A DNA stretch of 64,000 nt. Origin: Enterobacter sp. 638 (GTDB lineage Bacteria; Pseudomonadota; Gammaproteobacteria; Enterobacterales; Enterobacteriaceae). Below are positions 1-64,000 of the stretch, in pieces. Positions within the stretch are counted from its first letter, which is position 1. Each line of letters begins with the position of its first letter. The position numbers and the translations under genes are program-made. The notes under the pieces were generated by a model. The model worked only from the letters and a program-made list of their open reading frames with translations, did not search any database and had not been told where the DNA came from. The stretch is taken from contig NC_009425.1 of the NCBI RefSeq assembly GCF_000016325.1, positions 1 through 64,000 on the forward strand, in the 5' to 3' direction.

Positions 1-77
1 TATGATTAGACTAATCTTAAGTGTGAATCATCTTGCAATGTTTTGACATTATAATTGGGTGAAACTGGGAGCGAAAA

Positions 78-3000
78 ATGAACGAAGTTAACTATAGTAA
101 AATTAAAGATTACGTTCAAAAGGTTAGTGCCAATAGTTTTGCTAAGGTATTTAGTTTATTACTAATATCGCTACCTATAAGTTTTGAAGCTAAGTCATCT
201 TCTTGCAATACGTCAGATGGTACCAACGGCGGAACCACTGTGACGAGTGGAGATACCTGTTCAATTCCAGCAGACTATAACCCCAGTGGGAATGATACCT
301 TGGTTGGTGCGGCGGCAGTCACTGGAGGAGATGCTATTACATTGACTGGCACAGGAACTGGTATTCAGGCAGGAAACAGGGGCATTCAGGCTAATACGCT
401 CGGGAGTTTGAATCCTGAAGCGAATGGTCTTGAAAGACTGCTTATAGGAGCACAAACATTAGGTGTTAATACTTTAGACCCGGTAACGGGATCAAACATT
501 GTTGTTGCCGCATACAACTCGTCTGCATTTAATACATCGGATTGGGGGCAATTCAACGGCCTTAATACCCAAACCCCAACCAACGTTGGTGATAACCAGT
601 ATATTAATGCTAGGTTTGGGACAGTACAAAATGGGACGCTACGCGTCAATATTGGCGACGTTGGTCAGTTACCTTCCGCAGATGTAAACACCATAAATAT
701 GGCTGCCAAACAAACCATGCTGACAATGGCCCAAGGGGCAGGTAGCACACTTATCTGGGAATCAAAAAACAAAATACTAATGGGGGATGCGCTAGTTGCC
801 TCGCCTGGAACGACTACTCAATCAACGACGATTGACATTCCTGTGTATGCCGGCACCTTTACGGGATTTAACGGACAAACATGGACAGTCAGCAATGCAA
901 CTGATCTACAACAATATAATAACGCACTAATCGATGCGTTGCAGAATGGTCAATTATCTTCACAGGCTGCGTACGATCAGGCGTTTTCCCAGGCCGTAAG
1001 CTTTACATCGCGTATCATTAATTACAGCTATACCATTAATTCCGGTGATGATATTACTCAGAGTGCTGGAAATAATTATTCTATGTATGCAAGCGGTACC
1101 GGGGCTCAGGCCATTATTCAAACAGGTGGCCAGATTGATCAGCGTGGCGCAAGTGTAGCGGCAGTGAATGGTGCATCTGCTGAAATTCAAGCGGGAGCTC
1201 AACTATCGGGGCATTTCAATTCACTGTTTATCGGGAGTGGTTCGACTGGTGTCAATAATGGAGTCATTTCTGGAGGTTATTTTGCTGAAAATGGCTGGGA
1301 TACGACTGGCCCTGGGAATTATAGTAATGAGTATGGAGAGGCGTATACAGTCACGGTAGATGGCATCGGAAGTAATTTCAGTAATGACGGCATTATCAAC
1401 GTCGCAGGATGGACGCAGTTTCAAGGGTATTCACCGGATTCTTGGGGCATACGTGTTCAGTCCGGGTCTACTGCAAGCAATGCCGGGATCATTAATACGG
1501 GTGTGAATAATGGATCGTTCAGTAATTCAATATCGGGAGTGATCGTTGCAAATGGTGGGGCAAGCAATTTCACGAATATGGCTACCGGGACCATTTATCT
1601 TGGTCGTGCTGCACAATATGATGTGGCCAACCCTGAGAGCGTTATTGATATCGCAAATACTATACCCCAATATGGTATTTTGCTGAGTGATGGTCAGGCA
1701 GTAAACAACGGCATAATTGAAATTGGCACACTAACCGAAAATGCGACTGCAATGGCCGCAGTAGCCTCTTCACCAACGGGATTGCTGGTGAACAACGGGG
1801 CCATCCACATTCGGGGAGCTGCCGGTGATAATCCCCTGCAGAATACTGGGATCCTTGCTCAAAACAACGGACAAACCGTAGTGCAAAACGCAGGAAATAT
1901 CACGATAGCAGGTGTTAACGGTGTGGGGCTGAAAGTCATTTCTACAACAGGAACCGCATCTGCCTCATCGGTTTCAGGCAGTCTGATTGAAGTAGCTGGC
2001 GGTATCGATCCGACGAGCGGTACCCGAAATTACGGAGTTTGGGCGCAAGGAGTAAACAGCAGTGCCAGCCTTGCAGGGGATATTATTTTGTCCGGGCAAG
2101 GGGGTATTGGTGTGCTGGCCAGAGAAGGTGCAACGGTAAATGTCGGGGTGGGATCGGCGGTTGAGTTTAATGAAGCAGTTGATCCTCTCGGGTGCCCCAA
2201 TAATTGCAGCAACCAGATAGGCTATCTGATCTATGGTGCAGGATCTTCAATTACCAATCAGTCCCAGCAACTAGATGTAGCCAGTTCGGGATCTACATTG
2301 TTTCGGATTGAGGATGGAGCTTCGTTCTCAGGAAATGGGCAATCTCTTACAGCATCAGGAAGGAATTCTAATATTATTACTGGTAGTGGCCTAAATACGA
2401 CCATAAATACCGATGCCGGTGTCCTCACTGTTAATGGGGAAGGGGCTACGGGGATCCGTATTGACGGTGGTGCATCGGGAAATATTCAATCTGGTACTAT
2501 TATTAATCTTAACGGGACTGGTGCTATAGCAGGCCAAGTTGACGGGCGAAAAATCAATATATCAGGAGTGCCTGGTAGTACAGTTTATCCTTCAACTCTG
2601 ACTAATAATGCTGTCATCCAGTCTGCGGCCAGAGATGCAGTTGGATTTATCACTCAGTATCAGGGGGAACTGACAAATAATTCCAGCATTTCACTTACAA
2701 GCATAGGAGAAAATACAGGTGTAATTGTCCGGGATGGGGGTATATTAAATAATAATAATATGATTTTGGTGGCTAACGGCACCGGGGTTCTGGTTGAAGG
2801 TAGCACGGCACTTTCCGCTCTGAATAACCAAGGCTCAATTACCGCTGAAAATGGTGTAGCGGGTATTCATTTGCGTAAGGGTGCAAACCTGAACATGACC
2901 GGCTCCGGTGATGTTCATTCGTCAGGAACTGCGGATGGCATTTTAATGGGAACTGATGCGGTGGGTATTTCATTAGCATCGGTCAACGTCAATGTTACAG

Positions 3001-4817
3001 GTAGCGGAAGTGGCGTCCATAACGTCCAGCAGGGAACAACAAGCAATCTCACAGGGATGACCATCACTACGGCGAGTGGGGCTGCAATATTAAATGAGCA
3101 GTCTTCATCCTGGTCGCTATCAGGCACACGTCTAAATTCCTCCTCCGGTTGGGCGGTTCAGAACAGTGGTGGTGATGCAGTTTTCATGGTGGCCAACACG
3201 GTGCTAACCGGAGCGGAAGGGGCTTTACTGACCGAAAACAATGCATCAACACAACTGAATGCATCTTCATCAACATTAAATGGCAGGATCCTGACAACGT
3301 CAGGGAAAAGTAATCTAGCACTGGTAGATGGCACGTTGTGGAATATGTCTGCTGACTCGAACGTTACCAATTTAATAAATGCCAGTAGCACAGTTAATTA
3401 CACCTCCGATAATGTATTTAAGTTGCTTACAGTAAATCAGAATTATATCGGTGATGATGGGTTTCTTAACATGAACACGGCCCTCGGTGATGATAATTCT
3501 CCAACCGATCGATTGCTTGTACAGGGAAATACATCCGGGACGACTTTGGTTAGTGTCAACAATGTTGGAGGTGCCGGGGCGGAAACGGTGAATGGTATTG
3601 AACTTATCACGGTAAATGGGGATTCTGCAGGCATTTTTAGTCAGTCCGGGCGTATCGTTGCTGGTGCCTATGATTATTCCCTGGCCCGCGGGGCTGGGGG
3701 AAACAATAGTAACTGGTATCTTACAAACCGTAAAACTCAGGAAATCCCCGTGACACCAGGCTTGCCGGTTGATCCTGGCGGTCCGGATACGCCGAAACCC
3801 GCAGGGCCACAGGTTGACCCAGGAGGCAAACTGGTACTCAGACCTGAAGGGGGAAGTTACGCGGCAAACATCGCCGCAGCAAATACAATGTTTGTAATGC
3901 GGCTGCATGATCGACTTGGTGAAACGCAATATACAGATGTGCTCTCTGGTGAAGAGAAAGTCACCAGTATGTGGATGCGAAACGTTGGTGGGCATACCCG
4001 GTTCAGAGACAGCAGTGAGCAACTTAAAACGCAGGCGAACAGATATGTTGTCCAGATCGGTGGGGATATTGCCCAATGGAGTAGTGATGGAGCCGATCGT
4101 ATCCATTTAGGCGTTATGGGTGGCTATGCCAACCAGCATAGTAATACCCGCTCACACCTTAGCGGATATGATTCCAATGGGACGGTTAAAGGTTACAACA
4201 CAGGTGTATATGCCACGTGGTATCAGAATGCAGAGGAACATACAGGGTTCCATATTGACAGCTGGTTAATGTATAGCTGGTTTGATAATACAGTGAAGGG
4301 AGAGGGGCTTCCCTCGGAGTCGTATAATTCACAAGGGATGACAGCATCGCTTGAAAGTGGGTATACCTACCATCTCGCCGATTACTTTGGCAGTCAGGGA
4401 AGCATAAACCGCTGGTATATGCAGCCTAAAGTTCAAATTATCTTAATGGATGTTAAAGCTGACGATCATCATGAAGTAAATGGAACGAAGGTACAGGGAG
4501 AGGGAGATGGAAATATCCAGACACGTCTTGGATTGAAAACATATGTTAATGGCCACCATGAGATGGATAATGGAAATCAGAGAGTCTTTCAACCCTTCAT
4601 CGAAACAAACTGGATACATAACACCCGTGATTTTGGGGCTTCAATGAATAGCGTCGCAATTATTCAGGAAGGCAGTCGCAATATCGGTGAGTTAAAAATG
4701 GGTGTTGAAGGACAGATTAATCTGAGACTACAGGTCTGGGGGAACGTAGCGGCTCAGGTCGGAGATGCTGGTTACAGTGATACATCAGCAATGATGGGTA
4801 TTAAATACAGTTGGTAG
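78..4817 (+). CDS. Autotransporter adhesin, type Va, first of two paralogues
   Basis: This 1579-residue protein is a classical autotransporter. Residues 1 to about 40 form a long signal peptide with a hydrophobic core (LLLISLPISF). Residues 45 to about 1220 form a Gly/Asn/Ser/Thr-rich passenger full of short NNG-I and SGxxI repeats, as in beta-helical adhesins. A proline-rich linker lies near 1225-1255. The C-terminal 320 residues are an autotransporter beta-barrel ending in Tyr-Ser-Trp, the aromatic end recognised by the Bam machinery. A GGGAG ribosome site precedes the ATG. It is strongly similar over its whole length to the protein at 10472-15256, so the two are duplicates. It probably acts in adhesion, aggregation or biofilm formation; the ligand is unknown. 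Any dedicated upstream regulator would lie outside the window. Confidence 0.93.
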   Translation: MNEVNYSKIKDYVQKVSANSFAKVFSLLLISLPISFEAKSSSCNTSDGTNGGTTVTSGDTCSIPADYNPSGNDTLVGAAAVTGGDAITLTGTGTGIQAGNRGIQANTLGSLNPEANGLERLLIGAQTLGVNTLDPVTGSNIVVAAYNSSAFNTSDWGQFNGLNTQTPTNVGDNQYINARFGTVQNGTLRVNIGDVGQLPSADVNTINMAAKQTMLTMAQGAGSTLIWESKNKILMGDALVASPGTTTQSTTIDIPVYAGTFTGFNGQTWTVSNATDLQQYNNALIDALQNGQLSSQAAYDQAFSQAVSFTSRIINYSYTINSGDDITQSAGNNYSMYASGTGAQAIIQTGGQIDQRGASVAAVNGASAEIQAGAQLSGHFNSLFIGSGSTGVNNGVISGGYFAENGWDTTGPGNYSNEYGEAYTVTVDGIGSNFSNDGIINVAGWTQFQGYSPDSWGIRVQSGSTASNAGIINTGVNNGSFSNSISGVIVANGGASNFTNMATGTIYLGRAAQYDVANPESVIDIANTIPQYGILLSDGQAVNNGIIEIGTLTENATAMAAVASSPTGLLVNNGAIHIRGAAGDNPLQNTGILAQNNGQTVVQNAGNITIAGVNGVGLKVISTTGTASASSVSGSLIEVAGGIDPTSGTRNYGVWAQGVNSSASLAGDIILSGQGGIGVLAREGATVNVGVGSAVEFNEAVDPLGCPNNCSNQIGYLIYGAGSSITNQSQQLDVASSGSTLFRIEDGASFSGNGQSLTASGRNSNIITGSGLNTTINTDAGVLTVNGEGATGIRIDGGASGNIQSGTIINLNGTGAIAGQVDGRKINISGVPGSTVYPSTLTNNAVIQSAARDAVGFITQYQGELTNNSSISLTSIGENTGVIVRDGGILNNNNMILVANGTGVLVEGSTALSALNNQGSITAENGVAGIHLRKGANLNMTGSGDVHSSGTADGILMGTDAVGISLASVNVNVTGSGSGVHNVQQGTTSNLTGMTITTASGAAILNEQSSSWSLSGTRLNSSSGWAVQNSGGDAVFMVANTVLTGAEGALLTENNASTQLNASSSTLNGRILTTSGKSNLALVDGTLWNMSADSNVTNLINASSTVNYTSDNVFKLLTVNQNYIGDDGFLNMNTALGDDNSPTDRLLVQGNTSGTTLVSVNNVGGAGAETVNGIELITVNGDSAGIFSQSGRIVAGAYDYSLARGAGGNNSNWYLTNRKTQEIPVTPGLPVDPGGPDTPKPAGPQVDPGGKLVLRPEGGSYAANIAAANTMFVMRLHDRLGETQYTDVLSGEEKVTSMWMRNVGGHTRFRDSSEQLKTQANRYVVQIGGDIAQWSSDGADRIHLGVMGGYANQHSNTRSHLSGYDSNGTVKGYNTGVYATWYQNAEEHTGFHIDSWLMYSWFDNTVKGEGLPSESYNSQGMTASLESGYTYHLADYFGSQGSINRWYMQPKVQIILMDVKADDHHEVNGTKVQGEGDGNIQTRLGLKTYVNGHHEMDNGNQRVFQPFIETNWIHNTRDFGASMNSVAIIQEGSRNIGELKMGVEGQINLRLQVWGNVAAQVGDAGYSDTSAMMGIKYSW

Positions 4818-4824
4818 CTTTTTG

Positions 4825-4859
4825 CCCGCACCGTGTATTTTGAACATTGTGCGGGTTTT
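4825..4859 (+). terminator. Rho-independent terminator of the first autotransporter gene
   Basis: A perfect 7-bp stem (CCCGCAC / GTGCGGG) with a 17-nt loop is followed by TTTTG and starts 8 bases after the autotransporter stop codon. Confidence 0.75.
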
Positions 4860-4867
4860 GCTTCTGG

Positions 4868-5551
4868 CTGTGTTCCTCAATTGCATAATCGTTGGTAAAA
4901 GAGCCGGATGCAGCCAGTTTCACCATAAACAGATAATACTTCACCGTTTTGTCGTAACGAGTGTCCTGAGTACGCATTGTCTACCCGTACCGCATGACGA
5001 CGACGCTTCATTTTGCTGTTTTGGCGCTGAACACCAATAGCAGCGAGAAGACGTAACGCAAACTCTTTTTAGTGAGTCTGTACGGGATTCAGAACGATAT
5101 TTAACAGTATGCCGCTTCCGTCTGTTTCCATATGGATTTTGGTGCCACTGCCACTGCCACTGCCACCGCGACCCAACACGTTATCTCCGGCGATATCGGA
5201 TGTTTTTGATCGCCGTCGGCACATTTAGTGCACGGATATCGCTCCCATTCAATGCTGTGGCAAAACAGTCAACGAGACTATGCGCATCAAGAGAAGAATG
5301 TGAACTATTGGAAATGATGTTTATACACTCGATTTAGACCATCGATTATAGCGATTGCAAATGGCTTTCCACGGACCATGCCGTACAGATAAATCGCGTC
5401 ATGGCGCACCGGAACACAGTACCCAGAACATGCCAGTGACGATTTTACCATGCTCTGCCCAGGGGTATCCGGCTCGGGGAGATACTAGTTCTGCTGGCAG
5501 TAAGGACTGGATGATCGCCCATGCTTTATCGGGAAGGTTGTAGGGAGCCAT
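4868..5551 (-). pseudogene. Degenerate IS5-family transposase
   Basis: Read leftward from the ATG at 5551, the sequence encodes an IS5-family start (MAPYNLPDKAWAIIQSLLP), then a recognisable WVLCSGAP and GPWKAICNRYNRWS segment, and near 4935-4900 the family C-terminus RYDKTVKYYLFMVKLAAS. In-frame stops, frameshifts and deletions separate these blocks, so no transposase can be made. A run of three CCACTG units near 5142-5166 lies in the middle. I did not find clear terminal inverted repeats. The relic sits between the first autotransporter and its following regulator, so an IS inserted in this island long ago. Confidence 0.72.
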
Positions 5552-5863
5552 GATTCAATGTGCTGTGAAACATGTAGTTACTATAGCTCAGACAAGTAAA
5601 GCACACAGCCTAGTGATTGACTCTTATTATAATCAATATGTGAAATTTTATTTTGCATGGACCCTATAATTTGATTCTTTATCCTTTTAATAGTTCAACT
5701 AGTTCATATTAGCTATTGCGTAAGACACTAAAATTCATGATATTTATTTTAATTTATCTGAATATGGTTCGTATGGCAGTTTTGATTCGTTAGGAGAAAG
5801 GTGTGCCTCAGAGCATCTTAATGGTGAGCACAATAATGACAGTAATTGGCGAAAGGTAGCAGA
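5552..5863. other. AT-rich intergenic stretch upstream of the first LuxR-type regulator
   Basis: About 310 bases with no convincing gene. The right half is AT-rich with several TATAAT-like hexamers and probably carries the promoter of the regulator at 5864. I cannot assign a precise start site. Confidence 0.4.
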
Positions 5864-6451
5864 ATGGATGTTCATGTTCGCAGTCACTCGAGTTATCTTA
5901 CGTATTCTATAAAAGACTTGGTTTCTGAAATTGATATTGGATTAATTGGAAACACACAACATCTTTTGGTTATAGATTTTTCAAGTGAGCGAAATTATTT
6001 CTCAATGATTGAACTTATAAGTGAACGTGCCGAATGGCTGGCAAAACCAGAAACCAAAGTGATAATCATAGGCGATCGGGATGTTTATGGTGGAGTCGAA
6101 CAAAAAAGCATTATATATATTCGACTTAACGCTTCACTTGAGGAATGGCGCAAGAAACTTAAAGCCGCATTGCAAGCCCCAGCTCTAAATGTCTCCCGAT
6201 TAATCACGATGGCAGGTAGGGCAAACTATGAAGCATTAACGTCATCCGAAAAAGATGTTATTGCCTGTATCAGAACAAATATGTGCATGGGCAATATTAT
6301 TGCTAGACAGGGTATTACTACTAAGACTTATTATGCGCGGATATATTCAATCAAACGCAAACTATCTTTACGTTCAGCAAGAGAAGTATATCTCAACATC
6401 GAGAAAATATACAATAAAATAAAGCAGATAAGTGACCAATCCAAAGGGTGA
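5864..6451 (+). CDS. Orphan LuxR-type HTH regulator (1 of 3)
   Basis: The protein has 195 residues from the ATG at 5864, which has an AAAGG site 7 bases upstream; a TTG at 5846 is possible but poorly placed. The last ~60 residues form a LuxR/GerE-like helix-turn-helix (LTSSEKDVIACI...IARQGITTKTYYARIYSIKRKL). The N-terminal ~125 residues look like a degenerate receiver-like alpha/beta domain without a clear phospho-acceptor pocket. The HTH segment, including the REVYLNIEKIYNKI tail, is closely matched in the regulator at 9731 (RELYLNAEYIYQQI). Such orphan regulators often control neighbouring surface-structure genes; control of the autotransporters is an inference from position. A small reading frame follows 5 bases downstream. 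Confidence 0.82.
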   Translation: MDVHVRSHSSYLTYSIKDLVSEIDIGLIGNTQHLLVIDFSSERNYFSMIELISERAEWLAKPETKVIIIGDRDVYGGVEQKSIIYIRLNASLEEWRKKLKAALQAPALNVSRLITMAGRANYEALTSSEKDVIACIRTNMCMGNIIARQGITTKTYYARIYSIKRKLSLRSAREVYLNIEKIYNKIKQISDQSKG

Positions 6452-6456
6452 GTATT

Positions 6457-6567
6457 ATGCATTTTTACCTTTACCTTTACCTTTACCTTTATGTAGTACA
6501 CAAGGTTTTAAGTTCAACACATACCGAGTGTTTTCATGAGAATGAATGCAAGGAATACAGTGAATGA
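6457..6567 (+). CDS. Possible 36-residue peptide with Tyr-Leu repeats
   Basis: An ATG five bases after the regulator stop, preceded by AAAGGG at good spacing, opens a 36-codon frame. Its first third alternates Tyr and Leu (FYLYLYLYLYV) and the rest is polar with two Cys. The repeat comes from a hexanucleotide tandem array. I recognise no homologue. It could be a leader or a small membrane peptide, or simply fortuitous. Because the unit is 6 bp, loss or gain of units would keep the frame. Confidence 0.35.
   Translation: MHFYLYLYLYLYVVHKVLSSTHTECFHENECKEYSE
6464..6487 (+). repeat. Tandem hexanucleotide repeat, four TTTACC units
   Basis: Four perfect copies of TTTACC, followed by a partial fifth (TTTA). 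Short perfect arrays like this are prone to slipped-strand copy-number change. Confidence 0.9.
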
Positions 6568-6809
6568 AGAAGTGTTAACTGAAAAAAAACCTAAATAGGA
6601 AGGTGCAATCAGGGATGAAAATATAGTAAACATCGTGGTTTTATTGTATGTGGACTATAAAAATAGCCCTGATGAATGTCACGAAATTGATAGAAGATTA
6701 TACATGCTATGCAAAATAAATGATTTGTGGATGGAAAACCATGTGAATCCAAGAAGTTACATCCAGATTTAAAATATATTTGAGAAAATGGATGCCTATT
6801 TCTGGTAGT

Positions 6810-8462
6810 TTAAATCGCTTTTGTTTTTCTTACGATATCCGTTAGTACACTTCTTAGTTCCACGGGTTTAATAGGCTTGGAAACTATCTCAATATTGAGA
6901 TCCTTAACAAAGATACTAATATTAGTGACATCATGGCCTGTGATGAGCAGTGCAGGGATTTGTTCTGCTTTCATATTTCGAATTGCCTGTATATATTCAA
7001 TACCTGAAATTTTTGTGCCCAGATCATAATCCGCAATGATAACATCGCATTCACATTGGGTATCCAGTAGTGTTGGATCCTGTGATTCTAGTGGTAGGAC
7101 TTCACATCCCCAACGCTGAAGTAGCATCTGTGTGGCATCCAGCATTTCGGGGTTATCCTCAATAAGAAACACCCGAGTCCCGGAAAGCTGCATGAGTAGT
7201 TTTTCTTGCGGTTTATCTTGGACAACTGGGGTACTGGCAATCTTTAGATTTGAAATAACAGCACAGGTCCCTAGACCAACACGGGAGACAAGATTGATAT
7301 CTAAACCTGCAAGGGAGCAGGCACGTTTTACTATGGACAAACCAAGACCAATACCCTCAAGATCTTTATCTCTGTTTTTTTTGATGCGGAAAAACTCATC
7401 AAAAATATGCAGAAGATGTTTCTCTTCTATGCCTGAACCTTTATCACATATAGCTAGCATTATACTTCCATTCTTATGGAAACTACGCAGAGATATCAGT
7501 TTACCTTCCCCATATTTAACGGCATTACTGATCAGATTATTGATAATTATTATAAGTATGGAGACATCAGATTTGACCCAACACTCTTCTACATCCAGTC
7601 GTATCTGACTTCCCGCTTCATGTGCGGCAACAGTATGTTCCTTAATGCATTCTTCAAGCATATTACGTAATCTGAACACTTCAGGTTTCAGATTGATCCC
7701 CCCGCTATCCAGGGTGTAAAAATTGAGCATTGAATGAAATATATGTGACACACTAACCAGAGAACGATCGATGTTATCGACCATTTTAAGCCCGCTGGGG
7801 TTTAAATTTTCTTCTCGGAGGCAGGTAATATAGATTCCGATGGCGTGAATGGGTTGCCGAAGATCGTGGCTGACTTGGGCTAGTAGCTGGGCTTTTGTGT
7901 GTGTTGCCTTAAGGGCTCGGGTGGACGCCTGGCGTACCTGTGTAAGAAGTGTTTTAGCGTATACTGGGATAACGACAGTGGTCAGCAATAAGGCCAGTAC
8001 CATATAGAGATGGTTAGACCAGTAATCGTTGTAGAACACTATTACTGATAAAGAAATGAACGACATGATTGTCGCAGCAAGGAGATAGAAAGCACCATAA
8101 CGTACGCCATAACCCAATGTCACCCATACCATTACAGCGTATATTGGGAGTGTCTTTTCTTCTCCTACAGCCAGGCCAACCGAAATGGCCACATAATCGT
8201 GAATCATGGTAAACATACGGCGTACAAGGAAAATACCAGGATTACGCTTTATGATGAACCTTAAAAGGATTGATGTTAAAAGAAAACCCAAATAGTACAA
8301 TGCAATAAACAGATAATCCCAAGTGTATTCGCCAAAGAATAGAGCAATCATACTGACATAACTTAGTGCCATTATGGCGATGACCACCCGCAATGTTGCC
8401 TGGTTTAATTCTGAAATGTGCTGGCTTTGAATTTCATATTCTCTAAATGGCATTGCCTTCAC
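6810..8462 (-). CDS. Hybrid sensor histidine kinase with C-terminal receiver
   Basis: The protein has 550 residues (possible internal start at Met4). Residues 25-170 hold several hydrophobic membrane segments with no large periplasmic domain. The HisKA box (AQVSHDLRQP) puts the phospho-His at 199. ATPase motifs follow: N box (NNLISNAVKYGEG), G1 (CDKGSGIE) and G2 (GIGLGLSIVKRA). Residues ~430-550 form a receiver domain (FLIEDNPEM, IIADYDLG, LLITGHD, SKPIKP) with its acceptor Asp in ADYDLG. It lies 56 bases downstream of a NarL-type response regulator on the same strand, so the two form an operon. The signal is unknown. Location between two autotransporters and orphan regulators suggests control of surface genes (inference). 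Confidence 0.9.
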   Translation of the reverse strand: MKAMPFREYEIQSQHISELNQATLRVVIAIMALSYVSMIALFFGEYTWDYLFIALYYLGFLLTSILLRFIIKRNPGIFLVRRMFTMIHDYVAISVGLAVGEEKTLPIYAVMVWVTLGYGVRYGAFYLLAATIMSFISLSVIVFYNDYWSNHLYMVLALLLTTVVIPVYAKTLLTQVRQASTRALKATHTKAQLLAQVSHDLRQPIHAIGIYITCLREENLNPSGLKMVDNIDRSLVSVSHIFHSMLNFYTLDSGGINLKPEVFRLRNMLEECIKEHTVAAHEAGSQIRLDVEECWVKSDVSILIIIINNLISNAVKYGEGKLISLRSFHKNGSIMLAICDKGSGIEEKHLLHIFDEFFRIKKNRDKDLEGIGLGLSIVKRACSLAGLDINLVSRVGLGTCAVISNLKIASTPVVQDKPQEKLLMQLSGTRVFLIEDNPEMLDATQMLLQRWGCEVLPLESQDPTLLDTQCECDVIIADYDLGTKISGIEYIQAIRNMKAEQIPALLITGHDVTNISIFVKDLNIEIVSKPIKPVELRSVLTDIVRKTKAI

Positions 8463-8518
8463 CAGTGAGGATGGAGTTTACGGTGATTCCCGAGCGGGAG
8501 CCGATCTATCAGGTCAAT

Positions 8519-9127
8519 TCAGATAAGATGTGAATATTGCGCAATTGCGACTGTTCGAGTTGGCACACCTAGTACATGAAGAACCTGCGAAACATGGATG
8601 CGTACTGTAAACGGTGATATGTTGAGCGATTGCGCAATTTGTTTATTCGATTTTCCTTGCACCAGTAACTGTAGAACCTCTCTCTGCCGTTCTGTCAACA
8701 AGTCCAGTTCTGCTGGCGTCACCCGCAGGTTGGGAAGGGTCCCCGGTATATAATTAACCACAATGTTTCCGTTCTGAATGTCAGCAATATCGCTCAGTAG
8801 TTGTTCAGGAGGAACATTTTTGCTGATGTATCCGTCAACCCCGGTGGCCATGACTGCCTGAACAAGGGCGGCATCCGTATTCATTGAAACAATAATCAAC
8901 GCGGTTCTTTTGAGTTTGTTTTTCAGTGTGACCAGTTTTGAAAGTGAATCCAGCCCAGGAAATTGCAGATCAAGAATTAAAATGTCAGGAGCCGGGAAGG
9001 TTTCGAGAACCGACTCCAGCTCAGAAAAACTACCTGCTTCTATGATATCGGGATCATTCTGTTGTGCGAGTTTTTTCGCCATCGCATCTCTGAACAATGG
9101 ATGGTCATCTGCGATAATGATTGTCAT
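8519..9127 (-). CDS. NarL/FixJ-type response regulator
   Basis: The 202-residue protein has a receiver domain at 1-120 with the acidic pair DD at 7-8 (IIADDHPLFR), phospho-acceptor Asp53 (LILDLQFPG) and a Lys in the YISKN motif. A LuxR-type helix-turn-helix follows at about 135-200 (LTERQREVLQLLVQGKSNKQIAQ...VRIHVSQVL). It is transcribed first, ahead of the hybrid kinase. Its promoter must lie in the long gap 9128-9730, shared with the divergent regulator at 9731. The cognate kinase is almost certainly the neighbour. Confidence 0.93.
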   Translation of the reverse strand: MTIIIADDHPLFRDAMAKKLAQQNDPDIIEAGSFSELESVLETFPAPDILILDLQFPGLDSLSKLVTLKNKLKRTALIIVSMNTDAALVQAVMATGVDGYISKNVPPEQLLSDIADIQNGNIVVNYIPGTLPNLRVTPAELDLLTERQREVLQLLVQGKSNKQIAQSLNISPFTVRIHVSQVLHVLGVPTRTVAIAQYSHLI

Positions 9128-9730
9128 AAAGTCAACCTCAAAAATTCTATCGTTTAAGTATGGCTGATGACTTTAAACTTAACCAGTCACCTGTTGAAAC
9201 CCCTATAGATCTAATGGGTTAAATCGATTATATGCACATATGCACTACGGAATAGTGGCTCCCCTAAATTTAGGATTTCTCTCTTTAACGTGTTTATGAA
9301 TGGTTATTCATTTTAAATGTGATGTTAGCGATACTTTTAAAATGAAAGTAGAGAGGGATTTGTTAAATCCCAAATGATATTTTTCCTGTCCATTTGAACC
9401 CTGCAGAATAATGTACAGTTAAAATCCGAAGTAAATAGTACACATGTACTAGATTTCAGATGAGAATAAATACCAATAAACTACATAAGATGATATGAAA
9501 ACATATGTTTTCATTTGTTTTTTTTAATTCTTATGGATAGTATCTTTGAGCTATTGAGCACTTTTCCGAATGTTTGTAGATTACGCACAAGGTTAGATTA
9601 TTCCTAGCCTGTGGAAGTTCTGTTTAAACAGAAATAAGGTATGTGCATTTAAACATGGGCTGCCTGCGGAAAAATGAGATGTTAGCAAGCACTATGTCAA
9701 CATCATTAATAAGTATGCATTAGGAAATCT
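9128..9730. promoter_or_regulatory. 600-bp divergent control region with palindromes
   Basis: This non-coding gap separates the leftward response regulator from the rightward LuxR-type gene. It contains a perfect 20-bp palindrome at 9495-9514 (ATGAAAACAT and its complement), a tandem direct repeat of ATATGCAC at 9230-9245, and an interrupted inverted repeat AACCC...GGGTT at 9198-9220 with TAGATCTA inside. The rest is AT-rich. The sites are plausible targets for the response regulator or the LuxR-type proteins; which protein binds which site cannot be read from sequence. Confidence 0.6.
9495..9514. promoter_or_regulatory. Perfect 20-bp palindrome, candidate operator
   Basis: ATGAAAACAT is followed immediately by its reverse complement. 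It lies about 220 bases upstream of the LuxR-type gene at 9731 and about 370 bases upstream of the response regulator gene. Confidence 0.5.
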
Positions 9731-10303
9731 ATGCGTATTACTATTTACAGTGATTCTGAGTTTTTCAAGTTTGGTTTTCAGTGCCTGGTGAATGACTGTG
9801 ATCTCGTATGGCCTGATGATGGCTTGCATCTCCATATTGTGGATCTTATGGACAAGAGTGACAGCTTGTCGTTTGTAAAAATGCTAGATGTGAGTCCATT
9901 GGATTTTTCAGCAACAAATAATATTATTTTAATTATGAGCGCAGGCTTGTATGTCTCAGGCTCCCGGTTACGCGGAGTGACTATGGTTAGCGGCAATTCT
10001 ACTCTTAAACAGTTGCGCTACTGGGTGAGAAAAGCGATAAAAGGTGAGTGTGTTAATGTTGAACATATTCATCAACTTAGCCGGAAAGTACCACCGTGTC
10101 AATTTAGTCCATACGATAGACAGCTAATTTACTTTATGAAGAAGAATATGTCCCCGGCAGCAATTGCTAGCGCACAAAAAGTCTCCATAAAAACGCTGTA
10201 TTCTCGCATGAGTTCGTTGAAGCAAAAATGCATGCTCGCTTCAACCCGAGAACTTTACTTGAATGCGGAATATATTTATCAGCAAATCTCAGAGGCGGCT
10301 TAA
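9731..10303 (+). CDS. Orphan LuxR-type HTH regulator (2 of 3)
   Basis: The protein has 190 residues; an AGGA site lies 8 bases before the ATG. The C-terminal ~60 residues form a LuxR-type helix-turn-helix (YDRQLIYFMKKNMSPAAIASAQKVS...YSRMSSLKQK) and end in the same REL-YLN-EYIY pattern as the regulator at 5864. The N-terminal half is receiver-like in predicted fold but lacks an obvious phosphorylation site. It is transcribed towards the second autotransporter, whose start is about 170 bases downstream, making that gene its most likely target. It resembles the small fimbrial and adhesin regulators of enterobacteria; a specific target is an inference. Confidence 0.82.
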   Translation: MRITIYSDSEFFKFGFQCLVNDCDLVWPDDGLHLHIVDLMDKSDSLSFVKMLDVSPLDFSATNNIILIMSAGLYVSGSRLRGVTMVSGNSTLKQLRYWVRKAIKGECVNVEHIHQLSRKVPPCQFSPYDRQLIYFMKKNMSPAAIASAQKVSIKTLYSRMSSLKQKCMLASTRELYLNAEYIYQQISEAA

Positions 10304-10471
10304 GAAACTGAGAAGAACAAATTTCTAAACGTTTTATTAATTGTTGATATGCGTAAAATATTAACTCTATTTGTTTAAATGTCTAGCAATAACGAATTTC
10401 AAGAGATGGTTCGATCCTTTTCATCTGTCGTGTTGCTAAAAAATGTATCGTAATATTCAGGAATGTTATTC

Positions 10472-13400
10472 ATGAAGTCCAGAAACAAATGTGTATTTAT
10501 GTTACACGCAGAGCCAATTGTTTTAACGAAAATGAAACCGTTAAGTATTTTAATTGCTTCATTGCTGGGAATTGCAGTATTCCCCATGTTGCCAGTTTCA
10601 AAGGTAATAGCCTCTGAATGTATGACGGCAAACGGAACCTCCAATGGTGCAAGCGTGTCCAGTGGTGGAACCTGTTCATTCACGTCAGGCTATACGCCCG
10701 TTATAAATGATAATCAGGTCGACGGAGCCAATATCAACAGTGGTGATACCATTACGATTTCTGGCTTGGGTACCGATATTATCTCTGGCGATCGTGGTAT
10801 TCAGCAAAATAGTCTTGGAACTCTCAACTCAGCTACTAATGGGCTTGAACGTTTGTTATTGGGTTCTCGCACATCTGGTGTAAATACACTCGATCCGGTG
10901 ACTGGATCGAATATTGTAGTTGCAACTTACGACAGTAATTCTTTCGCATCTTCTGACTGGGGACAATATAATAATGTCGCCACGCAAACCCCAAAAAATG
11001 CAGGTGATAATCAATATATCGATGCGCGTCTGGGTACCGTTCAAAACGGCACAATGATTGTGAGTATTGGTGATTCAGGGCAGTTGCCTTCTTCAGATGT
11101 AAACACGATTAACATGGCAGCAAAGCAGACCATTCTTACCCTGGCGACTGGCATCAACAGTACAATCGAATGGAACTCTAAAAACCGCGTCCTCATGGGA
11201 GATACCATGGTCGCGGCAGCGGGAGCGACGACAAAAACAATTCAAATTGAGGTACCTGTTTATGCTGGTACCTTCAAGGCATATGACGGAGGTACATGGA
11301 CCGTCAGTAACGCTAACGAGCTAAAAGTATATAACAATGCGTTGATCAATGCGTTGCAGAGTGGAACTTTGTCCACTCAGGCAGCTTACGATGAGGCATT
11401 TGCGAAAGCCGTGACCTTCAGCCAGAAGGATATCGACTACAACTATAGCATATATGCCGGTGATGATGTCACTGCGGATACAGGTGTAAATTATACAATG
11501 TACGCCGATGGGGCAGGTGCAAAAGCGGTACTGAAATCCGGTGGTCAAATCGATCAACGTGGTGCGGGTGTTGCTGTGGTCAATGGCGCGACTGCAATAA
11601 TTGAAGAAGGAGCCCAACTGTCAGGACATTTTAATTCATTATTTATAGGAAGCGGCTCAAACGGAGAAAATAACGGTGTTATTTCAGGTGGATATTTTGC
11701 GGAAGATGGATGGGACACTACGGGCAAAGGTAATTATTTTGATGAATATTCAGAGGCTTATACTGTAACTGTCGATGGCGAAAATTCTCATTTCAACAAT
11801 AACGGTATCATTAATGTTGCAGGTTGGACGCAATATGAAGGGTATTCGCCTGATGCATGGGGGATTCGGGTTCAGTCTAACGCCAGTGCGACAAACAGCG
11901 GGATTATTAACACTGGTGTGAATAACAATTCATTAAGTCATTCCATTTCTGCAGTCAGGGTTGCAAATGGAGGTAAAAGTCAGTTTATCAATACCAGTAC
12001 CGGAGAGATTTATCTGGGGCATGCTGCTCAATACGACACCGCTAATCCGGAGGCTGTGGTAGATGTAGCTAATGCCTTGCCTCAGTACGGTATTTTACTG
12101 ACAGATGGCCAGGCAACTAACGAAGGTAAAATTTTAATTGGTTCGCTTACCGAAAACGCTGTAGGGATGGCTGCAGTGGCATCATCACCTACTGGTTCAC
12201 TAATTAATAAAGGTTCTGTCCTGGTTAAGGGGAATGCCAATAGTGCGCCGTTACAGAATGTGGGGATCCTCGCACTAAATAATGGCCAGACTCAGGTTTT
12301 AAACAGCGGGACAGTAACACTCTCAGGAGTAAATGGCATTGGGATGAAGATTCTGGCGACAAGCGGAACAGCAACTGCCACTTCTGATGCCAATAGCGCG
12401 ATTGTTGTTGCCGGTGGAGTTGATCCAGAAAGTGGCACCAGAAACTATGGAGTGTGGACTGAGGGGGAGAAAGCAGCTGCGAATATCCAGGGTGATATCG
12501 AACTGTCAGGTCGTGGTGCTATTGGGGTATTGGCTCGTGATGGCGCAGCCGTTGTAGTAGGTTCTGATTCAGCGGTTCGTTTTCATGAGGTCACCAATCC
12601 CAGCTGTACTGAGAACTGCAGTGAACAAATTGGTTATCTCGTCTACGGCAAAAGTTCGTCAATTAATAATCAGGCGGAGCAGTTGGAAGTCTCCAGTTCG
12701 GGTTCTACGCTGTTTCGTATCGAAGATGGTGCGACTTTTGATAGTAACGGAAAAACACTGACTGCTTCTGGTAAGAACTCAACCATTCTGGCCGCCAGCG
12801 GTAAGGGTGCCGTTGTTACCGCAAGCTCCGGAACGTTAAACGTCAGTGGGCCGGGAGCAACAGGAGTACATGTCGATGGCGGTGCTACTGGGCAGATCGA
12901 TGAAAAAACCAGCATTAATCTTCTCGGCCAGGGTTCCACTGCAGGTATGGTTGACGGACGCAAAACGGGCCTTTCAGGCGTAACTGGAACAGAAGAGCTG
13001 AAGTCGTCATTGACCAATAATGCCAAGATTCAGTCTGCAATCCAGGACGTAGTCGGATTTGTCGCACAGTATGGCGGAACTGTAGTAAACAATGGCGAAA
13101 TTTCATTGAGCAGTGATACGAACAGCACCGGGGTAATAGTGCGCGAAGGTGGTCAGCTGATCAACAACGAAGCCATTACCATCACGAAAGGAACAGGAAT
13201 TCTGGTAGATGGTGGTGCGTCGGCTTCAACGTTAACAAACCAGTCATCTATCAGTGTCCACGATGGTATAGCAGGTATTCATCTCCAGAATGGCGCAAAG
13301 CTGAATGCCTTGGGCAGCGGCCGTATTATTACTGACGGAACGGCTGACGGTATTTTGTTGGGGACGGGTGCAACTGGTGCAGAACTTGGTGCAAATCTGA

Positions 13401-15256
13401 TCACATCTCAGGGGTCGGGTAGCGGGATCCACAATATACAGTCAGGGACATCGATCATACTGAACGGGACAACTATTGTTTCCAGTAGTGGCTCTGCGAT
13501 CCTGAACGATGCAAATGCAACATTTGCAGGGTCGAATGTCACGCTTGACTCCAGCAGAGGGTGGGCAATCCAGAACAATCAGAACCAGGCAGATATCCGC
13601 CTTGCAAACAGTGTTGTGTCAGGGGAAACAGGCGTATTGCTGACGAACCCCGGTGCAATTACAAATCTGGATGTAACATCGGGTACCCTTAATGGGCGAA
13701 TTGTAACGGATAATGCAAAGGCTAACGTTACCCTTAAAGATTCCAGTATCTGGAATATGACTGCAGATTCGAATGTAACTTCTTTGAATAACGATAAAGG
13801 ATCGATTAACTATACTCACGGGGGGGCATTTAACACTCTGACCGTAAATGGAAACTATGCTGGGAACGATGGTTTGCTTCGAATGAGCACTGCTCTTGGC
13901 GATGACAATTCGCCTACAGATCGACTCATAGTTGAAGGTAACACATCTGGCAGCACTCTGGTATCCGTGACTAATGCGGGGGGAAGTGGGGCCTCGACCA
14001 TAAATGGAATTGAACTGATCACGGTAAAGGGTGATTCTCGGGGGGTATTCAGCCAGTCAGGCCGTGTTGTTGCCGGAGCCTATGACTATTCTCTGGTTCG
14101 TGGCCAAGCTGAAAAAGACAAAAATTGGTATTTAACAAACTATGTAAAACCCGTTGAGCCGACAATACCGATCGATCCTACAACGCCAGTAGACCCGACT
14201 GCCCCTGTAGACCCTGTAGAACCGACGAATCCTGCGGTGCCGGTAACGCCAACTAAACCGTCTGAACCGGTTTTCAGACCAGAGATGGGCTCCTACAGTG
14301 CCAATCTCGCTGCGGCAAACAATATGTTTGTGCTTCGTCTGCATGATCGCCTTGGTGAGACTCAGTACACCGACATGCTGACGGGTGAAAATAAGGTGAC
14401 CAGTATGTGGATGAGACACGTTGGTGGACATACGAGATTTAAAGATCAGTCAGGTCAATTAAATACGCAGTCAAACCGCTATGTTCTGCAAATAGGTGGT
14501 GACGTTACTCAGTGGAGCAATAATGGAAACGATCGTACGCACCTTGGGCTGATGGCGGGTTATGGTAATGAACACAGCAATACTCGCTCTCATCAGAGTC
14601 ATTATCGTTCAGATGGTTCAGTTAACGGGTACAGCGTCGGTGCGTATGGAACCTGGTACGCGAACGACGAAGATAAGAATGGGTTGCATGTTGATAGCTG
14701 GATTCAATACAGCTGGTTCGATAACACGGTTACAGGGGAGGATATTGACCCTGAAAAATACAAATCAAAAGGGCTTACGGCATCCTTAGAGAGCGGGTAT
14801 ACATTTAGTATGGGTACCTTTAAAGGTAGTCAGGGCAGCACTAATGAATGGTATATACAGCCAAAAGCGCAGGTTATCTGGATGGGTGTAAAGGCGGATT
14901 CACACAAAGAATCAAACGGTTCAACGGTGACGGGTGAAGGCAATGGAAACATTCAGACTCGTGCAGGTCTCAGGACATACATTAAAGGCCATCATAAAAT
15001 GGATGATGGAAAACAGCGTGAATTTGAACCATTTATAGAAGCAAACTGGATCCATAATACCCGTGAGTTCGGAACAACAATGAATGGGGTTTCCAATAAG
15101 ATTGACGGAAGTCGCAACCTGGGTGAAATCAAGACCGGTGTTGAGGGTATGATTAACCCAAATCTAAACTTATGGGGCAACGTTGCCGTTCAGGTTGGTG
15201 ACAAAGGTTACAGTGACACTTCTGCCATGATTGGTGTTAAATACAGTTTCAAATAA
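10472..15256 (+). CDS. Autotransporter adhesin, type Va, second of two paralogues
   Basis: The 1594-residue protein is taken from the ATG at 10472, which has AGGA at proper spacing; an in-frame ATG at 10463 is too close to that site. A long basic N-terminal extension precedes the hydrophobic signal core (LSILIASLLGIAVF). The passenger is a repeat-rich beta-helix like that of the 78-4817 protein. The linker near 1230-1270 is a degenerate Pro-x-Asp-Pro array, longer than in the paralogue. The last ~320 residues form the beta-barrel. The C-terminus reads Tyr-Ser-Phe-Lys: an extra lysine follows the usual terminal aromatic residue. It is probably a duplicated adhesin under control of the regulator immediately upstream. 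Confidence 0.93.
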   Translation: MKSRNKCVFMLHAEPIVLTKMKPLSILIASLLGIAVFPMLPVSKVIASECMTANGTSNGASVSSGGTCSFTSGYTPVINDNQVDGANINSGDTITISGLGTDIISGDRGIQQNSLGTLNSATNGLERLLLGSRTSGVNTLDPVTGSNIVVATYDSNSFASSDWGQYNNVATQTPKNAGDNQYIDARLGTVQNGTMIVSIGDSGQLPSSDVNTINMAAKQTILTLATGINSTIEWNSKNRVLMGDTMVAAAGATTKTIQIEVPVYAGTFKAYDGGTWTVSNANELKVYNNALINALQSGTLSTQAAYDEAFAKAVTFSQKDIDYNYSIYAGDDVTADTGVNYTMYADGAGAKAVLKSGGQIDQRGAGVAVVNGATAIIEEGAQLSGHFNSLFIGSGSNGENNGVISGGYFAEDGWDTTGKGNYFDEYSEAYTVTVDGENSHFNNNGIINVAGWTQYEGYSPDAWGIRVQSNASATNSGIINTGVNNNSLSHSISAVRVANGGKSQFINTSTGEIYLGHAAQYDTANPEAVVDVANALPQYGILLTDGQATNEGKILIGSLTENAVGMAAVASSPTGSLINKGSVLVKGNANSAPLQNVGILALNNGQTQVLNSGTVTLSGVNGIGMKILATSGTATATSDANSAIVVAGGVDPESGTRNYGVWTEGEKAAANIQGDIELSGRGAIGVLARDGAAVVVGSDSAVRFHEVTNPSCTENCSEQIGYLVYGKSSSINNQAEQLEVSSSGSTLFRIEDGATFDSNGKTLTASGKNSTILAASGKGAVVTASSGTLNVSGPGATGVHVDGGATGQIDEKTSINLLGQGSTAGMVDGRKTGLSGVTGTEELKSSLTNNAKIQSAIQDVVGFVAQYGGTVVNNGEISLSSDTNSTGVIVREGGQLINNEAITITKGTGILVDGGASASTLTNQSSISVHDGIAGIHLQNGAKLNALGSGRIITDGTADGILLGTGATGAELGANLITSQGSGSGIHNIQSGTSIILNGTTIVSSSGSAILNDANATFAGSNVTLDSSRGWAIQNNQNQADIRLANSVVSGETGVLLTNPGAITNLDVTSGTLNGRIVTDNAKANVTLKDSSIWNMTADSNVTSLNNDKGSINYTHGGAFNTLTVNGNYAGNDGLLRMSTALGDDNSPTDRLIVEGNTSGSTLVSVTNAGGSGASTINGIELITVKGDSRGVFSQSGRVVAGAYDYSLVRGQAEKDKNWYLTNYVKPVEPTIPIDPTTPVDPTAPVDPVEPTNPAVPVTPTKPSEPVFRPEMGSYSANLAAANNMFVLRLHDRLGETQYTDMLTGENKVTSMWMRHVGGHTRFKDQSGQLNTQSNRYVLQIGGDVTQWSNNGNDRTHLGLMAGYGNEHSNTRSHQSHYRSDGSVNGYSVGAYGTWYANDEDKNGLHVDSWIQYSWFDNTVTGEDIDPEKYKSKGLTASLESGYTFSMGTFKGSQGSTNEWYIQPKAQVIWMGVKADSHKESNGSTVTGEGNGNIQTRAGLRTYIKGHHKMDDGKQREFEPFIEANWIHNTREFGTTMNGVSNKIDGSRNLGEIKTGVEGMINPNLNLWGNVAVQVGDKGYSDTSAMIGVKYSFK

Positions 15257-15272
15257 TTGCATTAAATAATCC

Positions 15273-15319
15273 AACTGCATCTTAAATGCTGAATAAAGCG
15301 AAGTAAGATGCAGTTTTTT
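15273..15319 (+). terminator. Rho-independent terminator of the second autotransporter gene
   Basis: A perfect 12-bp stem (AACTGCATCTTA and its complement) with a 19-nt loop runs into TTTTTT, 17 bases after the stop codon. Confidence 0.88.
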
Positions 15320-15696
15320 ATGAAGTATATCTAGGTTCGGCCGATAATCCTCAGGTTGAGCTAGTTATAAAAGCCATAGAGAACATAGATATTTACATAT
15401 TATAGAACAGATGAACTACGTTGGTTCTTAAAAAAAACACCAAGCATTGCTTTGTTTATTAAACCATATATCATCATAACATCCCGTAGGGGAAATTGCT
15501 GTTTCATATCCCATGGTCTTTTTTTTTGGTTCTGATAATTAGCCATCGATTTGATGGCTCCTTTTTGGAGGAAAAAAGGAATGTGATGAAAAATAATATT
15601 ACCATTCTGGCAATTTTATACTTTCAAGAGATTATCAGTCTTATGTTGCTTTGTTTCCGCATTCGGGTCTGAAATTTCTGACCAAGGTTCTATACA
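15320..15696. other. Gap between second autotransporter and third regulator
   Basis: About 375 bases, AT-rich. It holds a short hairpin at 15541-15559 (AGCCATC, 5-nt loop, GATGGCT) followed by CCTTTTT, which could act as a terminator or attenuator, and a 28-codon frame at 15586. No other gene is visible. Confidence 0.5.
15586..15672 (+). CDS. Possible 28-residue hydrophobic peptide
   Basis: An ATG 12-15 bases after a very strong purine-rich site (GGAGGAAAAAAGGA) opens 28 codons encoding a mostly hydrophobic peptide (ITILAILYF, LMLLCF) ending in basic residues. It ends 24 bases before the LuxR-type gene at 15697. A leader peptide or small membrane protein are both possible; chance is not excluded. 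Confidence 0.35.
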   Translation: MKNNITILAILYFQEIISLMLLCFRIRV

Positions 15697-16290
15697 ATGA
15701 AAGCCATGAAAAAAATGAATTTAGTCGTTAAAGGAAAAAATAAATATGCAGTATTAGGTGGGTATTCAATTATTCAAAGACTCGATTATAGTAGTTTGCC
15801 CACGGCGAAGATTTCTATATATTTTTTTGATGATGGAGCAAATGATATTGATACAAACTATGCACTTTTTGCTCTTTCATTTACTCCTGTGATTATTATC
15901 TGTAGCGAGCGACTACACTATGTATTGTGCAAACTGCCCACAGCCATGAACAAATTAGTTATCAGTATGAGAGATAACATTGAAGTGATTGTGGATAAAA
16001 TAACCTGCTATCTTATTCAGTTTAACAATGTTTTCAATTACTCAATTTTTAAGCTGTGGTGTGTTAAAAGCCTTGTTATTTCTCCCAGGGAAATGCAGTT
16101 TATTAGGCATTTTATAGATGGTAAGTGTCATTATGAAATAGTGATATGCACGAGTTTATCCTGGCAAAGAATATATGCAATTAAAAGATCTCTGATGACA
16201 AAAATCGGTGCAAAGACTGAAAATGAAATGTTCATCATTCTCAAGTCGATAACTTTTTTCATTAGCATGCTTAACATAGACTTAATGTAA
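15697..16290 (+). CDS. Orphan LuxR-like regulator (3 of 3)
   Basis: The protein has 197 residues and could also start at Met4. The C-terminal third matches the LuxR-type HTH layout (ISPREMQFIRHFIDGKCHYEI...QRIYAIKRSLMTKIG), more diverged than the other two. The N-terminal part has alternating hydrophobic strands typical of a degenerate receiver fold (ISIYFFDDG, VIIICSERLHY). The gene is AT-rich like those downstream and lies 30 bases before a gene for a small membrane protein, so it may regulate, or be cotranscribed with, the flippase/ATP-grasp group. DNA binding is likely; the target is unknown. Confidence 0.7.
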   Translation: MKAMKKMNLVVKGKNKYAVLGGYSIIQRLDYSSLPTAKISIYFFDDGANDIDTNYALFALSFTPVIIICSERLHYVLCKLPTAMNKLVISMRDNIEVIVDKITCYLIQFNNVFNYSIFKLWCVKSLVISPREMQFIRHFIDGKCHYEIVICTSLSWQRIYAIKRSLMTKIGAKTENEMFIILKSITFFISMLNIDLM

Positions 16291-16320
16291 TTAAATGTTT
16301 TCTGAATTAGGGTATAAATC

Positions 16321-16578
16321 ATGAAGAAAAATGATGTTGCATATTCAAGAGTGGTATTCCGACGCCGTGACATGATGTACATTTATAAACTTTCATTCTG
16401 GTATCTAATTTCAATTATTATAATTCTATCCGGTTCAATGCTGGTTGGTATGGCGTACAATGCTAAATCAATACTTTTGCTATTAGATTTTTATATTTTA
16501 ATTATGATTTTCACATTATTATCGGCAGTAGTTAAAAACAGAAAAACGGTGAAGACCAAACGTGTAAGACCATATTAA
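16321..16578 (+). CDS. Small inner-membrane protein with two predicted segments
   Basis: The protein has 85 residues. A basic, Arg-rich N-terminus is followed by two hydrophobic stretches (WYLISIIIILSG and LLLLDFYILIMIFTLL) and a basic tail, the pattern of a two-pass membrane protein with both ends in the cytoplasm. The stop codon directly abuts the ATG of the flippase gene, so translation is probably coupled. I recognise no family. It may be an accessory subunit of the flippase. Confidence 0.65.
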   Translation: MKKNDVAYSRVVFRRRDMMYIYKLSFWYLISIIIILSGSMLVGMAYNAKSILLLLDFYILIMIFTLLSAVVKNRKTVKTKRVRPY

Positions 16579-17844
16579 ATGCACATAAAAAAATCCTTTC
16601 CCGCAACTCTTTACTGGATACTATCTAACACATCTTGGCTTACATTAGAACGCATAATATATCTGTTATCGGTGACATATACATCTATATTATCTATTAA
16701 ATATATAGGCCCGTACTATTATGGAATAATCAGTATATTTAATAACGCTTTGCTTATTTCGTTAGTTATATCAAAATTCGGTTCTGATGCGTTTTTCAGT
16801 AGAGAATGGAAAAAAGCATATAGTAAATATTTGATAGGGAATATGATTTTACTGCGATTTTTCGCAGGAATGATACTAAACACTGGTATTGTGTTATTGT
16901 CTGCTGTGCTCGGTGAAATTGATGTTAGATGTTTCTATTACATTTTGTCAATATCAATTGCGATGATGATACAGGGGACTGATATTACGTTGATATATAA
17001 CCGAGCTAATGGTTTTTATCGGAATGATACAATGATCAGCATAATGACGATGATGTTAACATCATTATTTAAATTTATTATTGTGCATTACCGCTTATCA
17101 TTTGCTCTACTATCGATCCCAATCATTTTTGAGGCCTTAATTCCGGCTTTATACCGACAATGCTCTGCAAATGCAATTAAAGCCCGCTTTGTGATAAAGA
17201 AAAAAATCGCTTTGTATTTAATTAAGCATAGCGTTTCTTATTTATTTCCGAGTTTATCCATGCTTATCAATCAACGAGCCGTATTTTTTATCTTGGGAAT
17301 ATTTAATGGTCAATATCTGGTAGGCGTCTATTCTGTTGCTTTTTTTATATCAAATGCCATATTTATGCTCCCAAATATAATAACAATGACTTCTTTAGTA
17401 AAACTTAATAAGATTAGTGATTATACGGAACGAGCTGAGAAAGCGATAAGTACTATCCGTTTAATTACGCTATTGTCTTTATTGATCATTGTCGTCAGCC
17501 ATTTTTGTGGTGAATACATGATTCCTAAGTTCCTTGGTGAGGGCTATGAAAAACTTAATGATATTGTCACGTTAATTATTTTTTCTTTTTATGTTGCGTC
17601 TGTAGGGGTTTTGTCTATAAAAACTCTTAGTAAAGAGGAGTGTGAAGGGTATTACAGCGTAAAATACACTCTAATTATTGTATTAAACATCGTATTAACA
17701 GTCGTGCTTTCATTGAAGTATGGGATTATAGGCGCTACATGTGGATTTTTATTTACTGAAATACTCTCTTCAACGATTGCGAACTATTTAATTTCCAAAA
17801 AAATATTCTATTTGCATCTGAAGTTGTTTTTTAACAGGAGTTAG
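16579..17844 (+). CDS. Wzx-like polysaccharide flippase (MOP superfamily)
   Basis: The 421-residue protein consists almost entirely of hydrophobic helices, about 12, with short basic loops. The N-terminal pattern (LERIIYLLSVTYTSILSIKYIGPYYYG) is typical of Wzx/RfbX O-unit and capsule flippases, which move lipid-linked oligosaccharides across the inner membrane. It follows the small membrane protein with no gap and precedes the ATP-grasp gene by 3 bases. Its low GC is typical of surface-polysaccharide genes acquired by transfer. No polymerase or glycosyltransferase is encoded nearby, so the substrate is unclear. Confidence 0.8.
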   Translation: MHIKKSFPATLYWILSNTSWLTLERIIYLLSVTYTSILSIKYIGPYYYGIISIFNNALLISLVISKFGSDAFFSREWKKAYSKYLIGNMILLRFFAGMILNTGIVLLSAVLGEIDVRCFYYILSISIAMMIQGTDITLIYNRANGFYRNDTMISIMTMMLTSLFKFIIVHYRLSFALLSIPIIFEALIPALYRQCSANAIKARFVIKKKIALYLIKHSVSYLFPSLSMLINQRAVFFILGIFNGQYLVGVYSVAFFISNAIFMLPNIITMTSLVKLNKISDYTERAEKAISTIRLITLLSLLIIVVSHFCGEYMIPKFLGEGYEKLNDIVTLIIFSFYVASVGVLSIKTLSKEECEGYYSVKYTLIIVLNIVLTVVLSLKYGIIGATCGFLFTEILSSTIANYLISKKIFYLHLKLFFNRS

Positions 17845-17847
17845 CTC

Positions 17848-18774
17848 ATGATATCCGTTATCAGAAATTTATATCATAAAATCCCATGGACTATTAAGGA
17901 CAGAATTGAATATTATAGAATTTTTGGAACATTTCCAAATCTTACTCATCCAGTAAAATTTTCTGAAAAAATCCTATATAGGAAAAAACACTCATGCCGG
18001 GCGAACGACAACTATGCTTTTTATGCCGATAAACTGAGAGTAAGAGAGTATATTGAATCAATTATTGGACCTCAATTTTTAATACCGCTATTGGGAACAT
18101 ACCACAATGTTAGCGATTTACAGAGAGATTTATATTCGCTCAATAAGTGCATTTTGAAACCAAACAATGCTTCTGGTTCTGTCATATTTGTAGATGACTT
18201 CCTGATGCCGGCTGAAGTAGCTGAAGTGATGGATATAGCTTCCAAGTGGCTTGTGAGAGACTACTCAAAGCAAAAAGGCGAATTTCATTATAAAAAAATC
18301 CCCTCTGCGATAGTCGTTGAAAAAAATATCGCCGAGAAGGATAAGAGACCTAATGACTATAAAATACATTTATTCAGAATGGAACATAATAAACTTTTTT
18401 ATGTATTACAAATGATAGAATATGATAATAATGAAGGACGAGGGAATAAGGGAGCATCATTTTTCTTTGTCAATAATTTATGTTGTCCATTCGATGGGGA
18501 AGTCAAAGAGCTTTCATTTGAGGAGAAAAATGCACTTAATCACGCAGTGCAAAATAGTGCAGCCTTACTCGGTGAATTGGAATATGCCAGATTCGACTGG
18601 TATATAACTAAGCAGGGTGTTTATTTTGGTGAAATTACTCTCACGCCATGTGCTGGGTTTTGTAAAGGTTTTCCAAAGGAACTTGATCTCTTAATGGGTG
18701 CAGTTTGGATTTTACCTGAAAAACGTAGTGCTGGTAGAACTGATGGTCAATATCGAAAAAAATTCGTAAATTGA
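17848..18774 (+). CDS. TupA-like ATP-grasp protein
   Basis: The 308-residue protein has the layout of the TupA-like ATP-grasp family: an N-terminal segment ending in PVKFSEKILYRK, an Asp-Lys pair (YADKLRVREYI), a Lys-Pro-Asn-x-Ala-Ser-Gly nucleotide-binding loop (ILKPNNASGS), DYKIHLF, and a C-terminal metal-site motif (FGEITLTPCAGF). The family takes its name from TupA of teichuronopeptide synthesis and is common in capsule and O-antigen loci, where members probably ligate an amino acid or acyl group to a sugar. It is the last gene of the flippase group and is followed by a terminator. Its precise substrate is unknown. Confidence 0.78.
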   Translation: MISVIRNLYHKIPWTIKDRIEYYRIFGTFPNLTHPVKFSEKILYRKKHSCRANDNYAFYADKLRVREYIESIIGPQFLIPLLGTYHNVSDLQRDLYSLNKCILKPNNASGSVIFVDDFLMPAEVAEVMDIASKWLVRDYSKQKGEFHYKKIPSAIVVEKNIAEKDKRPNDYKIHLFRMEHNKLFYVLQMIEYDNNEGRGNKGASFFFVNNLCCPFDGEVKELSFEEKNALNHAVQNSAALLGELEYARFDWYITKQGVYFGEITLTPCAGFCKGFPKELDLLMGAVWILPEKRSAGRTDGQYRKKFVN

Positions 18775-18845
18775 TGTCGGTAGTAGTTTATGAATTAATT
18801 TATCTTTTACTGTTGGCAATACCTGGCTCCTTTTCTAGTCAGAAA

Positions 18846-18874
18846 GCCAGCCCGTGCTACTGGCTGGCCTTTTC
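18846..18874 (+). terminator. Rho-independent terminator of the flippase/ATP-grasp group
   Basis: GCCAGCC and GGCTGGC pair around a 9-nt loop and are followed by CTTTTC, 70 bases after the ATP-grasp stop codon. The remaining 230 bases up to 19101 show no gene. Confidence 0.72.
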
Positions 18875-19101
18875 ATTATTGTAAGACATCTTAAACTGTT
18901 AACACAAAAATTACTGTAAATCAGTTATGCCACACAATTGTTTTTAAATGGTGAACGATGTTACTATATGCGCCGCTAGAATGTTAATCTAAGTTAGAGA
19001 AAAAAGCAGACGAATTGCACACGAGCTATAGAAATATCTCAGGTCCTGACAGGATCTTTTATAAAAATTCATTTGATAACTATGTTTTCATAATAATGTG
19101 A

Positions 19102-19671
19102 TTACACATCGTTTTCTTTTGACTGATGTTCTCGGCAAATCAGTAGACCTTCATCAATGCCAAGCGGTTCTTTTGTAAGGTTGCAAAGCGGAATACCATT
19201 AACATGCTGATGAAAACGACAGGAACGGCATAAACCAAAGCTTGGTACGTTATTGGTTCGCTGAATTTCTCTCAGCAGATCTAGTAACAACATTTTCAAA
19301 GAGTCGGCACGCGAACCCAAACCCACTTCTCCATTCACCAGAAACTGCGGTGGCAGTAACTCGGTTAACAACATATTCGCCGTTTCAGTTAGTTGAAGAT
19401 GGACACTACGTTTATCACGGACATCCTGCGTACGAGCAATAAGCCCTTTTGCTTCAAGCAATTTTAATGATTGTGACACAGTTCCCTTAGTCAAACCCAG
19501 GTATTCAGTCACCCCGAGTGGGGTATTAGAATAACGGTTGCAACGGGCAAGGTACATCAGCGCGCTTAGTTGCACCGGCTGAAGTTCAGACAGTAGGGGA
19601 TGTTGGCGAAACCACATCCGCGTCAGGCTGGATAACCTGTCTAGCAGGTCGAAGAGTGACATGTCATGCAT
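19102..19671 (-). CDS. MarR-family regulator with Cys-rich C-terminal tail
   Basis: The start chosen is the ATG at 19671, with GGAGGA eight bases upstream; the longer frame to 19731 adds residues across the promoter. The 189-residue protein has a MarR winged helix (LSALMYLARC, TEYLGLTKGTVSQSLKLLEAKGLI, DKRSVHLQLTE). After it comes an unusual tail with Cys-x-x-Cys-x-x-His and two further Cys (CRSCRFH, PLCNL, LICREH), probably a metal or redox site. The gene diverges from the thioredoxin-fold gene at 19784 across two repeat-type operators, so it most likely represses that operon and possibly itself. The ligand is unknown; the tail hints at metal or thiol-oxidant sensing. Confidence 0.85.
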   Translation of the reverse strand: MHDMSLFDLLDRLSSLTRMWFRQHPLLSELQPVQLSALMYLARCNRYSNTPLGVTEYLGLTKGTVSQSLKLLEAKGLIARTQDVRDKRSVHLQLTETANMLLTELLPPQFLVNGEVGLGSRADSLKMLLLDLLREIQRTNNVPSFGLCRSCRFHQHVNGIPLCNLTKEPLGIDEGLLICREHQSKENDV

Positions 19672-19688
19672 TGTAAATTCCTCCGTGA

Positions 19689-19763
19689 TTATAGTATCGA
19701 CTAAAAACCATCTTGACAAAGGATAAAACAAACGTAATATCTATAAGGTATCGAGTCGATACC
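19689..19763 (+). promoter_or_regulatory. Sigma-70 promoter with MarR-type operators
   Basis: TTGACA at 19713-19718 and TAATAT at 19735-19740 are separated by 16 bases. A perfect interrupted palindrome, GGTATCGA-G-TCGATACC, spans 19747-19763 at the expected transcription start. A related sequence, TAGTATCGACTA, lies at 19692-19703 on the MarR side. This arrangement fits repression of the 19784 operon by the neighbouring MarR protein. Confidence 0.78.
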
Positions 19764-19783
19764 AATTCCTGAGGTGCTTATTA

Positions 19784-20014
19784 ATGTCAACAGCTCGTTT
19801 TTACCATGCAGGTTGTACGGTTTGTGTTTCTGCCGAGGAAACGTTACTTAGCCATCTTTCCCCGAATGTAAAAGTGGAAGTCGTTCATCTTGGTGAACAA
19901 CCAAATAGGGTTGAGGAAGCCGAGCGTGCAGGAGTGAGATCTGTTCCGGCGCTGGTTATTGACGGCAATGTGCTACACATCAATTTTGGTGCTTCCATTG
20001 AGGCGCTGAAATAA
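19784..20014 (+). CDS. Small thioredoxin/glutaredoxin-fold protein
   Basis: The 76-residue protein begins with a strand followed by Cys-Thr-Val-Cys (RFYHAGCTVCVSAEE), the CxxC redox motif, and carries a cis-proline region (GVRSVPALVIDG) characteristic of the thioredoxin fold. It is shorter than classical thioredoxin and close to glutaredoxin size. It is the first gene behind the promoter at 19713-19740, divergent from the MarR gene. It probably handles disulfide or persulfide chemistry in the cytoplasm as part of a stress response controlled by that regulator (inference). Confidence 0.85.
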   Translation: MSTARFYHAGCTVCVSAEETLLSHLSPNVKVEVVHLGEQPNRVEEAERAGVRSVPALVIDGNVLHINFGASIEALK

Positions 20015-20100
20015 AAGATTTTCAGCCGGTAGTAATGAAGAAGCGTGGTGTTGCGCATTGCAGGTATCCATTATGATATAAATGCACGCAACCCGGATTG

Positions 20101-20129
20101 GGGAGGTAGCTCTGGCAATCTCCCTTTAT
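20101..20129 (+). terminator. Weak hairpin between thioredoxin-fold and DUF2024 genes
   Basis: GGGAG and CTCCC pair around a 14-nt loop, followed by TTTATT. The stem is short, so this may attenuate rather than end transcription. Confidence 0.35.
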
Positions 20130-20155
20130 TAGTGATTTAGAGAGGGCGCGAGGCT

Positions 20156-20422
20156 ATGGAAGCTCATGTTTTTGACACCCATGTACAGACTCAGGATAGT
20201 CGCTACCTGCATTTTGATATTTTGATTGCCAGAAAAGATGAAGCCCTGGCAATGCGGTATGCCAGAGAGTGGTTGGCACGCAATGGGGTCCATGCAACAG
20301 AAATCTCACAAGATCTATGTCAGTTTTGCCATAGCGAACTTGCTTCTCAGGAGATGGTCTGTGCAATGTCTGGGCAGGGATATTTCATTATTCCGATGCA
20401 GGGATGTGAAGAATTCCGGTGA
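20156..20422 (+). CDS. DUF2024 family protein
   Basis: The 88-residue protein matches the DUF2024 pattern: FDTHVQ at the start, the LHFDILIAR strand, and a Cys-x-x-Cys-His motif (CQFCHSELAS) followed by a Gly-Tyr-Phe-Ile-Ile-x-Met ending. The CxxCH may bind metal. The function of the family is not established. Its stop codon overlaps the GTG start of the Rof-like gene, so the two are translationally coupled, and it lies 140 bases behind the thioredoxin-fold gene in what is probably one operon. Confidence 0.8.
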   Translation: MEAHVFDTHVQTQDSRYLHFDILIARKDEALAMRYAREWLARNGVHATEISQDLCQFCHSELASQEMVCAMSGQGYFIIPMQGCEEFR

Positions 20423-20703
20423 TAAACTATCAGCCTATTAATTGCAACCTTCACGATTACCTCGAGATCGCTTGTTTGTACCGGTACTGGTTGCGTATCG
20501 AACTTAATGATGGTGCATGTTTCGATGGCAAAGCGATGACTACCCGCACAACCGCGGAACGAGAGGAGTATCTGGAAATAGAGGGTCATGAAGTGCAGTG
20601 GAAAATCCGCATGGATTTTCTTTCAGCAATCACCCCCCTTACAGCCAGAGCCGCTTTCGGCAGAATTATATTCACCAGACAGGGTGAGATCGACTTACTA
20701 TAG
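20419..20703 (+). CDS. Rof-like Rho-binding antiterminator
   Basis: The GTG at 20419 overlaps the previous stop (GTGA). The 94-residue product begins YQPINCNLHDYLEIAC, closely matching the start of E. coli Rof, which binds Rho and blocks termination. The internal strand LRIELNDGACFDGKA and the EYLEIEG segment also fit; the C-terminal 20 residues are an extension. A Rho antagonist inside a stress-regulated operon could raise readthrough of distal or foreign genes. I infer Rho binding from family membership only. Confidence 0.8.
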   Translation: MINYQPINCNLHDYLEIACLYRYWLRIELNDGACFDGKAMTTRTTAEREEYLEIEGHEVQWKIRMDFLSAITPLTARAAFGRIIFTRQGEIDLL

Positions 20704-20996
20704 TGGCCAGATGTTAATTTTTCATGTAGCCCCCGGAAACAATAGGTAATAGTAGTATCTCAAGATAAGAGATAGGCTTGAATATATGTCATTACTCTAA
20801 TGACAATTTTACGTTAAAAGAATTTTGCACCTCATGGATGAGGGGCAATCTGTGTTTTCATCGTTACAGAAACGGTTTGGGAAAATGAATCTTGAACAGA
20901 TGATTACACACAAAGGGTGGCTGGCGGACTACGGTCTACGAAATGCGGGCGTTTAAAGTCTGCACAACATTGGTGAAAAGCCTTTAAAGTAATGGC
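20704..20996. other. Non-coding stretch before the IS3-family relic
   Basis: About 290 bases following the Rof-like gene. I see no intact gene; the right third may be further degenerate IS sequence. Confidence 0.4.
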
Positions 20997-21178
20997 ATGA
21001 ACGAATGGTTCTTGAAGAGGATGAAGGAAAACTATATCGCGTTCATACCATAACCGGAGACTGAAATAGCACTGTAAAACCTTGATGTTGCCTTCACGCA
21101 TTATCATGAAAACTACCCGCACAGTGCGCTGGGATATACCCCTCAAGGATTATCCGGCGACAGCGAGCATAATAACTT
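20997..21178 (+). pseudogene. C-terminal relic of an IS3-family transposase (OrfB)
   Basis: With in-frame stops ignored, the sequence reads NEWFLKRMKENYIAFIP, then ETEIAL, then VAFTHYHENYPHSALGY, the end of the integrase core of IS2-type IS3-family transposases. At least two stops interrupt the frame and the rest of the element is missing. Confidence 0.65.
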
Positions 21179-21277
21179 AAGATGCAAAAGCTGTTGGGAT
21201 ATGGTTGATCAAGAAGATTGTTAATGTTTATTTGTAGCCATATCGCGCTAGTAATATGGCCGTTGATTCATTTGAAT

Positions 21278-21508
21278 TCATAATTCGCGGAACAGTTTTT
21301 CGCTACTGATAAGCTTTATACCTGCAGGGCCACTTTCAAGGATGCGTTTCTCCTGATCCGATATAAATCTGATCGAGGTCCAACCCTCTTCGGCAGAAAG
21401 TACATTCTGTAGTTTTCTGATGAGCGTTTCAGCCTGACAGCTTTCGCAGTCCAGGTTGCCGATGAGGATTTCATTGAAGTACACGCTAAGGCGGTGAGTT
21501 TTTAGCAT
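21278..21508 (-). CDS. Small CxxC protein coupled to the PdxY-like gene
   Basis: The 76-residue protein is unrecognised. Its ATG overlaps the end of the pdxY-like gene (ATGCTAA) and has GGAG seven bases upstream, which argues that it is real and coupled. It carries a Cys-x-x-Cys (NLDCESCQAET) after a predicted strand; the rest is mixed alpha/beta. A redox or metal role for the Cys pair is possible. It is the last gene of the yggS-pdxY operon. Confidence 0.65.
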   Translation of the reverse strand: MLKTHRLSVYFNEILIGNLDCESCQAETLIRKLQNVLSAEEGWTSIRFISDQEKRILESGPAGIKLISSEKLFREL

Positions 21509-22362
21509 TTAAGTTCTCCTGATTCTAGTCTCTGAATGTCAAGCATGTCCGTACCGTCAATTAGCGAGTTCATCACACAAACTCGAGTCAGTTCAGAGGC
21601 TGTTTTAACAGCATTTTCAAGCGAAAAACCACGTAATAAACCTGCCGTCAGTTCTGCTGTAAAAAGATCACCAGTGCCTTTTGGCGCATTTGGAAGTGCT
21701 GCATGTTCTACGATGTGCACGATACTGGCAGAGACGCAGATGATTTTAAGCATCTGGCTATTCTCGGTATGTGAGGCGCTGGTCACGACAACCCATTGTG
21801 TTTTATCGTTGAGGAAAGTAAGAGCAGCCGAGATGATCTCTTGTTCGGTAATCAGCGTTTTACCCATCAGGCACTCTAGTTCAAAGCGGTTAGGCGTCAG
21901 ACCTGTTGCGAGTGGTAAAAGATGATTGCGATACCAGAAAGTGAGATCCGGATCGACGTAATATCCCGTGTCGTCGTCTCCCATGACCGGATCCACAACA
22001 ATAAGTATCCCAGGGTTTTGAGTGGCTATTTGGTTGAGCCATGCGAAAACACGTTCTGCTTTTGATGTGCTACCTAAATAACCCGTTATGACTGCACGCA
22101 GCTGGGTATCTTGTCTACGCTCCTGAATGCTCTGAAGGAAACCGCAAAACCACGCATCGGAAATCTCGCCGCCATAGCAGCCTTGATTATCGGGTGTGTT
22201 GCTGAGTAGGAAAGTCGGTACTGCAAGTGTGTGCCATCCATGCTTTATAAGTGCAGGCAGAGCGATACTATTACCTACGCTCCCATAAACAACCTGAGAC
22301 TGAATGGAAATGATGTCGGCAGTACGGGCTAGCCCCTGTGCCTGGGTAACTCGGGATATCAA
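21502..22362 (-). CDS. pdxY: PdxY-like pyridoxal kinase
   Basis: The start is the TTG at 22362, eight bases after AGGAG and four bases after the yggS stop; the longer frame overlaps yggS and is not used. The 286-residue product matches PdxY length (287). It begins with the family pattern IISIQSQVVYGSVGNSIA, then has the YLGS, VVDPVMGD and LTPNRFELE motifs and ends with the anion-hole motif KGTGDLFTAEL, whose Asp is the catalytic base of ribokinase-like kinases. It phosphorylates pyridoxal to PLP. It lies beside yggS and a MocR regulator, forming a vitamin B6 homeostasis module. It is probably a second, accessory copy; the chromosomal pdxY normally sits by tyrS. Confidence 0.88.
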   Translation of the reverse strand: MISRVTQAQGLARTADIISIQSQVVYGSVGNSIALPALIKHGWHTLAVPTFLLSNTPDNQGCYGGEISDAWFCGFLQSIQERRQDTQLRAVITGYLGSTSKAERVFAWLNQIATQNPGILIVVDPVMGDDDTGYYVDPDLTFWYRNHLLPLATGLTPNRFELECLMGKTLITEQEIISAALTFLNDKTQWVVVTSASHTENSQMLKIICVSASIVHIVEHAALPNAPKGTGDLFTAELTAGLLRGFSLENAVKTASELTRVCVMNSLIDGTDMLDIQRLESGELKC

Positions 22363-22366
22363 GAGC

Positions 22367-23176
22367 TTATTCTCCTTTCGGCCAGAAATATTCATCAGGA
22401 AGCGAACGAGCACCAAAGATCGCCTGACCAACGCGCACGATATTGGCACCTTCTTCAATAGCGATCTCGAAGTCACCTGACATTCCCATTGAGAGTTGCA
22501 GGTTGCCATATACATTAGCAAGCTGATCGCGCAGTTTGCGTAATCGGATGAAGCAAGATCTAACGCGTTCGGCGTCTGAGGTGAACTCGGCAAGAGTCAT
22601 CAGCCCTATTAGCTTTATGTTTTTCAACGTGCTCAATTGCGCCATGAAGTCAACTACAGTTTCCGGTGCAAGACCAAACTTGCTGGGTTCTGCGGAAGTG
22701 TTCACCTGAACAAAAACATTGAGCGTTCGCCCTTCAACCTGAAGCCGCCTGTCGAGTATTTCTGCCGTATTAAATGAATCCAGAGCCTGGAACTCACTGG
22801 CAAATCTGGCTACTAATTTGGCTTTATTCGACTGAAGATGACCAATCACAGACCATTTCAAATCGGTCAGATCTAACATTGCTTGTGATTTTCGCCAGGC
22901 TTCCTGCACTTTATTTTCACCCAGAAAATTGCACCCCGCCTGGTGAGCCATTCGAATGTGCTTCTCGTCCATTGTTTTACTGACAGGGAGCAGGCGAACG
23001 TCAGAAACATTTCGTCCTGAACGCTGGCAGGCTGCATCTATCCGTGATTGAACCGCAGCCAGATTGTCGATGAAATCCTGTACGCTTTCCGCACGAGGCC
23101 AGCGATTGTGCATTTCGCAACGGGGCTGGGTATCTCGTAAAGTGAGTAGTTTGGTGCTGTTTTCTGTATTTTTCAT
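22367..23176 (-). CDS. yggS: YggS/PLPBP-type PLP homeostasis protein
   Basis: The 269-residue protein contains the PLPHP signature: the PLP lysine in LLPVSKTMDEKHI, GENKVQEAW, SVIGHLQSNKAK, VQVNTSAEPSKFGL, GLMTLAEF and LSMGMSGDFEIAIEEGANIVRVGQAIFG. The family binds PLP without catalysis and buffers vitamin B6 pools. The N-terminus is 25-30 residues longer than usual, and Met22 is an alternative start. It is the first gene of the leftward operon, divergent from the MocR gene over 69 bases. Confidence 0.9.
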   Translation of the reverse strand: MKNTENSTKLLTLRDTQPRCEMHNRWPRAESVQDFIDNLAAVQSRIDAACQRSGRNVSDVRLLPVSKTMDEKHIRMAHQAGCNFLGENKVQEAWRKSQAMLDLTDLKWSVIGHLQSNKAKLVARFASEFQALDSFNTAEILDRRLQVEGRTLNVFVQVNTSAEPSKFGLAPETVVDFMAQLSTLKNIKLIGLMTLAEFTSDAERVRSCFIRLRKLRDQLANVYGNLQLSMGMSGDFEIAIEEGANIVRVGQAIFGARSLPDEYFWPKGE

Positions 23177-23245
23177 AGCAGATAGACAAGAGCTCCGTAC
23201 TCAATTAATATTGTCCTAGGCTAAACTTAAATTTGAACCAGGTCA
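23177..23245. promoter_or_regulatory. Divergent promoter region of yggS operon and mocR gene
   Basis: Only 69 bases separate the two divergent start codons. The AT-rich centre must hold both promoters and very likely the binding site of the MocR-type regulator. No perfect palindrome is visible. Confidence 0.5.
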
Positions 23246-24544
23246 ATGAACATTAACGGTAAAACAGCGGGTGATATTTTCGAACAGATTCGCGCAATGA
23301 TTCAGGCTGGCGAACTTGTTCCCGGCATGATGCTTCCCACGCTTCGTGAACTTGCAGGTGAATTGGGTATCAATCGTAATACGGTTGCCCTGGCTTATAA
23401 GCGACTTACGGACGCAGGTTTTGTCATATCCAGAGGCCGAAATGGAACTATTGTACGTGAACACATTATGCTCACTGATATTGAAGGTAGTGCGTCTAAC
23501 CTTGTGCTTCGTGACCTCGCCAGCGGCAACCCTGCAGTCACACTTCTGCCTTCAATGAGCCAACTTGCCGTGCATATCCAAAACACGCCGGGTCTGTACG
23601 GTGAAACCGTGATCCGCCCTGAACTTGAGGCTCTGGGGCTTGAATGGTTAAAACAAGATATAGGATCACCTTTTGATTTAAATCTGACTAACGGTGCTGT
23701 TGATGCTATTGAAAAGGTACTTACCAGCTATTTGATTGCTGGAGATCGTGTGGCTGTTGAAGACCCTTGCTTCCTCAGTAGCATCAGCACTCTGCGCCAT
23801 AACCGCTTTCAGGTTGCTCCTGTGGAAATAGATGTCGAAGGGATGAAAATTGAGTCGCTTTCACGGCAGCTTTCTGCTGGCGTGAAAGCGGTGATTATTA
23901 CTCCACGTGCCCACAATCCTACCGGTTTTAGCCTCAGTTTTAAGCGTGCTGAAGGTATTCGTACTCTCCTGGCTAGTCATCCTCACGTTCTGGTGATAGT
24001 GGATGATCACTTTTCATTGCTCTCAACACATGACTACTACCACATTGTTCCGGGAAATACCCGCAACTGGGTACTCATCCGTTCCATGTCAAAGAGCTTG
24101 GGACCTGATTTACGTATGGCCTTTGTCGCAAGCGATGCAGATACCTCACAGCGCTTGCGCCTGCGCCTGAATTCGGGGACTAACTGGGTAAGTCATATTT
24201 TGCAGGATATGGTTGTTGGTCATATGCATTCATCTGGCTTCCAGAAGTCAATCTTGTCCGCACGTGAGAGTTATTTTGAAAAAAGAGAGTTGATGGTCAA
24301 TGCGCTAAAACAACATGGCGTCAAAGTTCCAGACCATCATGATGGCCTCAATGTGTGGATTCCGTTGACACAGAACAGCGCTCCAATTGTTATGCAAATG
24401 GCCCAACGGGGTTGGCTTATTCGGGGTGGGGAAGGTTTCAACCTGAACAATTCTGGCTCCGGGGTGCGAATCACCATTTCAGATCTTGATGCAACGGAAA
24501 CTAAACTAATCGCGAAATCTCTGGCTGAGATACTGACACAATAG
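23246..24544 (+). CDS. MocR-type (GntR-aminotransferase fusion) regulator
   Basis: The 432-residue protein has an N-terminal GntR winged helix (residues 1-70: LPTLRELAGELGINRNTVALAYKRL) joined to a fold-type I aminotransferase-like domain. The PLP lysine is in RSMSKSLGPDLRMAF, preceded by VEDPCFLSS and TPRAHNPTGF. This is the architecture of PdxR and related MocR regulators that sense PLP. Divergence from yggS-pdxY strongly suggests it controls those genes and senses B6 status. The amidotransferase at 24609 lies 64 bases downstream and may be cotranscribed. Confidence 0.9.
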   Translation: MNINGKTAGDIFEQIRAMIQAGELVPGMMLPTLRELAGELGINRNTVALAYKRLTDAGFVISRGRNGTIVREHIMLTDIEGSASNLVLRDLASGNPAVTLLPSMSQLAVHIQNTPGLYGETVIRPELEALGLEWLKQDIGSPFDLNLTNGAVDAIEKVLTSYLIAGDRVAVEDPCFLSSISTLRHNRFQVAPVEIDVEGMKIESLSRQLSAGVKAVIITPRAHNPTGFSLSFKRAEGIRTLLASHPHVLVIVDDHFSLLSTHDYYHIVPGNTRNWVLIRSMSKSLGPDLRMAFVASDADTSQRLRLRLNSGTNWVSHILQDMVVGHMHSSGFQKSILSARESYFEKRELMVNALKQHGVKVPDHHDGLNVWIPLTQNSAPIVMQMAQRGWLIRGGEGFNLNNSGSGVRITISDLDATETKLIAKSLAEILTQ

Positions 24545-24608
24545 TAATAGATTCTCGCCATATAAACGGTCTGAACAGACCTGCATATTGATAATGGAGT
24601 TATTTGTA

Positions 24609-25328
24609 ATGCACGTACATTTCATCGTACATGAGGATTTTGAAGCACCTGGCGCCTACGAAATATGGGCTAGAAATCACGGACACGATGTGACTTTCAC
24701 TCGTGTTTATGATGGTGATAAACTGCCACAAGAAGCCGAAAACATTGATTTTCTCATCGTTATGGGGGGGCCGCAAACTCCGATAACAACACAAGAAGAT
24801 TGTGCGCACTTTAACTCTAAAAATGAGCAGATATTGATTGATTCCGCTGTTAAAACTGGCAAGGCCGTTATCGGTGTTTGCCTCGGATCGCAACTTATTG
24901 GCGAAGCGTTGGGTGCGCCGTTTGACCACAGTCCTGAAAAAGAAATAGGTAAATTTCCAATCACACTAACTGAAGATGGTTGCAAAGATGAGATGTTCTC
25001 TCACTTTGCAAAAACACTTGAAGTTGGCCACTGGCATAACGACATGCCGGGGCTGACGCCAGATGCAAAAATTATTGCTTATAGCGAAGGTTGCCCACGT
25101 CAGATAGTCGCATACACAGATCGCGTATTTGGTTTCCAGTGTCACATGGAACTTACACGGGACGTTGTTGAAATGCTAATTGCTAATTCTGAGAAAGATT
25201 TAAGTTGTGCCGCAGATTTCCGCTTCGTCAACACTCCAGAAGAACTACGTTCGCACGATTACAATGAAATGAATCAGGTGCTATTTAGTTTTCTGGATAA
25301 GCTGGAAGCTCGTTATAAATCTTTTTAA
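24609..25328 (+). CDS. Class I glutamine amidotransferase-like protein
   Basis: The ATG at 24609 is preferred: GGAG lies 9 bases upstream, and the 24588 start adds only seven residues. The 239-residue product is a class I GATase with nucleophile Cys in GVCLGSQLIGEALG, an MGGPQTP loop and the catalytic His in FGFQCHMEL. It resembles stand-alone GMP-synthase-like amidotransferases such as YfeJ rather than PdxT. It hydrolyses glutamine or a gamma-glutamyl compound; the acceptor is unknown. It lies behind the MocR-type gene on the same strand. Confidence 0.85.
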   Translation: MHVHFIVHEDFEAPGAYEIWARNHGHDVTFTRVYDGDKLPQEAENIDFLIVMGGPQTPITTQEDCAHFNSKNEQILIDSAVKTGKAVIGVCLGSQLIGEALGAPFDHSPEKEIGKFPITLTEDGCKDEMFSHFAKTLEVGHWHNDMPGLTPDAKIIAYSEGCPRQIVAYTDRVFGFQCHMELTRDVVEMLIANSEKDLSCAADFRFVNTPEELRSHDYNEMNQVLFSFLDKLEARYKSF

Positions 25329-25474
25329 ACATAAAGTAAGGACCATGTACATATTGCGGGGAGTCGACGTTACTAAGAACAATTGTGTATGCGGTTAATA
25401 TGGTATTTAACATAAGATAGATTGTGCGAAATAAGTCATTGAAACTAATGGAGTTAATATATAGGCTTTCACTA

Positions 25475-25771
25475 TTATCTCCAGGGTTCATGTCTCATCG
25501 TGTCCTGAGACTGGCTGAGTATACGAATGATCGTTACCACCGAATGTGATGACAAAAAATATACCATGTGCTGTTCCACCGGCAGCGAACAGATATTTTC
25601 TCCCAGCTCTGCGCGATGTGTGCCGATGTCATGCATGGCCAGAACGTCAAACACCGCTGCTATACGGCCGATATACGCATCCGCCTGAACAACCCCGAAT
25701 TGTCTGAAGCTGTTGTCCCAGATAGCCTCCAGATCTTCTTCTGCTTTTGGTGTCAGCTCAATCTCTTTCAT
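25475..25771 (-). CDS. parE: ParE/RelE-type toxin
   Basis: The start chosen is the ATG at 25771 (MKEIELTPKAEEDL), the usual ParE start, overlapping the antitoxin by 14 bases. The 98-residue product shows the ParE pattern FRQFGVVQADAYI, DIGTHRAELGENI and the basic C-terminal strand VVTIIRILSQSQD. ParE toxins poison DNA gyrase. It is paired with the ParD antitoxin directly upstream. This pair is common on enterobacterial plasmids and islands, where it stabilises the element. Confidence 0.9.
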   Translation of the reverse strand: MKEIELTPKAEEDLEAIWDNSFRQFGVVQADAYIGRIAAVFDVLAMHDIGTHRAELGENICSLPVEQHMVYFLSSHSVVTIIRILSQSQDTMRHEPWR

Positions 25772-26018
25772 TTGCCACCCTGGCCCTGACATTTTTCAGG
25801 AATGCATCCTTGTTCCATGGTTTCGCCTCGCCGCTGCTGATTCCTTCGGCCAGCAGATCGCGCAGTGTCTGAAGTCGTGATTCAGCCTGCTTCTCGCGTA
25901 GCAGACGCAGCGCGTCACGCATGACCTCGCTCTGGGTGCGATAATCACCGGCCTTAACAAGGGCATCAATAAATTCACGCAGCTCATCACCCACGTCCAC
26001 CGTCATCGTACGAGCCAT
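25758..26018 (-). CDS. parD: ParD-type ribbon-helix-helix antitoxin
   Basis: The 86-residue protein has a ribbon-helix-helix DNA-binding N-terminus (RTMTVDVGDELREFIDALV, then SEVMRDALRLL) and a C-terminal toxin-binding tail (EAKPWNKDAFLKNVRAR). It neutralises ParE and represses the operon through the inverted repeat just upstream. Confidence 0.92.
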   Translation of the reverse strand: MARTMTVDVGDELREFIDALVKAGDYRTQSEVMRDALRLLREKQAESRLQTLRDLLAEGISSGEAKPWNKDAFLKNVRARVANERD

Positions 26019-26036
26019 AACCCCTCCGTTTCTTAA

Positions 26037-26055
26037 TGTAAGATTTGTTCTTACA
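26037..26055. promoter_or_regulatory. parDE operator, inverted repeat
   Basis: TGTAAGA and TCTTACA flank a 5-base spacer 19-37 bases upstream of the parD ATG, the place expected for ParD autoregulation. The TGTAAGA arm is perfect. Confidence 0.7.
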
Positions 26056-26177
26056 TCATTATATCAACTTACCCCTCTCCTTACATCCCCGACATTTTAG
26101 CCAAAACAATCCGGCTGCAGTCTGAAGATCCGACTTAGCATCTTTTCGGATCTGTGCGGCGGGCAACGGGTAAATGA

Positions 26178-26295
26178 TATGATTATCAAGAAATAACAAC
26201 AAAATCATACTGAATTTGATGTTCTTCATTAAAAATAAAATCATATCTGATATTATTTCTACCAATTAACTGATAAATCATATTAAGTATGATTT
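26178..26295. repeat. Iteron-like AAATCATA repeats upstream of a GC-rich operon
   Basis: AAATCATA occurs at 26202-26209, 26238-26245 and 26275-26282 (spacing 36-37 bp), with an inverted copy at 26288-26295 that makes a palindrome with a 5-bp spacer. A near-copy of the inverted form (TATGATTA) is at 26178-26185. The stretch is very AT-rich next to a very GC-rich operon. It could be a cooperative operator or remnants of an origin. Confidence 0.6.
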
Positions 26296-26332
26296 TTGAC
26301 TAAACCGGACATTTTCAGACGGAGCGTGCAGG

Positions 26333-26575
26333 ATGGATAACGAAGTGACGTTTTCACTCAGCTATGAACAACTGACAGCGAGGACGAAGGATGTAATCCA
26401 AGTTTTCGCGAAACGAAGCCCTTCAGGCACTGGTGTTAACAGAGCTTGTGCCGATGCGGTGTTTCTGTTGTGGTGCGATCTGACACAGGAAGGACACCTC
26501 GAAGTACGTGATGCAGAGCGGATACAGAATGATGCCCGTGAAATAAGTGAACTGGTACACAGGATAAAAAAATGA
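26333..26575 (+). CDS. Small protein of unknown function, first gene of a four-gene operon
   Basis: The 80-residue, mainly helical protein is unrecognised. It overlaps the next gene by four bases (ATGA), which supports it being real. Helical, acidic C-terminus (RDAERIQNDAREISELVHRIKK) suggests a protein-protein partner. It lies just behind the AAATCATA repeats, so it may be the regulatory or structural partner of the 414-residue protein. Confidence 0.65.
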   Translation: MDNEVTFSLSYEQLTARTKDVIQVFAKRSPSGTGVNRACADAVFLLWCDLTQEGHLEVRDAERIQNDAREISELVHRIKK

Positions 26576-27816
26576 CGAGTCTCCTGAAAGACCGGCAGCC
26601 TTCACCACTACAGAAACGGGTGCTGATTGTGCTGGCTGCCCTCGATGCACGCCATCCTGGAACGCCCGTGCCTACCCGCCTCATTGAAAGACTTCTGACC
26701 GAGGGGGGGCACGGTCCTGTATACGGGCCGAACCTGCGTGCCTCCTGCCGGCGCATGGAAATGGCGGGCTGGCTGCGTACCCTGCGCGCGCAAAACCTGC
26801 AGCTGGCCGTGGAACTGACGGATGCCGGCCGGAAGCTGGCCACTCCCATCCTTGCCGAAGAACAGGCCAGCCAGATGGCCGAACAGCGTGCCACGGAAGT
26901 GCGGGTTCTGCCCCTAGCCACGCACAGCCAGGCAGATGAGGCTGACGACCGGCCGGTGGAGCTGGACGATCGCTGGCACCTGGTGTGCCGGGGTGACTAC
27001 GTTATCCGTCTTGACGGCACCACCTGCCTGCAGCTGTGGAACACGGCCGGGCAGGTGACGCGCCTGGAAGGCGATCCCCTGCAGGTCGCCGCCTGGCTGC
27101 AGGCCTGCCACGATGCGGGGATTGCGGTCCGGGTGCAGATCAATGAGAGCGCCGCGCCGGAGGAAGGTTCACCGGACGGAACCGCGCCGGCGGACCTGAC
27201 CGGCACCTGGTACCGCCAGCTGGACACCGCGCTGCAGGCCCTGGGGATCACCGGGCTGACTGAGGATATTCGCCTGGCCGTGGTCAGTCCTGAAGCTTCC
27301 CTGCGGATGCTGCCGGCACCTGCGCGCCTGCTGCACGTCCTGCGCGACGCGGACCCGCTCACAGTTGCCACATACGAGGAAGACACGGAGGCCGCGCTGG
27401 CCGACCTGCTCACCCGCGCGGGGTTCACGGGCGACCAGGCGCAGGAGCTGCAGTGGCACCGCATTCGCTGGCCGCTAATGGATCAGGAAGAAGCTGACCG
27501 GCGCGAGCTGAACAGCCTGCTGGATGAACTGGAACAGCGACAGCTGTACTGCAACCGCGGGCAGCTGACGGAGATTGTGTTTTCGCCGGTCCGCAAACCC
27601 GGCGAGCGCTGGACTGACCGTATGCAGTGGCTCCTGATGACGGACGCATTCGGGTTCCGGAGTCCGCTATCCCGTGACGCAGGCTCCAGGGCTCTGGCGA
27701 TCCTGGCCGGTTACACGGGGCAGGAGGTGGCGGACCATCTGGCCAGGGTGATTGTGTGGAACGACGCCGGAGCAGTGGCCGGTACGTCTTCATTCCCTCG
27801 TCCGCATGAGGAATAG
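26572..27816 (+). CDS. Unrecognised 414-residue protein with N-terminal winged-helix-like segment
   Basis: GC-rich gene, coupled by ATGA overlap to the preceding one. Residues ~10-85 read like a winged helix (LQKRVLIVLAALDARHPGTP, then LRASCRRMEMAGWLRTL, then LAVELTDAGRKLA). The middle is an alpha/beta domain (HLVCRGDYVIRL, VTRLEGDPLQVAAWLQACHDAGIAVRVQI). The C-terminal third is helical with TEIVFSPVRKPGERWTDRMQWLLMTD. No catalytic motif is evident. I do not know its function. Its GC content is far above the left flank, which suggests transfer from a different replicon. Confidence 0.7.
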   Translation: MTSLLKDRQPSPLQKRVLIVLAALDARHPGTPVPTRLIERLLTEGGHGPVYGPNLRASCRRMEMAGWLRTLRAQNLQLAVELTDAGRKLATPILAEEQASQMAEQRATEVRVLPLATHSQADEADDRPVELDDRWHLVCRGDYVIRLDGTTCLQLWNTAGQVTRLEGDPLQVAAWLQACHDAGIAVRVQINESAAPEEGSPDGTAPADLTGTWYRQLDTALQALGITGLTEDIRLAVVSPEASLRMLPAPARLLHVLRDADPLTVATYEEDTEAALADLLTRAGFTGDQAQELQWHRIRWPLMDQEEADRRELNSLLDELEQRQLYCNRGQLTEIVFSPVRKPGERWTDRMQWLLMTDAFGFRSPLSRDAGSRALAILAGYTGQEVADHLARVIVWNDAGAVAGTSSFPRPHEE

Positions 27817-28015
27817 AAAATTGCCAGAAAATACATCTATTTATGTATCAATTATTGCCATGATAATTGCATTAACCGCAATGCTGGTCAGTATTCATAC
27901 ATGGAGAAGAGCGAAGAGATACAAAATTATATTTAAAAAGCTGAAACATGGGGATGAGCTGGATGACAGGGAAATTTTACTCCTTCAGAAGCTTCGTAAA
28001 CCGGCTCGAAAATAA
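27806..28015 (+). CDS. Small single-pass membrane protein
   Basis: The ATG at 27806 overlaps the previous gene by 11 bases; the longer frame from 27752 is internal to that gene. The 69-residue product has one hydrophobic segment (YVSIIAMIIALTAMLVSI) followed by a basic stretch and an acidic/basic tail. Its stop codon overlaps the next ATG (TAATG). Its AT-rich codons differ from its neighbours. Confidence 0.6.
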   Translation: MRNRKLPENTSIYVSIIAMIIALTAMLVSIHTWRRAKRYKIIFKKLKHGDELDDREILLLQKLRKPARK

Positions 28016-28371
28016 TGTCTGTCTGTTATAAAACGCGACCTGACGTCCATCTCATCGTCACCTGCACGCGCCGCAAAACTGTGGCTGCAGGTGATGCGGT
28101 CTTCCCGGATGAACGTGACGTGGAGGGAGCTTACAGGCTCTGGATGGAAAGACTGGCGCAGGCCCGTCGCGGATCGCCCCCCATGACCGCCGGCGAGCTA
28201 TATACAGGCCAGCACTGGAGCAGGGCAGCTGCAGCTGCAGCTGCGGCGCGTAGTGGTGCTGAGATGTGGATTTTATCCGCAGGCCTGGGGCTACTTGGGG
28301 TCAGTTTGGAGATCGGAAATTTTTGTACGTTAAGAACATTATTTAACCAATCCAGATACGTAAGGGATTGA
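28015..28371 (+). pseudogene. DUF6884/YaaA-like protein truncated by a Tn3-type end
   Basis: The first ~94 codons read HLIVTCTRRKTVAAGDAVFP, a Tyr-Thr-Gly-x-His-Trp segment (ELYTGQHWSRA) and the strand MWILSAGLGL, resembling DUF6884/YaaA-like proteins. At 28297 the frame runs into a Tn3-family inverted repeat and the last ~24 codons are encoded by the transposon end. A full-length relative should continue past SAGLGL, so the native protein is truncated. It is the fourth gene of the overlapping operon that starts at 26333. Confidence 0.65.
28297..28334 (+). repeat. Diverged Tn3-family terminal inverted repeat (element A)
   Basis: Thirty-eight bases beginning GGGGTCAGTTTGGAGATCGG and ending TACGTTAAG, the form of a Tn3-family end. 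It matches the repeat at 28997-29034 at most positions and has the same orientation. It cuts the DUF6884-like gene. No matching right end for it is seen in the window. Confidence 0.75.
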
Positions 28372-28764
28372 TTTATGGTCAGTAGCTGTCATCGTTAATT
28401 GAAATTCAATCGAGTTATAGTAATTTTATTAGCGTGACGTTTATTTTGATATACTGATTGTCTGTATTTTCGGTTTATCAGTAACTCTGATACTGTCCAT
28501 TACTGATGACACTTTTGGTCTGGATGATAAATATGAAAAACACCTCACGCAAAATAAAAATCACCTATGGCGATCTGATGAATATTACAGCAATGAGTAT
28601 AGAAACCATCACGGGAATACCGGTTAACTGATAGTCAGGGAGAGGGTGATCAGATAACATATAATATTTCATGTTATGAAATAAATATTAACAAAGAACA
28701 AAACATCTTAAGCTGAATATATTGCGCCTGCTGCCGATAATAATATTATTGAGAAGAGGGTGGC
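28335..28764. other. Interior scrap of element A, no confident gene
   Basis: About 430 AT-rich bases between the first Tn3-type end and the next gene. A 35-codon frame at 28524-28631 (start ATG, or a second ATG nine bases on; product rich in Ile and Thr, ending TITGIPVN) is the only candidate; its reality is uncertain. Confidence 0.4.
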
Positions 28765-29100
28765 ATGAACGATTTTCATATTTTAAGTCTTTGCATCAGG
28801 AATAAGGATGTGGCAGGTGCCATGCACGTGCTGCGTGATAAATCAGAATTTGCCGCGCGTAAGATTCTGAAAAAAATAAAGGTCACGGTGACATCGCTGA
28901 CGGGCAGGGTGTTCTGGCATGACGTCCAGCGCTGGCTGTTGAATGCGTGTCGCCAGGAGAATACACAGCATGAGCCTTCCGGTTCCCGACGTCCTTGGGG
29001 TCAGCTTGGAAAACGGAAAATATCCTACGCTAAGACTAATTTTCTGGCAGACAGCTTTGTTCGAAAAGCAGACTCAAAAATTATCTGTGACTCTATATAA
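28765..29100 (+). pseudogene. Helical protein truncated by the Tn3-family transposon
   Basis: A good AGAGGG site precedes the ATG. About 77 native codons encode a helical basic protein (LCIRNKDVAGAMHVLRDK, FAARKILKKIKVTV, FWHDVQRWLLNACRQ); from 28997 the frame is made of transposon end sequence. I recognise no family. It lies between two Tn3-type ends and may be cargo of element A. Confidence 0.5.
28997..29034 (+). repeat. Left inverted repeat of the Tn3-family transposon
   Basis: Starts GGGGTCAGCTTGGAAAACGG and ends CTACGCTAAG; one mismatch to the right end over 38 bases. Confidence 0.92.
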
Positions 29101-29161
29101 AGGATGACTACGTACAAAGGACACAGAAGTACCCTTCTGAATTTATGCTGAGGGGAATTTT

Positions 29162-30070
29162 TTACTGGCTTATTTCTTCACGCAGACGTCTGATGTCACG
29201 TTGCGGCGACTCGCCAAACTCCCTGCTGTACTCGCGGCTAAACTGGGAAGCACTCTCATAGCCTACTTTTATCGCCGCGCTCACCGCGTCAAGACGGCTG
29301 TTCAGCATTTGCTGTCGTGCCTCCTGAAGTCTGAGCTTCTTGATAAACTGTAGCGGACTCATCCCTGTCACTGACCGGAAATGGTGACGAAAGGATGACG
29401 TGCTCATCGACGAGCGGGAAGCCAGCTCATCTATGCTGACTGGTTGAGTGAAATGTTGTTTAAGCCAGGCAACGGCTCCGGATATTTGTTGCCCAGGCGA
29501 ACCCGGTGATGCGATATGGCGAAGCGCACTCCCATAGGGTCCCGTCAGCAGCCGAATGATGATCTCCTGCTGTATGAGTGGGGCAAGATGCTGAATTAAA
29601 CGTGGTTCGTCATTCAGTGACAGCAGCCTTCTCAACGTATCAGCAAGTCCCGCGTCAAGCTCGTTAACGGCCAACGGATCAAAACCCGGTGATTTAGCAG
29701 CTGGCCGAAAAGGGATCATTGCCGCCGTCTGCATCAAAGCCGCGGGCTCAATAGTGACCATCATCCCCAGGAACGGTGCGGATGCCGTCGCCGTCGCAAC
29801 ATGTGACACGACCGGAAGCTCAAGTGTGGTGAGGAGTGTTTGCCCGGCCCGGTAGCCAGTCACTTTTCCTCCCAGCACCAGTTCCTTACTGCCCTGAATA
29901 ACCACACCTAACCCAATGCCATAGATACAATGCACGGGAGTGGTCGGTGCATTTCGTCGGTGCACCGATAACGACGGAACTGCAGTTGTGAAATCACCAT
30001 CGTATTGTGCAATCTCGCTAATTTTCTCAGCAAGCATTTTAAGGCTTTGTTCTACGGAAAATTCCTGCAT
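29162..30070 (-). CDS. AraC-family regulator (YqhC-like, AraC_N domain)
   Basis: The 302-residue protein has an AraC_N-type sensing domain (HCIYGIGLGVVIQGSKELVLGG in two parts, TTLELPVVSHVATAT, MVTIEPAAL) and a C-terminal double helix-turn-helix (SIDELASRSSMSTSSFRHHFRSVTG, AAIKVGYESASQFSREYSREFG). Within enterobacteria this architecture is that of YqhC, which activates aldehyde reductases. It diverges from an ene-reductase gene followed by aldo-keto and short-chain reductase genes, so it is most likely their activator, responding to reactive aldehydes or other electrophiles (inference). Confidence 0.9.
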   Translation of the reverse strand: MQEFSVEQSLKMLAEKISEIAQYDGDFTTAVPSLSVHRRNAPTTPVHCIYGIGLGVVIQGSKELVLGGKVTGYRAGQTLLTTLELPVVSHVATATASAPFLGMMVTIEPAALMQTAAMIPFRPAAKSPGFDPLAVNELDAGLADTLRRLLSLNDEPRLIQHLAPLIQQEIIIRLLTGPYGSALRHIASPGSPGQQISGAVAWLKQHFTQPVSIDELASRSSMSTSSFRHHFRSVTGMSPLQFIKKLRLQEARQQMLNSRLDAVSAAIKVGYESASQFSREYSREFGESPQRDIRRLREEISQ

Positions 30071-30257
30071 CTCTCAGTCCTGACACATCTCATGATTCAA
30101 TAGTAACGTAAAAATTAAAATATCATTTATGGAAGCCAATAACCCAATTCAGGAAAAATAAATCATTTCAGGCAATGATTGTGGTGAAGTGAGCAAGCCA
30201 TCTTCATGCTTTGTGGTCAATAATACTTCTATCATGTTTCTGCTTATGGAGTGCCTT
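30071..30257. promoter_or_regulatory. Divergent promoter region of araC-type and ene-reductase genes
   Basis: 187 AT-rich bases between the two divergent start codons, with short ATTCA / TGAAT motifs but no perfect palindrome. It must contain both promoters and probably the AraC-type binding site. Confidence 0.45.
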
Positions 30258-31352
30258 ATGACAGGTTTATTTTCTTCTTTTTCGCTGAAAGATATTACGC
30301 TACGTAATCGGATCGCAGTTTCTCCCATGTGTCAGTACCAGGCTGTCGATGGCTTTATCAATGACTGGCACAGTGCCCATTATTCCATGCTCGCACGTGG
30401 AGGTGCTGGCCTCGTTGTCGTTGAAGCCACTGCCGTAGCACCTGAGGGCCGAATTACGCCAGGTGATGTCGGATTATGGAGTGATGAACACACCGCAGGG
30501 TTGTCGTCCATTGCCGCAGCAATAAAGACAGCCGGGGCTGTCGCAGGGATTCAGCTTGCTCATGCGGGCCGTAAAGCCGGCTGTACGCCACCATGGCAGG
30601 GTGGCGCACCTCTGGATCGAGATGATGCACTGGCGTGGGAGCCTGTCGGGCCTTCCGCCGTCCCCTTCGTACCCGGAAATGACTATATTCCCCGTGAAAT
30701 GACCAAAGATAATATCCGACAAACGCAGCAGGACTTTGCCCGTGCGGCAGAGCGTGCCTGTCAGGCGGGTTTCCAGTGGCTGGAACTGCATTTTGCCCAT
30801 GGTTTCCTGGCACAAAGTTTTCTTTCCCCACAGTCAAATACCCGTTCGGATGAATATGGTGGTTCTCTTGAAGGGCGTGCCCGCTTCTTACTGGAGACAG
30901 TGGCTGAAGTCCGCAAGTTCTGGCCTGATAATTTCCCCTTAACGGTACGCCTCGGCGTGGTGGAATTTGATGACTGTCCTGAACATTCTTTCAGCGAATC
31001 ACTCAAGGTAATCGGCTGGCTGAAGGATGCCGGTGTTGATTTTGTTGATGTGGGTCTTTCTCTGGCAACGCCAGGCGAGAACATCCCGTGGGCGGCAAAC
31101 TTTATGGTTCCATGGGCCGCACGTGTTCGCCGGGAGAAAAACATTCCTGTCGGGACAAGCTGGATGATTACTCAGGCTAAAGAAGCGAATGAATTCATAC
31201 AGGACGGTAAAGTTGACGTGATCTTTTTCGCCCGTACATTGCTGGCTAATCCGCACTGGCCATATCGCGCGGCGCGGGAGCTTGAAATCACCGACCCGCA
31301 CGCTGTATTACCCACACCCTATGCATACTGGTTACAAAACTGGTCCGAATGA
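30258..31352 (+). CDS. Old-yellow-enzyme family NADPH:flavin oxidoreductase (YqjM/NamA-like)
   Basis: The ATG at 30258 with GGAG upstream is chosen; the longer frame to 30189 adds an atypical leader. The 364-residue TIM-barrel protein starts LFSSFSLKDITLRNRIAVSPMCQYQAVDG in the thermophilic-like OYE class, with Cys in PMCQY tuning the flavin. It has the active-site HFAHGFLAQSFLSP (FMN/His region), NTRSDEYGGSLEGRARF and a C-terminal FFARTLLANPHWP phosphate-binding site. It reduces activated C=C bonds of enones, quinones or nitro-compounds. First gene of the transposon's reductase operon. Confidence 0.9.
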   Translation: MTGLFSSFSLKDITLRNRIAVSPMCQYQAVDGFINDWHSAHYSMLARGGAGLVVVEATAVAPEGRITPGDVGLWSDEHTAGLSSIAAAIKTAGAVAGIQLAHAGRKAGCTPPWQGGAPLDRDDALAWEPVGPSAVPFVPGNDYIPREMTKDNIRQTQQDFARAAERACQAGFQWLELHFAHGFLAQSFLSPQSNTRSDEYGGSLEGRARFLLETVAEVRKFWPDNFPLTVRLGVVEFDDCPEHSFSESLKVIGWLKDAGVDFVDVGLSLATPGENIPWAANFMVPWAARVRREKNIPVGTSWMITQAKEANEFIQDGKVDVIFFARTLLANPHWPYRAARELEITDPHAVLPTPYAYWLQNWSE

Positions 31353-31431
31353 CCATAACAGGTTGCGTCGTCCCGGCCACGTAACCGGCCCTCACCAGGG
31401 GTACCCGTCCTGATAGTAAAACCTTTATTAA

Positions 31432-32616
<1,185 letters not shown>

Positions 32617-32657
32617 TTCCCGCCTGAGGGTAGGCTTAAACTATTGGAAGAAATTTT

Positions 32658-33386
32658 ATGAATATTGAGAAGAAAAAAAGAGTCGCTGTTGTTACCGGAG
32701 CATCCTCTGGTATAGGTGAAGCTCTCGCACGTGAATTGGCAGGAAACGGAATTCAGGTTGTCCTTCTGGCCCGTCGATTCGAACGTATTGATGTCCTGGC
32801 CAGCGAACTTGGGCACGGAGCAATCGCGATTAAAGCTGACGTGACAGACCGTGAATCGATTGTGGCTGCGGCTAATCAGGTTGAACAAACGTTAGGTGGT
32901 GTGGATATCCTGATAAATAATGCAGGTGTAATGCTGACTGGTCCTTTTGATTCCAGCCAGCTTGATGAACACCGCCAGATGGTCGAAACAAACCTCCTCG
33001 GTGCGATGACAGTAACAGAGGTTTTTCTCCCACAATTGCGTAGAAACAAGGGCGATCTTGTCAATATCTCGTCTGTAGCTGGTCGGGTCGCACCTTCAGG
33101 GTTTGCAGTTTATGCGGCAACAAAATGGGGGATAAATGGATGGTCAGAAGCACTTCGGGTAGAACTACAGCCTGATATTCGCGTCATGGTGATTGAACCC
33201 GGCGCTATTGCGACAGAATTAGCCGATCATATTACTCACGAGGAAAGCCAGTCTGTGGCAAAATCTGCACTGGACTGGGCTATCCCGCCTTCCGATATCG
33301 CTGAGGTCATAGCATTTGCTGTCAACCTGCCGAAGCGCACGAGTATCAACGAGATATTGATCAGACCTACTGTTCAAATGATGTAA
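32658..33386 (+). CDS. Short-chain dehydrogenase/reductase
   Basis: The 242-residue classical SDR has the cofactor motif TGASSGIGEALA, NNAG at ~90, and the catalytic Ser (NISSVAGR) with YAATKWG as Tyr-x-x-x-Lys. An Arg-Arg pair after the second strand (LARRFERI) suggests NADP(H) preference. It reduces or oxidises a carbonyl or alcohol of unknown identity. Third gene of the transposon's reductase operon, 41 bases after the aldo-keto reductase. Confidence 0.9.
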   Translation: MNIEKKKRVAVVTGASSGIGEALARELAGNGIQVVLLARRFERIDVLASELGHGAIAIKADVTDRESIVAAANQVEQTLGGVDILINNAGVMLTGPFDSSQLDEHRQMVETNLLGAMTVTEVFLPQLRRNKGDLVNISSVAGRVAPSGFAVYAATKWGINGWSEALRVELQPDIRVMVIEPGAIATELADHITHEESQSVAKSALDWAIPPSDIAEVIAFAVNLPKRTSINEILIRPTVQMM

Positions 33387-33459
33387 GAAAAAATATGCGG
33401 ATCGCATAAATCCTATTCCTTATGCGGTCCCTGCCTTCACAGTCGATAGAGGTATATAT

Positions 33460-34044
33460 TCAAGACTGTTGATGCCCTGACTTTACCCGAAGTATGGTTT
33501 GTCGGGTGGTATTAAATTCCCGCGCAATGGTGCTGATACTGATCCCGGCGTTAATCCGTACAATCACCGTAAGTTGCTGTTCTTCATTCAGTACTGAAGG
33601 ACGTCCAAACCGCTTTCCGGCTGCTTTTGCTCGCGCAATACCAGAGTGCGTACGCTCAAGCAGCAAATCTCTTTCAAATTCAGCCACAGCAGAGATGACC
33701 TGCATGGTCATTCTTCCTGCCGGGCTGGTCAGATCCACTCCGCCCAGAGCGAGACAGTGAACGCGAATATCTGAAGCAGCCAGCTGTTCCACCGTTTTTC
33801 TGATATCCATCGCATTGCGCCCCAGTCGGTCTAGTTTGGTAACAATCAGCACATCGCCATTTTGCATCCGGTCGAGCAGTTTAGAAAAACCTGGCCGCTC
33901 ACTGGCGGCAACTGAGCCGCTGATGTGTTCTTCAATCAGTCGCTGAGATTTAACAGCGAAACCCGCCGTCTCAATTTCTCTTCGCTGATTTTCGGTTGTC
34001 TGCTCCAGGGTAGAGACACGACAGTAGGCAAAAACACGTGACAT
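33460..34044 (-). CDS. tnpR: Tn3-family serine resolvase
   Basis: The 194-residue protein has the serine-recombinase N-terminus ([20 protein letters not shown]) with nucleophile Ser11, then [44 protein letters not shown] and a C-terminal helix-turn-helix ([20 protein letters not shown]). It resolves cointegrates at the res region between it and tnpA, and usually represses both genes. Confidence 0.95.
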
Positions 34045-34204
34045 AGTGATATTTTCTGTACGAAAAGGATGTACGAATTATAACGCATGTACGATAGTAA
34101 ATTCACTGACTTTCGGACAGCATTGATGATAGGTGTACGAAACCGACCGGTTTCGGTCAGGGTAAAGCGATATCTAAAATGAACTATATGCAGAGGAAGC
34201 ATTT
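34045..34204. promoter_or_regulatory. res region and divergent tnpR/tnpA promoters
   Basis: 160 bases between the divergent tnpR and tnpA genes. TGTACG occurs four times (near 34057, 34069, 34086 and 34132), consistent with repeated resolvase-binding half-sites. I cannot delimit subsites I-III. Confidence 0.7.
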
Positions 34205-37189
34205 ATGCCACGGAGACAAATACTCAGCAGTGAAGAAAAAGAGCGCTTGCTGGTTGTACCGGATGATGACGTTCTTCTGACGCGCATGTGTTTTTTGAGT
34301 GAACCTGACCTCGCTCTTATTAATAAACACCGCAGACCTGCCAATCGCCTGGGCTTTGCTGTTTTACTCTGTTATTTGCGAGGGCCGGGGTTTCCTCCCG
34401 ACAAGAATATGTCCCCTCACGACGGGGTTGTTTCCCGGCTTGCGGCTCATTTGAAACTTCAGCCTGATTTGTGGGCCGAGTATGCATCAAGAGAGGTCAC
34501 CCGCTGGGAGCATCTGGCCGAACTATACCGCTATCTGGAATTATCCCCTTTCAACCGGGCGCTGCAAAAAACCTGCATTCGCCACCTTTATCCCCACGCC
34601 ATGCGGACAGACAGAGGTTTTTTGCTTGCGGAAGAAATGCTCTCCTGGCTTCACAATAATAATGTCATTTTCCCCTCAGTTGATGTCATTGAGCGGACCC
34701 TGGCCGAAGCAGCAACGCTTGCAGACAGGGCGGTTTTTTCTGCGCTTATCACGCAGCTTGAACCAGGGCACAAAGCGGCACTGGACCGTCTGCTGGTATC
34801 TGAGGGTGAGCAACCCTCACGGCTGGCCTGGCTGCTCCAGCCTCCGGGAAAAATTAATGGTAAAAATGTCCTGCAACATATCGACCGGTTAAATGCGATT
34901 GAGGCGCTGGCACTGCCTGACGGTATTGCACTTTCCGTTCACCAGAACCGGCTCCTGAAATTGGCACGCGAAGGCAGGAAAATGAGTAGCCGGGACCTGG
35001 CAAAATTCACGGATGTTCGCCGTTATGCCTCGCTGGTTTGTGTCATATCGGAAGCCAGGGCCACCCTGACTGACGAAGTTATTGATCTGCACGAGCGTAT
35101 TCTGGGCAGTCTGTTCAGCAGGGCAAAACGCACGCAAGCCGAACGGCTTCAACAAACGGGAAAGCTGATTCAGAGCAAGCTGAAGCAATACGTTACCATC
35201 GGGCAGGCATTGCTTAACGCCAGAGAGTCTGGTGAAGATCCCTGGGCCGCAATAGAAGATGTCCTTCCCTGGCAGGAATTTATCAACAGCGTGGAAGAGA
35301 CGCGCTTCCTGTCACGTAAGGACAACTTTGACCCGTTGCATCTGATCACAGAAAAATACAGTACGCTGCGTAAATACGCCCCCCGGATGCTGTCCGCGTT
35401 GCAGTTCAGGGCTGCACCCGCTGCATTGCAACTCAGTGACGCGCTGGACACCGTCAGAGAGATGTATCGAAAACAACTCCGAAAAGTACCGCCTTCCGCG
35501 CCAACCGGGTTCATCCCGGAAAGCTGGAGAAAGGCGGTGATCACTCCCACCGGCATTGACCGAAAATATTACGAATTTTGCGTGCTGAATGAGCTGAAGG
35601 GAGCCTTACGTTCTGGTGACATCTGGGTAAAGGGATCACGCCGCTACCGGAATTTCGATGATTATCTGATCCCGTCTGACGACTTTGAAAAATCACTCCG
35701 GGATAATCAGCTATCCCTTGCCATTCCGACTGATTGCCATGAGTACATCAAGAACCGTATGACACTTCTGACATCGCGCCTGGAGGAAGTTAATGCGATG
35801 GCGCTGGCCGGTGATTTACCGGATGTTGATATATCGGATAAAGGCGTGAAAATAACCCCGCTGGATAATAGTGTCCCTTCAGCAGTATCTCCTTTTGCCG
35901 ATTTGGTTTATGGCATGCTGCCTCACCCTAAAATTACTGAAATTCTGGATGAAGTGGACGGCTGGACCGGTTTTACCCGCTATTTCACGCATCTTAAAAA
36001 TAAACACGTCAGACCAAAAGACAGAAAGTTGTTACTGACCACCATCCTGGCCGATGGCATCAATCTGGGGCTGACAAAAATGGCCGAATCCTGCCCGGGA
36101 ACGACAAAATCGTCACTGGAGGGCATTCAGGCCTGGTACATCAGGGATGAAACCTATTCAGCCGCGCTGGCTGAGCTGGTTAATGCTCAGAAACAGCGGC
36201 ATCTGGCTGCATTTTGGGGCGATGGTACAACGTCTTCGTCTGACGGGCAGAACTTTCGGGTGGGTAGTCACGGACGTTATGCGGGTCAGGTCAATCTGAA
36301 ATACGGGCAGGAACCAGGCGTGCAGATTTACACGCATATCTCGGATCAATACAGTCCATTTTACACCAAAGTGATCAGTCGCGTGCGCGACTCCACCCAC
36401 GTACTTGACGGTCTGCTATACCACGAAAGTGATCTGGAAATTACAGAGCATTACACTGATACCGCTGGTTTTACGGAGCATGTTTTCGCGCTGATGCATC
36501 TGCTCGGATTTGCTTTTTCCCCAAGGATCCGGGATCTTCACGACAAGCGGATTTTTATTCAGGGAAAGGCTGAGCGTTATCCGGGACTTCAATCTGTTAT
36601 ATCCACAACACCACTGAATCTTAAAGACATTGAGACGCACTGGAATGAGGTACTTCGCCTCGCAAGCTCGATAAAACAGGGGACTGTTACCGCATCGCTC
36701 ATGATGAAAAAACTGGCCAGTTATCCTAAACAAAATGGCCTTGCAAAGGCATTGAGGGTAATCGGACGCATCGAACGGGCACTGTTTATGCTGGACTGGT
36801 TTCGCGATCCATCACTGCGCCGACGCGTACAGGCAGGGCTGAATAAAGGTGAGGCCCGCAATGCGCTTGCACGAGCGGTCTTTATGCACCGGTTGGGTGA
36901 GATCAGAGATCGGGGGCTGGAGAATCAGAGCTACCGGGCCAGTGGTCTGACGTTGCTGACTGCGGCGATCTCCCTGTGGGATACGGTATATATAGAAAGA
37001 GCTATAGATTCCCTGAGACGAAAAGGGATCCCGATTAATGAGCAACTGATTTCTCATTTGTCCCCGCTGGGATGGGAGCACATCAATCTGAGTGGGGATT
37101 ACGTCTGGCGGACAAACCTTAAGCTGGGACAGGGTAAATACCGTTCATTACGCTCAGTGGATAGTGGTCTGTACAAAAAACAAGCTTAG
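34205..37189 (+). CDS. tnpA: Tn3-family transposase
   Basis: The 994-residue protein has the length and features of Tn3-type transposases: N-terminal DUF4158-like IR-binding region (LSSEEKERLLVVPDDDVLLTR, RRPANRLGFAVLLCYLR), then the DDE catalytic half with FWGDGTTSSSDGQNF, YGQEPGVQIYTHISDQ and HRLGEIRDRGLENQSYRASGL containing the Glu. The stop lies five bases inside the right inverted repeat. No frameshift is seen, so it should be active in replicative transposition. Confidence 0.95.
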   Translation: MPRRQILSSEEKERLLVVPDDDVLLTRMCFLSEPDLALINKHRRPANRLGFAVLLCYLRGPGFPPDKNMSPHDGVVSRLAAHLKLQPDLWAEYASREVTRWEHLAELYRYLELSPFNRALQKTCIRHLYPHAMRTDRGFLLAEEMLSWLHNNNVIFPSVDVIERTLAEAATLADRAVFSALITQLEPGHKAALDRLLVSEGEQPSRLAWLLQPPGKINGKNVLQHIDRLNAIEALALPDGIALSVHQNRLLKLAREGRKMSSRDLAKFTDVRRYASLVCVISEARATLTDEVIDLHERILGSLFSRAKRTQAERLQQTGKLIQSKLKQYVTIGQALLNARESGEDPWAAIEDVLPWQEFINSVEETRFLSRKDNFDPLHLITEKYSTLRKYAPRMLSALQFRAAPAALQLSDALDTVREMYRKQLRKVPPSAPTGFIPESWRKAVITPTGIDRKYYEFCVLNELKGALRSGDIWVKGSRRYRNFDDYLIPSDDFEKSLRDNQLSLAIPTDCHEYIKNRMTLLTSRLEEVNAMALAGDLPDVDISDKGVKITPLDNSVPSAVSPFADLVYGMLPHPKITEILDEVDGWTGFTRYFTHLKNKHVRPKDRKLLLTTILADGINLGLTKMAESCPGTTKSSLEGIQAWYIRDETYSAALAELVNAQKQRHLAAFWGDGTTSSSDGQNFRVGSHGRYAGQVNLKYGQEPGVQIYTHISDQYSPFYTKVISRVRDSTHVLDGLLYHESDLEITEHYTDTAGFTEHVFALMHLLGFAFSPRIRDLHDKRIFIQGKAERYPGLQSVISTTPLNLKDIETHWNEVLRLASSIKQGTVTASLMMKKLASYPKQNGLAKALRVIGRIERALFMLDWFRDPSLRRRVQAGLNKGEARNALARAVFMHRLGEIRDRGLENQSYRASGLTLLTAAISLWDTVYIERAIDSLRRKGIPINEQLISHLSPLGWEHINLSGDYVWRTNLKLGQGKYRSLRSVDSGLYKKQA

Positions 37190-37222
37190 CGTAGGATATT
37201 TTCCGTTTTCCAAGCGGACCCC
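37185..37222 (-). repeat. Right inverted repeat of the Tn3-family transposon
   Basis: Reverse complement starts GGGGTCCGCTTGGAAAACGG; one mismatch to the left repeat. It overlaps the last codons of tnpA and abuts the truncated IS481-family gene. Confidence 0.92.
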
Positions 37223-37712
37223 TAAAAGGGTGACACCAGCGCCCGCCGGTATGAGTAAATTTACCCTTGAAATCGGCACTCCAGACATCATTGGGGTGGA
37301 CGACAGTATGTAGTTCATGAGGTCGTGTGGATTTAAAAGCCGGAGGCCGACGCTTTTTAACCAGCCCGTGAACCCGAAACAGCTCTCCAATCGTACTGGC
37401 CGCAGGCACGCCGGTGATATTCAGGTTAAGCAGTCGCTGCCTGATTTTGTCCGGACCCCATAGCGGGTGCTGCTGTTTAGTGTCCAGCAACAGCTGCACC
37501 ATGGGTTCAGGGGTTGAGTTCTGGTGATGGCGTGCCCGGGAGCGGTCAGCCAGGGAGGCGGTATCATCCGGTGAAAAACGGGCCAGCCACTTGTAACCGG
37601 TCTTACGGCTGATATTAAAGCGGCGGCATACCTCGGCAACGGGAAGGTTGCCTTCAAGGCAGGCCGCGACAAACTGCAAACGTTGCATGGTAACAGTCTC
37701 AGTCCAGGGCAC
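37223..37712 (-). pseudogene. IS481-family transposase truncated by the Tn3-family transposon
   Basis: From the ATG at 37712 the frame gives an IS481-type start (MPWTETVTMQRLQF), the HTH LPVAEVCRRFNISRKTGYKWL, then ADRSRARHHQNSTP and the start of the integrase core (HPNDVWSADFKGKF, which holds the first catalytic Asp). After ~160 codons it meets the transposon end at 37222 and the two other catalytic acids are missing. The downstream half of the IS is absent from the window. Confidence 0.85.
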
Positions 37713-37777
37713 GGCAAACCTCCGTCAGCTGTTTACCGTACCGTTATAACCTGTTACCCATGTGCCCGGTTCATACA
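37223..37777 (-). mobile_element. Partial IS481-family insertion sequence
   Basis: The outer end at 37777 reads TGTATGAACCGGGCACATGG on the minus strand, the style of IS481-family ends, and coincides with the point where the LysR reading frame is lost. The inner end is cut by the Tn3-family transposon. Confidence 0.75.
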
Positions 37778-38581
37778 CGGTGGACACCAGTCTGTCAGCA
37801 CCTGGACTAACATCCCGTTTTCAAGATAATTCTCCACAGTATCTAGCGGCAGATAAGCAAGTCCCAGCCCATCAAGGGCGGCCTGCCTCATCATATTTAT
37901 TGTGCTGAAAGTCGCTCGTCCATCAATACGGACCTTAATTTCAGTCTCATCCTTGCGAAACTCCCAGGTATAGAATCCTCCATGAGTGGGCAGGCGTAAT
38001 CTGATACAACTATGGTCGTTTAAATCACGAGGCGTTCCCGGAAATGCCTTCCCCATGAAATAAGAGGGCGCTCCAACCACTGCAAAACGGAAGTCCCTGG
38101 CAAGCGGCAGGGAAACCATATCCTTATCGACCTGTTCGCCCAACCGCACGCCAGCATCATAACGCTCAGCGACAATATCTTTGAGTCCGTACTCGCTGAT
38201 AATTTCAATGTTGATATCGGGATACTCAAGCATCACCGGGACGAGTTTCGGCCAGAGAATTGTATCGGCTGCATGTTCAACGGCAGTAATACGCACAGTA
38301 CCGGCTGGTTTTTCTCTCAACCCGCTGAGTGCGGCGATCTCACTTTCAATTTCGTCAAAATGGGGTCCTACACGGGAAAGTAGCCGCTCGCCAGCTTCTG
38401 TCACAGAAACGCTACGCGTGGTACGTGTAAGAAGACGAAGGCCAAGATCTGCTTCAAGAGTCCTTACCGTGTAGCTCAGTGCCGACTGCGAGACACCTAA
38501 CTGAGCGGCCGCTTTTGTGAAACTTTTTTCACGGGCAACTGCGATAAAAGCTTGATAATCGTTCACATTTTTACGGCGCAT
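37754..38581 (-). pseudogene. LysR-family regulator truncated by the IS481-family element
   Basis: The frame begins with a LysR HTH (NDYQAFIAVAREKSFTKAAAQLGVS, SALSYTVRTLEADLGLRLLTRTTRSV) and a PBP2-type effector domain (GTVRITAVEHAADTILWPKL, DAGVRLGEQVDKDM, NMMRQAALDGLGLAYLP). It ends at LVQVLTDWCPP followed by six IS-encoded residues; full-length members continue for about 25-30 residues. The LysR subgroup is often next to reductase genes, so its old target may have been removed by the insertion. It may still fold, but should be treated as broken. Confidence 0.8.
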
Positions 38582-38820
38582 TTATTGACCAGGTTCTTTT
38601 GGATTAATATTTCTTACTTATAAAATAATTCCTGACGTGGAGGTTTGTCTATTGGTAACGATCCAACGTTCCTCATCCACGACAAGTCTCCATTAGCACT
38701 CACTAATGCTCAATAGAACCAAAGCTTACCAACTTCCGCTCCTGGCTGTGAGTTCAACCTTCTGACGTCTTGTTTTCTGGCTTCCTTCGTGACTTGCCCT
38801 AAGCATGTTGTAGTGCGATA
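38582..38820. other. Intergenic stretch between broken lysR and relBE
   Basis: About 240 bases. No gene is visible; the right end carries the relBE promoter. Confidence 0.4.
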
Positions 38821-38846
38821 CTTGTAATGACATTTGTATTTACAAG
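38821..38846. promoter_or_regulatory. relBE operator, inverted repeat
   Basis: CTTGTAA at 38821-38827 and TTACAAG at 38840-38846 flank 12 bases, ending 11 bases before the antitoxin ATG; placement fits RelB autoregulation. Confidence 0.65.
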
Positions 38847-38857
38847 AGGTGTGAGAC

Positions 38858-39097
38858 ATGGGTAGCATCAACCTGCGTATTGACGATGAACTTAAAGCGC
38901 GTTCTTACGCTGCGCTCGAAAAAATGGGTGTAACTCCCTCTGAAGCGCTTCGCCTCATGCTTGAATATATTGCTGACAATGAACGTTTGCCGTTCAAACA
39001 GACACTCCTGAGTGATGAGGATGCTGAGCTCGTGGAGATAGTGAAAGAACGTCTTCGCAATCCTAAGCCAGTACGTGTGACGCTGGATGAGCTCTGA
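38858..39097 (+). CDS. relB: RelB/DinJ-type antitoxin
   Basis: The 79-residue ribbon-helix-helix protein begins GSINLRIDDELKARSYAALEKMGVTPSEALRLML, the RelB/DinJ signature, with a C-terminal tail (RLRNPKPVRVTLDEL) that would wrap the toxin. Its stop overlaps the toxin start (TGATG). It may now be an orphan antitoxin, since the toxin gene carries a nonsense codon. Confidence 0.92.
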   Translation: MGSINLRIDDELKARSYAALEKMGVTPSEALRLMLEYIADNERLPFKQTLLSDEDAELVEIVKERLRNPKPVRVTLDEL

Positions 39098-39384
39098 TGG
39101 CATATTTTCTGGATTTTGACGAGCGTGCACTAAAGGAATGGCGAAAGCTGGGCTCGACGGTACGTGAACAGTTGAAAAAGAAGCTGGCTGAAGTGCTTGA
39201 GTAACCGCGAATTGAAGCGAACAAGCTTCGGGGTATGCATGACTGTTACAAAATTAAGCTCCGGTCTTCAGGCTATCGTCTTGTATATCAGGTCATAGAC
39301 GAGAAGGTTGTCGTCTTTGTGATTTCTGTTGGGAAAAGAGAGCGCTCGGAAGTTTATAGCGAGGCGGTCAAACACATTCTTTGA
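39097..39384 (+). pseudogene. relE: RelE-type toxin gene with a nonsense codon
   Basis: Reading from the ATG at 39097, the frame is a typical 95-residue RelE (YFLDFDERALKEWRKLGSTV, REQLKKKLAEVLE ... PRIEANKLRG, CYKIKLRSSGYRLVYQV, VVVFVISVGKRERSEVYSEA). Codon 36 is TAA (39202-39204) where relatives have Ser (TCA); a single C-to-A change explains it. The rest of the frame is intact to the TGA at 39382-39384. The catalytic basic C-terminus is therefore not made unless the stop is read through. Confidence 0.88.
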
Positions 39385-39763
39385 TGCGCTGTACAAGAAA
39401 CCGGGATTTCTGTTACGGGAAGCCACCCTGATGTTGAGAGTGAAATCCAGATAAGCCAGACACTACGCCGGCTCGGTGTACCAGTCCTGCGAATTGCCCA
39501 TTGCCCGGAAACCCTGACATCTGCAGACCGGGTTTAGTCTCGGGCAGGTGGGTATTTTACGGCTCTGGCTCATCAGCACACAGTTGATGATGGAGACCGG
39601 GCTTGCGATCCTGATGATGATGACAGGTATAAAACAGCCTAAACGCACAATAATTTTCGAAATCCAGACTACCCCACTTGCTCATCCATAAGCTGTTACA
39701 GGGTTTAAATCATGAAAAGAAATGTCCGGGACTCACTTAGCATCTTGTTAACTTAATCAGATG
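39385..39763. other. Intergenic stretch between relBE and the tyrosine recombinase
   Basis: About 380 bases. A short leftward frame near 39463-39648 looks fortuitous or a relic; nothing is assigned. Confidence 0.4.
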
Positions 39764-40753
39764 TTAAGTCAGGTTCAGACGGTCACGTGCCTGACGCAGA
39801 CGTTCCTCGCCACGCCGGTCGTACTGCTGGGTGGTGGTGACGCTGGCATGCCCCATAGCATCCTTTACCGTGATCAAATCCTCACCATTGTCCAGCATCG
39901 CGGTGGCAAAGGTGCGCCGTAAATCATGCGGGGCACATCGCTCAATCTGCGCCTGCCGCTGGCGCATCTGCAGAATATGGTACACCGCCTGATCGGTCAG
40001 CCGGTCATTTGTCAGGGTATCGAAGCGCCGGATACGGGTGAACAGAGGCCCTGCCGCTTCGCCGCGCACCTGGTCGATCCACGTCTGCAGCCGCTGCCAG
40101 GTTCCGGCCGGCATGTACGCCAGCCGCTCCTTGTTCCCCTTGCCGAGCACCCTAAGCGCCCGCTCATGTGTGACAACGTCACTCAGACTGAGTCCCACCG
40201 TCTCAGAACGGCGCAGTCCGCAGCCGAGAATGACACCCAGCAGGGCCGCATCCCGCACCCCAAGATAGGTGGCGTCCGCCTCACACACGGCAAAAAGTTT
40301 TCCGATCTCCTCTGCCGGGAGGGCCCGCCCCCGGGGAAGCCGGCTGCCCCGTAGGTTACGTACCGCCCGGATGTGCTGGAAGCTCTCAACGTCCATCAGC
40401 TTCAGCATCCAGGCTTCCTTCGCCACGCCCTTCAGCGCCGAGAGGTAGGTGTTGACCGTCGCCGTGGCCCGGCCGGTGTCGCGCAGCAGTTCGGTGACTC
40501 CCATCACATGATGCCGTCGCAGGCTGCCCCAGCTGCAGGTCTCGAGGGAAGCGGCGCCGAGCATGCCGGCGACAATGTTGAGGAACGACGCCATGGTCTG
40601 CCGGCTCCGGGGGGAATTCAGGGAAAGCAGGTAGGCCCGGGCGGGACTGAGCGGCAGTTCGCCGCCCGCCAGCACCGGCAGAAAATCATCTTCCGGGGAA
40701 AGGCCCGCCGGGATCACGTTCAGCGCCGGATCGTCTTGCGGCATCAGGATCAT
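39764..40753 (-). CDS. Tyrosine recombinase (phage-integrase family)
   Basis: The 329-residue protein has an N-terminal SAM-like DNA-binding domain (TVNTYLSALKGVAKEAWML) and a C-terminal catalytic domain with Arg in GCGLRRSETVGL, HDLRRTFATAML (His-x-x-Arg), GHASVTTTQQYDRRG (His and nucleophile Tyr). The C-terminus is XerC/D-like. GC-rich compared with flanking DNA. Such stand-alone recombinases are frequent on enterobacterial plasmids, acting in multimer resolution or integration. Its att or core site is not identified; the region upstream (40754-40988) is the first place to look. Confidence 0.9.
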   Translation of the reverse strand: MILMPQDDPALNVIPAGLSPEDDFLPVLAGGELPLSPARAYLLSLNSPRSRQTMASFLNIVAGMLGAASLETCSWGSLRRHHVMGVTELLRDTGRATATVNTYLSALKGVAKEAWMLKLMDVESFQHIRAVRNLRGSRLPRGRALPAEEIGKLFAVCEADATYLGVRDAALLGVILGCGLRRSETVGLSLSDVVTHERALRVLGKGNKERLAYMPAGTWQRLQTWIDQVRGEAAGPLFTRIRRFDTLTNDRLTDQAVYHILQMRQRQAQIERCAPHDLRRTFATAMLDNGEDLITVKDAMGHASVTTTQQYDRRGEERLRQARDRLNLT

Positions 40754-40988
40754 GTCAGGCTCCGTCCGTGCCGGAAAATCGCCGGCGCGCTGGGTGAAAA
40801 ATCGGGGATACTTGTGCTGAACAATCCTATCGCAGAGAGTCTACTTTTTCAAATATACATTTTAATAAGTAGACTTTATAGAGTACTTTCCAGGTCACAT
40901 AGTCCTTAAGAAAATATTCAAATAGGTGCCTGCACGACATAATGCTGCTATTTTAGCAGAATCACCTTAATAAACAGGAAGGCTAACA
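40754..40988. other. Region upstream of the recombinase gene, possible recombination site
   Basis: The stretch 40829-40880 contains an inverted pair AGTCTACTTTT... and ...AAGTAGACT (near 40838-40875), the kind of palindromic arms a tyrosine recombinase uses. It lies directly upstream of the recombinase start. Confidence 0.4.
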
Positions 40989-41084
40989 ATGAATCAGAAA
41001 TGGGATGCAGTGTTATTTTCTGTATTAACACCATCGGTGCATAATATCAGGGAACGTGCCAGACAATACTCTGCGATTATTTAA
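40989..41084 (+). CDS. Possible 31-residue peptide
   Basis: A GGAAGG site precedes an ATG opening 31 codons (NQKWDAVLFSVLTPSVHNIRE in part). It could be the start of a decayed gene, given the many stops that follow. Confidence 0.3.
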   Translation: MNQKWDAVLFSVLTPSVHNIRERARQYSAII

Positions 41085-41203
41085 ACTGATTGGATTAGCT
41101 TATTTTTATTAAGGTGATGAGTGTAATTACTCGTAATAAATCATCGGGATTGAATCAGGTGGATGATTTAGTGTTCACTCCAAAAGATAAGGATGCAGAC
41201 ACA

Positions 41204-41557
41204 ATGATAGTCAAAAAAATAACACGACTAGTTTTCAGGTATCTGTAAACAATGTCGGTGAACTCGGAGTAGGTAATAGTGATGGCATAAATCAGAAAAA
41301 CTCTATTTCAATTAGAGAAATTTCATCCCTTGAAAGAGAGCTAATAAATCACGGTCATGATGATAGCGATACCACGGAACTAAAGCAACTTGTTGGCCAG
41401 CCTATACCAACTTAAAATAACAGTTTAAAAACTTCTCGGCTCATGGATTGGAAAAATTACTGAAAAGGCGTTTATAGATGCGCTAAAAATCGCGAGTGCG
41501 AATGCTCCCGCTATTCTTACTCATGCTCTTTGTTACGATTTCGATATTCCTATTTAA
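41204..41557 (+). pseudogene. Decayed gene resembling the C-terminus of AbiTii-type proteins
   Basis: Frame pieces read TSFQVSVNNVGELGVGNSDG, ISSLERELINHGHDDSDTTE and, after a shift, SWIGKITEKAFIDALKIASA plus HALCYDFDIPI. This order matches what I recall of short proteins annotated with AbiTii domains. One frameshift lies in a run of seven A at 41213-41219, another near 41415; the last piece ends at 41557. The gene cannot make an intact product. Confidence 0.45.
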
Positions 41558-41780
41558 ATCAATATAGTTAGTTCGGCTTTAGTTTATTATAAATTACTTA
41601 ACATTTTACAATCAGGAAAGTACTTAATCACGATTGAACTGACTAAAGATTCGGCAGAGCAGACAAAACAAGCATTTAAAGAAATAATTTCAAGCATCTT
41701 ATGGAGTTACGTCTTTTCTCATGGCTAGGTATTAATTGGAAAAAACTTCGCAATACTATTCATGAGTAGTGAAAAGTCGA
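41558..41780. other. Decayed AT-rich sequence
   Basis: In the same frame as the end of the previous relic, after a stop, a segment reads IELTKDSAEQTKQAFKEII before another stop at 41727. It looks like part of one or more lost genes. Confidence 0.4.
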
Positions 41781-41782
41781 AG

Positions 41783-42183
41783 TGAGAATTGCTGAAAGTA
41801 CTTCTCATATTTGTCTCATACCTTATTATATGGTTTTACAAGTGACTGTGGTTGCTGCTTTAGTTGCGTTTTCACCATATCTTCAGCAATGGTTGGCGGC
41901 AGCATACAAAAGAGCACAATAAAAAATAAAAGCAAATAATCTTGCTGAAGAGTTGCGTTTGATTAACGTAGATATGCTTAAAAAGGAAAAACTGATTGAA
42001 CTTTCGAAAGTTGCAGAGTGTACCGAACAAAGTGAGAAAGAGAAATGTGAGCACCAGAATGTCCTAAATAAAAACAGAATTTCTCTTATTAAACTACGTG
42101 AAGCAACTCTAACTAAATCAATCAAAAATATTGAGAGTTTGCATTCTGAGTCACAAGTAAAACTTAATGACACCTTAAATTAA
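41783..42183 (+). pseudogene. Interrupted coiled-coil protein gene
   Basis: One frame carries a hydrophobic segment (VLQVTVVAALVAFSPYL), then a TAA at 41920-41922, then a long charged helical region (NLAEELRLINVDMLKKEKLI, KIANES-like heptads, ending SQVKLNDTLN). Two more stops precede it. The original was probably a membrane-anchored coiled-coil protein. The 3' part alone is 76 codons from 41953 and might still be translated. Confidence 0.45.
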
Positions 42184-42630
42184 ATTAAGTTAACTAAAGA
42201 GAACTATCATTTGATAGTTGAAGTTATAAATAATGCTGCAAAATTCAATCAATAGCTGAGCTTTATTATAAATATGACACCCTTAGCGACCGTGAGAATT
42301 TCGTGGCATTACTTAAGGAGATAAAAAGTAAAAATATTTTTTGGTTCATCTTCCTTAGACCATAGATTTAATTCAATGATTGAAAGAGAAATTATCTTTG
42401 GAACATTACGAGAAAGCGGGAGAAAAGAAACAACATTATAATGATAGTAAACTACTAATTAGGTCGCTTTAGTTAGACGGCTTCCTTTTCGATTTCTGAA
42501 ATTTCCATAGTGCCCCCAAGAACAGAAGTTGTAGTGACGAAAGTCATTCCGGTGCTCACACCAGGAAGCAAGTATGATATCACCGGAAAAGTAGCCTTAA
42601 GCAAAAGGAGAGATAATTCTTTCACTCTTA
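42184..42630. other. AT-rich non-coding stretch, boundary of the srf region
   Basis: No confident gene. The AT-rich decayed DNA gives way to srf-type DNA at about 42500. A rightward frame at 42510 lacks support. Confidence 0.4.
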
Positions 42631-43065
42631 TTAGCCGCCCGGTCTGTATAGTTGGTTTGAACCTTCAACCTTCGCCTGATGGTCCTTCGCAGCGAAATCA
42701 TATTCCGGGAACAGGATGAGTGGCTGCGGGTGTAGGCCAACGACCTTACCCTGGCAGAATCCATCGCGTTTCAGCTTCCGGATGAGATTATTCGCATAGA
42801 CGTCCAAGGGAGTATCGAGGAGGGCCAAAGGGTGTTGCACTGGCTTGTTAGGATGACGAAGGTATAATTCCGGGATCAACGCAGCACGGACTGCGACCGT
42901 GATAAATGATACGTCGCTTACAGGACATTCCATTGCAGTCAGTGCTGTCACGATTTACCGGCTTACGTTTTCGGAGCGATAGACCCATCCAATAACTGAA
43001 AGAACAGAGGGGATAGCCAGCATCGTACCTACTACGAGCTGTCGCTTTAGTACATCACCTGTCAT
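42631..43065 (-). pseudogene. Last gene of the srf operon, interrupted by TAA at codon 37
   Basis: The ATG at 43065 overlaps the previous stop (TAATG). The frame begins MTGDVLKRQLVVGTMLAIPS and continues as a membrane segment (VLSVIGWVYRSENVS), meets TAA at 42957-42955, and then stays open to 42631 (FITVAVRAALIPELYLRHPN, NNLIRKLKRDGFCQGKVVGL, ILFPEYDF). The open distal part and the coupling show that this was one 144-residue membrane-anchored protein. No family recognised. The break is either recent decay or a recoded stop. Confidence 0.6.
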
Positions 43066-43541
43066 TAATCGGAGTATCCATAGGTGCCATCGTCACCAGT
43101 ATCCGATTCCTGCACCAGGTTTTCTCCGCGATAAGTCTGGCTCAGGAATCCGCCGTTGGTGCACTCTTTTTTCATCAGCAATTTGGCGTTTTTATAGACC
43201 TTCAGGCCGGTAAACTCCCAGCCTTTACCTATGCCGCTGTACACCACATAGCTGTATACGCCATTAATAAAGCGGTAATAAGAGGCACCGCCACCGGAGA
43301 AGGGCACCTGGCCGGCGCGAACCTGGGTTTTATCCCCTTCGGATTTAGGCAGGGTCATTTCGACTTTATCGATCGTGCCGTAGTAGTAGGTTGGTACGTC
43401 GTTATTGAGACGCACAACCACCCCTTTACCATTGGATAAATCACAGTTGAAAAGCAGTTCAGGGTCAGGCGGTGCTGCAATTGCGTGGTTCAGGAGCGTT
43501 GCCGATACAAGGAGGCTTAGGGCAATCAGTCTTATTTTCAT
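43065..43541 (-). CDS. Small exported protein of the srf operon
   Basis: The 158-residue protein has a signal peptide (residues 1-22, IALSLLVSATLLNHAIA, cut before APP). The mature part is beta-rich with two Cys that could form a disulfide (LLFNCDLSNGKG and LMKKECTNGG), a Tyr-rich segment (YYRFINGVYSYVVYSGIGKGWEF) and an acidic tail. Unrecognised family; predicted periplasmic. 56 bases downstream of the lipoprotein gene in the same leftward unit. Confidence 0.8.
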   Translation of the reverse strand: MKIRLIALSLLVSATLLNHAIAAPPDPELLFNCDLSNGKGVVVRLNNDVPTYYYGTIDKVEMTLPKSEGDKTQVRAGQVPFSGGGASYYRFINGVYSYVVYSGIGKGWEFTGLKVYKNAKLLMKKECTNGGFLSQTYRGENLVQESDTGDDGTYGYSD

Positions 43542-43597
43542 GGTGTTGTCCTGAGAAGAAGAATCCTGCCGGGTCGGTGCCCGGCAGGTCGTGCACG

Positions 43598-44080
43598 TTA
43601 CTGGCTCGCCAGGGTGGTTTGCAGCTCGGCTAACTGGCCCTGCAGTTTTTGCAGCTCCATCTGTTTTTGCATGACAGAGTCGCTCGGTCGGTTTTGCGCC
43701 TCTTTAATGCTTTTTTCAAGGTCGGTAACCTGTTTTTGCGCATCTGCGCGTCCGGCGGTTTTCGTTTTAAGCTGTGCCACCAGCTTATTCAGCGAGCTTT
43801 GCAGCGCCTGTTGAGATTGACGTTTGCTGGCAACGCTGGCGTGGCTCTGCGCTTTCTCTTTCTCAATGGCTTCGTTAACCGCTTTAAACTCCGCATTCAG
43901 AATCTGCTCGTGCGCGAGCGTGTTCTGTTTATCATCCACGCGCTTATCCCAGGTACCGGAATAGTTGCAGTTAAATTTGTTGACGATACTGACATCGCCC
44001 GTGGTCGGGTCGCAGTCTCGTGCATCCGTCGCACAGCCGCTCAACAGTAGGGCACCAACGGCCAGCAGTAAATAACGCAT
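43598..44080 (-). CDS. Coiled-coil lipoprotein of the srf operon (160 aa)
   Basis: A lipobox (LLLSGC, Cys16) ends the signal peptide. Cys23 and Cys38 frame a short N-terminal region (CDPTTGDVSIVNKFNC), which resembles the start of other small outer-membrane lipoproteins. From about residue 60 the chain is a long coiled coil (EAIEKEKAQSHASVASKRQ, QKQMELQKLQGQLAELQTTL). The residue after Cys is Ala, so outer-membrane sorting is expected. It probably spans periplasmic distance or oligomerises with the 234-residue lipoprotein next to it. Confidence 0.85.
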   Translation of the reverse strand: MRYLLLAVGALLLSGCATDARDCDPTTGDVSIVNKFNCNYSGTWDKRVDDKQNTLAHEQILNAEFKAVNEAIEKEKAQSHASVASKRQSQQALQSSLNKLVAQLKTKTAGRADAQKQVTDLEKSIKEAQNRPSDSVMQKQMELQKLQGQLAELQTTLASQ

Positions 44081-44090
44081 TCAGCTCTCC

Positions 44091-44795
44091 TTAACCCACT
44101 TTCAGCGCGGTACGCTGGGTGTACAGGCTATCCAGCTCGCCCTGCAGAGAGCCGATCTTGTCGTGCATCAGCGCAATTTTGCTGTCAAGGTTCTTGGTGT
44201 CGCTGCCGGTTTTATCCATACTCGCAGAGACGTCCTGCCACTGTTTTTCATGCTTTTTCATATCCGTGATGGTGTTACGCAGATAGGCGATATTGGCATC
44301 CACCCCTTTGATCTGCTTCTGAACCACCTCTTTTTTCGCCGTCTTTGCAGCCATCTCTTTTTCAATGCTGGCCAGCGTCTGTTTGTCGGACGCGATAACC
44401 GATTTGGCAACGTTAGTGGCGTTCTGAATGCGGGCATTTTCGTTTTCCACATCTTTGATTGCCGCGTCTAACTGCAGCTCTTTCGAGGCATATTTCTTAC
44501 GCTGATTATCCAGATAGGCGTTGGCGCCTATGCCGACGCCGCAACCGGCAACCGCTGCCGCCGCCATACACACGGCTTTGTTGCTGGAGTTACTGACGGC
44601 GCACGCCAGCGCACCCAGCGCCGCGCCACCGGCGCAAGCCTGCCAGCCAGATTTGTTAAAAAACTCCACGTCCTGATTATTGGCCAGACGAGGGTCTACG
44701 CCGCCGCTGCTGCTGCTCCCCGAGCTCTGACAACCTGCAAGAACGACCATCAGACCTGCAACTGCTGCTGTGCGTAATGCTTTAAAAGTAACCAT
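44091..44795 (-). CDS. Lipoprotein with glycine-zipper and coiled coil (234 aa)
   Basis: A lipobox (VVLAGC, Cys22) is followed by a Ser/Gly linker, a small-residue hydrophobic hairpin with Gly-zipper character (CAGGAALGALACAVSNS, AAAAVAGCGVGIGANAYL), and a ~130-residue coiled coil (KKYASKELQLDAAIKDVENE onward). Gly-zipper hairpins insert in or lie against membranes. It lies 10 bases before the next lipoprotein gene. It is likely to be anchored in the outer membrane and to reach through the periplasm. Confidence 0.85.
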   Translation of the reverse strand: MVTFKALRTAAVAGLMVVLAGCQSSGSSSSGGVDPRLANNQDVEFFNKSGWQACAGGAALGALACAVSNSSNKAVCMAAAAVAGCGVGIGANAYLDNQRKKYASKELQLDAAIKDVENENARIQNATNVAKSVIASDKQTLASIEKEMAAKTAKKEVVQKQIKGVDANIAYLRNTITDMKKHEKQWQDVSASMDKTGSDTKNLDSKIALMHDKIGSLQGELDSLYTQRTALKVG

Positions 44796-44818
44796 TAACT
44801 GCTATCTCCTTGTCAACA

Positions 44819-46354
44819 TTAATTATTTTTTTTGCATGCCATCAGCCACGCATCGCGCGCGACTTTGCCATCTTTCCAGTAGCCCTGAAGGTTGTTCCAG
44901 TAGGTGTCCAGGTAGCCGTTCAGGTTCGTTTTTCCGCGTGCAGCCATCTGCTGCTGGACCACGGCAATCTGCGGGTCGATCAGCGGTTTGTTGTAGGTGG
45001 AGCCCATATCAACCAGCGTGTCAGCGTAGTAGCTGGAGATAAAATCCAGCGCTTTCTGGTGCTGACCCAGCTGTTCCTGGCGGCGCGCGCAGTTGGCGTC
45101 CAGCTGGCTGTCGGCGGCGCAGGTCTTGCTGTAGAGCTGGTTCAGACGCTCGAGGAACTCCCCGTCATCTTTCATTTTGGTACATAGGAATGCGCCCAGT
45201 TGCAGCGAAGTCCGAATGGCCTGGTCACGCTGCTCATCGCGCAGTTGGCTGTTGGCACGCAGCTCGCCGCGCAGTTTTTCCAGCTCTTTTTTAAGCCCAT
45301 CATCCTGAACTTTGGCAGAGATGGCGTTCAGGTTTTGCAACGAATCCGGCGCCTTGCCTTTTGCGGCGGTTTTTTGCCCGCTGCCAAGGGCTTGCCACTC
45401 TTTCTCGATCTCTTTCACGCGATCGCGGGAGGTGAGGGTGGTGGAGACCATCACCAGGCGCACGCCGGTGGTTTTACTCACGTTCTCGCCGCTGTCGGTG
45501 TAGTAAGGTTCTTCGCCGCGCAGGGCGCTACGAATATCCCCCTGGGTAGTGACATAGCTGCCGCCGCGGACCACATAGCCGCCCGCTTTACCGTGCAGAC
45601 GATCCAGCTTGTTCAGGCGGAAAGGTTCAAACATCATCTCCGCGACGTTGCCCATAATGTCATGCAGGCCAAGCGGATTCGGTTTTAACATGCCAGTCAG
45701 CTGCAACTTGCCGTTGGCTGACTGTGCGCCGGCAAACCAGACGTAGCCGTTCAGCCCTTCCGGCATCGGGAAGGACTGATCACGAAACTCAGACGGGGAC
45801 ACCGCCAGCCCGCCACGGGCGGCAAACTCCCACTCTGTTTCCGTCGGCAAACGCAAGAAGCCTGGCTGCCCGTCGTCTTTGGGCAGTGAGGCGAGTTTTT
45901 CTTTGCGTAGCCACAGATTGTACTGGTTGGCGAACGCCATCGCATCCATCCAGCCGATGCTCACTTTCGGCAGGCGGCCTTTGATGTCGGGTTTCGGGCA
46001 CTCACCGGAGAGGGCGCGGAACTGCAAATCGCTCAGTTCGTACTTCGCGATCAGGTAATAACGGCCTTTGTTCTTCGGATCAGGGAAGCTGCCAGCAATA
46101 TGCTCCTGCCGGGATTGCTCCACGAACCCCCATGCATCGCCCTCCTGACCGAGGACGATGTTGTAATCTTCTAAGGGTTTGTTTTGCGGTATGGCGACCT
46201 TGCGAAACGCCATCGCGCCGTCGCACGGCATCGGCAGGATCACATCGTCTGCCAGCGGTTTGGGGTTCCAGAACTTCTCATCCCAGGTGGCCTGCACGGC
46301 GCAGGAGTAGCCCAGCCCCATCAACGACAGGCCCAGTGCCAGTTTAAATTTCAC
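44819..46354 (-). CDS. Exported FGE-sulfatase (SUMF1)-like domain protein
   Basis: The 511-residue protein has a signal peptide (1-22, ending VQA). Residues ~110-310 form the formylglycine-generating-enzyme-like fold: YYLIAKYELSDLQFRAL, the VSIGWMDAMAFANQYN helix, LRLPTETEWEFAARGG, GLHDIMGNVAEMM, and the VRGGSY...RSALRGEEP end. I do not see the copper-binding Cys pair of true sulfatase-activating enzymes, so it is more likely a binding or scaffold domain than an enzyme. The C-terminal 170 residues are helical. It overlaps the ABC permease gene by 11 bases. Confidence 0.87.
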   Translation of the reverse strand: MKFKLALGLSLMGLGYSCAVQATWDEKFWNPKPLADDVILPMPCDGAMAFRKVAIPQNKPLEDYNIVLGQEGDAWGFVEQSRQEHIAGSFPDPKNKGRYYLIAKYELSDLQFRALSGECPKPDIKGRLPKVSIGWMDAMAFANQYNLWLRKEKLASLPKDDGQPGFLRLPTETEWEFAARGGLAVSPSEFRDQSFPMPEGLNGYVWFAGAQSANGKLQLTGMLKPNPLGLHDIMGNVAEMMFEPFRLNKLDRLHGKAGGYVVRGGSYVTTQGDIRSALRGEEPYYTDSGENVSKTTGVRLVMVSTTLTSRDRVKEIEKEWQALGSGQKTAAKGKAPDSLQNLNAISAKVQDDGLKKELEKLRGELRANSQLRDEQRDQAIRTSLQLGAFLCTKMKDDGEFLERLNQLYSKTCAADSQLDANCARRQEQLGQHQKALDFISSYYADTLVDMGSTYNKPLIDPQIAVVQQQMAARGKTNLNGYLDTYWNNLQGYWKDGKVARDAWLMACKKNN

Positions 46355-47576
46355 GTAAACTCTCCGCAGGTTCGATTTTCAGGGCGCGTAAGGCCCCGAT
46401 CGCGGCAACGCTGAGTGCAACCACCAGCACGCACAGCAGCGCCGCAAAATAATGAAGGGGTTCGAGGTGGCAGACAAACGCCTGATCGGGCAGCGAGGTG
46501 CCCAGCACCCGGTTAAACAACGTGCTGCCCAGCAGATAGAGCACCAGCCCGGCAGCGAATGCCACACTGGTCAGAAACAGCGCCTGAATCACAATAAACA
46601 GGGTGACGGCGCGACGGCGAAAACCGAGCAGCCGCAGTATCGCCATGTCCTTTCTCTTGCGATCGATATTGGCGATAAAGGCGCCGATCAACGAGGCGAT
46701 ACAACCCGTCGCTGAGATCCAGGCAATCACGCCGAAGATGACGCCCAGCACGCGATCGATTGCCTGCACGGCCTCAATTTGTGCCGCCTGGGTGACCGCT
46801 TCGATGTGCTGCTCTTCCAGCCAGCGTGCCAGCACCGGGACATCATCTAGCGAACTGGCATACACCCGGGCCCGGGAGAAGCGTGTGCGCTCCCGGGGCG
46901 GTTTGCCCTCGCTAACCTGAAGCAGCGGCACCTGATAGCCGTCGCGATAGTCCTCCAGCGCCACCAGCAGCGGCAGAGTGACAAAAGCGCCAGGCCGGGC
47001 AAACCGGGCGTCGTCCAGCACGCCGCTCACCGTCAGGGCGAAGGCCGCGCGTTGGTTTTGTCCCTCCACTTTGCGGTTAACCATCAGGCGGAATGAGTCG
47101 CTGGGCTTGAGATCGAGCCGACGGGCCGCGCTGGCGCTCAACACCACCTGATTATCCTGGCGAGGCACGACGACGTCCGACAACAGCGGATCGCCGCTGC
47201 CGGTGGGGATCACTTCAGCACCCGCAACAAAGTGCTGACCATCGCGCACCAGATCTGCCTGGGTGTTCAGCGAGCGGGTCAGGGGAATCGAAAAGCCCAC
47301 TTCCGGGCGTTCGGCCAGCTGTTCCAGCCAGCTGAAATCGTAATTTCCGTTGCCTGTGATCCGCACTTCTCGGGTGCGGGGATCGTCCAGCAGCTGGTGG
47401 CGAAGTTGGCTGACGATGCCGTTTTTCAGCCCGAAGAGCAGGAGCAGCGGGGCAATCACGGCAATTAGCGAAAAGATAATGCACAGGGCGACTTTGCGAT
47501 CGTGGACCAGATCGCGCAGTGCCATGCGCCAGAGCAGGCCGCGTTCAGAGGGCCTGTCAACCGGGTAGGAAGACAC
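46344..47576 (-). CDS. FtsX/MacB-type ABC transporter permease
   Basis: The GTG at 47576 with GAGGGG just upstream is chosen; it overlaps the ATPase gene by 20 bases. The product has about 410 residues: one N-terminal membrane helix (VALCIIFSLIAVIAPLLLLFG), a ~230-residue extracytoplasmic domain, then three C-terminal helices (VIAWISATGCIASLIGAFIAN, ALFLTSVAFAAGLVLYLLG, YFAALLCVLVVALSVAAIGA). This is the MacB/FtsX topology of mechanotransmission ABC systems such as LolCDE, which do not necessarily transport across the membrane. Partner of the ATPase encoded upstream. Confidence 0.88.
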   Translation of the reverse strand: MSSYPVDRPSERGLLWRMALRDLVHDRKVALCIIFSLIAVIAPLLLLFGLKNGIVSQLRHQLLDDPRTREVRITGNGNYDFSWLEQLAERPEVGFSIPLTRSLNTQADLVRDGQHFVAGAEVIPTGSGDPLLSDVVVPRQDNQVVLSASAARRLDLKPSDSFRLMVNRKVEGQNQRAAFALTVSGVLDDARFARPGAFVTLPLLVALEDYRDGYQVPLLQVSEGKPPRERTRFSRARVYASSLDDVPVLARWLEEQHIEAVTQAAQIEAVQAIDRVLGVIFGVIAWISATGCIASLIGAFIANIDRKRKDMAILRLLGFRRRAVTLFIVIQALFLTSVAFAAGLVLYLLGSTLFNRVLGTSLPDQAFVCHLEPLHYFAALLCVLVVALSVAAIGALRALKIEPAESLREI

Positions 47577-48243
47577 TTTTCCCCTCCTCAATGCTTGCGG
47601 TGTAACGTTGAAGGCCGAATTGTTCAACACGCTGCCAGTCATGGCTGACGACGATCGCGGTCATCTCCAGAGTCCGCACCATGTCAACGATCAGTGCAAA
47701 CAGGCGGCTGGCGTTGTCTGGATCCAGCGCGGCGGTGGGTTCATCCGCCAGCAGCAGGCGCGGTTGATGGGCGATGGCGCGAATAAACGCCACGCGCTGT
47801 CGTTCACCAATGGAGAGCCGGGAAGGCAGGCTTTTCAGCAGGTGGCGCACGCCAAGGGTGTCGATGGCCGTCTCCAGCCAAGAGGATTGGGTGGTGAGGC
47901 CTGCCAGCCGTCGCGCCAGGGTGATATTTTCCATCACCGACAGCCACGGCAGCAGCCCACCATGTTGCAGCATAAAACCCAAATCGCGGGCGCGAATAGC
48001 GGCCAGCGCAGGTTCGTCTTCGGCCAGCAGCGGGGCGGCAATGTCACGCTCGCCCAGTTGATAGGCACCGAGGGTGCCGGGGCGCAGAATCGCCCCGGTC
48101 ATTTCCAGCAGCGTGCTTTTGCCGCAGCCGCTGGGGCCGGTCAGCGCCGCCACTTCACCGGGGCGGAGCGTTAACGCCGGCAGCGAGACGTAGAAGCCCT
48201 GCGCTCCCCCACGGCGGATGTCCATATCGCGAATGTGGAGCAT
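47557..48243 (-). CDS. ABC transporter ATP-binding protein
   Basis: The 228-residue ATPase has Walker A (GPSGCGKSTLLE), a Q-loop (GFMLQHGGLLPW), signature LSIGERQRVAFIRA, Walker B (RLLLADEPTAALD) and the H-loop His (IVVSHDW). Family: MacB/LolD type. It is coupled to the permease by overlap and to the VWA gene by TGATG. Confidence 0.93.
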   Translation of the reverse strand: MLHIRDMDIRRGGAQGFYVSLPALTLRPGEVAALTGPSGCGKSTLLEMTGAILRPGTLGAYQLGERDIAAPLLAEDEPALAAIRARDLGFMLQHGGLLPWLSVMENITLARRLAGLTTQSSWLETAIDTLGVRHLLKSLPSRLSIGERQRVAFIRAIAHQPRLLLADEPTAALDPDNASRLFALIVDMVRTLEMTAIVVSHDWQRVEQFGLQRYTASIEEGKSVFLPG

Positions 48244-50198
48244 CAGGGCAGGTTCTCCAGCGGAACCGGGTAGACGTTATCCCGCGGGTCACTGTCAGGC
48301 GCCAGCGCGATCCAGCGATCAGCATCTTCGTTGTAGCGCTGGTAATAGTTGAGTTTGGTGTTCAGGCGGCGAATGAAACGCTCCTGCTCCAGCCCATCCC
48401 AGCTCTTCCAGGTCTCTTCATCGAGGCTCAGCACTTCGCTCAGATAAGGCAGGCTTTCGATGTACTCGCCCAGAAGGCCCATTTCACCGAGGCGGGTCGC
48501 ATTTTTACCTTTTGCCTGGTTCGGATCGTTGCCCATGGTCGCGGCCAGAGATCGCAGGCTGGCGAACATGTCATCCGGCGAGATCATCCCTTCGTTGGCG
48601 GCATTGACGATCTTCTTCATCACGTCGTTCAGATCGCTCAGCTCGCTTTTGGTCAGCAGGACGCGGACTTCGGTGGCCGGGAGGTTCTGATTCACCAGAT
48701 CGCGATCGCTAATCCACGATTTAAACACCGGCGGCACCTGCGTACCCTGCTTTTCACCCAAGTACGCCAGACGCATGGCTTTGCTCAGTTTCTCGGCATC
48801 GCTCAGCAGCGGATCGGCTTTCTTACCGGCGTATTCCGGGCTGGCGCCCAGGGCGCTGCCTGCGGTCTCTTCCCCGCTCCAGGCGGTTTTGATCTGGGCG
48901 GTAATGGCATTTGACAGGCTGTCGACGATGGTGCCGAAGCTGTTCACATCGCCGGAATCGATCGGGTAGTACAGCGGCTTATGCAGGAACGGATTAAGCG
49001 TCAGCTCCTGATATTGCGCAGCGGCGGAGGCGTGATTTTTCTTCCCGTCCGGTGTTTTCAGGTGCAGGGTGTACAGCGCGACGCCACGGTACGCCGCTTC
49101 CTGCCGCACCTGCTCCGCGCCCAGATGGGTGGAAGATAGGCTGTCGGTGCCGTCCAGTGCGCCCGCATCGGTGATCAACACCACATAGCGCGCACCAAAC
49201 TGCGTCCAGTCGACTTTATCCAGCGCGGTCATCACCCCGGCGTAGGCGTCTTCATCCACTTTGCTACTGGAGACGGTCGCCTGCTTCAGGTCATGCACTT
49301 TGGCGAGGAAATCTTTGCCGTCTTTCACCGTGTTCGGATCGACATACATTTTGGCATCGTATTCCAGCCCAGGCACCGCCTTCACGCTGGAACGGTAGGC
49401 CACCAGGCCAAATTTCACTTTGTCCTGTAACTGCTCTTTTTCGATCTGTTTGTAGATCTTGTCGATCGCCTCTTTAGTGCGATCAATGTACGGCCCCATC
49501 GAGATAGTCGAGTCGATCACGAACACCACCGACGCCGAGAAGCCCTTCATCATGTTCTTCTCGTCGGTCGCTTTAGCCGAGGTAGTGGCGCTGCCATTCT
49601 CACTGACCGAAGCCACGTTCAGCACCCGTACCTGGAAACCGGTATCGGTAAAGATATCGTCAGAACCCAGTACGGGCAGCAGGTAGAAGTTTTTCAGCTG
49701 ATCGACCATGTAGTCTGGTTCACGAGCCAGTACCTGTGGCACCGGCTTTTTCTGATTCAGACTGGCGATCATCGGCTCCAGCGCGGCAGCAGGTTTGGCG
49801 TTGTTCAGCAGCGACTCCACATCGCCCTTCTCTTTGAAGAACAGCATCGGGTGGCGTCCGGCGGGGTTGGTAAAGGCCAGCGTGAGCTGCACTTTCCAGT
49901 CCACGGTGCAGGAGGACTTCATCCAGCCAGAGACGTGGCCGAAACTGTCCGGCCCGACCTGCAACCACTCGTCCTGGCCCTGTTTTTCACGCTGATAAAC
50001 GTAAAAGCGGCTGAACGCAGGCTGTTCTTTACCCGCTTCGCCCGCTTTGGCGGCCAGCATGCAACCGGGATAGGTGAGCACGCGCTGGAACAGCGTGTGT
50101 TTCCCTTCCTGCAGCAGCGGCTTTGTGTCAGCGGCGTGAGCAGGCAAACTTAATGCCGCCGCGCACAACAGGCCGCTGAATCCATAACTCTTTTTCAT
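48243..50198 (-). CDS. Exported von Willebrand A domain protein (VWA2)
   Basis: The 651-residue protein has a signal peptide (1-22, ending AHA). The VWA domain starts near residue 224 (FSASVVFVIDSTISMGPYID), with MIDAS Asp-x-Thr-x-Ser instead of the usual Asp-x-Ser-x-Ser, a conserved Thr region and the strand ARYVVLITDAGALDG. The N-terminal 200 residues and the C-terminal 240 are helical, unrecognised. Predicted periplasmic; the MIDAS would bind a metal and a partner acidic residue. It precedes the ABC ATPase with a TGATG overlap. Confidence 0.87.
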   Translation of the reverse strand: MKKSYGFSGLLCAAALSLPAHAADTKPLLQEGKHTLFQRVLTYPGCMLAAKAGEAGKEQPAFSRFYVYQREKQGQDEWLQVGPDSFGHVSGWMKSSCTVDWKVQLTLAFTNPAGRHPMLFFKEKGDVESLLNNAKPAAALEPMIASLNQKKPVPQVLAREPDYMVDQLKNFYLLPVLGSDDIFTDTGFQVRVLNVASVSENGSATTSAKATDEKNMMKGFSASVVFVIDSTISMGPYIDRTKEAIDKIYKQIEKEQLQDKVKFGLVAYRSSVKAVPGLEYDAKMYVDPNTVKDGKDFLAKVHDLKQATVSSSKVDEDAYAGVMTALDKVDWTQFGARYVVLITDAGALDGTDSLSSTHLGAEQVRQEAAYRGVALYTLHLKTPDGKKNHASAAAQYQELTLNPFLHKPLYYPIDSGDVNSFGTIVDSLSNAITAQIKTAWSGEETAGSALGASPEYAGKKADPLLSDAEKLSKAMRLAYLGEKQGTQVPPVFKSWISDRDLVNQNLPATEVRVLLTKSELSDLNDVMKKIVNAANEGMISPDDMFASLRSLAATMGNDPNQAKGKNATRLGEMGLLGEYIESLPYLSEVLSLDEETWKSWDGLEQERFIRRLNTKLNYYQRYNEDADRWIALAPDSDPRDNVYPVPLENLP

Positions 50199-50207
50199 TC
50201 CTTAATC

Positions 50208-51143
50208 CTATTTTTTCAGCTCAGCTAAACGGGCTTTCGCTTCGGCGTTTTGCGGATCCTGATTCACCACCGCTTCGTACCAGTAGCTGGCCGTTTGCGG
50301 GTCAGGGCTGAAACATCCCTCCGCCTGGGCGGATTTCGGGTCATATTCCTGCGCGTAGCGCATCGCCATCTGGCTATCGCCGGACTGCGCCTTGTAGGCA
50401 TACAGGCGTTGGGCGACGTCACATTTTTTGTCGGCTTTCGCTTTGGTAATCACATCCAGCAGCTGGGCGCTGCTTGGCTGGCTGCGCAGACAGCCTTTGA
50501 CGAAGTCCATGGCGTTGCCGCTGTTCATCAGATCATCACCGCAAGGGCCGCTGATTTTGGCTACCGGGGCCGCAGGGGCCGGTGCGGGTTGACGCATAAA
50601 CCACCATCCGGCAGCGGCAGCAGCCAGCAGCAGGGCGATCACGGCGAGAATAATCGCCATCGGCGCTTTGCTTTTTGCGGGGGCCGCAGGCACGTCAACG
50701 ACCGGATCTGGCGCCGGGGCTTCCACCACCGGCGCAGGCTGCGCGGGCGTGGTGACGTCCAGCGTTTGGCTGTTCGCGGCCAGTGGGTTTTCCCCGCCGG
50801 CCTGAGAGCTGAGCAGGCCGTCAGTAATCGCCAGAATGCCCATATCACGGGCACCGCTGTCTTTAATGGCGATGCGATACGCTGCCTGACGGTTGGCCAG
50901 CAGTGGGTCGATAAACGACGGGCCAACCTGCACGGCAGGCACGTCGTCAACGAGGCCGAGGGCTGGCAGGCCAAGGAACATTTCCCCGCTCACCCAACCG
51001 CCGCGGCTGTCGAGGTACAGGTTGTCCTGGTTGCGCAGGATGGAGATCTCAACGCCCACGATGCCGCCTTTCCAGCCCTTAAGCAGCAGGGTGGCATAGC
51101 CAGGATTGACGGGGTTTAAGGGTTTTAATTCGGGTTTGATCAC
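50208..51143 (-). CDS. Bitopic membrane protein with TPR/Sel1-like periplasmic part
   Basis: The 311-residue protein starts without a signal peptide. Residues 1-120 form a cytoplasmic beta-rich domain (YATLLLKGWKGGIVGVEISIL, NLYLDSRGGWVSGEMFLG). A Pro/Ala linker leads to one membrane helix near 163-183 (AIILAVIALLLAAAAAGWWF). The periplasmic part has cysteines (GPCGDDLMNSG, VKGCLRSQP, KKCDVAQR, EGCFSPDP) and short helical repeats ending NQDPQNAEAKARLAEL. It lies 6 bases downstream of srfC, so it may connect SrfC in the cytoplasm with the exported parts. Confidence 0.82.
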   Translation of the reverse strand: MIKPELKPLNPVNPGYATLLLKGWKGGIVGVEISILRNQDNLYLDSRGGWVSGEMFLGLPALGLVDDVPAVQVGPSFIDPLLANRQAAYRIAIKDSGARDMGILAITDGLLSSQAGGENPLAANSQTLDVTTPAQPAPVVEAPAPDPVVDVPAAPAKSKAPMAIILAVIALLLAAAAAGWWFMRQPAPAPAAPVAKISGPCGDDLMNSGNAMDFVKGCLRSQPSSAQLLDVITKAKADKKCDVAQRLYAYKAQSGDSQMAMRYAQEYDPKSAQAEGCFSPDPQTASYWYEAVVNQDPQNAEAKARLAELKK

Positions 51144-51149
51144 GTCCGG

Positions 51150-53795
51150 TTACTCCTGTGAACGCTGAATAAGGTTGAGGATGGCTCCCAGCTTTTCATT
51201 CTGCGCCACGCTGATTTCCCGACCGGCGGAATGCCCGGCATTCTCGGTGATGAGGGCTTCTAGGCCGATCAGCCAGTCAAGAATGAAATAGCCGCTGTAG
51301 TTCAGCTGTTGCGGCGTGAGGCTGACCAGTCGTTCATCATCCTTCCACACCACGCTGTCGCACTGGGCCGGACGGGTGAAGATCGGTTGATCCGGCTGGT
51401 TCTGACGGGTTGGACGTTTCTTCTCCGGCACGATTTGATAGCCAAGCCAGGTCATAAAATCGCTCATGACGTGCAGAACGCGCGACACCTGGCGATCCAC
51501 CATCCAGTCGCGGCGCACGCCAGCCTGGTCGGTGTTCTGCATCACGGCAACCAGCGCCTCTTCGGCACGCAGGCGCAGCAGACCGGTGATCAGTTCATCG
51601 ACGAGCTCTTCGGCGGTGGCGCGTGGCAGGCCAATGTAATTGAGCATGGCCGGGGTTTCCGGCAGGCCGCGCAGATGGTTGATCCAGTGCTGAACGCTCT
51701 GACGGGCAAAGGCAACTTCGTGGCTGTGGCTCTTGACGCTGGAGGCGCTGCCGTGCGCATCGTCGAGACCGATATCAAACACATCTTCTTCTGCCGCGCC
51801 AGGCAGGCTCACCTGCTGCATGTACAGGGCGTGCAGCGAGCGACGCGTCGGCACCAGGCGCGCCAGCAGTTCGCCGTGCATCCCGTTGCGTTTTTTCACC
51901 GCCGCCACAATCTCCTGCGCGATGCGGGCTTTCTTCGCCACCTCTTCGTCGCCGTCAGGCTGATACCAGTTGCCCAGCCCGCCTTGCACCAGCTCGTTAC
52001 GACTCTCTTCGAGCTGTTCGGCGATGCGTTCCAGCTTGTTCTCCGGGCGCGCGACCTTGCTCAGGTAGCTCGCCATACGGTTCATCCCGCCATCATTGAG
52101 GTTCAACATCGCGTCCCAGGCGTCTGCCGGTGAGGCGATGTAGCGGTTCACGGCGTCGTCTTCCAGGAAGGTTTTACGCATCAGCATCAGCTGTTCGGCG
52201 TTGTCTTCGCTTAAGGCGACTTCGCTCCCACTGCTCATACGAATGAACGGTGTCGGCATGCCGGGTTTGCGCACCAGGAAGGTGTTGTTGAAGGTTTCAC
52301 CCGTCTTCCACTCACTCATCCAGCTGTATTTGCCGAATTTCTCCAGCATCGCCATTTTGATCATCCCGCCCTGTCCCCAGTACTGACGCAGCAGGGCTTC
52401 TTCGTGTCCCAGGGCACCGGTGACGCGGTTATCGAACATGGTCAAGGCCCAGACCAGCCCCGGTAGACGGCGGCTGCGCACGTCTGCATCGGCGCCCTGG
52501 GTGCGAGAGATCCACTCGTCCAGTGCATCACCCACGTCTGACACATCCGACTGCCTGGCGGAAGGGGTACAAAGCACCAGGACGTTCATCTCCTGGTTTT
52601 CGGTATAACGCTCAAACAGATAAGCCACTTTGCCGCGCAGAATCAGCTCTGCCAGACGGCTGCCGCCTTCACCTTCTGCCGACTTCGCGTTGAAGGTGTC
52701 GATAGACATACGGCCGCGGTAGCCCGGGAAATCAAGCAGATCCACCTTATCGAACAGCGGCGCGGTAGTCGGTGCCGAGAGCGGAACATGCAGTTCTGCC
52801 GTCAGCACGGTCAGCTCGGCCAGCGAGATGGCGACAGGCGCAGCCAGCCGGTCTTCCTGCACCGGACAGACTTCAATACGTGGGTCGTGCGGCTGGTTGA
52901 GATGCTCCAGCATGTCCACGTTCATGATGCTGTTTTTCTGGATCAGCAGGCCGTTCTCTTCAACCACCAGCGTGCTTAACGGCGCGCGCACTTCCTGCGC
53001 CCCACCCAGGCGTTGCAGGGTCTGGGCAAAATGGCCATAGGCGCGGGTAAGTTCAGGCACTTCTCCCCACAGCACCGAGAACAGCTGTGCGCGATCGTCG
53101 GTGGTCAGCCACGGGGCGAGGTTTACCGCCTGCGGCCAGTAGTGCAGGGCGAAGCGACTTTGGGTTTTTTCTGCATGGCGGACAAGGTAGTCCCAGAAGG
53201 AGACCACATCATCTTCCGTGACGCCCGGCACGCGCGTCGGGCGGCGGCGTTTTTCCAGCGTGGCCAGCAGGTCGCTAATCCGTCCTTCGTCATAATTCCA
53301 GTCGAACTTCTCCTGGTTGAAGTCATGCACGAAGGCGTTGGCGAGGATTTTGGCCATCTCCACTTCGCTGAACAACTGCAATCTGACCGGCCAGTTTTGG
53401 TCGTCGTTATGCTTCAGGCGGCTGAAGCGGGTCACCAGACCGGTGGCCTCTTTACCGCCGCCTGGCGGGTTGATGTGGGTCAGAAAATCGAGTTGATGCC
53501 CGCCGAGCACCGTGCCCAGCTTGCCGTTTTCACCGGCAGCCAGCGCCGAAATCAGGTAGGACTTACCCGCCTGCGACAAGCCGAAGAAGCCGATGGTCAT
53601 CGGGCGTGCGGCCGCCTGCGCCAGTCGGCGCGCTTTGTTGCGGCTGCGACGCAGGTTCAGCGTCAGTCGGTCGGCTTCGGTGTTCAGACGCGGTGCGTCC
53701 TGGCGTACGGCAGCAATCCAGTCAATCGCCTGGCCGGCGCCTTGCTCAACGCCCTGCCAGCCCTGAATGATGTTTGCAGAATTATGGGTACTCAT
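51150..53795 (-). CDS. srfC: SrfC-family P-loop GTPase-like protein
   Basis: The 881-residue protein has a Walker A/G1 motif GLSQAGKS at 72-79, a G3-like DFPGYRG (DKVDLLDFPGYRGRMS) and a possible G4 at VWALTMFDNR. Long helical stretches follow, giving a dynamin-like layout. SrfC was named in Salmonella as an SsrB-regulated gene; its biochemical role is not established. It follows srfB with a one-base overlap. I expect nucleotide-driven assembly on the inner face of the membrane (inference). Confidence 0.92.
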   Translation of the reverse strand: MSTHNSANIIQGWQGVEQGAGQAIDWIAAVRQDAPRLNTEADRLTLNLRRSRNKARRLAQAAARPMTIGFFGLSQAGKSYLISALAAGENGKLGTVLGGHQLDFLTHINPPGGGKEATGLVTRFSRLKHNDDQNWPVRLQLFSEVEMAKILANAFVHDFNQEKFDWNYDEGRISDLLATLEKRRRPTRVPGVTEDDVVSFWDYLVRHAEKTQSRFALHYWPQAVNLAPWLTTDDRAQLFSVLWGEVPELTRAYGHFAQTLQRLGGAQEVRAPLSTLVVEENGLLIQKNSIMNVDMLEHLNQPHDPRIEVCPVQEDRLAAPVAISLAELTVLTAELHVPLSAPTTAPLFDKVDLLDFPGYRGRMSIDTFNAKSAEGEGGSRLAELILRGKVAYLFERYTENQEMNVLVLCTPSARQSDVSDVGDALDEWISRTQGADADVRSRRLPGLVWALTMFDNRVTGALGHEEALLRQYWGQGGMIKMAMLEKFGKYSWMSEWKTGETFNNTFLVRKPGMPTPFIRMSSGSEVALSEDNAEQLMLMRKTFLEDDAVNRYIASPADAWDAMLNLNDGGMNRMASYLSKVARPENKLERIAEQLEESRNELVQGGLGNWYQPDGDEEVAKKARIAQEIVAAVKKRNGMHGELLARLVPTRRSLHALYMQQVSLPGAAEEDVFDIGLDDAHGSASSVKSHSHEVAFARQSVQHWINHLRGLPETPAMLNYIGLPRATAEELVDELITGLLRLRAEEALVAVMQNTDQAGVRRDWMVDRQVSRVLHVMSDFMTWLGYQIVPEKKRPTRQNQPDQPIFTRPAQCDSVVWKDDERLVSLTPQQLNYSGYFILDWLIGLEALITENAGHSAGREISVAQNEKLGAILNLIQRSQE

Positions 53796-56700
53796 TAGCT
53801 TTTGATACTCCCGCTATCCAGCCAGTAGTGCGTCTCGCTGAGACCGTTACCGACCATAGTGTTCAACTGGAAGGCCACGTCTTTGCGGTTGTAGTTGCGA
53901 CGGGCATGATCCGTCTCGAGGGATTCAATGCGGAACTTCTCGGGACTGACCGCCTCGATGCCGTTGCGTGGGCGTCCCTGCTCGGCGGTGAGTTCGATGC
54001 GCATCATGGCATCCCCGGCCAGCTCGCTCGCGAGGTTAGGGTTGGCGATTTTCAGCGTGTAAAGTGCAGAGGCAGGCCAGCGCTCGTTATCAAGCTGGCG
54101 GAAACCAATGCGCACTTCGCCACGCGCGTCAAAGCTTTGCCCCTGCGGAAGCTGGAACGCCGGCGCGTCGAGATCGATATCGCGATAAAAGACGTTGCTG
54201 TCTTTGATCAGGTTGTTGCCGTCCAGCATGCCGAGATAGCGGATGGTGGAATAAGGCACAAAGTTCTGGGTGCGGAAGAAGAAGCTGCTCAACCGCGAGT
54301 TCTCTGCCAACAGGTACAGCATCGCCCCAACCGAAGCGGTAGATTTCGGGTCGTCGATACAGCCTTTCTTGTTGAACGGATACCAGCCACCGGTCTCATA
54401 GCCATGCAGAGGCAGCACGCGCGATGGCGGCACCGGCTGAAGCTGGCGGATCAGCGCCTGAATCCCCGGGAGACGCGACGGACGACCCGTCAGCAGCAGC
54501 ACGTCGCAGTTATAGTGCCAGAGCACTTCGCACAGGGCGCGCAGGCTGTGGCAGATGTTCATGCGGCCACTGCGTGGGTTAATGAATTCGTTGTGCAGGT
54601 TGGCCAGATCGATCTCCAGCGGCACATCGAGAATAGAGAAGAGCGCTTCGCTGGACAGTTGACCCATGCGCACCACGTCATTCACGTAGTCCTGCACTTT
54701 TTGCGTCGGCATGTTTTCGGTCAGCAGATCGCGGAACGTGAAGCTGAGCTGCTCGCGGCCGCTCTCCGGCGAATACTCTTCATAGCGATGCAGGATCGCC
54801 AGCGCCAGTGGGGCGAAGATCTGCAGGGTCAGCTGCTGACGCAGAACCTGCTTGCCCGCCTCGATGGATTCGCTGCCAAACAGCTGCGACATCATCGATT
54901 CTGCGGTCATATCGCTATGGCCAACCTTCACGATCGCGGCTTTCACAGCCGGTTGCAGGTACAGGCGGATCACATCCAGCAGGATGTCGTCTCCCGCCAC
55001 TTTGAAGCCTTCGCGGAACAGCTGTTTTGGCGTGATACGGACGTTGATGCCTTCGCCGTCATCCAGCGTATAGCGCGAGATCACCAGGTCAGTGGTGCCG
55101 CCGCCAATATCAATGGAGGCCACCTTCAGGCTGCGCGGCGCGTTTGCGGCAGGGGCGTTGTCCGGGCGACGGGTCGCCGCAAAGAACTCATCGGTACGCC
55201 CACCAAAGTAGGTCTGGGTTTCGTTGTACAGATAGACCAGCTGTCCGCAGGTGGCTTCGTCCCACTTCACGTGAACGCCAGGTCGCGGATGTTTCAGCTG
55301 TTCGTTGTCTTCACTTTCGTCGTCCATCTCCTCCCAGCCCAGCGCTTTCCACACCAGACGGATGGCATCCAGCATGCATTGCTCAAAGATGGCGCGTTCA
55401 GGTTTTGGCATCGCGGGCGGGACGGTCATGATCACATTGCGCAAGCGGCGCGGCGTGCTGGCGTGGTTCATCTTCAGACGCTGCGCCGGGCTGTTGATCT
55501 GCATCAGCGCCTGGCTCAGGACTTCAGAGAGCATCATGGTCATTAACGAGCTGCGGCTGTAAACCGGGGAGAAGACCGGCATCCTCTCATCTTCAGGCAG
55601 ACGAATCAGCAGCTTGCCCTGGTCGTTAAGCATGTACAGCAGCGGGGCGGCGGTGGCGAGCGGCTCGCGATCGGATTTGACGAACGCCTGGCTGAAACGC
55701 CAGCCGGGGGAGTAAGGCTGGTCGTCCCACAGATAGCGTTTCGGGCTGGAGATCCCGGTTGAGCCTTCTGTTCCCAGGCGCTGTGCTGCCATGCGGAAGG
55801 CCTCATCGCCCACGCGGCCAATGGTCGGCCAGGTGAAGGCGTCGCTGCGTCCGCTTTTCAGCGAAAAGTCCTGCTTGCCAAACTCGGCCTGCGCAAACTC
55901 CAGGCGGCTGTCGAAGGGTTCGTTGTAGACGTTTTGCGGCTGGCTTAAGTCGCGAAGTTGCAGCTGGTAAAGCTGGGACAGACCTTTGTTGTCGTCGCGG
56001 TGCTCTTCAATCAGGATTCCGCAACTGCGGGAGTTGCCGATATCCAGCACCAAATCAACCGGAATGGCCGAGTCGCGGATCTTCACGTCATTGACCTGCA
56101 CTTCCGGGATGGCCACGGTGGCATCAAGGATATTCAGCAGGTTGAGGTAGTGCGCCTGGTGCTCTTTTTGCCCCAGTTTTTCATCAATATCTTCCGCATG
56201 CTGGCGCAGCACGTCGCGCGCCTGGGTGCTGAACACTTCACGCAACCACTCGTCTACCCACGGGAGGGTCAGGAAATCGCCCATCTCGTGCGGGTGCAGG
56301 GCCAGCGCAAAACCGGCGCCAGAGCGCACGTCATCTTCGCTGGGAGCCAGATATTGCGTGTTATCGCGATCCGGGAAAATTTTGGTATCGAAGATCAGGA
56401 TCGCGCGCCAGGTGTTGCCCTTCTCGTCGGGTTCTGCCAGCTCGTGGAACTGCACGCGCGCCCAGTTGGTTGGCCCGTGTGCAAACGCACGCGGCGGGTT
56501 AAAGCGGAAGAAGGGCAGCGGGAGCCACAGCCCCTGATAGAGGTGCAGTGACTCTTCCGTGGTCAGAGAGTAATCCGACTCAGCAAATTGTGGCGCGGCA
56601 TTATCTGCCGCCGGGATTTGCAGTTTATCTTCGCGTTCGTTATAGACCAGGCGCAGGATGGCGCCATCGCCGTTCTGGCGCAAAAAATCACCGTACTCTT

Positions 56701-56797
56701 TACGGGCAGGCAGCGTAAACGCGAAATCCAGGAACTGGATGCCACTGTCACGAATAATTTTGACCTGCTTTTTAAAATCAGTAAGTTCAGCGAGCAT
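53795..56797 (-). CDS. srfB: SrfB-family protein with Hsp70/actin-like ATPase core
   Basis: The 1000-residue protein carries the superfamily motifs in order: phosphate-1 (VDLVLDIGNSRSCGILIEEH, ~250), phosphate-2 (VASIDIGGGTTDLVIS, ~565) and the adenosine motif (CDVLLLTGRPSRLPGIQALI, ~770). The spacing is wider than in DnaK because of insertions. SrfB is widely annotated as a virulence factor, with no proven function. It begins directly after the srfA stop (TAAATG). An ATP-dependent switch or filament-forming protein in the cytoplasm is the simplest reading. Confidence 0.92.
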   Translation of the reverse strand: MLAELTDFKKQVKIIRDSGIQFLDFAFTLPARKEYGDFLRQNGDGAILRLVYNEREDKLQIPAADNAAPQFAESDYSLTTEESLHLYQGLWLPLPFFRFNPPRAFAHGPTNWARVQFHELAEPDEKGNTWRAILIFDTKIFPDRDNTQYLAPSEDDVRSGAGFALALHPHEMGDFLTLPWVDEWLREVFSTQARDVLRQHAEDIDEKLGQKEHQAHYLNLLNILDATVAIPEVQVNDVKIRDSAIPVDLVLDIGNSRSCGILIEEHRDDNKGLSQLYQLQLRDLSQPQNVYNEPFDSRLEFAQAEFGKQDFSLKSGRSDAFTWPTIGRVGDEAFRMAAQRLGTEGSTGISSPKRYLWDDQPYSPGWRFSQAFVKSDREPLATAAPLLYMLNDQGKLLIRLPEDERMPVFSPVYSRSSLMTMMLSEVLSQALMQINSPAQRLKMNHASTPRRLRNVIMTVPPAMPKPERAIFEQCMLDAIRLVWKALGWEEMDDESEDNEQLKHPRPGVHVKWDEATCGQLVYLYNETQTYFGGRTDEFFAATRRPDNAPAANAPRSLKVASIDIGGGTTDLVISRYTLDDGEGINVRITPKQLFREGFKVAGDDILLDVIRLYLQPAVKAAIVKVGHSDMTAESMMSQLFGSESIEAGKQVLRQQLTLQIFAPLALAILHRYEEYSPESGREQLSFTFRDLLTENMPTQKVQDYVNDVVRMGQLSSEALFSILDVPLEIDLANLHNEFINPRSGRMNICHSLRALCEVLWHYNCDVLLLTGRPSRLPGIQALIRQLQPVPPSRVLPLHGYETGGWYPFNKKGCIDDPKSTASVGAMLYLLAENSRLSSFFFRTQNFVPYSTIRYLGMLDGNNLIKDSNVFYRDIDLDAPAFQLPQGQSFDARGEVRIGFRQLDNERWPASALYTLKIANPNLASELAGDAMMRIELTAEQGRPRNGIEAVSPEKFRIESLETDHARRNYNRKDVAFQLNTMVGNGLSETHYWLDSGSIKS

Positions 56798-58204
56798 TTA
56801 CTTACTTGCCTCCTGCTTCATCGAAATAGGGAAAAGGGTGTTGGCGTCGTAGCGGCCCTTACAATCCGCAATGTTCTGCGCGCCTGGCGCACACTGAACT
56901 TCAGGCATTTGATAGACCGAGCCATCGGAACATTGGGCTTCACCCTGGTTATTGATCGCCAGATTGCCGGACTGGATGGCCGCATTGACCGCGCCGCGAC
57001 AGGTCACCCCATCGCCCCGCACCATCTGTACTTCGCCTTTGCCGTCGTTGATCTGGTAATTCAGACTGAGCGGCTTACCGGTGCGCTGATCCTGAATGCC
57101 CGCACCGGCGTGCCAGCGTCCGTTTAAGAAGTCGGTATTTCCCTGCGCCAGCGCATCGGTTGGAATCGTCAGCGGTGCTTTCACGCCCGGCAGGCTGTTG
57201 CCGGGAGTGACATCCGGCTGCGTCAGGCCCGGTGTGGCGTCCGGGATGGGCGTTTGTGCTGCGCTTTCTGGCGCCACAGGGTCAACCGGCGACGGATTTT
57301 CTGCGGGCGCTTCATCAGGCAGTGCGGGCGCAGCCGGCGGTTCACCGTTGGCGGGTATCTTGCCATTGGCAGACAGATTCGCTGACGGGAGCGACGAGTC
57401 CGGCAGGCTTGCGCCACTGCCGTTCAGCGACAGACCGTTGCCACCCGTACCGGTTGTTCCAGGGAGGTCGGTGTTGACCGAAGGCATCTTCAGATGCGCA
57501 TCCGGCAAGCCCGGCAGCGTGGCCGAAAAACCTGGGATAGAGAAACCGGGAACACAGCTGCGCAGCAGCAGCATGATCAGCAGGGCCAGCAGCAGCAAGG
57601 GGAGTAACCAGCGCAGCCAGGCGGGCAGCGTCCACCACCATCCCCGCCGTGTGACCGGGCGTTCAGTGAGGGGTTCCGCAACCACCGGGGCGGCCGGTGT
57701 AGCAACCGCAGGGGCGAGCGGGACGGGCGGGCGCAGGCAATCGAGCGGGTCGACACGGGACGGATGGCGGGCATTAACGAACCCCCAGAAGCTCATGACC
57801 GGTTTACCGCCTACCAGCCAGACATGGTTCTGGTCGGGGAACTGCATTGCCTTCTCCAGCAACTGGCCAAACAGGCGTTGTTCCGGGTTGGAATGCTGGC
57901 TGTATTCAGAACTGAACTGGCGTAAAACGGCGTGGCTGTTTTCCAGTTGACTCAGCGCGGCCTGGCGCTCGCTCTCGGTGGAGGCCGACCAGGGGATCAC
58001 ATCCCCGGTGGCGGGGGCATACCAGTCGATGCGATCGCCGTATTCATTGACCTGCGGAATTGCCAGCGTATCGGCAACCGCGCTCTGTTTTCTCAGACGC
58101 AGTGTTTCGCGAAGTTGCAGTGCGGAAATATGAACTGCCTGACCGTTCTCACCCATTGACTGGTATTTGTCGAGCTTGTCACTGCACAGGAACATCTCTT
58201 TCAC
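56798..58204 (-). CDS. srfA: SrfA-family bitopic membrane protein
   Basis: The GTG at 58204 overlaps the upstream small gene by four bases (GTGA); an ATG nine bases on is an alternative. The 468-residue protein has an N-terminal cytoplasmic domain (ALQLRETLRLRKQ, DRIDWYAPATGDVIPW, HVWLVGGKPVMSFWGFV), a membrane helix near 200-222 (WLLPLLLLALLIMLLLRSC), a long Pro/Ala/Gly linker and a C-terminal domain with paired Cys (GDGVTCRGAV, GEAQCSDGS, VQCAPGAQNIADCKGRYD). The N-terminal domain is related to that of the VWA protein at 58466. The C-terminal part should be periplasmic and disulfide-bonded. Confidence 0.9.
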   Translation of the reverse strand: MKEMFLCSDKLDKYQSMGENGQAVHISALQLRETLRLRKQSAVADTLAIPQVNEYGDRIDWYAPATGDVIPWSASTESERQAALSQLENSHAVLRQFSSEYSQHSNPEQRLFGQLLEKAMQFPDQNHVWLVGGKPVMSFWGFVNARHPSRVDPLDCLRPPVPLAPAVATPAAPVVAEPLTERPVTRRGWWWTLPAWLRWLLPLLLLALLIMLLLRSCVPGFSIPGFSATLPGLPDAHLKMPSVNTDLPGTTGTGGNGLSLNGSGASLPDSSLPSANLSANGKIPANGEPPAAPALPDEAPAENPSPVDPVAPESAAQTPIPDATPGLTQPDVTPGNSLPGVKAPLTIPTDALAQGNTDFLNGRWHAGAGIQDQRTGKPLSLNYQINDGKGEVQMVRGDGVTCRGAVNAAIQSGNLAINNQGEAQCSDGSVYQMPEVQCAPGAQNIADCKGRYDANTLFPISMKQEASK

Positions 58205-58365
58205 GTTGGCCTGCCCTTGCTGGTAATTATTTGGGTTAACTCTGCTTTATTGATATGTACAGCATCCTCGAGGGTGACAAATCGCAAGCGACGTGAATCA
58301 CCTTCCGGGCGGATAAAAAAATGAGCAGAAACATTATCGGCAGGTGACAGTAAACGTTTAGCCAT
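58201..58365 (-). CDS. 54-residue protein overlapping the start of srfA
   Basis: On the minus strand an ATG at 58365 opens 54 codons ending TGA at 58203-58201, which overlaps the srfA GTG by four bases. The product has a credible soluble composition (HFFIRPEGDSRRLRFVTLED, then HINKAELTQIITSKG). The coupling by GTGA matches the tight spacing of the rest of the operon. The ribosome site is weak. I recognise no family. Confidence 0.6.
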   Translation of the reverse strand: MAKRLLSPADNVSAHFFIRPEGDSRRLRFVTLEDAVHINKAELTQIITSKGRPT

Positions 58366-58465
58366 AAATTAAATTTTGCTGGCGGTGGCTGTTACCTGCA
58401 GGTAAAAAAGCGTTAGTTTCTCGCTGAAACGCTGTCGATATTAATCTGTCAAGGCTTTTGATGTA
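58366..58465. other. Gap inside the srf operon with a palindrome
   Basis: One hundred bases between the VWA1 stop and the small gene. It holds a perfect 14-bp palindrome TTACCTGCAGGTAA near 58391-58404, adjacent to a run of A on the plus strand (T on the minus strand is upstream of it, so it is not a standard leftward terminator). It may be an internal regulatory element. Confidence 0.4.
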
Positions 58466-59671
58466 TTAGTCGCAGGCCTCGGGGATATATTCCTTAATTG
58501 CCTGGTTCATCATTTCATTAAATTCATGGGTATTGTTTACGGCATAAACCGACCCCCCGGTCTGGCTGGCAATACAGTTTCCGGCACCGGTATTCATAAT
58601 ATCGACCACGTTGACCTGCAGGCGCGGTTTCTGCTGCTTGAGCTGCTGCGCGACCACGCACGGATCGCCGCCGCAGGTCTCTTCGCCGTCGGTGATGAGC
58701 ACGATGATAGCATCACGATCCACGCCATCGACCAGCTTGCCCGCCTTCTCCAGCGCTTCTGCCAGCGCGGTTTTCCCCACCGGTTGAATGTTATCGATGG
58801 CGTATTTCAGTTCATCGCGCTGGGCAAAAGAAAGGGCTGGCGTCACAGAGACTTGCTGGCAGGTTGCCGCCGATACCAGGCTGATATCCATGTCTTTTGG
58901 CACTTCGTCGATCAGCTGTTTTGCCGAGCGGTGCGCAAGGCTAATACGGCGAGGTTCGCGATCAAAATTCTTTACTGGCCTATCCTGCATCAGACGGCGC
59001 AGCTCATCCGGCGTAATGTCCATACTGATGGACATAGAACCTGATGCATCGAAAATTAACACCATTTCAGGGGCTTGCTGTTTGGTCCGTTTTGCCGGAC
59101 AGATCTGTTTTATCGGCAGCGGTGCTGGCGCAGGCGCACCCTGGACCGGTAATTTTGCCGTCGGCATGCAACCGCGTAGCAAAAGAAACGCCAGCAGCAC
59201 GAGCAATGCCAGCAGTAACCACCACCAACGGCGGCCCTTACTGGCAACCGGCGACACTGGCACGGCGGGGCTTTCGCACCAGGCTGTAATGACTGGCTGA
59301 CCATCAACCACCCAGACGCCGCGCTCATCAGACTGACAACTGGCGAGCGACAACACCTGCATAACGTCGACAGGCGCGGAGTTATTCATCGAGAGCTTTT
59401 GATAAAGTTGGTCAATGACCACTAGCTTTTGCTGTAACAAGACCCGCGCATGCTCTTTTTCTGCAGGTGGAAGCGCGATGAGTGAAACAGGTTGTCCGTT
59501 AATATCGCTGTACCACTCAATCGCACCATCCGAGGCTTGGTGTGGTCTGGCAAATAAATTTTTATAACCAGCAGAGAGATGCTGCTCAACAAGAGAAATA
59601 AAGGAAGGGTAGAGGTTGATATAATTTTGCACAGATTCGCTGTGCTCAACAGTCCTTGTTATTCTAATCAT
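58466..59671 (-). CDS. Membrane-anchored von Willebrand A protein (VWA1)
   Basis: The ATG at 59671 is preferred: the longer frame to 59737 would begin inside a TATAAT box. The 401-residue protein has an N-terminal domain related to that of SrfA (DGAIEWYSDINGQPVSLI, RGVWVVDGQPVITAW), a membrane helix (RWWWLLLALLVLLAFLLLRGC) and a periplasmic VWA domain with a perfect MIDAS (MVLIFDASGSMSISMD) and VILITDGEETCGGDPCV. Two extra Cys pairs lie near the end. It is the first gene of the srf transcription unit. Confidence 0.88.
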   Translation of the reverse strand: MIRITRTVEHSESVQNYINLYPSFISLVEQHLSAGYKNLFARPHQASDGAIEWYSDINGQPVSLIALPPAEKEHARVLLQQKLVVIDQLYQKLSMNNSAPVDVMQVLSLASCQSDERGVWVVDGQPVITAWCESPAVPVSPVASKGRRWWWLLLALLVLLAFLLLRGCMPTAKLPVQGAPAPAPLPIKQICPAKRTKQQAPEMVLIFDASGSMSISMDITPDELRRLMQDRPVKNFDREPRRISLAHRSAKQLIDEVPKDMDISLVSAATCQQVSVTPALSFAQRDELKYAIDNIQPVGKTALAEALEKAGKLVDGVDRDAIIVLITDGEETCGGDPCVVAQQLKQQKPRLQVNVVDIMNTGAGNCIASQTGGSVYAVNNTHEFNEMMNQAIKEYIPEACD

Positions 59672-59736
59672 CGAAATCACTGCGCCATCTGCACAAATCC
59701 ACAGATTAAAATATGAAGGGGAAAAATTAATTTTCA

Positions 59737-59765
59737 ATTATAAGAATGGCTGCAGAAATAGATAA
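59737..59765 (-). promoter_or_regulatory. Putative sigma-70 promoter of the srf operon
   Basis: On the minus strand TATAAT (59742-59737) is preceded by TTATCT 17 bases upstream. Transcription would start near 59730, giving a leader of about 60 bases before the ATG at 59671. Only three -35 positions match the consensus, so an activator may be needed. Confidence 0.5.
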
Positions 59766-59879
59766 CTACTAATTTTAATAGTAAATGCGGAATGACTCCA
59801 CAGAGATATTTGTGCCGTAGGGCTCGATTGTAAAACCTCAATGTAATCGAATATATCCATCCGGGCCAGAGGCTGGGTT

Positions 59880-60238
59880 TGCCGGTATGCTTTGTTGTTG
59901 ATGTTAATCATCCACTGTTAGCGAGAAGCTGATCTTCTTGAGCTTGGGCACGTACGAGAATTACTATGATGATCAAAAGCGACACCGCAAAACCGACCTG
60001 AAACCTCGGGATCGTCTTGCGGACCGTATTCACGGTAACGCGAGAGAAGACGTTGACTCTGACGATCGGAGATACCCTAGTGCCGCGCGGCCATCTGTAT
60101 GGTCTGACACCGGTCGACAACATCCTGAATAATTATGAGTCGGTTCACATTGTTGATCGAGAAAAACTCCGTTCCGTATGCCGTCATTGGTCTCATCCTC
60201 AGAAAGCGGCGATCGCTGTGGTGAGACTGTAGCGCGGA
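59880..60238 (-). pseudogene. N-terminal relic of an ISNCY-family transposase
   Basis: The minus strand reads NNVNRLIIIQDVVDRCQTIQ, then MAARH, a TAG stop, and GISDRQSQRLLSRYREYGP, the helix-turn-helix start of ISNCY-type transposases. After this the frame is lost. No catalytic part remains. Confidence 0.6.
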
Positions 60239-60385
60239 CATGTCTATCTGGTCAGATACGGACATCTCAATTTAGCTATTACAATGTTAGTGCGCATAAC
60301 AAAGATTATGTTAAATGAAAGAATAAAAACATATAAAATCAACACATTACACTTAGCTTTCCGCCCTCATCTTCCCAACATTAGG
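60239..60385. other. Short intergenic stretch
   Basis: About 150 AT-rich bases; no gene seen. Confidence 0.4.
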
Positions 60386-61122
<737 letters not shown>

Positions 61123-61134
61123 GATTGCGCTCCT

Positions 61135-61191
61135 TGTATAGCAATTGCTTTACAAACATAACACACGCAGAACGTATAGCAAACGCTATAC
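61135..61191. promoter_or_regulatory. Two TacA-type operators
   Basis: TGTATAGCAATTGCTTTACA (61135-61154) and GTATAGC-AAAC-GCTATAC (61174-61191) share the GTATAGC arm; the second is perfect. They lie 13-69 bases upstream of the antitoxin ATG. Confidence 0.78.
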
Positions 61192-61243
61192 AAACCCACT
61201 TAAGGTAACCGTAATCTATCTAATATTAAAATGATTACAAGAA

Positions 61244-61744
61244 TTATTCATTTGACTGAAATTCCTGGATAACCACTAATTTTTCAATTGAAAACCAATC
61301 GACTGTGATTTCTTTCTCCTGGAGCCAGTTCTCACTGTGAGGATGCATCCCTGCCAGAATAGAACTTGCTGGAGCCCATGCTTTCACTAAAACTCCACCC
61401 GATCCGAAGTTATTGAACCCACGCGCAAATCCAATGGCAACATTCTCATCGGTCGTCCAACAAAAACCTAACTTTCCAGAATGGTAAGTATCCAGATTTT
61501 CCCCTCGATACAACCACAGTCCCTCTCCTCCATACGCAGGTAACAGTGCACGCAGCACCTTCAATAATTTTCGATCGTTTTTTAGCCGTGAACGAATGAA
61601 ATGCCCACGCTCAATCCATAGAAGATGAAAAGCTTCTTTTAGTTCAGATGTACATTGCCCTTTCCTTGCCCATTTATAAGCAAATGCTGGCCAAGTACCT
61701 TTTCTAAATATCTGCTCCAGTAATATGCGCTCCGGGCTTGGCAC
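61244..61744 (-). CDS. ADP-ribosyltransferase-like protein of unknown target
   Basis: The 166-residue frame starts at a GTG (61744) with no good ribosome site, so the true start may be lost or upstream; the frame is open for eight more codons before a TAA. It contains GEGLWLYRGENL (conserved Arg), KLGFCWTTDENVAIGFARG and a C-terminal LQEKEITVDWFS, which resemble the R, S/T-x-S/T-like and E-x-E steps of the arginine/cholera-toxin-like ART fold. I know similar uncharacterised proteins in enterobacteria. The neighbour is a TacAT pair. Target and activity are unproven. Confidence 0.5.
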   Translation of the reverse strand: MPSPERILLEQIFRKGTWPAFAYKWARKGQCTSELKEAFHLLWIERGHFIRSRLKNDRKLLKVLRALLPAYGGEGLWLYRGENLDTYHSGKLGFCWTTDENVAIGFARGFNNFGSGGVLVKAWAPASSILAGMHPHSENWLQEKEITVDWFSIEKLVVIQEFQSNE

Positions 61745-61822
61745 ATCTCGCTTTGTACTGCTGGGTGTAATTTATCTGAGTGACTATTATCGAGAAGGAT
61801 AATTAAGAAGGTCCGGTTGTAA

Positions 61823-62008
61823 AAACCCATCCGGCGTATCCAGCAGGTAACTGATGAGAGAGGAGTCGCTATTCAGCTTGAAAAAGTGGAGTCACTGTCT
61901 GAAATAATGAAACACAAAGTTATGTCGACCCCGGCAGTTGTCGTTGATGACATCGTTGTACTAACCGGAGGAATACCATCAAGAGACATTATCGAAAGCT
62001 GGCTCTGA
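61823..62008 (+). pseudogene. C-terminal fragment of a thioredoxin-fold protein
   Basis: The frame reads VTDERGVAIQLEKVESLSEI, KHKVMSTPAVVVDDIVVLTG, GIPSRDIIESWL, the second half of small 'redox-active disulfide 2' thioredoxins (cis-Pro in VMSTPAVVV). A stop lies just upstream of 61823 and the CxxC half is missing. Such genes occur in arsenic and other metal islands. Confidence 0.65.
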
Positions 62009-62286
62009 CCTGCAGGCAGGGAAATAATTCCTGTTTGTTCACTGCCTTAAATATCAAGCTCTGATTCCTGCAGGGACACCCGGCAGCCCCCTTTTTTAAT
62101 GAAAAGTTCAGACACCAGAGATGAAGGTGTGCCTTCATCTCTGTCACGGTACTCCGCCACACCAGGTAAAGTTTACAGTTTGATACCTCACTTATCATAG
62201 CCAGTTCAGGTTCGTTTTTTGCTCTCTAACTGCTGGCCGTCTTTCTGCAGTCCCTGTCCATCCTTTATTTATCATATTCCTGACGC
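62009..62286. other. Non-coding stretch
   Basis: About 280 bases without a supported gene. Confidence 0.4.
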
Positions 62287-62474
62287 TTATTCGTTTAAAG
62301 TCTGAAACTTCGCTTCAAGCTCAAGTATTCTGAGACACATCTGCTCAATAAGTTCTGGTGTAATGATTTTTTAAAAATAGCGATGAGTTCAGCATCCGTG
62401 TCATCCATAATTTTTATGGGTTTATCAAATGCAACCAGGCTAAGCAGAGCGAGGGCCAGAAGCTCATCAATCAT
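62287..62474 (-). pseudogene. Small gene with a frameshift at a poly-A run
   Basis: From the ATG at 62474 the minus strand reads MIDELLALALLSLVAFDKPI, IMDDTDAELIAIFKK and reaches a run of six A near 62372-62367. In the frame one base off it continues IITPELIEQMCLRILELEAK, FQTLNE and stops at 62287. One extra A would restore a ~62-residue protein. Unrecognised helical protein. Confidence 0.5.
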
Positions 62475-62691
62475 ATATGTTTATGCATATTTTTACCTTG
62501 ACTGCTGAATTTACACGTTAATAACGTCATTTCTGAATTAAAAAATACCCAGTACAGAAAAAAACAACTTAGCGAATAATTTTCGATATCAAAACCGACC
62601 CCGTTTAGTCCAGATTTTCCTGCTGACGCTCAACTTTTTGTCAGAAAAAGAGCTAATCTTGTATTGCACAAAAAACAAACAGGAGACTGCC
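62475..62691. promoter_or_regulatory. Upstream region of uspF
   Basis: AT-rich, non-coding; must hold the uspF promoter. A strong AGGAG site lies 7 bases before the uspF ATG. No operator was identified. Confidence 0.45.
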
Positions 62692-63126
62692 ATGTACAAA
62701 TCTATTCTGGTACCCATTGATGTTTCTGAGGATGAGCTGACCCGTCAGGTTATTCCATTTGTTCAGGCTCACGCCGTCATAAATATCTCGAAAGTTCACT
62801 TCCTGACCGTTATCCCGTCTTTTCCATATTATTCAACATTAGGACTGGCCTATTCCGTAGAGATGCCAGAGCAAAGAGAATTACAGTTGAAGGCCGAAGA
62901 AAAATTGAATGATATTGTGAAACTATTCAAATTGCCTGAGCTGAAGGTACAAGTGCATGTCGTATCGGGGTCGCCGAAAGATCAGATCCTCAGGCTCGCA
63001 GAGACAATTGAGGCAGATTTAATCATTATCGCTTCGCATCGTCCTGACATCTCTACTTATCTTTTGGGTTCGAATGCTGCAGCTGTTGTCCGCCATGCAA
63101 AATGTCCGGTACTTGTGGTTCGATAA
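62692..63126 (+). CDS. uspF: Universal stress protein UspF-like
   Basis: The ATG at 62692 (AGGAG upstream) gives 144 residues, the length of E. coli UspF (which it matches closely): [86 protein letters not shown]. The G-x2-G-x9-G(S/T) ATP-binding pattern is met by [18 protein letters not shown]. UspF/G-type proteins are linked to fimbria-mediated adhesion and stress resistance. Confidence 0.93.
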
Positions 63127-63270
63127 TGGCACTGAAGCGGGCTGTCTGAACGTGTCCCATTATGAGTCATTTCAGACAGCAAATGGGGTCAATATATGTG
63201 GAAGATATGTATCTCAACGGTGTAAACAGGCACGTCTGAGCCATTTAAGATGGTCTAAAGAGACGTGCCC

Positions 63271-63315
63271 ATGAGTAGTACGCGTTATCCTGAAGAGTTT
63301 AAAATGGTAGTTTAA
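63271..63315 (+). pseudogene. Start of an IS3-family orfA, stopped after 14 codons
   Basis: MSSTRYPEEFKMVV then TAA. The opening is typical of IS3-family OrfA; the rest is missing. A TGTCTGAACGTGTCC-like end lies at 63139-63153. Confidence 0.45.
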
Positions 63316-63394
63316 GAGCGTTAAAAAAAACAAAGAGATTAAATTTTAATCAAATGTGATAGGGTAAGGCACATTCATTGAAAGGTTAATCATC

Positions 63395-63553
63395 ATGTCT
63401 ATCATCGATTACGCAATGAAACTCATCAGTGGTGCAGCCACAGTCACCTGTCCCATTTGCGGGTCTAAATCGACTCAGCCAGTCTCAAAAATCCGTCTGA
63501 AACAGGCCATGCTTTGCCCGGGATGCAAAGCTCTGTTTATACCAACACGATAG
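63395..63553 (+). CDS. YnfU-like zinc-ribbon protein (52 aa)
   Basis: AAAGG precedes the ATG. The product has two Cys-Pro-x-Cys knuckles (VTCPICGSKS and MLCPGCKALF) separated by a QPVSKIRLKQ-type linker, matching YnfU-type small zinc-binding proteins of enterobacteria. Predicted cytoplasmic, binding one zinc. Function unknown. Confidence 0.75.
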   Translation: MSIIDYAMKLISGAATVTCPICGSKSTQPVSKIRLKQAMLCPGCKALFIPTR

Positions 63554-63708
63554 CGCCTTCCAGAGAATCATGCACAAACTGATGTTCTATACTCAGATAT
63601 AAACCAGCAGCTGTTAAATCCCTGATGCCTTACGCCCATCCTGAGAGAACCCTTCTGAACTGATTTCGCAACTGCTCCTGCGCGTTAACGTCGCATCAGA
63701 GCAACGCT

Positions 63709-64000
63709 ATGAATATAAATCCCAGGGCGTGGCTTCGCCGCCCCCGTCCCCTGACGCAAACTCCCGGCTGGGCTCCGTTTCCGGTTAACGACCCGGCGGG
63801 TGAAATTCCTCTGCGGCCAGAGCTGTTTTCAACACCTCAGATGGAGCGTTATGGTCAAAAACTGGCGCGTACCCATAAAATTTCTCCAGATAAACTGCCT
63901 TACTACCTCCTTAAACGGCTCGGTGAAAATGAGGCCGTCATTACGCAAAACTGTTACGAACTCAATGCACGTAAAAAAACGACCATTATGCCCGCCGGGG
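63709..64000 (+). CDS. 5' end of a cyclic beta-1,2-glucan synthase-like gene (partial)
   Basis: The frame from the ATG at 63709 is open to the window end: RAWLRRPRPLTQTPGWAPFP, ELFSTPQMERYGQKLARTHK, LPYYLLKRLGENEAVITQNC. I associate this start with the very large GH94/glucoamylase-type cyclic beta-1,2-glucan synthases of some Enterobacter and related species. It runs beyond the window, so the catalytic parts cannot be inspected. Confidence 0.6.
   Translation, partial: MNINPRAWLRRPRPLTQTPGWAPFPVNDPAGEIPLRPELFSTPQMERYGQKLARTHKISPDKLPYYLLKRLGENEAVITQNCYELNARKKTTIMPAG

What the first reader, a model, noticed from the sequence alone, without database searches (positions are those of the whole stretch)
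42631..59671. A 17-kb srfABC-centred operon that looks like an envelope-spanning nucleotide-driven machine
Fourteen genes on one strand, joined by overlaps or gaps of at most about 100 bases, encode: a membrane VWA protein, a 54-residue protein, SrfA (bitopic), SrfB (actin/Hsp70-fold ATPase), SrfC (P-loop GTPase-like), another bitopic protein, an exported VWA protein, a MacB/LolCD-like ABC ATPase and permease, an FGE-like exported protein, two coiled-coil lipoproteins, a small exported protein and a membrane protein. Together they cover cytoplasm, inner membrane, periplasm and outer membrane. Known: srfABC are annotated as virulence factors. Inferred: all genes form one apparatus. I know of no published mechanism for the full set.
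Basis: partly seen in the sequence, partly recalled or inferred. Interest (0 to 1): 0.88.

Follow-up and report, generated by a model that had tools for sequence, protein, structure and literature searches.

The report
Envelope damage sensor wired to dynamin
A plasmid of a plant-dwelling bacterium carries a conserved gene block that joins the outer-membrane damage sensor known from the type VI secretion system (without its kinase) to the little-understood SrfABC proteins, one of which is predicted to fold like membrane-shaping dynamin GTPases.

Summary
The gene block is real. The window is plasmid pENT638-1 of Enterobacter sp. 638. Two of the fourteen genes (54 aa, 106 aa) are not supported. 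Ten genes (srfA, srfB, srfC, a bitopic protein, VWA2, ABC ATPase, permease, FGE-like, two lipoproteins) keep one order and strand in 78 of 80 fetched loci. The kinase is missing. SrfC keeps GTPase motifs here and its predicted model resembles dynamins (mitofusin, EHD, BDLP). srfABC also occur alone, but 15 of 16 such rows form one nested clade in which SrfC's GTPase site mostly decays. I read this as a two-module machine: a TagQRST-type sensor driving a dynamin plus actin/Hsp70-like ATPase output at the inner membrane, probably a damage response. The neighbourhood was noted in Deltaproteobacteria in 2013; kinase loss, dynamin fold and decay did not turn up in my paper searches. Function is untested.

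The parts
58466..59671 (-). VWA1: SrfA-like cytoplasmic N-domain, one TM (about 146-174), periplasmic VWA with MIDAS; output side
   Evidence: SrfA_fam 45 bits, residues 41-131, under that model's cut-off of 150; hits in 76 of 80 loci; 5' of srfA in Enterobacterales, 3' of LP2 in nearly all Pseudomonas-group loci
58201..58365 (-). 54-aa ORF, probably not a gene (srfA leader)
56798..58204 (-). SrfA, bitopic (TM about 191-226), conserved periplasmic C-domain; output module
   Evidence: (475 bits)
53795..56797 (-). SrfB, actin/Hsp70-like ATPase by motifs; output module
   Evidence: (1327 bits)
51150..53795 (-). SrfC, GTPase with a predicted dynamin-superfamily fold (P-loop 72-79, DFPG 355-358); output module
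50208..51143 (-). g6: bitopic protein, TM about 155-184, possibly Sel1/TPR-like periplasmic end; sits on the output side
   Evidence: relative annotated sel1; homologue beside SrfABC in a genome without the sensor
48243..50198 (-). VWA2: kinase-less homologue of the periplasmic half of PpkA, probably exported; sensor module
   Evidence: (26-651 to PpkA 403-1023, 37.5%)
47557..48243 (-). TagT-like ABC ATPase; sensor module
   Evidence: 41.7%, E 1.6e-43
46344..47642 (-). TagS-like FtsX-type permease (start in public annotation about 47525); sensor module
   Evidence: 37.8%, E 7.7e-74
44819..46354 (-). TagR-like FGE-fold protein without the active-site cysteine pair; sensor module
   Evidence: (32.9%, E 1.3e-64)
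44091..44795 (-). LP1: TagQ-like lipoprotein with coiled coil; sensor module
   Evidence: family profile 42 bits on TagQ; best of 500 shuffles 4.9; single-sequence BLAST found no match
43598..44080 (-). LP2: second coiled-coil lipoprotein; goes with the sensor
43565..43588 (-). GC-rich hairpin between LP2 and the 158-aa gene, possible end of the core operon
43065..43541 (-). 158-aa exported accessory protein, peripheral
42631..42951 (-). 106-aa ORF, not supported as a gene
39764..40753 (-). tyrosine recombinase near the island edge
   Evidence: annotated at the matching place in a Lelliottia plasmid

Best explanation
The block encodes a two-module envelope machine. Sensor: an outer-membrane lipoprotein (LP1, TagQ-like) with LP2, a periplasmic FGE-fold protein (TagR-like), an inner-membrane ABC unit (TagS/TagT-like) and a free periplasmic VWA protein that equals the ectodomain of the T6SS kinase PpkA without kinase or membrane anchor. 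Output: bitopic proteins with cytoplasmic N-domains and periplasmic C-domains (SrfA, its VWA paralogue VWA1, and g6) that carry the signal inward to SrfB (actin/Hsp70-type ATPase) and SrfC (dynamin-like GTPase). Most likely it senses local outer-membrane damage or contact, as TagQRST does for H1-T6SS, and then recruits the ATPase/dynamin pair to the inner membrane at that spot to remodel or reseal it. Shown by computation: homologies, order, kinase loss, predicted fold, motif decay. Inferred: cellular locations, the signal, the coupling through the bitopic proteins, and repair as the purpose.
Against: No experiment on this block. Repair is inferred from the dynamin fold and the T6SS homology. 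Stand-alone SrfABC has lost the sensor, and mostly the GTPase site, yet is kept, so SrfABC has some use without either; and four stand-alone rows, plus Rahnella, keep both SrfC motifs without a sensor. SrfB motifs also shift in stand-alone rows (GNSR to GN[ST]H in 15 of 16, GRPS lost in 10 of 16). SrfB's fold could not be modelled. SrfC has no predicted TM, so membrane contact is unproven; its fold match is a second look at Foldseek candidates, and one unrelated receptor row scored 9.6. A T6SS sheath gene is present in 38 of 46 genomes, own genome included, so crosstalk with T6SS is not excluded. Cytotoxicity of SrfABC is reported (PMC6950479, part 1 of 4 read, which also cites an earlier study of that group).
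Confidence: 0.5

Rival explanations
1. The block is an accessory regulator of the cell's T6SS: the TagQRST-like sensor with VWA2 acts in trans on a T6SS encoded elsewhere, and SrfABC modulates it.
For: TssB found in 38 of 46 genomes (two handles, G011 and G447, are evidently one genome), own genome included; strong homology to the T6SS sensor.
Against: No kinase, phosphatase or FHA match in the block proteins; the only PpkA-like match in the own genome is kinase-less VWA2; TssB not found in 8 of 46 genomes: three MAGs and isolates of Silvania, Proteus, Azomonas, Ventosimonas and Stutzerimonas (drafts may miss genes, and Ventosimonas lacks most of the sensor); host-associated Deltaproteobacteria with the neighbourhood mostly lack T6SS genes (PMC3608642, passages).
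Confidence: 0.15
2. SrfABC is a tripartite toxin or set of exported effectors and the other genes are its export and trigger apparatus.
For: X. stockiae SrfABC lysates are cytotoxic and the proteins form a complex (PMC6950479, abstract); PMC3608642 suggests that PpkA could trigger SrfC export (passages).
Against: SrfB and SrfC have no predicted TM and carry conserved NTPase motifs; no secretion channel recognised in the block; TagS/TagT act in signalling in T6SS (PMC6657622, passages); the block occurs in plant and rhizosphere isolates.
Confidence: 0.1
3. It is an immune system against phage or plasmids: the sensor reports envelope breach and the dynamin/ATPase pair blocks or aborts the invader.
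For: Carried on plasmids and islands; a relative of the sensor stands beside a TIR gene (L191); weak match of SrfC to LeoBC in the defence library (14.5 bits, E 0.0035).
Against: No convincing match to known defence proteins; also present on Pseudomonas chromosomes; the TIR neighbour was seen in one genome only.
Confidence: 0.15
4. It is a LolCDE/MacB-type exporter that moves the two lipoproteins or a peptide, with the rest as assembly factors.
For: ATPase and permease are of the LolD/FtsX class.
Against: Scores far under family cut-offs (LolD 118.7 of 307.75; LolCE 26.2 of 362.45); match with conserved gene order to TagT/TagS.
Confidence: 0.05

Closest known systems
TagQRST-PpkA-PppA sensor of P. 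aeruginosa H1-T6SS (threonine phosphorylation pathway); compared here with the cluster of Pseudomonas sp. Fl4BN1
   Different: No kinase domain, PppA or Fha; joined to srfABC and g6 instead of T6SS genes; extra lipoprotein LP2
Stand-alone srfABC operon (Salmonella, Enterobacter chromosome)
   Same: SrfA, SrfB, SrfC homologous and collinear
   Different: No sensor, g6 or VWA1 beside it; SrfC GTPase site mostly decayed
srf/tag neighbourhood of host-associated Deltaproteobacteria (PMC3608642, 2013)
   Same: srfABC with tagQ, ppkA, tagR, tagS, tagT in one neighbourhood, named as such by its authors
   Different: The passages I read call the VWA gene ppkA and invoke the kinase; they do not mention kinase loss, dynamin fold or decay
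Dynamin-like proteins (mitofusin, EHD, BDLP, IniA, SynDLP, LeoA)
   Same: Predicted fold of SrfC, P-loop and DxPG
   Different: About 7-14% identity in the fold alignments; no significant sequence match to solved chains; coupled to an envelope sensor

Membership tests
T6SS TagQRST/PpkA pathway | TagT, TagS, TagR homologues in order | tested here: met
T6SS TagQRST/PpkA pathway | TagQ lipoprotein | tested here: met
   family profile 42 bits against at most 4.9 in 500 shuffles; but no single-sequence match and NCBIfam TagQ model only 14.3 of 300
T6SS TagQRST/PpkA pathway | PpkA with kinase domain | tested here: not met
   no kinase in any of the 14 proteins; VWA2 aligns only to PpkA 403-1023, the kinase is at 12-251
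T6SS TagQRST/PpkA pathway | PppA phosphatase and Fha in the cluster | tested here: not met
T6SS TagQRST/PpkA pathway | T6SS core genes in the same cluster | tested here: not met
   none among the block proteins; TssB is on the chromosome
T6SS TagQRST/PpkA pathway | response to outer-membrane damage | not testable with these tools
   experiment needed
SrfABC | SrfA, SrfB, SrfC families adjacent in order | tested here: met
Dynamin superfamily (SrfC) | GTPase P-loop and DxxG | tested here: met
   91 of 91 and 90 of 91 extended SrfC rows, near-copies included
Dynamin superfamily (SrfC) | G4 motif (N/T-K-x-D, recalled) | tested here: inconclusive
   window has TMFD at that place; T and D are invariant in 32 rows, the lysine is not
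Dynamin superfamily (SrfC) | dynamin fold | tested here: met
Dynamin superfamily (SrfC) | membrane binding, assembly-stimulated GTP hydrolysis | not testable with these tools
   experiment needed
Actin/Hsp70 ATPases (SrfB) | phosphate and adenosine motifs (recalled) | tested here: met
   extended rows: D.GNSR 91 of 91, DIGGGT[TS]D 91 of 91, GRPS 91 of 91; stand-alone: GNSR 1 of 16, D.GGGTTD 16 of 16, GRPS 6 of 16, GRP 16 of 16
Actin/Hsp70 ATPases (SrfB) | fold | not tested
   structure queue full; no sequence match in solved chains
Formylglycine-generating enzyme | FGE-type domain | tested here: met
   PF03781 103 bits
Formylglycine-generating enzyme | active-site cysteine pair after RGGS (recalled) | tested here: not met
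LolCDE exporter | curated LolD and LolCE cut-offs | tested here: not met
Known anti-phage systems (PADLOC) | clear match to a defence model | tested here: inconclusive
   only weak or coiled-coil matches in the 10 proteins scanned

The most novel reading that the evidence does not exclude
TagQRST with a VWA ectodomain is a general, portable receptor for envelope breach in Proteobacteria with exchangeable outputs: PpkA kinase and T6SS (retaliate), SrfABC-g6 with a dynamin and an actin/Hsp70 ATPase (reseal), and in other lineages TIR or peptidase genes. The textbook srfABC 'virulence' operon of Salmonella and relatives is a reduced descendant that lost the sensor and then SrfC's GTPase.
Probability: 0.35. 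Interest if true: 0.88.

Novelty: new variant of a known kind. Interest (0 to 1): 0.74.

Why it matters
SrfABC has been annotated as a virulence factor of unclear function since about 2000 (reference in PMC2869309). Tying it to a sensor of outer-membrane damage, and naming SrfC as a dynamin-like GTPase with natural decayed versions, gives direct tests: what triggers it, where it goes, and whether GTP hydrolysis matters only with the sensor. It also suggests that TagQRST is wider than T6SS control. Plasmids of many Klebsiella carry relatives of the block's genes.

Tried and rejected
Rejected: FGE-like protein as a sulfatase-activating enzyme (cysteine pair absent); LolCDE or MacB exporter; known defence system; T6SS control as the only function (no kinase; TssB not found in 8 of 46 genomes); the 54-aa and 106-aa ORFs as genes.

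Led nowhere: sequence search of solved structures with VWA2, SrfA, g6, SrfB and SrfC gave nothing significant. Paper searches for SrfB, SrfC with von Willebrand and SrfC with dynamin found nothing relevant; two searches were swamped by unrelated papers; two searches gave PMC3608642 as the paper linking SrfB and PpkA (one search's other hit, PMC7146990, was not opened). Azotobacter L088 has extra DNA between core genes that I did not resolve. My first P-loop pattern was wrong (0 everywhere); counts come from aligned columns. Strict SrfB patterns also undercounted variants; one search gives the columns. Rows dropped: the distance comparison used 72 of 81 loci, those whose ten proteins passed length limits; it lacks a species-tree control, so it shows co-inheritance, not interaction. 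The 107 SrfC rows hold near-copies and four pairs of identical rows (103 distinct); Fisher values ignore relatedness, and L036 (one of 9 extended sample loci) had no row in that table. Only 80 of 228 confirmed loci were kept; T6SS was tested in 46 handles (43 of those 80 loci plus 3). The tree root is a midpoint, some long branches meet, and the first fork inside the stand-alone clade is unresolved. The fold match comes from VIA-align on Foldseek's candidates; the plain Foldseek job never ran. Only one kinase-bearing PpkA was checked for its kinase; the six long frames were not.
Full report
Where it is. The genome has two contigs, 4,518,712 and 157,749 bp, and the window is the first 64,000 bases of the smaller. 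These sizes equal the chromosome and plasmid pENT638-1 of Enterobacter sp. 638 (PMC2869309, passages). That 2010 paper already describes a 23-kb, GC-rich island with an integrase, srfABC and ORFs like those of Azotobacter, plus a second srfABC on the chromosome. GC is 0.56-0.61 in the 2-kb steps from 44 to 58 kb and 0.45-0.50 in the steps next to them. A Lelliottia plasmid holds the stretch at 100% identity and a Leclercia plasmid at 92.4%.

What is really in the block. Twelve ORFs are supported and two are not (see the observation check). VWA1 looks like a paralogue of SrfA with a VWA domain: its N-terminal part matches the SrfA model (45 bits, below that model's cut-off).

Conservation as a unit. 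A VWA2 alignment found 228 confirmed loci among named genomes; the best 80 were kept. In 78 of 80 all ten core genes SrfA-SrfB-SrfC-g6-VWA2-ATPase-permease-FGE-LP1-LP2 lie in one order and strand. The two exceptions are a truncated contig (L086) and Ventosimonas (L093), which has SrfABC-g6-VWA2 only. Taxa include Silvania, Enterobacter, Xenorhabdus, Proteus, Pseudomonas, Azotobacter, Stutzerimonas and Halopseudomonas. Gluconobacter and Cereibacter plasmids (Alphaproteobacteria) show SrfB-SrfC-g6-VWA2-ATPase-permease-TagR-like in the same order, preceded by SrfA/VWA1-like genes, and Gluconobacter also has LP1- and LP2-like genes. VWA1 matches in 76 of 80 but moves: before srfA in Enterobacterales, after LP2 in nearly all of the Pseudomonas group. 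A Klebsiella plasmid has the whole set with LP1, LP2 and a VWA1-like gene moved in front of srfA. Kept content under changed order is good evidence of a functional unit. Pairwise distances correlate among components (Spearman 0.76-0.95, 72 loci); this alone shows co-inheritance.

What the downstream half is. In Pseudomonas sp. Fl4BN1 one cluster holds, in a row, TagQ-, TagR-, TagS-, TagT-, PpkA- and PppA-like genes (L163; kinase, PP2C, FGE and glycine-zipper domains confirmed), about 12 kb from a TssB gene. Against them, VWA2 aligns to PpkA residues 403-1023 at 37.5% (E 3e-135), the ATPase to TagT at 41.7% (E 2e-43), the permease to TagS at 37.8% (E 8e-74), the FGE-like protein to TagR at 32.9% (E 1e-64). 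LP1 alone finds no match there, but a profile of its family scores 42 bits on TagQ, the best of 500 shuffles 4.9. PpkA has its kinase at 12-251, a TM near 339-362, then the shared part. VWA2 is therefore the ectodomain of PpkA on its own. No kinase, phosphatase or FHA domain is in the block proteins. TagQRST-PpkA responds to mechanical and chemical outer-membrane damage in P. aeruginosa (PMC11881912 and PMC6657622, passages).

Even sample. In 397 genomes drawn evenly from the phylum, 22 have SrfB over the cut-off, with 24 loci: 9 extended, 15 without the sensor (one of the nine, G170, is split over two contigs). In the same sample VWA2 matches lie in 17 genomes: 9 in frames of 652-738 aa, exactly the genomes with extended loci; 6 in frames of 1017-1189 aa, in genomes without SrfB; and two others without SrfB (L191, L192). 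So the short form goes mostly with SrfB. Those six long frames have the length of PpkA; I checked the kinase itself only in L163.

Two modules. L192 has VWA2-like, TagT, TagS, TagR, a TagQ-like protein (53 bits) and an LP2-like protein (32 bits, coiled coil, bias 13.5) but no Srf gene in the stretch, nor SrfB over the cut-off in the genome. L154 (G195) has SrfA-like genes, SrfB, SrfC and a g6 homologue (77 bits) but no VWA2 match in the genome. Hence LP2 seems to go with the sensor and g6 with SrfABC.

Loss and decay. In the SrfB tree 15 of 16 stand-alone rows form one clade (100/100) nested within extended Enterobacterales rows (midpoint root). In the 16 stand-alone rows the P-loop is kept in 5 and DxxG in 4. 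Rows with both are G262, G360 and G399, which leave the clade at its first, unresolved fork, and the separate G195; Rahnella keeps both too. The own chromosomal copy reads GHSQAAKA, and one Salmonella record is altered at both motifs, though its srfC aligns in two pieces there. SrfB is less changed: D.GGGTTD and GRP stay in 16 of 16, but GNSR becomes GN[ST]H in 15 and GRPS is lost in 10. So the GTPase site seems to be held mostly where the sensor is present. Several of these rows are close relatives, so counts are not independent events.

How it may work. Damage or contact at the outer membrane changes LP1/LP2 and the TagR-like protein; the ABC unit and VWA2 pass this to bitopic SrfA, VWA1 and g6; their N-domains load or recruit SrfB and SrfC at the inner membrane, where a dynamin could reseal or constrict membrane. 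Only the parts list and its evolution are shown; the flow of signal and the purpose are inference. Poor swarming of a Salmonella srfC mutant (PMC4219756, passages) fits surface or envelope stress but concerns the reduced form.

Prior knowledge. PMC3608642 (passages) reported srfABC with tagQ, ppkA, tagR, tagS and tagT in host-associated Deltaproteobacteria and noted that only one of them has T6SS machinery genes; PMC6950479 (part 1 of 4: abstract, introduction, first results) mentions T6SS control genes near srfABC in Xenorhabdus. My searches (open-licence PMC only, listings capped) showed no paper on kinase loss, a dynamin fold of SrfC or its decay.

Verdict. A real, conserved, composite system; a new variant of a known sensor with an unexplored output.

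Noticed in passing
L191 (G427:C2:787000-806900), 3492-15546: A kinase-less VWA2-TagT-TagS-TagR-TagQ set without SrfABC stands beside a TIR-domain gene (TIR_2, 55.9 bits) and a trypsin-like peptidase gene.
   Followed up: partly
L192 (G071:C35:25000-44900), 9520-18684: Sensor genes with an LP2-like lipoprotein followed by an S41 peptidase gene, no SrfABC.
   Followed up: partly
plasmid collection; example L176 (pKPN-065): 114 Klebsiella plasmid records match VWA2 and 114 match SrfB; in the one examined the whole set is present, with IS elements on either side.
   Followed up: partly
G000:C2:3161742-3162194: The own chromosome encodes the T6SS sheath protein TssB, whereas the 2010 genome paper says that the Hcp export apparatus is absent (passage).
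   Followed up: no
L034 11606-12037 and L176 26907-27362: IrmA-family genes lie next to the block in the Leclercia and Klebsiella plasmids; no significant match in this window.
   Followed up: no
L195 1-824: A gene annotated as serine protease precedes the srf block in Cereibacter, recalling the trypsin-like gene beside the sensor in L191.
   Followed up: no
L193 8884-11660: A Thiodictyon plasmid has VWA2- and TagT-like genes with no other block gene detected in the stretch, perhaps a remnant.
   Followed up: no
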